Position numbers and translations under genes: made by a program
Notes under the pieces: model-generated
What the model was told of the DNA's origin: nothing
Databases searched by the model: none
What the model saw: the letters and a program-made list of their open reading frames with translations, nothing else
Shown: piece after piece, positions 1 to 27,092 of the stretch
Numbering within the stretch: position 1 is the first letter of the stretch
How the letters are laid out: the number at the start of each line of letters is the position of its first letter
DNA from: Fibrobacter sp.
GTDB taxonomy: Bacteria; Fibrobacterota; Fibrobacteria; Fibrobacterales; Fibrobacteraceae
DNA: 27,092 nucleotides
Reading direction: 5' to 3'
Assembly: GCA_017520105.1 (NCBI GenBank)
Contig: JAFWRL010000128.1
Coordinates: forward strand, 1-27,092

Positions 1-759
1 AGCTGAACCCACGGCATCGGAACCGCCCGCAGCCTCCGGCGCCGTCAGCAAGAACGATACGAGCTTTCCGTCCGTGAGCTTGAGCGCACCTTCAATGGCC
101 TCGCGCAAACGGCTCATGTTCTTGCGTTCCAGCGTCAAGCGGTCAATCACCACTTCAATCGTGTGCTTCTCGTAACGCACCAACAGCGGCACTTCTTCGA
201 GCCTGTAAATCGTCCCATCGACACGCACGCGGACAAATCCATTTTCCTTGAGCTCCGCGAGTTCCTTGCGGTATTCACCCTTGCGCTCCTGCACAATCGG
301 CGCCATCACCAAAATCTTTTTGTTCTCATCGCTGGCGTAAAGGTTATCTACAATCTGATCCACCGACTGCGCCTGAATCACCTTGCCGCACTTGGGGCAA
401 TGCGGAACGCCGAGGCGCGCAAACATCAAACGGTAATGGTCCAAAATCTCGACCACAGTACCCACCGTACTGCGCGGATTACGGTTCACCGTCTTTTGGT
501 CAATCGAAATCGTCGGCGAAATCCCGCGAACGCTTTCCACATCCGGGTGCTTCATGCGCCCAATAAACTGGCGCGCGTACGCCGAAAGCGATTCCACAAA
601 GCGGCGCTGCCCTTCCTGGAAGACCGTATCAAAAGCAAGGCTCGACTTGCCCGAGCCCGAAACGCCCGTTACCACGACAATCGAGTCGCGGGGAATCGTC
701 AAATCGACATGGCGGAGGTTGTGTTCATGAGCATCGCGGATTTCAATAGATTTCGTCAT
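1..759 (-). CDS. uvrA: UvrA, excinuclease ABC subunit A (5' part; gene runs off the left edge)
   Basis: UvrA is the ATP-dependent damage-recognition subunit of nucleotide excision repair. It works in the cytoplasm as a dimer with UvrB. The first 253 codons are present; the rest lies left of base 1. The N-terminus reads MTKSIEIRDAHEHNLRHVDL. A UvrA-type Walker A follows at about residues 31-38 (GVSGSGKSS), then the family block FQEGQRRFVESLSAYARQF, the ISPTISIDQKTVNRNPRSTV block and a zinc-binding CPKC near residue 120. These identify the family without doubt. The start at 759 agrees with the usual UvrA N-terminus. There is no Shine-Dalgarno sequence. Instead a -10-like TATATT ends 7 nt before the ATG, so the mRNA may be leaderless. 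The gene is divergent from the FISUMP lipoprotein gene. Confidence 0.96.
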   Translation of the reverse strand, partial: MTKSIEIRDAHEHNLRHVDLTIPRDSIVVVTGVSGSGKSSLAFDTVFQEGQRRFVESLSAYARQFIGRMKHPDVESVRGISPTISIDQKTVNRNPRSTVGTVVEILDHYRLMFARLGVPHCPKCGKVIQAQSVDQIVDNLYASDENKKILVMAPIVQERKGEYRKELAELKENGFVRVRVDGTIYRLEEVPLLVRYEKHTIEVVIDRLTLERKNMSRLREAIEGALKLTDGKLVSFLLTAPEAAGGSDAVGSA

Positions 760-1006
760 GACCGCAAATATAGGAAAATACCGCCAAATTGTCTAAAAAA
801 TAGTGAACATTTGGATAGAAATTTTATTAATCCGAGCAGGGAGCGCCTGTATGCGACGACCTCGCAAGTCATCCCATTTTTATTTTGAGCACACTGATTC
901 AAAAGTTTCCAAAAATATTGGTTTTATTGCCAATAAATTACTATTTTAATCAGATGGGATGTTAGAAAAACGTAACCGATTTTATTGCCTATGTATTGGA
1001 GATTAC
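760..1006. other. Divergent intergenic region uvrA / FISUMP gene
   Basis: This stretch holds the uvrA promoter and an AT-rich run before the FISUMP gene. TATTGG (916-921) and CCAATA (930-935) form a perfect 6-bp inverted repeat with an 8-nt spacer, a possible operator or hairpin. I see no convincing sigma-70 pair for the rightward gene and no small ORF worth calling. Confidence 0.5.
767..795 (-). promoter_or_regulatory. uvrA promoter, probably giving a leaderless mRNA
   Basis: On the minus strand TAGACA (790-795) and TATATT (767-772) are separated by 17 bp, a good sigma-70-type pair. The -10 ends 7 nt before the uvrA ATG, so initiation would fall on or within a base or two of the start codon. 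The transcription start is inferred. Confidence 0.6.
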
Positions 1007-3490
1007 ATGAGACAACATAAAATTCTCTATTTCTTTGTACTAGCATTCCTGTTTATCACAGTTGCCTGCGGCGATGATTCATCAGCATCTGCCGATACCG
1101 ATGACGATTCCTCATCCTCGAAGGTAGAGGATTCTAGCCCCAGCAAATCCAAAAACAGCTCAAGTTCAAAAAAAGATTCTCTATCGAGCAGCTCCACATC
1201 CAGCTTTTCGTCATCTTCATATACACTGGTTTACGATCCTTCCAAAGTCAAGAAGGGATCATTCGTTGACAAGCGAGATGGTCACGAATACAAGACCATC
1301 ACAATTGAAAAGCAAACCTGGATGGCCCAAAACTTAAACTACGCACCCGCATCAAGCCTGGGTTGCCACGAAGACGACGACAAGGATTGCAGCAAGTATG
1401 GAAGAATCTACACTTGGGCAGAAGTTGTTGATTCAACACATTCTTTGTGCGGAGTCCAAGATGAATGTGCATTTCCATTTCAAGGAATTTGCCCAGATGG
1501 TTGGAGAATTCCCCAAAGGCGCGATTGGGAACTTTTATTTGATACTTTATACGGAGGGCGCCCAATAATTCCTTCTTGGTATGGTTTAGCGACAATCCTA
1601 TATTCAAAAGACAATGAATACCCCAAGGGGACCGACGATTACGGTTTTTCCGTCAGAATTCCAAAAAATCGAACTTCTGCACAACTTTTTATCACAACAG
1701 AACTGGCCCATCGTCTTAATGGAGGGATATCAGGCATATGGGGTATATACTTTGACAACCCAGAAGTTGGGACAACCTCCCTTGATGACAATTCGCCTGC
1801 ATCGTTAAGATGCATTAAGGACGATCAACCGCCTACCTTAAACGACCCCATGAATACGTTTGGCGTTCGTGGTGACGACCGAAAATTTTGCAGTAAAGCG
1901 GAACCTAACTCCAACGTCAGCAGTCGTACCTGCAACAAAAACGGTGTAAACACCTGTAACGACTATGTGAACGAAGATGGAAGCATAAAGCTTGGAAGCA
2001 GCGTTATATATTTCGAAGAAAAGGGCAAGAAGGCATGCCCTTTCGAATGGCACATACCTAGCAAAAGTGAATGGTATTCAATTTTTAGCGCTGTCGGCGG
2101 AGAATGTTACGCAGGTTATATGCTCAAAGCACAAGAAGGATGGGGAGACGACTACGCCTTTGATGCCATCGGTCTCGGCATCAAACCCACAGACGGCACA
2201 GACGCCAGATTTCTGGTCGGAGGCACAAAAAAAGGAGAAATTGTAGGTCGAGTCGTACTTGCGAAAGGTTCGAACATCGCCAAATTCGAAGACGACACCT
2301 CGAACACCTCAGGATTGCTTTGCGTAAAGGGGCGCTTGATAGACGACACCTTAAGTTTTATGAATCCCAGCCTTGAATACGGGACATTTACCGATACCCG
2401 TGACAACAGGACATACAAGACAATAAATATCGGGCACACTCAATGGATGGCAGAAAACCTCAACTATGTAACGGACAGTAGCATTTGTTATAACCATTCC
2501 AAAGATGATTTCTACTGCAATCGCTATGGACGGTTCTATCTATACGAAGAAGCCAAGACGGCGTGCCCTGCGGGGTGGCGCCTCCCCACGAAAGAAGATT
2601 TTGATACGTTGGTGTATATAGGAGCTCCTTATAAGCATGCCCGTTATTTGGTGTCCGAGGAGAACACTACCTACAAGGGAAACAACAAATCAGGATTCTC
2701 GCTTATAATGATGGGGTATATGTGGAATGACAGGGATGATTTTGGTGATGCAGCCACCTACCTGTGGTCAAGTACGAAGGCCAGTGATACTACCGTATAT
2801 ACCTTGTCCGCCTATAAAGTTAATTATACAGATTCTGCGTTTGTTTCTAAAGCGTACGACAAAAAAGGCTCTAAGTTTAACGTCCGCTGCGTGAGCGACG
2901 AGAAGGTCCGATATGGATACATGGGTACTTACGGCACGCTTACGGATAGTCGCGACGGACACGAATACAAGACCGTAGAAATCAACGGTGCAACATGGAT
3001 GGCAGAGAACCTAGATTATGCATCAAGCACAGCCTCTTGCCATCGTGATTCTTGCGACATCAACGGGATGCATTACACGTATCCGTTCTCGGCAGACACC
3101 TTGGAATCCCTGTGCCCCGAAGGCTGGCACATATCGACTACCGCAGATTGGGACAGTCTGCTCGCTTTCGTCCGCGCAAAAGACTCATTAAATTACGCAT
3201 ACGATTTGAAAGACCCATTTGCATGGCCGTCAAACGAAAAAGGCAACGATAAGTACGGTTTTGGCCTTCTTCCCAATACCTGTTATTACGACAACTCCGG
3301 CTACGATTTAGTAAATGTCCGAGACGAATCGGTCGCATGCATCGGTGCCGAGAGTCCTGACGGAAATGCTGGTTACTACTACATTCATTCGACAAACAAT
3401 GTTAATAGCATTTATAGGAATATTTATAAAAGAAACATTCAAAAAGACAGCCGTTTCCGCTACGGAATCCGCTGCGTCAAGGACAAATAG
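1007..3490 (+). CDS. Lipoprotein with four FISUMP-type repeats
   Basis: An 827-residue predicted surface lipoprotein. I place the start at 1007, not at the in-frame ATG at 959: GGAG lies 5 nt upstream, and the protein then begins with a lipoprotein signal whose lipobox ends ITVAC (Cys21). A serine-rich linker (about 22-72) follows. Then come repeats of the Fibrobacter succinogenes major paralogous domain at about 80-272, 281-441, 455-633 and 642-827. Full repeats share a G-T/S-F/L-x-D-x-R-D start, T/QWMAENLNY, CPxGWR/HxP/S and a closing RCV/IKD. Repeat 2 lacks the QWMAENL half and is truncated or diverged. The conserved cysteines suggest disulfides outside the cytoplasm. The molecular function of FISUMP domains is not established; a role in surface binding is inference. 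The gene is monocistronic and convergent with the HIRAN-like gene. Confidence 0.9.
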   Translation: MRQHKILYFFVLAFLFITVACGDDSSASADTDDDSSSSKVEDSSPSKSKNSSSSKKDSLSSSSTSSFSSSSYTLVYDPSKVKKGSFVDKRDGHEYKTITIEKQTWMAQNLNYAPASSLGCHEDDDKDCSKYGRIYTWAEVVDSTHSLCGVQDECAFPFQGICPDGWRIPQRRDWELLFDTLYGGRPIIPSWYGLATILYSKDNEYPKGTDDYGFSVRIPKNRTSAQLFITTELAHRLNGGISGIWGIYFDNPEVGTTSLDDNSPASLRCIKDDQPPTLNDPMNTFGVRGDDRKFCSKAEPNSNVSSRTCNKNGVNTCNDYVNEDGSIKLGSSVIYFEEKGKKACPFEWHIPSKSEWYSIFSAVGGECYAGYMLKAQEGWGDDYAFDAIGLGIKPTDGTDARFLVGGTKKGEIVGRVVLAKGSNIAKFEDDTSNTSGLLCVKGRLIDDTLSFMNPSLEYGTFTDTRDNRTYKTINIGHTQWMAENLNYVTDSSICYNHSKDDFYCNRYGRFYLYEEAKTACPAGWRLPTKEDFDTLVYIGAPYKHARYLVSEENTTYKGNNKSGFSLIMMGYMWNDRDDFGDAATYLWSSTKASDTTVYTLSAYKVNYTDSAFVSKAYDKKGSKFNVRCVSDEKVRYGYMGTYGTLTDSRDGHEYKTVEINGATWMAENLDYASSTASCHRDSCDINGMHYTYPFSADTLESLCPEGWHISTTADWDSLLAFVRAKDSLNYAYDLKDPFAWPSNEKGNDKYGFGLLPNTCYYDNSGYDLVNVRDESVACIGAESPDGNAGYYYIHSTNNVNSIYRNIYKRNIQKDSRFRYGIRCVKDK

Positions 3491-3501
3491 ATTCAACCAG
3501 C

Positions 3502-3545
3502 CTAGCGCCCTTGCGCAGCAAGATTCTGATTTTGCAAGGCGCTAG
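3502..3545. terminator. Imperfect inverted repeat between convergent genes
   Basis: CTAGCGCC (3502-3509) plus TTGC (3511-3514) pairs with GCAAGGCGCTAG (3534-3545), leaving one bulged C and a 19-nt loop. It sits between the two convergent stop codons and overlaps the stop of the minus-strand gene. There is no U-run on either strand, so intrinsic termination is uncertain. Confidence 0.4.
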
Positions 3546-4552
3546 AACTTCAAACGCAAGACAATCGCATTCTCGAAGTAATCGGGATTTGCACCCAACC
3601 TCCAAAGCGACGAACCGTAAGCGAACAAGTTCGGACGCGCCTGACGGAGAATCGCCGCCGCAGTCGCCCGCAGATACCCGGCCTTGCTCTTGGAGCGAAT
3701 TCCCTTGAATACCTTTCCGGGATCTTCGATAGAAACGCTAATAGCGTTATGGTCATGAGGATTGTAGGGTTCCGCCTGCACTTTGGATGCAAGCGAAGCA
3801 TAGAGTTCATAACGCTTTTGACCGATCTTGGAAATATCGTCGGCAAAGTGAGCCACCACCGCACCGTCAATCGCATCATCGACCTTTTCAAGCGAAGAAA
3901 CCCATGGATGGTTTGTCGCCCCAACAATTCCGATGGTGAAATCAAAATGGCGTTTTTCCGCAAAATAGCGGACAAACATTTCTTCAAAGGATTCCTTTTG
4001 CGGTTCTGGCTTGAGCGCGTCACGGGCAGCAGCAAAGAGAATCGACGACACATCCGTCTCGCCGGTAGAAATCATCGCGTTCGCCTTGTAGACATGTTCA
4101 AATCCGGAGTCACCGCGCAGACCGCCAAAGACGTTCACGAAAAGCGCCTCGGCGGCAACCGGACGCACGATATGCAACACCAGCGGCAAGAAGTTCGCAA
4201 ACACCGTCGAGCGGCGGCGCAAGAGTTCAGCAACAAGTAACCCATCGCATTCACGGACCGCAAGCAGGAGCGCCCCCACATGCAGCAAGAACGAATACTG
4301 CCCCGCATCCATATTTGCGATTTCGGCTGGCAAATAAACGCTGATTTCAGCCTGCAATTCACGAGGCAAGTAAGAATACCACGAAGGCGTAAAGTAGGCG
4401 CTCCCCTCGACACACTGCATCTGGGCAAGTTCATCGGCCTCGGGGTTCGATTCGCCCGCATAATCGAGAATTCCCGTCTCGCTACGGGTAAAGGAATAAA
4501 TGCCTGTGCCCTTAGGCGTTTCAATTTTGACGTAGAAGGTTTCGTTAGCCAT
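3542..4552 (-). CDS. HIRAN-like domain protein of unknown function
   Basis: A 336-residue soluble protein with no signal peptide or membrane segment. The start is supported by a strong AAGGAGG just upstream of the ATG on the minus strand. The C-terminal third (about 205-315) has the hallmark of HIRAN domains: an FTIGIVG strand, then EPYNPHDHNAISV, which fits the EPxNPxDxNAIxV signature, then KAGYLR, which fits GYLPR. HIRAN domains bind DNA ends in HLTF/Rad5-like helicases; in bacteria they often occur alone or fused to other domains. The N-terminal ~200 residues resemble nothing I recognise. No helicase, nuclease or ATPase motif is visible, so this is a stand-alone form. A role in DNA metabolism is only inference. 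It is monocistronic. Confidence 0.65.
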   Translation of the reverse strand: MANETFYVKIETPKGTGIYSFTRSETGILDYAGESNPEADELAQMQCVEGSAYFTPSWYSYLPRELQAEISVYLPAEIANMDAGQYSFLLHVGALLLAVRECDGLLVAELLRRRSTVFANFLPLVLHIVRPVAAEALFVNVFGGLRGDSGFEHVYKANAMISTGETDVSSILFAAARDALKPEPQKESFEEMFVRYFAEKRHFDFTIGIVGATNHPWVSSLEKVDDAIDGAVVAHFADDISKIGQKRYELYASLASKVQAEPYNPHDHNAISVSIEDPGKVFKGIRSKSKAGYLRATAAAILRQARPNLFAYGSSLWRLGANPDYFENAIVLRLKF

Positions 4553-4662
4553 TGTCGGCCTCCTTTTTTGAGGTTTTCAATGGTAATATAGGTTTAAGTT
4601 ATGTCACAAAATGACATTTTCAAGACAAGACCGGAATACGTGGGTAAAAAAGAGCCCATCCC

Positions 4663-4691
4663 TTGCCAAAACGGTGCAGTTTAGCTATATT
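4663..4691 (+). promoter_or_regulatory. Promoter of the tRNA-Ala gene
   Basis: TTGCCA (4663-4668), a 17-bp spacer and TATATT (4686-4691) form a near-consensus sigma-70 promoter. The expected start near 4698 leaves a short leader before the tRNA at 4711. Confidence 0.7.
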
Positions 4692-4710
4692 CACCCCGCT
4701 ATCTAGCTAT

Positions 4711-4783
4711 GGGGATATAGCTCAGTTGGTAGAGCGACAGGTTCGCAATCTGTAGGTCATGGGTTCGACTCCCACTATCTCCA
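4711..4783 (+). tRNA. tRNA-Ala (anticodon CGC)
   Basis: A 73-nt cloverleaf. The acceptor stem is GGGGATA / TATCTCC with a G3-U70 wobble pair and discriminator A73, the identity elements of alanyl-tRNA synthetase. The D-stem is GCTC/GAGC. The anticodon stem is ACAGG/TCTGT with loop TTCGCAA, giving anticodon CGC for GCG codons. The T-arm contains TTCGACT; its outermost pair (49-65) is an A-C mismatch. CCA is not encoded. The gene stands alone between its own promoter and terminator. Confidence 0.93.
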
Positions 4784-4786
4784 CGC

Positions 4787-4818
4787 AAAAGAGGCAAGCA
4801 AACGCTTGCCTCTTTTGT
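4787..4818. terminator. Intrinsic terminator after tRNA-Ala, probably bidirectional
   Basis: A perfect 9-bp stem GAGGCAAGC (4791-4799) / GCTTGCCTC (4804-4812) has a 4-nt loop, a T-run after it and an A-run before it. It can stop the tRNA transcript on the plus strand. On the minus strand it could also serve the barrel gene ending at 4884. Confidence 0.88.
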
Positions 4819-4883
4819 TTAGCACCGATACAAGAATCTCATCCCTCAAAGCTGCGAAGCAGCGACCTCACACCTCATGACCT

Positions 4884-6101
4884 CTAAATATCCCACTTGG
4901 CACCGAGTTTCAACTGGGTACGCGTATAGCTTTCGGTGTATTTCTCTTGGTAATATTGGGGCAATTCATAGCGCTTATACTTGCGGTCCAGTCCAAGATA
5001 AAAATTCATCTTCCAATATTGCCACGAGACCGTTAACCCGCACGAGCCATCGAACTTTTTAATTTTCTTGTATTCTCCATCGGGGCCACCGACGGCAAAG
5101 CCATAGAACAAACTCACATTCGCTTCAACCGCGATGCGGTTCTTAAACTTGTATGAAATTCTGGGACGGAAAACCGGTCCAAGCCAAGATCCTAAAGTCT
5201 GGCGGAAAACAAGACTTTCTATCGAGGGCTCATCCAGCAGGGGTGTCGCCCCATAAGACAACTCATAAGCATCCTTCGACTGGAGGTATTCATCATAAGC
5301 TTGGTTATACGCATTTATCGACTGATCAAGCGCCACATAATCAAAGGCAGAGTCAGCCTCGAATTTCGCACCTAGATAAACCGTCCCGTTCAAGCCCTCG
5401 GCAGCAGTCCTGTGCCACGATGCGTAAAACGCAAACGACATCGGTCCCGATGTTCGGTAAAACGCCCACGCCACTGTGCCTATGCGCTGTTTCTCGAATC
5501 GGTACCAATCCTTTTCAAACCAAAGCAAAAAATCGGACGAAAGTTCCTCGCCCTCGATATTGAAATCGTAACCCACATCCAGGAGTATTCCACGCCCCAT
5601 AAGCGTGTATTCCAATCCAAGGACCAGATTCCAGTCATTCGTATCGAGCAACGGCATGTTATCGTTATTCAAAAAGTAATCGGCCTGTACAGATGCGGCA
5701 AACGTATGCGCCCACGCCCCGACCTCGTAATCGACATATGGGTTCACGTTCAAGAAAAGGTCCCCGCCTTTTTCCCCTTCGTCCATGCCGGTCTCTTTGT
5801 AGTGCAGTCCATAGAGTCCAAGTTCGCCCGCCACATGGAACTCCCACGACGATTCAGCTTTGCCCAAACCCGCGGAATCACCGTCCGTATCGCCTAAAGC
5901 CGCCTTGTATTCGCGGATAATCTCTTGAATTTCTTCAGTATATTCGCCCGGCAGTGCGGCAGCATCTTCGAACGCCTTGAGTGCAGCAGGAATATCGCCC
6001 GCCTCTTCGGCCTTCATGGCACGATAATATGCTTCCTCCTGCGTCTCGGCAAAGAGCGCAGTCGCAAGCATCACCAACATCAAACAGAACAAACGTAACA
6101 T
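4884..6101 (-). CDS. Predicted outer-membrane beta-barrel protein with N-terminal TPR-like helices
   Basis: A 405-residue secreted protein. The signal peptide is MLRLFCLMLVMLATALFA with cleavage before ETQ. Residues 20-70 form a helical hairpin pair (YYRAMKAEEAGDIPAALKAFEDAAALPG) that looks like one TPR. The rest, from about 88, alternates aromatic and polar residues with frequent turns and ends in LKLGAKWDI, typical of outer-membrane barrel strands. It is the last gene of the minus-strand cluster, 21 bp after the small secreted protein gene. I cannot name a family. Pore, adhesin or structural roles are all possible. Confidence 0.72.
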   Translation of the reverse strand: MLRLFCLMLVMLATALFAETQEEAYYRAMKAEEAGDIPAALKAFEDAAALPGEYTEEIQEIIREYKAALGDTDGDSAGLGKAESSWEFHVAGELGLYGLHYKETGMDEGEKGGDLFLNVNPYVDYEVGAWAHTFAASVQADYFLNNDNMPLLDTNDWNLVLGLEYTLMGRGILLDVGYDFNIEGEELSSDFLLWFEKDWYRFEKQRIGTVAWAFYRTSGPMSFAFYASWHRTAAEGLNGTVYLGAKFEADSAFDYVALDQSINAYNQAYDEYLQSKDAYELSYGATPLLDEPSIESLVFRQTLGSWLGPVFRPRISYKFKNRIAVEANVSLFYGFAVGGPDGEYKKIKKFDGSCGLTVSWQYWKMNFYLGLDRKYKRYELPQYYQEKYTESYTRTQLKLGAKWDI

Positions 6102-6122
6102 TACTTTCTCGGGAAATCTCCC

Positions 6123-6641
6123 TTATTTCCAGCCAAACGGCTTAACAGGTCGAACCTTCGTTTTTTTCACGTGTTCATACGGATTGAACGGATGTACCGG
6201 TTCTTTAACGTTTTTGCCATCGGGACGGCCCATCGGTACCATAGGAGCTCCAAACGGAGGGAACCCATGAGGACCTTTTATTTGTTCGTTCTCGTCCATT
6301 TTCTGTTCACGGACAAGTTCATCCTTTGGCTTATCGATTTTCTTTTCGATAGGCGGAACGGGCATTTCCAAGGCAGAAGACTTCACGGACGCTTCGCGCA
6401 TCTCGTTCTTTTCGAGAGCAGTCTTGTTTCTCAAGTCCTTGAGAATCTGTTCGCGGGCGGCACGGCGTTCTTCACGCAGTTTCTGCCAATCCACGTTTTC
6501 TTTTTCCGAGAACTTCGGAACGTTGCTCAAAGCCTCACGGGCTTCGACTGGCGTCGGAACGCTCGCTTCTGGACGAGATTCCATATCGCCTGCCATTGCG
6601 GTTGCAGCCATCACCGCAGATGCCATTACGATTTTTTTCAT
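6123..6641 (-). CDS. Small secreted Pro/Lys/Glu-rich protein of unknown function
   Basis: A 172-residue protein. The start is set at 6641 (MKKIVMASAVMAATAMAGDM), not at the in-frame ATG at 6671, because AAGGAG precedes it and the signal peptide then begins correctly. The mature part is highly charged (KLREERRAAREQILKDLRN) and then proline-rich (HGFPPFGAPMVPMGRPDG), with a basic tail ending KPFGWK. No domain is recognised; it looks disordered and periplasmic. It lies between the sigma-54 activator and the barrel gene, so it is a candidate periplasmic partner of the barrel. That link rests on position only. Confidence 0.7.
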   Translation of the reverse strand: MKKIVMASAVMAATAMAGDMESRPEASVPTPVEAREALSNVPKFSEKENVDWQKLREERRAAREQILKDLRNKTALEKNEMREASVKSSALEMPVPPIEKKIDKPKDELVREQKMDENEQIKGPHGFPPFGAPMVPMGRPDGKNVKEPVHPFNPYEHVKKTKVRPVKPFGWK

Positions 6642-6685
6642 GACCACACTCCTTACATTGAGTTTCAACATTTTGCTAAAAACTC

Positions 6686-8140
6686 CTATACCCTAAAATC
6701 TTCTTTCTTCAAGTTCAAACGTTCCATAATTTCGCGCAGCACCTTGCGGTCAATACCAAGGATGGTCGCCGCCAATGTGAGGTTCGCGTTGGCATCCTTG
6801 AGCGCATGGGAAATCACTTCACGTTCGACTGCTTCGCGGGCTTCCTTGAGCGTGCGCGGCGAAGCCTTCGCTTGAACCTGCACATCGTCCAGCCCCAAAT
6901 CCTTAGGCTGAATCACGCCATGTACCGCCTGAACCAGACCTTTCTGGATGCGATTTTCGAGTTCGCGCACATTACCCGGCCAATGGTAGCCGAGCAGCGC
7001 TTTTTCGGCATTGCGGCTCAAGTGGAATTTACCGCGTCCGTATTCTGCACCATAACGTTGTATAAAATTTTCCGCCAACAGCACCACGTCCTGACCACGA
7101 TCCCGAAGCGGCGGGAGTTCCAGCGGCAACACCTGAATGCGGAAGTACAAATCTTCGCGGAAACGCTTTTCGCGAACAGCATCTTCCAAATCGACATGAG
7201 TAGCACTGATAACGCGCACGTTCACCGGAATTTCGCGGTTGTCGCCCACACGGGTGATGTGCTTTTCCTGCAGCACGCGCAAAAGTTTCACCTGCATATT
7301 GAGCGGGAGTTCGCCGATTTCGTCAAGGAAAATCGTACCGCCATCGGCTTCTTCAAAAAATCCTTTCTTGTTTTCAATCGCACCCGTAAACGAGCCCTTC
7401 GCATGCCCGAACATCAGCGATTCCATCAAGTGTTCGGGAATCGCGCCGCAGTTCACCGCAATAAACGGCTTTTCGGCGCGGGGGCTATGCTTGTGGATGT
7501 AACGCGCCATCACTTCCTTGCCAGTCCCCGTCTCGCCACGGATAATCACCGGGAGCGGAAGCGGCGAAAGTTTATCCGCCATCGTAATCACATCGACCAT
7601 GGCCTTGGACGAATAGACAATGCCGTCTTTGCGGACAACATTTTTCAACGTATCCAGCGATTCCTTGTCGCGTAGGCGGTCATAAGCGGCAAAAGCGAAC
7701 TTTTCGCAGACGGCAACAAACGAATCAAACAATGCGCTATCTTCTTCGGTAAACGGTTCCTTGCGGGCCGCACGCTGCAAGTAAAGATACCCGGCCTCGG
7801 AATCCGGCGTGCGGAACGGCGACACCATGATGCTCGTGAGCTGGTTCTGCACAATCGACTTGGACAAGTCCGCCGATTCGTCATCAAGCTGATTCCACAC
7901 GACAGCGCGTTTTTCGTTTTTAGCAAGCTTGATAGCCGAGATGGAAATAGAAACTTTTTCAGGGTTCGAAAAATGGAGCGGATTTTCGCCACCAATATCC
8001 AAAACGGCAGCATCCGCATGCAGTACATCCTTGGCGACTTCCAAAATTTTCGGGAAAAGAGCCTCAGGCTGCTCCTCGTCTAAAAGAGTCTTGACCACAT
8101 CAAGCATCTTTTCCGTTGCGAGCATAGATTCTGATTTCAT
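6686..8140 (-). CDS. Sigma-54-dependent transcriptional activator with GAF sensor domain
   Basis: A 484-residue bacterial enhancer-binding protein. An N-terminal GAF-like domain (about 10-155) would sense a small molecule or protein signal. The AAA+ domain (about 172-400) has Walker A GETGTGKE (202-209), Walker B GGTIFLDE (267-274), the sigma-54 contact loop as GSFTGA (249-254, usually GAFTGA) and the FREDLYFRI block. A Fis-type helix-turn-helix closes the protein (about 440-480). There is no phosphoreceiver domain, so control is probably through GAF or through the kinase-like protein encoded just upstream (26-bp gap). The predicted targets are unknown; I found no clear GG-N10-GC promoter before the neighbouring envelope genes. 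Confidence 0.93.
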   Translation of the reverse strand: MKSESMLATEKMLDVVKTLLDEEQPEALFPKILEVAKDVLHADAAVLDIGGENPLHFSNPEKVSISISAIKLAKNEKRAVVWNQLDDESADLSKSIVQNQLTSIMVSPFRTPDSEAGYLYLQRAARKEPFTEEDSALFDSFVAVCEKFAFAAYDRLRDKESLDTLKNVVRKDGIVYSSKAMVDVITMADKLSPLPLPVIIRGETGTGKEVMARYIHKHSPRAEKPFIAVNCGAIPEHLMESLMFGHAKGSFTGAIENKKGFFEEADGGTIFLDEIGELPLNMQVKLLRVLQEKHITRVGDNREIPVNVRVISATHVDLEDAVREKRFREDLYFRIQVLPLELPPLRDRGQDVVLLAENFIQRYGAEYGRGKFHLSRNAEKALLGYHWPGNVRELENRIQKGLVQAVHGVIQPKDLGLDDVQVQAKASPRTLKEAREAVEREVISHALKDANANLTLAATILGIDRKVLREIMERLNLKKEDFRV

Positions 8141-8166
8141 AACAAAGCCCTTTAAGCAATTCGCGG

Positions 8167-9381
8167 TTATTCGGCAGAGGGCATAGGGAGTTCCAAAAGC
8201 AAGCTATCGACCTTCAAATCCGGGACGTTCTCGCTTTCCACAGACGGCTCTATGTTCCTCGACCGCTTTAACAGCCGGTCTCCCGTTGCGTCGATACCGA
8301 AACTCATTGTTCCACTCGAAAGCAACAGCACTATTAAAACTAATATAAGAATCAAAATGCCCAAAACGGCCCATTTTAGCCCGTTTTTTTTCTTACGGAC
8401 CATAAAGGGGAAGTCTTTTTCAAGGACGTTTGGAACTTTTCGTGCCACATTTGAATTATTTTCTGGGCTTTCCAAATAGGACTCGGCGAACTGCGCCACG
8501 GAAGACGAAAGCGCTATTTCACCATGCCCCGCCTTGCCAATCGCAATTTCCAAAAGTTCATCCAATTCGTCAAAATCTTCGACACGTTCAGCAGAGTCCG
8601 AACGGAGTAACCCCGCCCACAACGGTTCGAGGGCCGAAAGTAGCACCGCCCCTTCAGGGGTATTGAACGCGCCCGTTGCATAAAGTTTTTCCGTCACGTT
8701 CACATTCTGCACGTTCGCCATTTGCTCGGCAAAATGTTCGTATCCATCAGCCTGGACCAAGTCTTCGCCCGCAATCCAACGGTAAAGCAAAAGCCCGAGG
8801 CTGAACAAGTCACTTTTTTCGTCTGCCTTTTTTCCCTGGAATCGCTCCGGAGCTGCATACGCAAGCGCCCCAGGGCCAACAATTCCGCAGTCGATGACAA
8901 CCGTCTGCAAGCCACCCGCCGCTTTTGCAGCTGTTTTTGCAACTTTCGCGCGTTCAGCATTCAATCTTTCAACCGAAAATATCACGTTGGCGGGGTTCAA
9001 GTCCCCATGCGAAACGCCCTGCTTGAGCAATGATGCAAGTGTACTTGTCACCTGGCGTAAAGCAAAAAGTGCAACCGCCACCGGAATTTGTCCCAATTTA
9101 TCCGAAACAACACCTTCGACAAATTCATAAATCAGGTAAGGGGCCCCATCACGGCACCCCCATTCTTCAATACGGTACAAGCCGGGCTCATGTACTTTAT
9201 ATACATTTTCAACAACATTTTCGTCAAACGAGAAACCGTCGTTGTACCACTTCAGCACAAACAGTTTACCGCCAACATTCAACAGATAAGCGGAAGCTTC
9301 GCCGCCACGATGCAGCAAGGCGCCCCCCGTCACGGAGTCCAAGAGCGATTTCCCGGATTTCCTCATAGCTAACCTGTTCAC
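8167..9381 (-). CDS. Membrane-anchored Ser/Thr protein kinase-like protein
   Basis: A 404-residue Hanks-type kinase fold. It has a glycine-rich stretch HRGGEASAY (about 24-32), a beta-3 lysine (FVLKWY, K44) and a catalytic loop HGDLNPAN (125-132, Asp127 and Asn132 kept). The metal-binding motif is DCG instead of DFG (Asp164), followed by APE (177-179) and KSDLFSLGLLLYRWIAG. An Ala/Lys-rich insert separates the catalytic loop from DCG. One transmembrane helix (about 336-357) leaves a short C-terminal tail outside, so the kinase domain is cytoplasmic. All catalytic residues are present, so activity is plausible. The start is a GTG that overlaps the TGA of the upstream gene (GTGA). An ATG at 9366 is an equal alternative. 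Substrate unknown; the adjacent activator is the obvious candidate. Confidence 0.85.
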   Translation of the reverse strand: MNRLAMRKSGKSLLDSVTGGALLHRGGEASAYLLNVGGKLFVLKWYNDGFSFDENVVENVYKVHEPGLYRIEEWGCRDGAPYLIYEFVEGVVSDKLGQIPVAVALFALRQVTSTLASLLKQGVSHGDLNPANVIFSVERLNAERAKVAKTAAKAAGGLQTVVIDCGIVGPGALAYAAPERFQGKKADEKSDLFSLGLLLYRWIAGEDLVQADGYEHFAEQMANVQNVNVTEKLYATGAFNTPEGAVLLSALEPLWAGLLRSDSAERVEDFDELDELLEIAIGKAGHGEIALSSSVAQFAESYLESPENNSNVARKVPNVLEKDFPFMVRKKKNGLKWAVLGILILILVLIVLLLSSGTMSFGIDATGDRLLKRSRNIEPSVESENVPDLKVDSLLLELPMPSAE

Positions 9382-10100
9382 AGCTTACCTGAATAAACCA
9401 TTGCCTTAAGCGAATCTTCTGCTACGCGCGTCCACTTGGCAAGCACCGGATCCTGCGGTAAAGCTTCGTGCCCCATTGACCAGATATCCCACGCCGATTC
9501 GTAATCATGAGCGTTCCAGTAGAGGTTTCCCAAGTTCACGTAGGCCGACGCAAATTTCGGTTCGCGAGTCACGATGTACGCATAGATTTTCTTTGCGCCA
9601 TCAACATCACCTTGGCCGCCAAGAATAAGCGCCTTCAGGTTATAACTAAAGTAATTCGATGGATCGAGCTGTATTGATTCATCCAAAAGCCGCATGACCC
9701 TGGCATGTTCGTTTTCGGCAAGCATCGCACGGGCCAGGTAAAAAAGTGTCGTCGAATACAAGGGCGTCACTTTATCGCTGCTGTCAATGGCGGTCAAAAT
9801 TTTGAATTCACGGGCAGTACGTTCCCACAAGGCAAGCGTATTTTCTTTCAAGCGTTCCTTGTCCTCAGCGATAGCATAATAGGCAATCGCAAGGCCGTAG
9901 CGGGCATCCCGGTTCGCAGGTTCGTCATCCAGGACTTTCGAAAAATTTGCAATAGCACGGTCGTAATCGCCAATGCGGAGCGCTTCGTCACCGCGACTCA
10001 TGTCATTTCCGTTGCATGCACAAAAAACAGCCGCGACAAGCATCGCGAATAAAATCTCCAAACGACCAAACACACGGTAAAAAACAACCCGACCTAACAT
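9378..10100 (-). CDS. TPR-repeat lipoprotein
   Basis: A 240-residue protein. The start is placed at 10100 (MLGRVVFYRV). Upstream in-frame codons to 10199 fall in a degenerate repeat patch and encode low-complexity sequence (HCLLATNHCLLPTF), so they are unlikely to be real. A hydrophobic signal ends in FCAC followed by NGND, a poor but plausible lipobox. The rest is TPR helices: RGDEALRIGDYDRAIANFSK, ARYGLAIAYYAIAED, LLDESIQLDPSNYFSYNLKA, AYVNLGNLYWNAHDYESAW. It is probably a periplasmic scaffold attached to a membrane. It is first in the cluster, and its stop overlaps the kinase start, implying translational coupling. There is no Shine-Dalgarno site; TATACT ends 7 nt before the ATG. Confidence 0.82.
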   Translation of the reverse strand: MLGRVVFYRVFGRLEILFAMLVAAVFCACNGNDMSRGDEALRIGDYDRAIANFSKVLDDEPANRDARYGLAIAYYAIAEDKERLKENTLALWERTAREFKILTAIDSSDKVTPLYSTTLFYLARAMLAENEHARVMRLLDESIQLDPSNYFSYNLKALILGGQGDVDGAKKIYAYIVTREPKFASAYVNLGNLYWNAHDYESAWDIWSMGHEALPQDPVLAKWTRVAEDSLKAMVYSGKL

Positions 10101-10107
10101 GGTAGTA

Positions 10108-10113
10108 AGTATA
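10108..10113 (-). promoter_or_regulatory. -10-like TATACT of the TPR-kinase-activator cluster
   Basis: On the minus strand TATACT is followed by exactly 7 nt and then the ATG at 10100. No convincing -35 is seen. Together with the absence of a ribosome binding site this suggests a leaderless transcript. Confidence 0.45.
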
Positions 10114-10139
10114 TATAAAATTTGAGACGAAAGATGTGG

Positions 10140-10270
10140 AAAAGTAGGAAGTAGGCAGTGGTTAGTGGCTAGTAAGCAGTGGTCAGGGGGCATCAGCATT
10201 CGTTCCGAACTCCGACTTTCCCCTAGTAACTAGTAACTCAGAACTAGTAACTCCAAGCACCTAACTCCTA
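10140..10270. repeat. Degenerate short-repeat patch (TAGTAAC / AGTGGT type)
   Basis: The sequence is built from variants of 6-8-bp units: AGTAGG twice, then AGTGGT, AGTGGC, AGTAAG and AGTGGT on the left, and ACTAGTAACT-type units repeated three times at about 10225-10253 on the right. It is non-coding and lies between the TPR gene start and the terminator of the DUF3332 gene. Confidence 0.7.
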
Positions 10271-10274
10271 ATTA

Positions 10275-10305
10275 AAAAAAAAGCTCTCCGGATATCCAGA
10301 GAGCG
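10275..10305 (-). terminator. Intrinsic terminator of the DUF3332 gene
   Basis: On the minus strand GCTCTC (10300-10305) pairs with GAGAGC (10284-10289). An inner GGAT/ATCC stem and one mismatch lie between them, and a run of nine T follows. It lies 25 bp after the stop codon at 10331. Confidence 0.88.
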
Positions 10306-10330
10306 TTCTAAAAACAAAATTTATTTTCGA

Positions 10331-10768
10331 TTACTTGTCGATTTCGTACTGGGCAACGAGGTTGCCTTCGGCGTCGAGAGCACGGACGACATTTTCGTCA
10401 CGCTGGAGAGTGAGATTCGTGGTTTCACCCTTGGAGGTTGTGTATTGCACGGAGAGAGAACCGTCTTCGTTCTTCACGGCGGCGACGGAGTTACCCTTTT
10501 CGTCCTTCTGGTAGTAGGAATCGTCTGCAGCGAGCGGATTGGAACCCGTCCAGAATTCAACGGTGTTGAGGACGAGGAAGTCCACAAGGCCGATACTCAC
10601 TTCATAGACCGGAACCACCCACAAGAGGAAGTGGACGCAAGAGTTGAGCCACTTGTTGCCCAAAGTGCCGTTCCAGCGGAGAAGCTTCTTGGTAAGGCCG
10701 TAACTACCGTGGCAGCCGGTAAGTGCGATTGCACCAGCGCAGAGAAGAGCGATGATACCTTTCTTCAT
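10331..10768 (-). CDS. DUF3332-family lipoprotein
   Basis: A 145-residue lipoprotein. The start at 10768 has AAGGAG upstream (10778-10783) and gives a lipoprotein signal ending LTGC (Cys19). The in-frame extension to 10870 is rejected because it places the signal internally. The central segment VYEVSIGLVDFLVLNTVEFW followed by TGSNPL matches the DUF3332 family, short lipoproteins with a hydrophobic middle that may form a second membrane segment. The C-terminal half is a soluble strand-rich region (AVKNEDGSLSVQYTTSKGET). Function is unknown for the family. It is monocistronic; a TATATT at 10819-10824 on the minus strand is a possible -10. Confidence 0.85.
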   Translation of the reverse strand: MKKGIIALLCAGAIALTGCHGSYGLTKKLLRWNGTLGNKWLNSCVHFLLWVVPVYEVSIGLVDFLVLNTVEFWTGSNPLAADDSYYQKDEKGNSVAAVKNEDGSLSVQYTTSKGETTNLTLQRDENVVRALDAEGNLVAQYEIDK

Positions 10769-10874
10769 AGTTATAAACTCCTTATATTTAAGTGTCTTTT
10801 TTGGTCTTTGACAGAAAAAATATAAGAAACATTGCTGTTCTTTGCTAGAATTTTGCGGTTCGTAACCCATAAAT

Positions 10875-11243
10875 TTACAAAGTTCCGGTAGCCCCCGTGA
10901 GAAGCATCACATGTGGCTCGAAAATTCGCATTTTACCCAATCTCCCAGGTTTCATCCAACGAAAATCCTCGTATCCATAAACATGGAAAAAATCTTTCCA
11001 AAGTTCCACTTCATAGCCCAAAAAACGAATATTCTCGGTCGAGACTGCCCCGATACCCTGCATCCGTTTAACATTTACCGTCAACCGTTCAAAGAATAGC
11101 CGTTCCAAGGCGTCTTCAAAGGTCTCGTTTTCTTCCAGATTTTCCGTCGGGAGTTCCCAAAAACCGGGATACGCACCCGAAGAAGGCCTTTTGCACACCA
11201 AAATTTTCCCCTTTCGACGGACAATCCCGCAAACAGCCAGCAT
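10875..11243 (-). CDS. Nudix-fold protein with degenerate catalytic box
   Basis: A 122-residue stand-alone Nudix/MutT-like domain: AVCGIVRRKGKILVCKRPSSGAYPGFWELPT at the N-terminus is the usual start of MutT or MutY C-terminal domains. The Nudix box (GX5EX7REUXEEXGU) is damaged. The segment ALERLFFERLTV stands where AL-x-REL-x-EEL-G is expected, so the RE glutamate and one of the paired glutamates are missing. Hydrolysis may therefore be lost or altered, as in MutY's 8-oxoG-reading domain. The start has GGTGGAG upstream. It is divergent from the solute-binding protein gene. A binding rather than hydrolytic role is inference. Confidence 0.8.
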   Translation of the reverse strand: MLAVCGIVRRKGKILVCKRPSSGAYPGFWELPTENLEENETFEDALERLFFERLTVNVKRMQGIGAVSTENIRFLGYEVELWKDFFHVYGYEDFRWMKPGRLGKMRIFEPHVMLLTGATGTL

Positions 11244-11309
11244 TTTTCTCCACCCCCTGAGATTTTCATCATATCTTTTCTTTTAAAAATCTTTTATCTT
11301 TCCGCTAAA

Positions 11310-11339
11310 TCTACAAAAAACGTATATATTAAATATAAT
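11310..11339 (+). promoter_or_regulatory. Promoter of the solute-binding protein gene
   Basis: TCTACA (11310-11315), an 18-bp spacer and a perfect TATAAT (11334-11339). The inferred start near 11346 gives a ~22-nt leader that includes AAGGAG at 11354-11359. Confidence 0.55.
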
Positions 11340-11367
11340 TTGTCGGTTTGGAAAAGGAGAGAATTCC

Positions 11368-12912
11368 ATGAAAAGGCTAACTCAAATTGTTTGCATCGCA
11401 GCAGCCATCGCAGTTTCATCCGTTTTCGCAGCAAAGGTTCCCGCAAAACAAGCAACCAAAAAAGAGCTAACCGTCTGGATTATGCCAAATGGCGCTTCTC
11501 CTCAAGAAAAGCTCGAACAGAGACTAAACCTTTTCAGCAAGAAAACAGGCCTCAAGACGAAAGTCGTCGTTTTGGACTGGGGCGAAGCCTGGAACCGCAT
11601 CACGACAGCGCTCGCCTCCGGCACAGATGCACCGGACGTACTGCAACTCGGCACCACCTGGATTCCGTATTTTGCATCCCGCGGCGAAATAAAGGCATTG
11701 AACCCGTGGCTCGCCTCGATTGACTCCAGCAGGTTTGTTCCGGTCAGCTGGAACACGACCCGCATCGATGCCGATACGACCATCTATTCTGTCCCGTGGT
11801 TTATCGACATCCGCCCGATTTTGGCCAACAAGCGCATCCTAAAGAAAAACGAAATCAAGCCCGAAGATGTGGCAACGTTCGACGGCTTTGTCAACGCCAT
11901 CCGCAAGGTGAACGACAGCCACGAAACGCTTGAAGACGGCACCAAAGTTCGTGCGTTTGCGTTCCCGGGCAAAAGCGACTGGAACATTCCGCACAACTTT
12001 GCGCCCTGGGTCTGGAGCAACGGCGGTGATTTCATCACCAAGGATAGCGACGGCAAATGGAAAGCAGGCATTCTTTCCCCGAAAACAATCTACGGCATCG
12101 CCAAATACTTGAGTTTCGTGCTGGATACACTCGTCAGTACAGACGCATTGCAGATGAACACGGCCCAAATCGTGCAGCACTTTAACGCAGGCGAACTCGG
12201 CTTTATCGTGAACACGTCCGAGGTCATCATGCAGACCCGTTTCGAAGGGACAAAAGGCGGCCTCATCAACACGAGAATCGGTAACGACAGCGTTATGGCG
12301 CTCCCCATCCCGACAGGGACGCAGGGCTCCGTCTGCTTTATCGGCGGAAGCAACCTCGCCATTCCGGCTAGCAACAACAGGCGCGAAGCGCTCGACCTTT
12401 TGCTATACCTCACAAACGATGAAAACCTGGACGCCTACACCAAGCAGATTGGTATGCTCCCCGCCTCCAAGAAGGTACTCGCCAACTGGTCCAAGGACGA
12501 AGATTACAAGACAATTGTAACCATGCTCGATGCAGGGAAAACATACACGGCCATTCCCGAATGGGGTGACATCGAACAAATTCTCGTCTCGATGTTCAGT
12601 GCCATCTGGGACCATCTCGAAATTCCGGCACTCTACTCCGAAGAAAAAATCTACGAGATACTCACGAATTACTCGAACGACATTAACAAGCGCCTGAACC
12701 AAAGGACTACAGGCGACTTGACGTTTGCCGAATTCCGTGAAATTTGGCACAAGGCCCTGAACATCAAGGAACCCAAAAAAGAATCTAACCAAATCACAGA
12801 GCAGCCAAAGCAAGTCAAAAAAGAGGATTCCGGTTCCAGCCGTTCGTCTTGGCTATTCTTCCTCGCGGTACTTGTAGGATTTGTATTTGCCGTAGCACGC
12901 AAAAAGAAGTAG
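11368..12912 (+). CDS. Extracellular solute-binding protein (family 1, sugar type) with C-terminal membrane anchor
   Basis: A 514-residue periplasmic binding protein. AAGGAG precedes the ATG. The signal peptide ends SSVFA, with cleavage near residue 22. The core (about 34-440) has family-1 sugar-binding features: ELTVWIMPNG, DWGEAWNRITTALASGTDAP, DVLQLGTTWIPYFASRGEIK, YSVPWFIDIRPILANK, FIGGSNLAIPA and EALDLLLYLT. Unlike ordinary binding proteins it carries a Lys/Ser-rich linker (about 465-490) and a hydrophobic helix SSWLFFLAVLVGFVFAVARK at the very C-terminus with a positive-inside tail. The mature protein should therefore be tethered to the inner membrane facing the periplasm. No permease or ATPase genes are nearby. 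The next gene, 44 bp downstream, is a membrane diguanylate cyclase, which points to sensing rather than uptake. Confidence 0.9.
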   Translation: MKRLTQIVCIAAAIAVSSVFAAKVPAKQATKKELTVWIMPNGASPQEKLEQRLNLFSKKTGLKTKVVVLDWGEAWNRITTALASGTDAPDVLQLGTTWIPYFASRGEIKALNPWLASIDSSRFVPVSWNTTRIDADTTIYSVPWFIDIRPILANKRILKKNEIKPEDVATFDGFVNAIRKVNDSHETLEDGTKVRAFAFPGKSDWNIPHNFAPWVWSNGGDFITKDSDGKWKAGILSPKTIYGIAKYLSFVLDTLVSTDALQMNTAQIVQHFNAGELGFIVNTSEVIMQTRFEGTKGGLINTRIGNDSVMALPIPTGTQGSVCFIGGSNLAIPASNNRREALDLLLYLTNDENLDAYTKQIGMLPASKKVLANWSKDEDYKTIVTMLDAGKTYTAIPEWGDIEQILVSMFSAIWDHLEIPALYSEEKIYEILTNYSNDINKRLNQRTTGDLTFAEFREIWHKALNIKEPKKESNQITEQPKQVKKEDSGSSRSSWLFFLAVLVGFVFAVARKKK

Positions 12913-12956
12913 TAACAGAAATATTAACCCGAAATTTGATTCAAGCGTAACGTACC

Positions 12957-14651
12957 ATGAGCAGCCAGAAACTCTCCAGTCTCACGAACAGCATCATCAT
13001 CAAGAGCCTTTTGCTTTTGATTATTTCGATGCTTGTCATCGTAACGGTGGGGACCTACTTCTTTACGCAAAAGCAGATGAAGACAACGCTGCAGCTAAGT
13101 CATGACACCAACGAGACCCAACTCTTGCAACTCGCGAACACGGTCAATAACGAAATGGAGCAGTTCGCAAGCCGCCTTACGCTACTCGCCAAGACCTCCG
13201 AAATCCAAAGCATGGACCAGTTCACGGCAGCAGGCTATCTCAAGAGCTACAACATTTCGTCGTTGTTTATTTCAGGTGAATCCATTTCGCTATACGACAG
13301 GAACTATAACCTTATCTGCAACAATTCCATGCTGGGTTCCGCCAAGATAACCTACCCCATCGAATTCGACAGGATTTCACCGCACCGCCCCACGATATCG
13401 CCTTGGTACCGCGACACCGACGGGACCCCCAAGCGAGCCTTCGGCGTTGTCGTCTCGGACCGCGCCCACGGCGACGGACGCCTGATATCGAACTTTTCCA
13501 TCCGGCGACTCTGGAAATATTTTTCCGAATACAAGGTCGGCCAAAACGGAATCCTCATCGCCTGCAACGGCCAGGGAGAAATCCTTTACCACCCCGACAT
13601 GAGAACCTGGCTTAACGGAGTCCACAAGCTGTCCGAACTCGGGCTCGACGACATGAACATCAAGCAGGACCACGGCAACAACATCCGCTTCTTGACTCTT
13701 GGAGACAGTTCGACCTACCTCATCAACAAGACGTTCAACCCTAGTTACGACCTTGGTCTCATCGCCCTCCAGCCCAAAAGCGAAATCGACGAGATGGTCG
13801 CTTCGGTCAAGCACATCGGTCGAATCATCCTCTACTGCTCCATCATCGCCATTTTGCTCGTGTCCCTCTGGCAAATCCTGATTGTATGCAAGCCATTGAA
13901 CAAATTGATCGACCACATCTCGCAAATTACGGAAGGGAACCTCGACATCGAAGAATTCAAGGCCAAGAGCAGCCAGGACGAAATCGGCCGACTCGCCAAA
14001 GTTTTCAACCAGATGCACGCCACCATCAAGCGTCAAATCCAGGAATTGAACAAGCACAGGGACTTGCTCGAAGTAGAAGTCAAGGAGCGCACTTACGAGC
14101 TAGAACAAGCGAACAGGAAACTGGACATTATCTCGAGAACAGACGAACTGACACAGTTGCCGAACCGCCGCGACATGCACAAGACCATCGAGCGAGAAGT
14201 GGAACGAGCCAACCGCTTAAAGCGTGCGTTCAGCATGATATTCATAGACATCGACCACTTCAAGGACGTCAATGACACCTACGGGCACGCCGCAGGCGAT
14301 GCCGTGCTCAAGTCTGTCGCGAGTACCATCCGCGGACTTCTCCGCAAGTACGACGTTCTCGCCCGTTATGGCGGCGAAGAATTCTTGACGCTCCTCCCCG
14401 AAACGGAACAGAAGGACGCAGCCCTCGTCGCCGAACGCTTCCGCAAGCAAATCCAGAACCAGACCATATTCTTTGGCGACCAGGAAATCAAGGTAACAAT
14501 TACACTTGGCGTAGCCCAGTACGACAGCAAGCTTGGCGCCGAACGCTGCATACAGCTTGCCGACAAGGCGCTTTATACAGGAAAAGAGAACGGAAGAAAT
14601 AGAGTCATCATTTGGGATGGCGACCACGCGGTAGAAAGCTCTCCAGCGTAA
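12957..14651 (+). CDS. Membrane diguanylate cyclase: dCache sensor, HAMP, GGDEF
   Basis: A 564-residue protein that would make cyclic di-GMP from two GTP. Order: TM1 (about 14-36), a periplasmic double-Cache-like sensor (about 40-285, with SPWYRDTDGTPKRAFGVVVS), TM2 (about 288-310), HAMP (about 312-364, ending DEIGRLAKVFNQM), a coiled linker and the GGDEF domain (about 395-555). The active site is RYGGEEF with GGEEF at 472-476, so catalysis should be intact. RxxD at 463-466 (RKYD) is a product-inhibition I-site. There is no EAL domain. No strong ribosome binding site is seen; it probably shares a transcript with the binding protein gene 44 bp upstream. The periplasmic sensor could read the ligand directly or through the tethered binding protein. 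Confidence 0.95.
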   Translation: MSSQKLSSLTNSIIIKSLLLLIISMLVIVTVGTYFFTQKQMKTTLQLSHDTNETQLLQLANTVNNEMEQFASRLTLLAKTSEIQSMDQFTAAGYLKSYNISSLFISGESISLYDRNYNLICNNSMLGSAKITYPIEFDRISPHRPTISPWYRDTDGTPKRAFGVVVSDRAHGDGRLISNFSIRRLWKYFSEYKVGQNGILIACNGQGEILYHPDMRTWLNGVHKLSELGLDDMNIKQDHGNNIRFLTLGDSSTYLINKTFNPSYDLGLIALQPKSEIDEMVASVKHIGRIILYCSIIAILLVSLWQILIVCKPLNKLIDHISQITEGNLDIEEFKAKSSQDEIGRLAKVFNQMHATIKRQIQELNKHRDLLEVEVKERTYELEQANRKLDIISRTDELTQLPNRRDMHKTIEREVERANRLKRAFSMIFIDIDHFKDVNDTYGHAAGDAVLKSVASTIRGLLRKYDVLARYGGEEFLTLLPETEQKDAALVAERFRKQIQNQTIFFGDQEIKVTITLGVAQYDSKLGAERCIQLADKALYTGKENGRNRVIIWDGDHAVESSPA

Positions 14652-14656
14652 AATTC

Positions 14657-14662
14657 TATTTT
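14657..14662 (+). promoter_or_regulatory. -10-like TATTTT of dusA
   Basis: TATTTT ends exactly 7 nt before the dusA ATG at 14670. No Shine-Dalgarno site is present. It lies in the 18-bp gap after the cyclase gene. Confidence 0.4.
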
Positions 14663-14669
14663 TACGTCC

Positions 14670-15707
14670 ATGAACATTGACTTTAACCGAAGACTATCCA
14701 TCGCTCCGATGCTCGACTGCACGGACCGCCACGAACGCTATTTTTTGCGTCTGCTTTCCAAGCACGTTTTGCTGTACAGCGAGATGGTCGTCGCCACCGG
14801 GCTTTTGCACTGCGACGATACCGACATGTTCCTCGGTCACGAGCCGATAGAGCACCCAGCCGTATTGCAGCTGGGCGGAAGCAACCCGGCAAGCCTTGCC
14901 GCCGCATCAAAACTTGTGGAAAAAGCCGGATTCAGCGAAGTGAACCTGAACTGCGGATGCCCATCCGACCGCGTGCAAAACGGGAATTTCGGCGCATGCC
15001 TCATGAAAGAAAAACAGGTCGTAGCCGACTGCTTCAAAGCCATGCAAGAAGCCGTCTCGATCCCGGTATCCATCAAATGCCGCATCGGCGTCGATGACCT
15101 CGACAGCTGGGAATTCTTCACGGACTTTATCCAGACCGTGCGCGATGCCGGCTGTAAAATCTTTATCGTTCACGCACGCAAGGCCTGGCTCAAGGGACTC
15201 AGCCCCAAGGAAAACCGCGAAGTGCCACCCCTCCACTACGAGTTCGTCCACCGCCTCAAGACCGAAATGCCGGACTTGAACATCAGCATCAACGGCGGCA
15301 TCAAGACGCTCGACCAAATCGAGGAACAACTGCAGGACCTCGACGGCGTCATGGTCGGCCGAGAAGCCTACGAGAACCCGTGGTTCCTGCGTGATGCCGA
15401 TGAACGCATCTTTGGGGACAAACGCCCGACAAGCGACAACCCCTCCGACGTTATCGCCGGGAAAGCCCGCCCCGCCACCCGCAAGACACTCCTCGAAGCC
15501 TACCTTCCCTACGTCGAAAAACAGACCTCCGAGGGCTGCCCCGCCACCATTCTCGTGAAACACCTCTACGGCCTGTTTACCGGACTCCCCGGAGCCCGCA
15601 AGTACCGCGCCATGCTCAGCAACGAAAGCCCCCGCGCTAAAGATTACGGCGGAGCCGTCGCCCTCATCCGTCAAGCCATGGAACTCGTCGGTGAGACAAG
15701 AGACTAG
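14670..15707 (+). CDS. dusA: tRNA-dihydrouridine synthase, DusA type
   Basis: A 345-residue FMN enzyme that reduces uridine to dihydrouridine in the tRNA D-loop using NADPH, in the cytoplasm. The N-terminus RLSIAPMLDCTDRHERYFLR, the EMVVATGLLH block and PAVLQLGGSNP are characteristic of DusA (U20/U20a). The catalytic cysteine lies in NLNCGCPSDRVQNGNFGACL, followed by SIKCRIGVDD, the substrate loop ARKAWLKGLSPKENREVPPL and the FMN phosphate region SINGGIKT...GVMVGREAYENPW. Length fits the family. It follows the cyclase gene by 18 bp, but the two functions are unrelated. There is no ribosome binding site; a -10-like hexamer abuts the start. Confidence 0.95.
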   Translation: MNIDFNRRLSIAPMLDCTDRHERYFLRLLSKHVLLYSEMVVATGLLHCDDTDMFLGHEPIEHPAVLQLGGSNPASLAAASKLVEKAGFSEVNLNCGCPSDRVQNGNFGACLMKEKQVVADCFKAMQEAVSIPVSIKCRIGVDDLDSWEFFTDFIQTVRDAGCKIFIVHARKAWLKGLSPKENREVPPLHYEFVHRLKTEMPDLNISINGGIKTLDQIEEQLQDLDGVMVGREAYENPWFLRDADERIFGDKRPTSDNPSDVIAGKARPATRKTLLEAYLPYVEKQTSEGCPATILVKHLYGLFTGLPGARKYRAMLSNESPRAKDYGGAVALIRQAMELVGETRD

Positions 15708-15765
15708 AGAAAATAAATATCGTTAATAGCGAGACTATCAACTAATTTTAGTCTTATAAAAACGT

Positions 15766-15895
15766 CGTCCAAAGACACTTCTTCGCAGTAGCGTGCAAAA
15801 CGAGAGTCGCGAGCGACTGCTTGCAGGCGCACATGACCGAGTGAAGCCGCTGACGCCGTAGGCGTCAACTCCGAGCTGGGGCCCCGCCCGCATGA
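15766..15895. repeat. GC-rich palindromic patch
   Basis: This GC-rich block is flanked by AT-rich sequence. It contains AGTCGC (805-810 of the 15-kb line) facing GCGACT (15813-15818), and TGACGCC (15851-15857) / GGCGTCA (15861-15867) with a 3-nt loop. It may be a dispersed intergenic repeat or a small structured RNA; only one copy is seen in this window. Confidence 0.45.
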
Positions 15896-15927
15896 CGTAC
15901 ATTATTACATTTTCAAAGCTTTTTAAA

Positions 15928-15956
15928 GCCTTAAGTTTAGTGTTAAAACTTAAGGC
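15928..15956. promoter_or_regulatory. Perfect 11-bp inverted repeat upstream of a -35 box
   Basis: GCCTTAAGTTT (15928-15938), a 7-nt spacer and AAACTTAAGGC (15946-15956). It ends 7 bp before the TTGACA at 15964 and has no U-run, so it is more likely an operator than a terminator. Confidence 0.45.
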
Positions 15957-15963
15957 CCACCCC

Positions 15964-15992
15964 TTGACAAAGGAGCATTTTTTTTCTCTATT
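15964..15992 (+). promoter_or_regulatory. Promoter of the small basic protein gene
   Basis: A consensus TTGACA (15964-15969), a 17-bp spacer and TCTATT (15987-15992). The inferred leader is about 35 nt and contains GGAG 8-10 nt before the ATG. Confidence 0.6.
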
Positions 15993-16034
15993 TGGTGGCG
16001 TATTTTTTTGTTTAACCTTTAACGGAGATACAAT

Positions 16035-16130
16035 ATGCCTTGCGGAAAGAAAAGAAAGCGCAGGAAGATTGCGACCCACAAGCGTAAGAAACGCCGTCGT
16101 CGTGACCGTCACAAAAAGAAACTTCGCTAA
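16035..16130 (+). CDS. AURKAIP1/COX24-like small basic (ribosome-associated type) protein
   Basis: A 31-residue protein beginning MPCGKKRKRRKIATHKRKKR, with about two thirds Lys/Arg/His. It closely resembles the 28-36-residue AURKAIP1/COX24-domain proteins of Bacteroidetes and relatives, which share the MPxGKKRKR...ATHKRKKR pattern. The eukaryotic relative AURKAIP1 is the mitoribosomal protein mS38, so a small-subunit ribosome role is likely by homology. It has its own near-consensus promoter, a GGAG ribosome site and a downstream intrinsic terminator, so it is a stand-alone transcript. It is too short for default gene finders. Confidence 0.88.
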   Translation: MPCGKKRKRRKIATHKRKKRRRRDRHKKKLR

Positions 16131-16161
16131 TATCCGTTAGCATTTTCTTGTGATTTCCTGT

Positions 16162-16190
16162 AAGACGGAGTGTAAAAGCTCCGTTTTTTC
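16162..16190 (+). terminator. Intrinsic terminator of the small basic protein gene
   Basis: ACGGAG (16165-16170) / CTCCGT (16179-16184) with an 8-nt loop, then a run of T. A-U pairs from the flanks can extend the stem. Confidence 0.82.
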
Positions 16191-16301
16191 GTTTTTTTCT
16201 TGAAAAAAGACCAGGAAAAACACCTGGAAAAGCACATTTTTCGAAGAAAACATTAGATTTTTCAATCATTTGGTAAATAGGGCTCGCCCAAAGGAATAGA
16301 A

Positions 16302-17258
16302 ATGATAGATCGCAACAAACACTTCCTCCGCTTGACCGACTGGAGCGAAGAAAAAGTGCTCGAAACCATAGAGATTGCCTCGCGTCTCAAGGCCGAAGTT
16401 CACGCCGGCAAGGTATCTGACCGTCTTCACGGCCAGAACATCGCCATGTTCTTCGAAAAACCGTCGCTGCGAACTATTACGACATTCCAGGTGGGCATGA
16501 ACCAGCTCGGTGGACACGCCGTGCTCCTCGCCCCGGATTCTATCGGTCTTGGCAAGCGCGAAAGCGTCAAGGACGTCGCCCGCTGCCTCAGCCGCTGGGT
16601 GAACGCCATCGTCGTTCGTTGCTTCAAGCAGCAACTCGTCGAAGAACTTGCCGAATACGGCACCATCCCGGTCGTGAACGCATTGACGGACGATTGCCAC
16701 CCGTGCCAAGCTATCGCATTCGCCCAGATGATTAACGAAAACCTCGGCGGATTCAAGAACGGCAGCAAGCCGAAGACGGTCGCCTTCATCGGTGACGGCA
16801 ACAACGTCGCGAACTCATTCCTTGCACTCTGCTCCAAAGTCGGCATGAACTTCACGCTCGCCTGTCCGAAGGGATTCGAGCAGCCCGCGAAATTCGTCGA
16901 AGAAGCCGCCGCCGGCCTCAAGAAGCACGGCTGCCAGTACCGCGTGTTCAACGACCCGAAGGAAGCCGTCAAGGACGCAGACATTCTCTACAGCGACGTC
17001 TGGGTTTCTATGGGTCAGGAAGGCGAAAAAGCTACGAAGCAGAGCCACTTCTTGCCTTTCCAGATTAACGACGAACTCTTGAAGTTCGCTCCGGCACACG
17101 TGAAGGTCAGCCACTGCTTGCCGGCTCACCGCGGCGAAGAAATCACGGACTCCGTGATGGACAACCTCGACGTGAACATGAGCTACGAAGAAGCAGAGAA
17201 CCGCCTGCATGCACACAAGGCCGTGCTCTGGCAGGTGATGACTCCGTTTAGCAAGTAA
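16302..17258 (+). CDS. argF: Ornithine carbamoyltransferase
   Basis: A 318-residue cytoplasmic enzyme that makes citrulline from ornithine and carbamoyl phosphate in arginine synthesis. The carbamoyl-phosphate loop is FEKPSLRTITTF (S-x-R-T kept; the arginine usually following, as in STRTR, is Ile). Other landmarks are HPCQA, the ornithine loop DVWVSMGQE and HCLPAHRGEEI. The SMGQE loop separates it from the acetyl- and succinyl-ornithine transcarbamylases. AAAGGAAT precedes the ATG. The leader holds CCAGG (16211-16215) / CCTGG (16223-16227), a short inverted repeat of unknown role. No other arginine genes are adjacent; the gene ends in its own terminator. Confidence 0.96.
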   Translation: MIDRNKHFLRLTDWSEEKVLETIEIASRLKAEVHAGKVSDRLHGQNIAMFFEKPSLRTITTFQVGMNQLGGHAVLLAPDSIGLGKRESVKDVARCLSRWVNAIVVRCFKQQLVEELAEYGTIPVVNALTDDCHPCQAIAFAQMINENLGGFKNGSKPKTVAFIGDGNNVANSFLALCSKVGMNFTLACPKGFEQPAKFVEEAAAGLKKHGCQYRVFNDPKEAVKDADILYSDVWVSMGQEGEKATKQSHFLPFQINDELLKFAPAHVKVSHCLPAHRGEEITDSVMDNLDVNMSYEEAENRLHAHKAVLWQVMTPFSK

Positions 17259-17285
17259 GCTCGGCAATCATAGAAATCAAAATTT

Positions 17286-17316
17286 TGGAGTTCCGGTTTT
17301 CGGAACTCCATTTTTT
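17286..17316 (+). terminator. Intrinsic terminator of argF
   Basis: TGGAGTTCCG (17286-17295) / CGGAACTCCA (17301-17310), a 10-bp perfect stem with a 5-nt loop, followed by six T. It lies 28 bp after the stop codon. Confidence 0.92.
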
Positions 17317-17374
17317 AGTATTGAAAGCAAAATTCCTTGTGTGTATATTTTAAACCAGTCCTAAAAATGGGTAG

Positions 17375-17629
17375 CTGACACATCTGACAGAAAAGGGGGT
17401 CGAACGCTACAACAGGCTCACCACTAACCGCCCGAAAGTCCTTGCAAAAGACGGTACGGAATGCTCCGAAGTGAAAGACACTGGTTCCTACATCTTTGAA
17501 TGTTCCGAAAAGCTGGCGAAGGTGTATTTCCCGCAACTTCTAGGCGAAGCAGAAATTCTCGAACCGAGAGATTTGCGCCTCTGGTTCAAAGAGCAATTCG
17601 AAGAAGCAAGTAAAATTTACAAGCGCTAG
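17375..17629 (+). pseudogene. 3' remnant of a WYL-domain regulator gene
   Basis: About 84 codons are open from just after a TAG (17372-17374) to a TAG at 17627, with no start codon or ribosome site. The translation ends with YFPQLLGEAEILEPRDLRLW, FKEQFEEASKIYKR. This matches the C-terminal WCX/WYL extension of WYL-domain transcription factors (strand ending SYIFECSEKLAKVYFPQLLG, then PRDLRLWFKEQFEEASKIY). The N-terminal HTH and WYL core are absent. A direct repeat CTGACA-3 nt-CTGACA (17375-17380, 17384-17389) marks the left junction. It is probably what is left after a deletion or replacement at the argF-bioB site. Confidence 0.65.
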
Positions 17630-17653
17630 ATTTCGTCATAAACTAAGTACATC

Positions 17654-18790
17654 TTATCTAGCTCTGTTCAGTTTCTGCAATTCAAGTACTTTACTTTCTG
17701 GAAGATGCGAATATTTAACGATTTTTTCGATAGGTTCGTTATCAGCAAGCATATCAAGAGCCACGGCAGAACGTTCATCTGCAACACCTTCAGCACGACC
17801 TTCAACAAGGCCTTCAGCATGACCTTCTTTGCGGCCTTCTGCGAGACCTTTTGTGAGACCTTCATCATGACCTTTCGCGAAACCTTCAGCTCGGCCCTTT
17901 GCCATGGCTTTTTCACTGGCGTTGATGACAAGTCCGATTGCCCAGCTTTCGTAATCTTCCTTTGTCGTCATGTTTGCCTCCTGTGCCGCTAAAAGTTCAT
18001 CAGATGCGTTTTCAACCTTAATGCGTTCGATGGCGTCCTGTATGATGTCACTGCCAAAGTTTGGAAGTTTCTTTCCGTCTTTTGCGTGATTCAGCAGATA
18101 GAGCCATTTGTCAATAGAGCTGTTGACTTCTTCGATTGACTTTTTAAAGTTGGGCACGCTGAAAAAAATATACTTATTTTTTTCCGAAACCGGAACGGCT
18201 GCTTTGTTCTGCTCCGCCATCGTTTTCAGGGCGTGAATACTGTAAATTCCCCATTCATCGCGTACTTCACCGTCCGCGTGAGGCAGGTCAAAATTACAAA
18301 TCCAGACCGAAATGCACTCGGGGAGTTCGTAGCGACGGTATTTCTTCTCCTTTTCGGAAAGAGCCTTGAACTCTTTCGAAAGTTCCATATCCTTGCGTCC
18401 TTTGATGATATGGAATGCTTTGTAAAGAATTGTCCTGTCGATAAAGAAGTTATTTTCGAGTCTCTGCATCTCGATGTTGAAAAAGCGATTGTTACCTGTC
18501 GTTGCGAAAATGTCAAAGACAACCTTCTTTTCGTGCGGTACGCGGAAAACCAGCGCCTTGTCAAAATTAAAACGGAGCGTCTTGATTTTGCCTTCGCCTT
18601 CCAAGCCCAAAACTCCATCGAGGAAATCTTTCAGCGCCTCCTCGCTATCGAACAACGCCTTGAATGCAGGGTCATAGGTTGGGTCGAGGTACATCTGTTC
18701 CTCGAACTTCTTGCGAATGCTTTCGATGTTGTCCGTTTCCGATTCTTGTCCAGTTTCCCGTTCAAATAGGATTTCCTCATCTGTAGTCAT
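17654..18790 (-). CDS. Rpn-type PD-(D/E)XK nuclease / putative transposase-family protein
   Basis: A 378-residue protein of the RpnA/PD-(D/E)XK transposase-like family, which promotes RecA-independent recombination in enterobacteria. The start at 18790 (MTTDEEILFE) has GGAG upstream; the in-frame extension to 19012 is rejected. Family landmarks are YDPAFKALF (about 39-47), the catalytic Asp93 in VVFDIFA and the IEMQ motif (Glu107, Gln109), so the nuclease core looks intact. Residues ~296-335 are ten four-residue units of the G-x-x-E/K type, encoded by a 12-bp tandem repeat, followed by a short helical tail (LPESKVLELQKLN). It is single-gene, lies beside the WYL remnant and is typical of variable sites. 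A cellular role is not established. Confidence 0.88.
   Translation of the reverse strand: MTTDEEILFERETGQESETDNIESIRKKFEEQMYLDPTYDPAFKALFDSEEALKDFLDGVLGLEGEGKIKTLRFNFDKALVFRVPHEKKVVFDIFATTGNNRFFNIEMQRLENNFFIDRTILYKAFHIIKGRKDMELSKEFKALSEKEKKYRRYELPECISVWICNFDLPHADGEVRDEWGIYSIHALKTMAEQNKAAVPVSEKNKYIFFSVPNFKKSIEEVNSSIDKWLYLLNHAKDGKKLPNFGSDIIQDAIERIKVENASDELLAAQEANMTTKEDYESWAIGLVINASEKAMAKGRAEGFAKGHDEGLTKGLAEGRKEGHAEGLVEGRAEGVADERSAVALDMLADNEPIEKIVKYSHLPESKVLELQKLNRAR
17787..17906. repeat. 12-bp tandem repeat, about ten units, inside the Rpn gene
   Basis: Units starting CCTT recur every 12 bp from 17787 (CCTTCAGCACGA, CCTTCAACAAGG, CCTTCAGCATGA and so on), with the last unit diverged. Each unit encodes four residues of the repeated G-rich helix on the minus strand. 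Unit number can change by slippage without a frameshift. Confidence 0.85.
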
Positions 18791-19001
18791 TGTTTGTCTC
18801 CATTGCTTTTTTTTCGGGGGACGCCCCGTAAAGCGAGTAGAAGAAAGTCCTCTACCTTTTATATTAACACGCTTTTTTGAAGATTTTGGTCTAACAATTT
18901 TGCGTAAAACATTCGTTACAATTCGCAATTCAATAAAGACAGCATAGTATCCAATGTAGCTCCCCCTTTTTCTATATTTGCGCACGAAAAAGGAGTTGCA
19001 A

Positions 19002-19973
19002 ATGTCTTTCATTCAAGAACTCAAGGAAAAAGTTTTAGGCGGTTACGAAATCAATCGCGAAGAGGCGATTCACCTGCTCAGCGAAGATCTCGACGAGCTT
19101 TGCAAGGCAGCAAATGAAATCCGCGAAAAGTTCCACGGTGACGATTTTGACTTCTGCTCGATCGTGAACGCCCGCAGCGGCCGCTGCTCCGAGAACTGCA
19201 AGTACTGCGCCCAGAGCAGCTACTACCACACCGGTGCCCCCGAATACAAGCTCCTCAGCGCCGACGAAATCGTCGAAGACGCGAAGAAGAAAGAAGCCGC
19301 AGGCATCCCGCGCTACTCCATAGTCACCTCGGGACGCACGCTCTCGAACCGCGACGTAGAACAAATTAGCGAAGCCATTCGACGCCTCAAGAAAGAAACC
19401 AAACTTTCCGTATGCCTTTCGGCAGGACTCTTGAACCGCGAGCAGTTCGACAAGCTCAAGGAGGCGGGCCTCACCCGCTTCCACAACAACCTGGAAACCT
19501 ACCGCAGGCACTTTCCGGACGTGTGCACCACGCACACCTACGACGACAAAATCGGTGCGCTCCAGAACGCGCTTGCCGCTGGCCTTGAAATCTGCAGCGG
19601 CGGCATCATGGGCCTCGGCGAAACCATGGAAGACCGAATCGACATGTGCCTCGATCTCCGCAAACTCGGCGTCAAGTCCACGCCGGTGAACGTACTGAAC
19701 GCCATCCCGGGCACGCCCTACGAGAATCTTCCGAAGCTCACGAACGACGAATTCTGCCGCATCGTGGCCATTTACCGATTTATCAACCCGAAGGCATTCA
19801 TCCGCCTCGCGGGCGGCCGCGGCGTTCTGGGCGACGACGGCAAACGCGCCTTCAAGAGCGGCGCCAACGCAGCCATCACCGACGACATGCTCACCACCGC
19901 CGGTGTCAACAGCTGCAAGGACTTCGAACTCGTTAAAGGCCTCGGCTTTACCCCGCACGGTTTTTTGGAATAA
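19002..19973 (+). CDS. bioB: Biotin synthase
   Basis: A 323-residue radical-SAM enzyme that inserts sulfur into dethiobiotin. The start at 19002 has a strong AAAAAGGAG; the upstream in-frame TTG at 18978 is part of the leader. The radical cluster motif is RCSENCKYC (Cys62, Cys66, Cys69). Cysteines matching two of the auxiliary-cluster ligands are present in LSVCLSAGLL and EICSGGIMGLGE, and the arginine in FIRLAGGR is kept. The third ligand position (Cys97 in E. coli, in RFCMG) is serine here, in PRYSIVTSGR. A TATATT at 18973-18978 is a likely -10. No other bio genes are nearby. The Ser substitution suggests an auxiliary cluster unlike that of E. coli. Confidence 0.95.
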   Translation: MSFIQELKEKVLGGYEINREEAIHLLSEDLDELCKAANEIREKFHGDDFDFCSIVNARSGRCSENCKYCAQSSYYHTGAPEYKLLSADEIVEDAKKKEAAGIPRYSIVTSGRTLSNRDVEQISEAIRRLKKETKLSVCLSAGLLNREQFDKLKEAGLTRFHNNLETYRRHFPDVCTTHTYDDKIGALQNALAAGLEICSGGIMGLGETMEDRIDMCLDLRKLGVKSTPVNVLNAIPGTPYENLPKLTNDEFCRIVAIYRFINPKAFIRLAGGRGVLGDDGKRAFKSGANAAITDDMLTTAGVNSCKDFELVKGLGFTPHGFLE

Positions 19974-20000
19974 AAAATTTTCTCGAAAGCCATAATTATG

Positions 20001-20006
20001 TAAATT
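20001..20006 (+). promoter_or_regulatory. -10-like TAAATT of the NlpC/P60 gene
   Basis: TAAATT ends exactly 7 nt before the ATG at 20014; there is no Shine-Dalgarno site. The -35 region is weak (TTTTCT, 17 bp upstream). Confidence 0.45.
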
Positions 20007-20013
20007 TGAATTG

Positions 20014-20841
20014 ATGGCTTTTAAAAGTCGCACCATTATGGGAATTGCAATTGCGTGCAGTTTGATACTCTCGAACTGCGCTTTTCCCGTGCGCCCTGGA
20101 TACGATAGAAAAAGCGGTTCATACAAGCGTTACAGGGTTCCAAAGCAAGCTCCTGCCGAAATCGACACCACCACAATCAATCCGCAAGAAGAACTGGTGC
20201 TGGAAGAAAAACTTGCAGCCGGTTCTAGTATAACAGACACCGCGAGCACCCTCGACGCGAAAGACACGAGTGCGCAAAATTCTACAGTGCAGGCAGGCCA
20301 ATCACAACCAAACGTATTGGCATCGCTCGACTCAACCGGAAACAAAGAACAAAATAGCACTAGCGAACAAACTCAAAAGCAGAACGCCAAAGCTACAGAC
20401 AGCACGGCCATAAAAAACTCCGCGAAGAAAGCCGAAAAGAAAGATTCCTCAACCAAAAAGAAAACAACCGCAAGGCCGACAAATCTTGAAAAGTACGCCA
20501 GGGAATGGCTCGGAGCCAAGTATGTGTATGGAGCCGCCAGCAAAAAAAAGACAGACTGTTCCGGCTACGTGATGCAAGTCTATAAAGGTTTTTACGGGAT
20601 TTCATTAGACCACAGTTCCCAACACATGTTTGACGACGGACGTGGCTATTCCATCAGGCGCTCAAAGCTTCAGGAAGGAGATCTCGTCTTTTTCGGTAAC
20701 TTCTGGAAAATCAGTCACGTCGGAATTTATTTGAAAGGGAACCGGTTCATCCATGCCAGCACAAGCAGCGGCGTAATCATCACCCCTATGGACGACAAAT
20801 ACTGGGCGTCGAAATACAAAGGCGCAAGACGGTTTAAGTAA
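20014..20841 (+). CDS. NlpC/P60 peptidoglycan hydrolase lipoprotein
   Basis: A 275-residue lipoprotein. The signal ends in LSNC (near residue 23). A long Ser/Thr/Lys/Gln-rich, probably disordered linker (about 40-155) precedes the NlpC/P60 domain (about 155-275). The catalytic triad is complete: Cys182 in KTDCSGYV, His235 in ISHVGIYL and His247 in RFIHAST. The family cleaves peptide bonds in the stem peptides of peptidoglycan; by its lipobox this member is periplasmic and membrane-attached. The start at 20014 has no ribosome site and a -10-like hexamer 7 nt upstream. pheA starts 17 bp after its stop; the functions are unrelated. Confidence 0.93.
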   Translation: MAFKSRTIMGIAIACSLILSNCAFPVRPGYDRKSGSYKRYRVPKQAPAEIDTTTINPQEELVLEEKLAAGSSITDTASTLDAKDTSAQNSTVQAGQSQPNVLASLDSTGNKEQNSTSEQTQKQNAKATDSTAIKNSAKKAEKKDSSTKKKTTARPTNLEKYAREWLGAKYVYGAASKKKTDCSGYVMQVYKGFYGISLDHSSQHMFDDGRGYSIRRSKLQEGDLVFFGNFWKISHVGIYLKGNRFIHASTSSGVIITPMDDKYWASKYKGARRFK

Positions 20842-20845
20842 TTAC

Positions 20846-20851
20846 TATCTT
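20846..20851 (+). promoter_or_regulatory. -10-like TATCTT of pheA
   Basis: TATCTT ends exactly 7 nt before the pheA ATG. No Shine-Dalgarno site is present in the 17-bp gap after the previous gene. Confidence 0.35.
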
Positions 20852-20858
20852 TCTTCTC

Positions 20859-21728
20859 ATGAAAAAGATTGCATTCCAGGGCCGTCGCGGGGCCTACAGC
20901 GAAAGTGCGGCATACCACCTCTTCGGAAACGATATCGAAGTCGTGCCCATGGACACGTTCGAACAAATTTTCCAGGGTATCGAAACGGGTGCCGTTGACG
21001 GTGGAGCCATCCCTATCGAAAATTCAACAGCGGGTTCCATTTACGACAACTACGACTTGCTTTACAAGTGGCGCCATCCGATTGTGGCCGAAGTCAAGTT
21101 GCAAATCGAACATACGCTCTGCGCTTTGCCGGGCACCAAACTCGAAGACCTTCATGAAGTATTGAGTCACCCGCAAGGTCTTGCGCAATGCAGCCGCTTT
21201 TTCGGACAACATCCGAACATCAAGAGCACCGCATTTTACGACACCGCCGGAAGCGCCGAAGAAGTTGCGAAACGCGGAGACAAGCATGTGGGTGCCATCG
21301 CGAGCGCTTACGCGGCTAAGTTCTACGGTCTCGAAATTTTGAAGCAAGGCCTCGAAAACCTGCCGGGCGTAAACTTCACACGTTTTTACGCCATCCAAAA
21401 GACGGCCGTTGAACTGCCTGAATTCACGAAATCGAACGACGGTCCCGCCATCAAGACGACACTTCTGTTCATGCTGAGCGATTCGGGCAAGTCCGGAGCC
21501 TTGTACGAAGCACTAGGTTGCTTTGCCAAGCGCAACTTGAACCTCACCCGTATCGAAAGCCGTCCGCATCCCGACCGCCCGTGGGAATACATTTTCCACC
21601 TGTCGTTCGAAGGGAGCCCGAAGGATCCGAACGTTGTGGAAGCACTCAAGGAGCTGCAGCAATACACGGACTTTATCTACCGCCTCGGAAGCTTCCGTGA
21701 AGGAAAAACGGAAAAACTGAGCTACTAA
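20859..21728 (+). CDS. pheA: Prephenate dehydratase (monofunctional, with ACT domain)
   Basis: A 289-residue cytoplasmic enzyme that converts prephenate to phenylpyruvate in phenylalanine synthesis. The catalytic domain (about 1-185) begins KKIAFQGRRGAYSESAA and has AIPIENSTAGSI, EVLSHPQGLAQC and the NFTRFYAI signature with the catalytic threonine. The C-terminal ACT domain (about 200-280) has the phenylalanine-binding ESRPHPDRPWEYIFH (ESRP motif), so feedback inhibition by phenylalanine is expected. There is no chorismate mutase domain. It has no ribosome site; it may be co-transcribed with the gene before it or use its own start-proximal -10. Confidence 0.95.
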   Translation: MKKIAFQGRRGAYSESAAYHLFGNDIEVVPMDTFEQIFQGIETGAVDGGAIPIENSTAGSIYDNYDLLYKWRHPIVAEVKLQIEHTLCALPGTKLEDLHEVLSHPQGLAQCSRFFGQHPNIKSTAFYDTAGSAEEVAKRGDKHVGAIASAYAAKFYGLEILKQGLENLPGVNFTRFYAIQKTAVELPEFTKSNDGPAIKTTLLFMLSDSGKSGALYEALGCFAKRNLNLTRIESRPHPDRPWEYIFHLSFEGSPKDPNVVEALKELQQYTDFIYRLGSFREGKTEKLSY

Positions 21729-21772
21729 GCATAGAGAAAGGCAACCTCGAAATAAACGCGAATACAAGAAAT

Positions 21773-21820
21773 AATGGATCCCCTCCCTGACGGTCGAGGA
21801 TGACAAGTCGGGGTGACAGC
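21773..21820. repeat. REP-like intergenic sequence before rph
   Basis: A non-coding stretch with the ATGGATCCCC...GAGGATGACAAG...CGGGGTGACA pattern common in dispersed intergenic repeats. The 10-mer CGGGGTGACA at 21809-21818 recurs at 22591-22600 after rph. Confidence 0.4.
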
Positions 21821-21831
21821 AAGGAGAATAT

Positions 21832-22557
21832 ATGGCATACGAACGTACAGACAGAAAACCTGAAGAATATCGCAACCTCAAGATGACCACCGGCTTTATT
21901 TCGAGCGCCGATGGTTCCGTCCTCATCGAAATGGGACGCACCCGCGTCATCTGCAACGCAACGCTCCTCCCGAAAGTTCCGGACTGGCTCGCCGGTCGCG
22001 ACACGGGCTGGATTACGGCTGAATACAGTTTGCTCCCGCAGAGCACGGGCAAGCGCGTAGAACGCGAACGCAAAGGCGCCAGCGGTCGCACGCAAGAAAT
22101 CCAGCGCTTGGTGGGCCGTTCGCTGCGCGGCGCAGCCGACCTTGCAGCCCTCGGCGAGAACGCCATCGTGGTCGATTGCGACGTCATCGAAGCTGACGGC
22201 GGCACCCGTACCGCTAGCATCATCGGAGGCTTTGTCGCTCTCGCCATCGCTCTCAAGAAAATCAAGGAACGCCTCGGCATCACGCAGCAGATTCTCAAAC
22301 ACGGCATCACCGCCATCTCCGTGGGCGTCGTCGATGGCAATCCGCTTTGCGACCTCTGCTATGTGGAAGATTCCGCTGCCGACGTCGATATGAACGTCGT
22401 GATGCAAGACGCGAAGAACTTTATCGAAGTGCAAGGCACCGGCGAACACGCAAGCTTCGACCGCGCCATGCTCAATACGCTCCTCGACCTCGGCGAAAAC
22501 GCCTGCAAGGAAATCTACAAGAAGCAGATGGAATTGATTGGCGGCGAACTGCCGTAG
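21832..22557 (+). CDS. rph: Ribonuclease PH
   Basis: A 241-residue phosphorolytic 3'-5' exoribonuclease that trims tRNA 3' ends; it works as a hexamer in the cytoplasm. Landmarks are the start RTDRKPEEYRNLKMTTGFIS, WITAEYSLLPQSTGKR, GRTQEIQRLVGRSLR, VDCDVIEADGGTRTASI and LCYVEDSAADVDMNVV. Length and ends match the family. AAGGAG lies 6-7 nt before the ATG. It is convergent with the lipoprotein gene ending at 22653 and flanked on both sides by REP-like sequence. Confidence 0.97.
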   Translation: MAYERTDRKPEEYRNLKMTTGFISSADGSVLIEMGRTRVICNATLLPKVPDWLAGRDTGWITAEYSLLPQSTGKRVERERKGASGRTQEIQRLVGRSLRGAADLAALGENAIVVDCDVIEADGGTRTASIIGGFVALAIALKKIKERLGITQQILKHGITAISVGVVDGNPLCDLCYVEDSAADVDMNVVMQDAKNFIEVQGTGEHASFDRAMLNTLLDLGENACKEIYKKQMELIGGELP

Positions 22558-22570
22558 TCAAAGGCAAAAA

Positions 22571-22600
22571 GGCGACCCCGCAACAATGTGCGGGGTGACA
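22571..22600. repeat. REP-like hairpin after rph
   Basis: ACCCCGCA (22575-22582) / TGCGGGGT (22589-22596), a perfect 8-bp stem with a 6-nt loop and no U-run. It contains the same CGGGGTGACA 10-mer as the element before rph. Confidence 0.5.
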
Positions 22601-22621
22601 AAGTAAGACAAATGTCCAGTG

Positions 22622-22648
22622 AAAACCCGCCGCGAGTGCGACGGGTTT
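22622..22648. terminator. Terminator hairpin between rph and the lipoprotein unit
   Basis: AAACCCG (22623-22629) / CGGGTTT (22642-22648) with an inner CGC/GCG stem, one symmetric mismatch and a GAGT loop. On the minus strand it is followed by a short T-run, 5 bp after the lipoprotein stop codon. It could act in both directions. Confidence 0.7.
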
Positions 22649-22652
22649 CATA

Positions 22653-24308
22653 TTATTTGATAACCAATCCCAGCTTTCCTGATACGAACACATCTTCGCC
22701 CGGCGAACAGAAATTCGTTTTTTCGGAATACTTGCCAAGCCCTCTTATATTAATTCGGCTCTTAGTATTCGCTTCGCCCTGTACTGCAAAGAGAATCGAT
22801 GTCATAAATGTCGTGCTGACTTCACTAAACCCCGACATAAAATAATTTTTCCAATCGAGACATACCGTCTTTAACTCAATGGACTTCGGCAATGTTGTCT
22901 TAGGCATTCTTGAAAAATCTCCAAATCCACTAGTTTGAGCATAAGTCAAAACAACTTCCAAGTCAGATTCCGAAGCATACGTTACACACAAGCCGCCCCA
23001 ACTTGAGATATTAGCCTTAGCCACTAGCGAATTATCATCCATAGGATCAACTACGCCCGCGACATGAAAACCTACGCCCAAATAACCTTCCTTTGAAAAT
23101 TCAAGCGAACCGCAAACGCCCATACAGTAATCAAAAACTTGATCGGTCGTAGTATAATCAATCCCGGACGTTGACGGATAAACCACTTTTCCGTTACCAG
23201 ATTCTTCATCTCCAAAGCTGAACCAATATCCAGAAGTTTCGGTACCATTATCTAGTCCTGTTTCCACGTACGTTAGAGGAAGTGCAAATCCATTCCACAT
23301 TTCGCTAACTTCTTTCGGCTCAGTGCAATCTCCGCGGGGACTGCTACTCGACGAAGCACTTTGCCCAGAACTGGAACTGCGCAATACGATAAACCCTTCG
23401 TCACCACTACCCTTTGGCAAAACATAGGCATAGCCATCGACCTCGCACGCTCCATTCGCATCGTATTTACCAATAGCGGCAATAGAAAGGTGTCCCTTTG
23501 TACTATCGGCCCCCGGCATAACGAAACGAATGCTAGACGCATGTTTCGAAGCCTCGGCTGCATTCAAAGCATCCCATGTAACGCATTTTTCTACAAATTC
23601 AGTTGATTTACCAAATTCAGCCTGATAAAAGGTATCGTCGTCTGTATAAAGCCTCAAGAGCACATCCCCATCCGCAGCGTACGTCACACAGATGCCACCC
23701 CAATCGCTGATGTCACCATCCCTTAGGACGTACGAGACTTTGGGCTCCTCAATGCCCGCAACATTGAATCCCATTCCCCCAAAAATTTCAGCAGAGGTTC
23801 CTTTTCTAAAAATAAATTCAGCGCAATAACTTCCACAGAATTCTAAAAGAGCCACCATACCTTCATATTCATCCCCATCATAAGCTTCTGTCACATTCGG
23901 CATGTGAATTTCAGTAACACCGCCATCAGGATCATCGCTAAAATTATACCAAAACCCAGCATAATGTAAGCTATCAGGATCAAATCCTGTATTCACCAAA
24001 TAGTCGCCCTTGCTGGCATTCCACAAACAAGCGGCCGTATTTTTCGGAGCTTTTGCACTACTTGAGGAATTTGCAGTCACGCTACTCGATGACATCGTGA
24101 CATTTTCGCTGCTCGACGCGACATTCGCGGCACTCCCGCCAACATCGTCGCTACTCGTTCCCGCAACAGACGAACTGCTTTCGCCGGACACCACCGGAGT
24201 CCCGCTAGACTCCGGCGACACAGAACCACCCAACGGATTGTCATCGGAACAGGCGACTAGACAAAGCATCGCCACGCTTGTGGCAAGCCTCAAGATTCTC
24301 CTAAACAT
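22653..24308 (-). CDS. Lipoprotein with two copies of an unnamed Cys-containing domain (paralog A)
   Basis: A 551-residue predicted surface lipoprotein. AGGAGG lies about 10 nt before the ATG. The lipobox is LVAC (Cys20), then a Ser/Thr/Gly-rich linker to ~90. Two copies of a ~200-residue domain follow (about 93-292 and 338-530), split by a second Ser-rich linker. Each copy has LWN or MWNG, a GYWFSFGD-type strand, a CxGxCG-like pair (YCMGVCG; FCGSYCA in copy 1), a DWGGICVTYA strand, CV/LDW and a closing IxGLGKY. The pattern of strands and disulfides resembles carbohydrate-binding beta-sandwiches, but I cannot assign a family. It is the second lipoprotein of the unit, 27 bp after its paralog. 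Confidence 0.82.
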   Translation of the reverse strand: MFRRILRLATSVAMLCLVACSDDNPLGGSVSPESSGTPVVSGESSSSVAGTSSDDVGGSAANVASSSENVTMSSSSVTANSSSSAKAPKNTAACLWNASKGDYLVNTGFDPDSLHYAGFWYNFSDDPDGGVTEIHMPNVTEAYDGDEYEGMVALLEFCGSYCAEFIFRKGTSAEIFGGMGFNVAGIEEPKVSYVLRDGDISDWGGICVTYAADGDVLLRLYTDDDTFYQAEFGKSTEFVEKCVTWDALNAAEASKHASSIRFVMPGADSTKGHLSIAAIGKYDANGACEVDGYAYVLPKGSGDEGFIVLRSSSSGQSASSSSSPRGDCTEPKEVSEMWNGFALPLTYVETGLDNGTETSGYWFSFGDEESGNGKVVYPSTSGIDYTTTDQVFDYCMGVCGSLEFSKEGYLGVGFHVAGVVDPMDDNSLVAKANISSWGGLCVTYASESDLEVVLTYAQTSGFGDFSRMPKTTLPKSIELKTVCLDWKNYFMSGFSEVSTTFMTSILFAVQGEANTKSRINIRGLGKYSEKTNFCSPGEDVFVSGKLGLVIK

Positions 24309-24335
24309 AACACCCTACCTCCTTCATTTATAAAT

Positions 24336-25934
24336 TTAATAAACGGTTTTGGGGATGGAGCAAGCCCCTTTAGTAGAATATTTGCCGATACCCGCTATAT
24401 TAAACTGGTTTCTGCCGCCGTTTTCTGAACTCTTTACAATAAACTGCACCGTACTCACTGCCGTTCCCAGATTCGGGACACTCGATTGAAAATCATCCCA
24501 GGCAACACACTTTTCGATAAGCCCTCCCGATGCAGGGAGAGAGGCTTTCGGAGAATTTTCGTACGGGACATCTTTTACAACAACATTTAAGTAAGCATCC
24601 TTTTCGGAATAGTAAGTGATGCAAATGCCTCCCCAGTCCTTGATATCGGCAAATTTAGGCGTTCCATAGCAAGTATTACCTTCACAAGAAGTCAATGTAT
24701 CTTCAGCAATATTGAAGGCTACAGCAGACGCGGCATAATCCGCTTTTTCCAAAGTAAATTCCATCGTTCCGCAAAAGCCTTTACATTCAACGATAATCGG
24801 CTCATACATATAGGGTTCATACTCCATTTCCCTATACGCGGGGAATTCTATTTTAGAATACGCCCCCTCGGGAGAAGCATCGAAATCATACAGCATCCCG
24901 ACAAATTCATCCCGGTCGTTATAACCCGTATTTACAATGCCAGACCCATTCAAACCCTTCCACAAGCAAGTCAATGAATCGCTATCATCAGTGATCAAGC
25001 CGACATCCTGTTCATTCACACCGCCATCACGCCACTGCGGAAGATTCTCGTCGTAAGTACTGACACCTACAATATTGAATTTTCCCGAGCCATCGGAATT
25101 ACCCATAAATACAAAGTTAATCGCCTTGATTTTTTTGGCAGCCTCTTCGCCAGAATAGACCTTGCTCAATTTAGCCGCATTGTATTCTGCCCAGGCAGAC
25201 ACCTTAAAATCGCTCCACTTGGCGCAACGCGTAATGGCGGCATCAGGTTCAAGCATCTTCTTAAGCGTCGGTGCATTTGTCACCGTTTTCGGGAGTGTTA
25301 TCATCGGATAAGTCATAAACGGAGACACATTGCTAATCGTATCTATGCCACCGACATCCACATTGAGATAGACATTCACCGGATACTCAGAAGCATACGT
25401 TACACAGATGCCACCCCACGCGGAAACATCCGCGGTAGAATCCTCTTCGGCAAGCATGATGCCAATACCCGCCCAAGGCATCGTCTCCGAGCCACGCAAC
25501 TCAACTGTACCGCACACGCCTTTGCAATATTCAAAAACAGGATCCAATGTATTATCAGAATATTCATTGCCCATCGACACAGGCCAGCTGATGGTTGACT
25601 GGCCCCCTTCCGCATCATCGCCATAACTGAACCAATACCCCGTATTTTCGTTATTGGTATTTATCTTGTAGTCAACCTCGCCGTTCCACAAATCAAACTT
25701 CGGAACAGACTCTACGCTACTAGAGGACTGGGCTGCAGAAGAACTGTTCACGACAGACGAACTGCTTTCAACAGCAGATGAGCCACCCACTGCAGACGAA
25801 CTACTTTCACCATGGGCAATCGGATTGCCGTCTTCCACGACTCCCGCCGTATTGTCATCCGAGCACGCCACAATACCAAGCGCAAACGTACAAGCAGAAA
25901 CGCACGCCGATATGTCAAGAAGTTTCTTAAGCAT
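24336..25934 (-). CDS. Lipoprotein with two copies of an unnamed Cys-containing domain (paralog B)
   Basis: A 532-residue lipoprotein paralogous to the next gene downstream. GGAGGAGG lies 9 nt before the ATG. The lipobox is GIVAC (Cys24), then a poly-Ser linker (about 40-78). Domain 1 (about 80-300) has LWNGEVDY, GYWFSYGDD, YCKGVCGTVEL, AWGGICVTYA and CAKW. Domain 2 (about 325-525) has LWKGLNG, ECKGFCGTMEF, DWGGICITYY, CVAWDDF and FNIAGIGKYS. The start codon overlaps the stop of the TIGR02147 regulator gene (ATGCTTAA), so translation of the two is probably coupled. A cell-surface binding role is likely but unproven. Confidence 0.82.
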   Translation of the reverse strand: MLKKLLDISACVSACTFALGIVACSDDNTAGVVEDGNPIAHGESSSSAVGGSSAVESSSSVVNSSSAAQSSSSVESVPKFDLWNGEVDYKINTNNENTGYWFSYGDDAEGGQSTISWPVSMGNEYSDNTLDPVFEYCKGVCGTVELRGSETMPWAGIGIMLAEEDSTADVSAWGGICVTYASEYPVNVYLNVDVGGIDTISNVSPFMTYPMITLPKTVTNAPTLKKMLEPDAAITRCAKWSDFKVSAWAEYNAAKLSKVYSGEEAAKKIKAINFVFMGNSDGSGKFNIVGVSTYDENLPQWRDGGVNEQDVGLITDDSDSLTCLWKGLNGSGIVNTGYNDRDEFVGMLYDFDASPEGAYSKIEFPAYREMEYEPYMYEPIIVECKGFCGTMEFTLEKADYAASAVAFNIAEDTLTSCEGNTCYGTPKFADIKDWGGICITYYSEKDAYLNVVVKDVPYENSPKASLPASGGLIEKCVAWDDFQSSVPNLGTAVSTVQFIVKSSENGGRNQFNIAGIGKYSTKGACSIPKTVY

Positions 25935-26754
25935 GTTTTTTTTCCTCCTCCCACGTCAGCGGGAACAACTGTAAATTCAACCTATAGACACGACCGGCAC
26001 CACGGCCTTTCAAAGCGATTTGAGCAATCCGCTTGCGGCATGCATCAATTTCTTGCACAATTTGCTCGTAATCCTCGTCCGAAATCCCCATGGTAAGCCC
26101 AGAGTAATTACGCTCCGTCGCAGAAAATTTTTCAAGAGCTTCATCCGCAAAGCGAATCATTTCATGGTGCATGGAGCGCATCGCAACAGACATGATTTCA
26201 GGAGAACCCGTCAAATGCTTATCGACTTGTTCATAGGCATCTCCATTTTTCTTCAACAATCCCGCATTCACCATAAAATCGAGCGACTTGCGAACATCCA
26301 CCGCCGAGACATCCAAGCAGCAACGCCTCGCTATTTCACCCGGAGTCGCACCCGGCATTACCGCCGCAAGTTCTCTCACCACCGGATGAATCCAAGTTTC
26401 AAAAAACTTGTACGCATCGCCGTCAACAACCTTAACACTATTATCTTTAGCCAGTTTCAGCATCGCCTCAAAAGCGATTTTACGGTCATCTTCCGTTTTG
26501 GCATGGCAGCATTCTACCATCAACTTAAAGTAATCAAGTTCATACCCCACCAAGCGCATCGCGGCACCGACTTTTTCTGCCCCGACAGATGAAAGGCGCG
26601 TTTTTTTTTCGCATACAAGTTTCAGGTACGTTGGCGAAGTAAATCCAGCAATGCGAGCAAACTCACGCCAAGAAAACGATGATACGCGTTTCCGTTCATC
26701 ATAATAATCCTGCATGTAGCAGCGATAATCCTGATACTCCGTAATCGATTTCAT
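25927..26754 (-). CDS. TIGR02147-family protein (putative transcriptional regulator)
   Basis: A 275-residue soluble protein. The start is placed at 26754 (MKSITEYQDYRCYMQDYYDE); the extension to 26850 is AT-rich intergenic sequence. The opening, I-x-x-Y-x-D-Y-R-x-Y-x-x-D-Y-Y-x-x-R-K, then FSWREFARIAGFTSPTYLKLV (a helix-turn-helix-like segment) and the central EIARRCCLDVSAVDVRKSLDFMVNAGLL winged-helix-like segment match TIGR02147, a paralogous family described from Fibrobacter and few other genomes. DNA binding is inferred from these two helical segments. The gene overlaps the downstream lipoprotein start by 8 bp, suggesting that it controls or is tuned with the lipoproteins. No ribosome site; TATATT ends 7 nt before the ATG. 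Confidence 0.88.
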   Translation of the reverse strand: MKSITEYQDYRCYMQDYYDERKRVSSFSWREFARIAGFTSPTYLKLVCEKKTRLSSVGAEKVGAAMRLVGYELDYFKLMVECCHAKTEDDRKIAFEAMLKLAKDNSVKVVDGDAYKFFETWIHPVVRELAAVMPGATPGEIARRCCLDVSAVDVRKSLDFMVNAGLLKKNGDAYEQVDKHLTGSPEIMSVAMRSMHHEMIRFADEALEKFSATERNYSGLTMGISDEDYEQIVQEIDACRKRIAQIALKGRGAGRVYRLNLQLFPLTWEEEKKHA

Positions 26755-26761
26755 ATCTATA

Positions 26762-26767
26762 AATATA
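26762..26767 (-). promoter_or_regulatory. -10-like TATATT of the TIGR02147 operon
   Basis: On the minus strand TATATT is followed by 7 nt and the ATG at 26754. No good -35 is present, which would fit a promoter that needs an activator. A leaderless start is inferred. Confidence 0.5.
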
Positions 26768-26790
26768 CTCTTTTTTTCAAAAGTGTAGCA

Positions 26791-26874
26791 TTTCATGATA
26801 CTTTTTCCGTAAAATTTATAAATTTTATGTATTTTTGCAAAATTTTGCAAATTTTCGACAATTTTTCATGATAC
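26791..26874. promoter_or_regulatory. Candidate operators upstream of the TIGR02147 gene
   Basis: An exact 11-bp direct repeat TTTCATGATAC occurs at 26791-26801 and 26864-26874 (73 bp apart, about seven helical turns). Between them is a perfect 18-bp palindrome TTTGCAAAATTTTGCAAA (26834-26851). All lie within 125 bp upstream of the start codon in AT-rich DNA. Confidence 0.5.
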
Positions 26875-26883
26875 ATCAACCAT

Positions 26884-26909
26884 AAAAAATCGCCCGCTCG
26901 GCAGCGGGC
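26884..26909 (-). terminator. Intrinsic terminator for minus-strand transcription from the right
   Basis: GCCCGCT (26892-26898) / AGCGGGC (26903-26909) with a CGGC loop. On the minus strand it is followed by six T (26884-26889). It implies a transcription unit entering from beyond the right edge. Confidence 0.75.
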
Positions 26910-26933
26910 ACGACAAAATTCAAGTTTTAGCGC

Positions 26934-27092
26934 TTAATCAACAGCTATAACTAGTCGTCCCTTAAAATCCCGCCCAGCCCGCATAACTATTGGGAAAAAC
27001 TGATTTCTACCCTGTGAAAATATTGCAAGGTTTTCTAAAATATGATTGAAAACCTTGCAATTTTTTATGTACAGACCGCCAAAATCCCACGC
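26934..27092 (-). other. Open frame at the right edge (possible C-terminus of a gene)
   Basis: A minus-strand frame is open for 52 codons from the right edge to a TAA at 26934-26936, ending MRAGRDFKGRLVIAVD. The stop lies 24 bp before the terminator at 26884-26909, which favours a real gene end. Against this, the frame runs through a 14-bp hairpin and is AT-rich. No family is recognised. Confidence 0.3.
27022..27067 (+). terminator. Long perfect hairpin followed by T-run
   Basis: ATTGCAAGGTTTTC (27022-27035) / GAAAACCTTGCAAT (27048-27061), a 14-bp perfect stem with a 12-nt loop, then TTTTT. It has the form of a plus-strand terminator, but no plus-strand gene is seen between 26875 and here. 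Confidence 0.6.

Follow-up and report, generated by a model that had tools for sequence, protein, structure and literature searches.

Start-abutting hexamers in the analyzed window

The window, a stretch of 27,092 nt from a Fibrobacter sp. contig, contains 23 curated gene starts. A Shine-Dalgarno (SD) sequence precedes 14 of them, the one at 6101 being marginal, with its GGAG at the far edge. The other nine are SD-less, i.e., no GGAG, GAGG or AGGA was found between -20 and -4. They include the starts of uvrA, a TPR lipoprotein gene, dusA, an NlpC/P60 gene, pheA and a TIGR02147 gene. In all six, a hexamer of the form TAnnnT ends exactly 7 nt before the ATG (Table 1), so that the central observation of an earlier note on this DNA was confirmed in the sequence. 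Hexamers of the same form lie further upstream of the SD-led gene bioB and of a tRNA-Ala gene.

Table 1. Positions of the promoter-like boxes and of the bioB SD sequence in the window.
Feature	Position	Strand	Sequence	Context
uvrA -10/-7 box	767..772	-	TATATT	7 nt before ATG 759-757, whose A is the predicted transcription start
TPR lipoprotein gene box	10108..10113	-	TATACT	7 nt before ATG 10100-10098
dusA box	14657..14662	+	TATTTT	7 nt before ATG 14670
NlpC/P60 gene box	20001..20006	+	TAAATT	7 nt before ATG 20014
pheA box	20846..20851	+	TATCTT	7 nt before ATG 20859
TIGR02147 gene box	26762..26767	-	TATATT	7 nt before ATG 26754-26752
bioB upstream box	18973..18978	+	TATATT in TTTTTCTATATTTG	23 nt before ATG 19002; SD-led class
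bioB SD sequence	18992..18995	+	GGAG	window sequence
tRNA-Ala box	4686..4691	+	CTATATTC	19 nt upstream of tRNA-Ala (4711-4784), which is not translated

The remaining three SD-less starts (8140, 9366, and 12957) carry no box; the preceding co-directional gene ends 26, 11, and 44 nt away, respectively. The six boxed genes had been labeled as non-operon genes, a label which was applied unevenly: the ATG of dusA follows a co-directional stop codon by 18 nt and that of pheA follows the NlpC stop codon by 17 nt. The boxes of these two genes would therefore be internal promoters.

The chance rate of 2-3% proposed for TAnnnT at one fixed position is about right: at offset 7 (nucleotides between hexamer and start codon), the motif precedes 1.0% of the 16,086 non-start ATGs, and SD-less starts show it at a rate of 2.8% per offset over offsets 14-44. 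At the latter rate, six boxed starts among nine give p = 4e-8. Since the six genes were picked after the pattern had been seen, the deciding test is the genome sample and not this value.

Spacing peak in Fibrobacter genome samples

A first gene finder based on codon usage cut secreted proteins short, and a higher-order gene finder also shifted some starts downstream. Three motif-blind start rules were therefore compared and the middle one was kept for all later counts, although it still misplaces some starts, e.g., that of the TIGR02147 gene in the window. The main data set consisted of two Fibrobacter genome samples (G006 and G001) and the window, comprising 472 genes.

In this set, TAnnnT is located at offset 6 or 7 of 85 of 261 SD-less genes, where 14.6 are expected (p = 3e-41), but of only one of 211 SD genes. 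No peak was seen at the 16,086 non-start ATGs, which show about 1% at each offset. The excess is present in G006 (43/134 SD-less genes vs. 8.3 expected) as well as in G001 with the window (42/127 vs. 6.3), and for the set of G006 and the window it appears under each of the three start rules. In further samples, 8/54 SD-less genes were boxed at these offsets in G039 (0.4 expected), 4/26 in G053 (0.8 expected, p = 0.007) and 1/10 in G055 (0.3 expected), the latter two being small samples of 40 kb. The box signal extends to other families of the class; the sample G043 from family f4 gave no matches, but its gene calls are poor (62 genes, 22 GTG) and it counts for neither side. As controls, a small set of annotated starts of Deinococcus MP1 (positive control) gave 4/25 SD-less genes at offset 6/7, and E. 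coli gave 1/34 with annotated starts and 3/37 with our own gene calls (1.6 expected).

The earlier note had named a missing TAnnnT peak at -13 to -8 of SD-less genes as evidence against its proposal; this was examined in the samples of relatives and the peak was found. Two of its statements hold in part. The fixed spacing of 7 nt is real, but offset 6 is used too, and the box belongs to 85 of the 261 SD-less starts and not to every one, as 176 lack TAnnnT at offset 6/7. Divergently transcribed SD-less starts are boxed in 37 of 83 cases vs. 13 of 57 for close same-strand starts (p = 0.012); this effect of context is moderate, so that some boxes lie inside tandem gene pairs. After calibration, the box is assigned to about 14-15% of all genes, whether it is counted as TAnnnT or as TAnnTT. 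Judged from these motif counts, about one Fibrobacter gene in seven appears to have an mRNA predicted to begin exactly at the start codon.

Box consensus and the base at the start site

The consensus of the putative promoter box is tTTcTAHHTTt, which is narrower than TAnnnT. Among 51 offset-7 sites, T was found at position 5 in 88%, G at positions 3 and 4 in 2%, and T at the seventh position in 69%; the hexamer is preceded by C. CTAnnTT is present in SD-less genes 16 times at offset 6, 32 times at offset 7, and at most four times at any other offset. In SD genes it is absent from offsets 0-19 and then occurs mainly at 20-34.

The base before the start codon is C or T in 79 of 85 boxed starts, and nearly all boxed starts have A at +1. 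This is the pattern expected for a transcript whose first base is the A of the ATG. Among SD-less genes without TAnnnT at offsets 5-10 the share is 80/149 (p = 6e-11), and among those with TAnnnT at offsets 14-30 only it is 32/55. The NlpC/P60 gene has a G before its ATG in the window, and its mRNA may thus start one base earlier, with a possible 1-nt leader.

The box upstream of SD-led and tRNA genes

In SD genes, the box is mostly located 20-38 nt upstream of the start. It also precedes 9 of 15 tRNA genes without a close upstream tRNA, compared to 1.06% in random DNA whose A+T content was not matched. A TTG with a spacer of 16-19 nt was found above 23 of 75 SD-gene boxes, with a peak at 17. 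The -35 region at leaderless starts is weak, with TTG at 16-19 nt in 9/81 and a slight excess at spacers of 17-18. The location in front of tRNA genes and 20-38 nt upstream of SD genes, together with C or T at -1, identifies the box as a promoter element. The proposed two-class system, box-abutting SD-less genes on the one hand and SD-led genes on the other, is backed by the genome samples, by the relatives of the six genes, and by the tRNA promoters.

Conservation in relatives

Relatives of each of the six genes retain the box-to-ATG spacing even though their upstream DNA has diverged. A box at offset 6/7 was found in 26 of 30 genus relatives for uvrA, 26/30 for the TPR lipoprotein gene, 27/30 each for dusA and pheA, and 22/30 for the NlpC/P60 gene, which has another four at offset 8. 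For the TIGR02147 gene, the count is 17 of 30 relatives or paralogues, most of the others having the box at offsets 8-10, and TTGAC is present upstream in 14 of the 30. In pairs with diverged DNA between -45 and -21, both members keep the spacing in 1186 of 1850 cases.

Sigma factor

When the two Fibrobacter genomes G001 and G006 were searched, only short sigma factors came up, and no match to RpoD approached the family cut-off. The sigma factor compared here has a length of 282-283 aa, against about 286 aa for the sigma-ABfr of Bacteroidota, lacks region 1.1, and shows an altered region 2.3-2.4; a third RpoD-family match in each genome (154-156 bits) was left out of the comparison. Its source annotations read primary sigma factor and RpoD/SigA. 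It shares 43% identity with RpoD/SigA of B. finegoldii, and FISYAVWWIRQS is present in both. In a FastTree phylogeny of 14 sequences, from which G044b and G058b dropped out, the Bacteroidota sigma groups with canonical RpoD (support 0.989) and not with the Fibrobacter sigma. An inheritance of the Bacteroidota sigma by Fibrobacter is thus unsupported. Based on its sequence, we infer that the 283-aa Fibrobacter sigma reads the box.

Proposed mechanism and alternatives

We propose, with a probability of almost 0.9, that the hexamers are the core of the housekeeping promoter box tTTcTAHHTTt, which gives leaderless mRNAs at offset 6/7 and SD leaders at 20-38 nt. In Flavobacterium johnsoniae, the box TAHHTTTG is located with T-8 T-7 T-6 G-5, leaving 4-5 nt to the start site according to the available part of the study (PMC6847099), which corresponds to 6-7 nt after TAHHTT. 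RNA polymerase would most likely start at this distance in Fibrobacter, too. At a distance of 6 or 7 nt from the ATG, which C or T usually precedes, the box would direct transcription to begin with the A of the ATG, and the ribosome would have to start on a bare 5′ AUG without SD pairing. A box 20-38 nt upstream would give a leader of about 13-31 nt carrying the SD sequence. The idea that a -10 box is held at a set distance from the start codon, put forward for the six window genes, hence draws support from the spacing peak, the conservation, the tRNA promoters, and the start-base pattern.

Bacterial start-site choice is flexible, and transcription from the same promoter could begin 1-5 nt before the ATG, resulting in very short leaders. 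The G before the ATG in 27 of 30 rows of NlpC relatives and the 15 of 111 boxed SD-less genes with offsets of 8-11 fit such leaders, but C or T at -1 combined with A at +1 speaks for a start at the A, as does the 6-7 nt spacing derived from the F. johnsoniae excerpt (PMC6847099), which makes this alternative unlikely. It is less probable still that the box is a translation signal, such as the A/U-rich sites that bind the ribosome or S1 in SD-less Bacteroidota. Its richness in T and its near restriction to SD-less starts would suit this role. A translation signal does not explain the box in front of tRNA genes, its distance in SD genes with the TTG peak 17 nt further up, or a spacing nearly confined to 6/7 and paired with C or T at -1.

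A miscalled ATG, with the true start downstream and the box giving a normal leader, is very improbable: a coding-only start rule did move the start of several window genes to an ATG further downstream, but protein matches of uvrA, pheA, and dusA begin at query residue 1 (30 rows yielding loci), their chosen ATG is at shift 0 in 30 of 30 rows each, and the distance between box and ATG stays at 6/7 despite changing flanking DNA. Chance combined with the choice of the six genes after the fact is hardly conceivable given the excess in G006, in G001 with the window, and in G039.

Beyond the promoter reading, it seems somewhat probable that the Fibrobacter lineage uses a two-distance code, in which one box of the Bacteroidota type, recognized by a short housekeeping sigma replacing RpoD, is placed 6-7 or 20-38 nt before the start with few boxes between, and genes switch state in evolution. 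The uvrA gene, cited as such a state-crossing gene, lacks the 6/7 spacing in 4 of the 30 loci from the genus and has an SD sequence in Fibrobacteria bacterium AD312. The box model predicts start sites to the base; it also offers a rule for calling starts in Fibrobacter genomes and promoter designs for a cellulose-degrading rumen bacterium.

Comparison with known systems

Among the matches listed in the literature search, none was found to report leaderless Fibrobacter genes; the genome table of Zheng 2011 (PMC3160421), the motif scan across bacteria in Figure S7 of PMC12340547, and Figure S8 of PMC3155529 with its logo for Fibrobacteres may cover such genes. Zheng 2011 does not name Fibrobacteres among the phyla with leaderless genes, and a Fibrobacter genome may or may not be among its 953 genomes. 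Where Fibrobacter initiation is addressed in the excerpts of PMC10783764, PMC6728339, and PMC3155529, only SD use is discussed.

The TA-led leaderless genes of Actinobacteria and Deinococcus-Thermus (PMC3160421, PMC12340547) offer a parallel: their SD-less starts follow a -10-like box at a distance of about 10 bp, a GGAG class exists alongside, the -35 region is weak or optional, and each genome has two upstream motifs, all as in Fibrobacter. The likeness to these phyla suggested earlier thus holds for the fixed spacing and the missing SD sequence, but the box itself is nearer to TAHHTTTG of Bacteroidota. In the Actinobacteria/Deinococcus box the three central bases are largely uninformative, whereas in Fibrobacter G is avoided at positions 3-4 and T predominates at 5. 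Several Fibrobacter promoters of tRNA genes, SD genes, and TIGR02147 genes resemble Sigma70 promoters (TTGACA-N17-TATAAT) in having TTG or TTGACA some 17 nt upstream; unlike in Sigma70 promoters, TATAAT is rare before the Fibrobacter starts, and the search of two genomes yielded no near-cut-off RpoD match.

The sigma-ABfr promoters of Bacteroidota, as given in the available parts of the sources (PMC6847099, PMC9723704), share with Fibrobacter the order of TA, two G-avoiding bases and TTT, the distance of 6-7 nt from hexamer to start, an A/T-rich upstream tract, and a weak -33/-35 region. Also common to both is a sigma annotated as primary that has no region 1.1, and the Fibrobacter sigma shares FISYAVWWIRQS with a Bacteroides RpoD/SigA. 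The final G of TAHHTTTG follows TTT at 25% of the offset-7 leaderless sites of Fibrobacter and is common, by eye, at tRNA boxes, several of which read TTGG. Bacteroidota do without SD sequences, whereas Fibrobacter uses them, and leaderless mRNAs are few in Bacteroidota: the excerpts give 5.5% for F. psychrophilum (PMC9723704), and 87% of the predicted leaders in F. johnsoniae are longer than 10 nt (PMC6847099). Fibrobacter, in which leaderless and SD-led initiation would both be common, would stand between Bacteroidota, with no SD and few leaderless mRNAs, and SD-using bacteria, so that the loss of SD sequences and the change of the sigma factor could be studied separately.

Spacing of probable promoters upstream of six genes

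A hexamer TAnnnT ending exactly 7 nt before the ATG had been claimed in the earlier note for uvrA, a TPR lipoprotein gene, dusA, an NlpC/P60 gene, pheA and a TIGR02147 gene, and all six sites are present with this spacing. The window belongs to the genus Fibrobacter. Of the genomes compared, G001 is the closest to it (38% of sampled 31-letter words in common), and its uvrA fragment is 97, 97, and 100% identical, over the matched segments, to the first three entries of the named genome collection, all Fibrobacter MAGs.

Searches of 60 genomes with each of the six genes returned 30 loci per gene, all of which were read, nearly always one per genus genome. In relatives, the ATG closest to the expected position (shifted by up to 13 codons) served as the TPR start and the first ATG of the frame as the NlpC start; the TIGR02147 loci include paralogues, as each genus genome has 5-31 matches at E 1e-30. 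Pairs counted as diverged when their DNA at -45 to -21 was <48% identical at whichever of seven shifts matched best; of 1850 such pairs, 1186 carry the hexamer at offset 6 or 7, i.e., 6 or 7 nt before the start codon, in both members.

Window features and occurrence of TAnnnT at offset 6/7 (30 loci per gene; SD-less genes per genome, expectation floor 0.2)
Feature or genome	Window position	TAnnnT at 6/7	Expected
uvrA		26/30	
pheA		27/30	
TPR lipoprotein		26/30	
TIGR02147		17/30	
dusA		27/30	
NlpC/P60		22/30	
Box before tRNA-Ala	4686-4691		
Small basic protein	16035-16130		
GTATCA region, TIGR02147	26755-26800		
G039 (same order)		8/54	0.4
G044 (same class)		10/97	2.7
G047 (same class)		14/84	2.4
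G053 (beyond class)		4/26	0.8
G056 (beyond class)		3/59	1.0
G058 (beyond class)		4/79	4.8
G055 (beyond class)		1/10	0.3

Upstream of uvrA, 13 of the 30 genus loci match at offset 6, 13 at 7 and none at 5 or 8; four offset-9 matches all lie in rows also matching at 6. Four genus loci lack the 6/7 spacing. Two or more of these, among them L047 and L048, have no SD but retain CTATATTT at a distance of about 23 nt, possibly a step between leaderless and leadered expression. Of the ten Fibrobacterota loci of the named collection, seven have the hexamer at 6/7 and one has it at 9 only, while one has an SD and one has neither. The 69 scored loci outside Fibrobacterota comprise 55 with SD, 13 with neither and 1 with the box; one further locus gave no start and is not counted.

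Two other upstream elements were seen. By eye, many of the 30 uvrA loci from the genus (L020-L046) have a TGTTCACTA-like element, a candidate damage-response operator, inside the promoter or just upstream of it. GTATCA is common to TIGR02147 genes at -50 to -26 (17/30 rows, L193-L222), and none of the other five gene sets has it in more than 1 of 30 rows; located near the -35 region, it is a possible operator for TIGR02147 autoregulation.

Offset peak in genome samples

Genes were called blind to upstream motifs in 332 kb from G006 and 319 kb from G001 (346 kb including the window), and TAnnnT was then tallied by distance to the start. Three start-calling rules, compared on the G006 sample and the window, each gave a peak at offsets 6+7 in SD-less genes (16+29/155, 18+26/153 and 17+29/143). 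The peak which the earlier note had proposed to look for was also found in the pooled 472 genes (G006, G001, window), where 85 of 261 SD-less genes match at 6/7 against 14.6 expected from offsets 14-44, compared to 1 of 211 SD genes. No peak was seen at 16,086 non-start ATGs (0.6-1.6% at each offset). The pattern is real and general across the genus samples, but TAnnnT is far from preceding every SD-less gene: 176 of the 261 lack it at 6/7. Some of these will be operon-internal genes, others misplaced starts or unexplained cases.

The leaderless share was estimated on 470 genes; every plausible in-frame start preceded by C or T was admitted, and decoy offsets were subtracted. Candidates make up 14-15% with TAnnTT or TAnnnT, and 11% with the stricter CTAnnTT.

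Among the SD-led genes of the window is one for a very basic 31-residue protein (by-eye translation MPCGKKRKRRKIATHKRKKRRRRDRHKKKLR), which may resemble the COX24/AURKAIP1-like or bL38-like small proteins known from Bacteroidota.

Box composition and probable promoter function

The 51 aligned offset-7 sites have the consensus tTTcTAtaTTt, with C at -14 in 69%, G at the two middle hexamer positions in 2%, T at the fifth position in 88% and T after the hexamer in 69%; TATAAT is rare before these starts. The -1 base is C/T in 79 of the 85 matches at 6/7 versus 80 of 149 SD-less genes without TAnnnT at 5-10, a pattern usual where the RNA begins at the A of ATG.

A weight matrix was trained solely on 75 SD-less matches at 6/7. 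It places 78 of 111 boxed SD-less genes at offsets 6-8, partly by construction, and finds the box in 57 of 211 SD genes, 47 at 20-38, 55 at ≥20 and none below 14. A TTG at a spacing of 16-19 nt precedes the box at 23 of 75 SD genes and at 9 of 81 leaderless genes (p 0.003). Of 19 tRNA genes in the samples, the 15 without a close upstream tRNA were scored; nine are preceded by a box ending 11-19 nt before the gene (1.06% in random DNA, not A+T-matched), several with TTGACA above it. The more distant position of the box in SD genes and its presence before tRNA genes, which are untranslated, speak for a promoter.

Sigma factors

Seven genomes and 14 control genomes were searched with TIGR02393, the model of the RpoD C-terminus, which has a cut-off of 354 bits. 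None of the seven passes, compared to 9 of the 14 controls. The best scores are 185.5 bits in G006 (completeness 100%) and 188.8 bits in G001 (71%), and 309-317 bits in G047, G056 and G058, from 499-513-aa proteins reading FSTYATWW. The two best-scoring Fibrobacter types have 282-303 aa and read FISYAVWW, followed by SIQKALFEQ in one and NITRA in the other; no match near the cut-off accompanies them. The two types occur together in G001, G006, G039 and G044 (L370-L373, L377-L380).

In some public entries the 283-aa type is labelled primary sigma factor or RpoD/SigA; we infer that it reads the box. An RpoD/SigA of B. finegoldii also reads FISYAVWW and is 43% identical to the 283-aa type, but in a small tree it does not group with the Fibrobacter sigmas. 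G047 has a canonical-type RpoD and shows TAnnnT at 6/7 in a looser form (TAnnTT in 8 of 14 matches), suggesting that leaderless starts are independent of the sigma change.

Taxonomic breadth

The leaderless-type signal extends to other families of the class. Beyond the class the small samples are suggestive at most, with G053 in favour and the others weak or negative. G043 was unusable and left out.

Comparison with known systems

Genome surveys, in their available text, rate Fibrobacter SD use intermediate or detectable (PMC6728339; PMC3155529), and a conserved anti-SD is listed for its class in that of PMC10783764; both agree with the SD-led half of a two-class picture. In the literature searched, no report of leaderless genes in Fibrobacter was found. 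Leaderless promoters are a known phenomenon. The six sites are best read as predicted leaderless promoters with a Bacteroidota-type box. In F. johnsoniae, 4-5 nt separate the housekeeping box TAHHTTTG from the transcription start (PMC6847099), which corresponds to 6-7 nt after TAHHTT, the offset seen in Fibrobacter.
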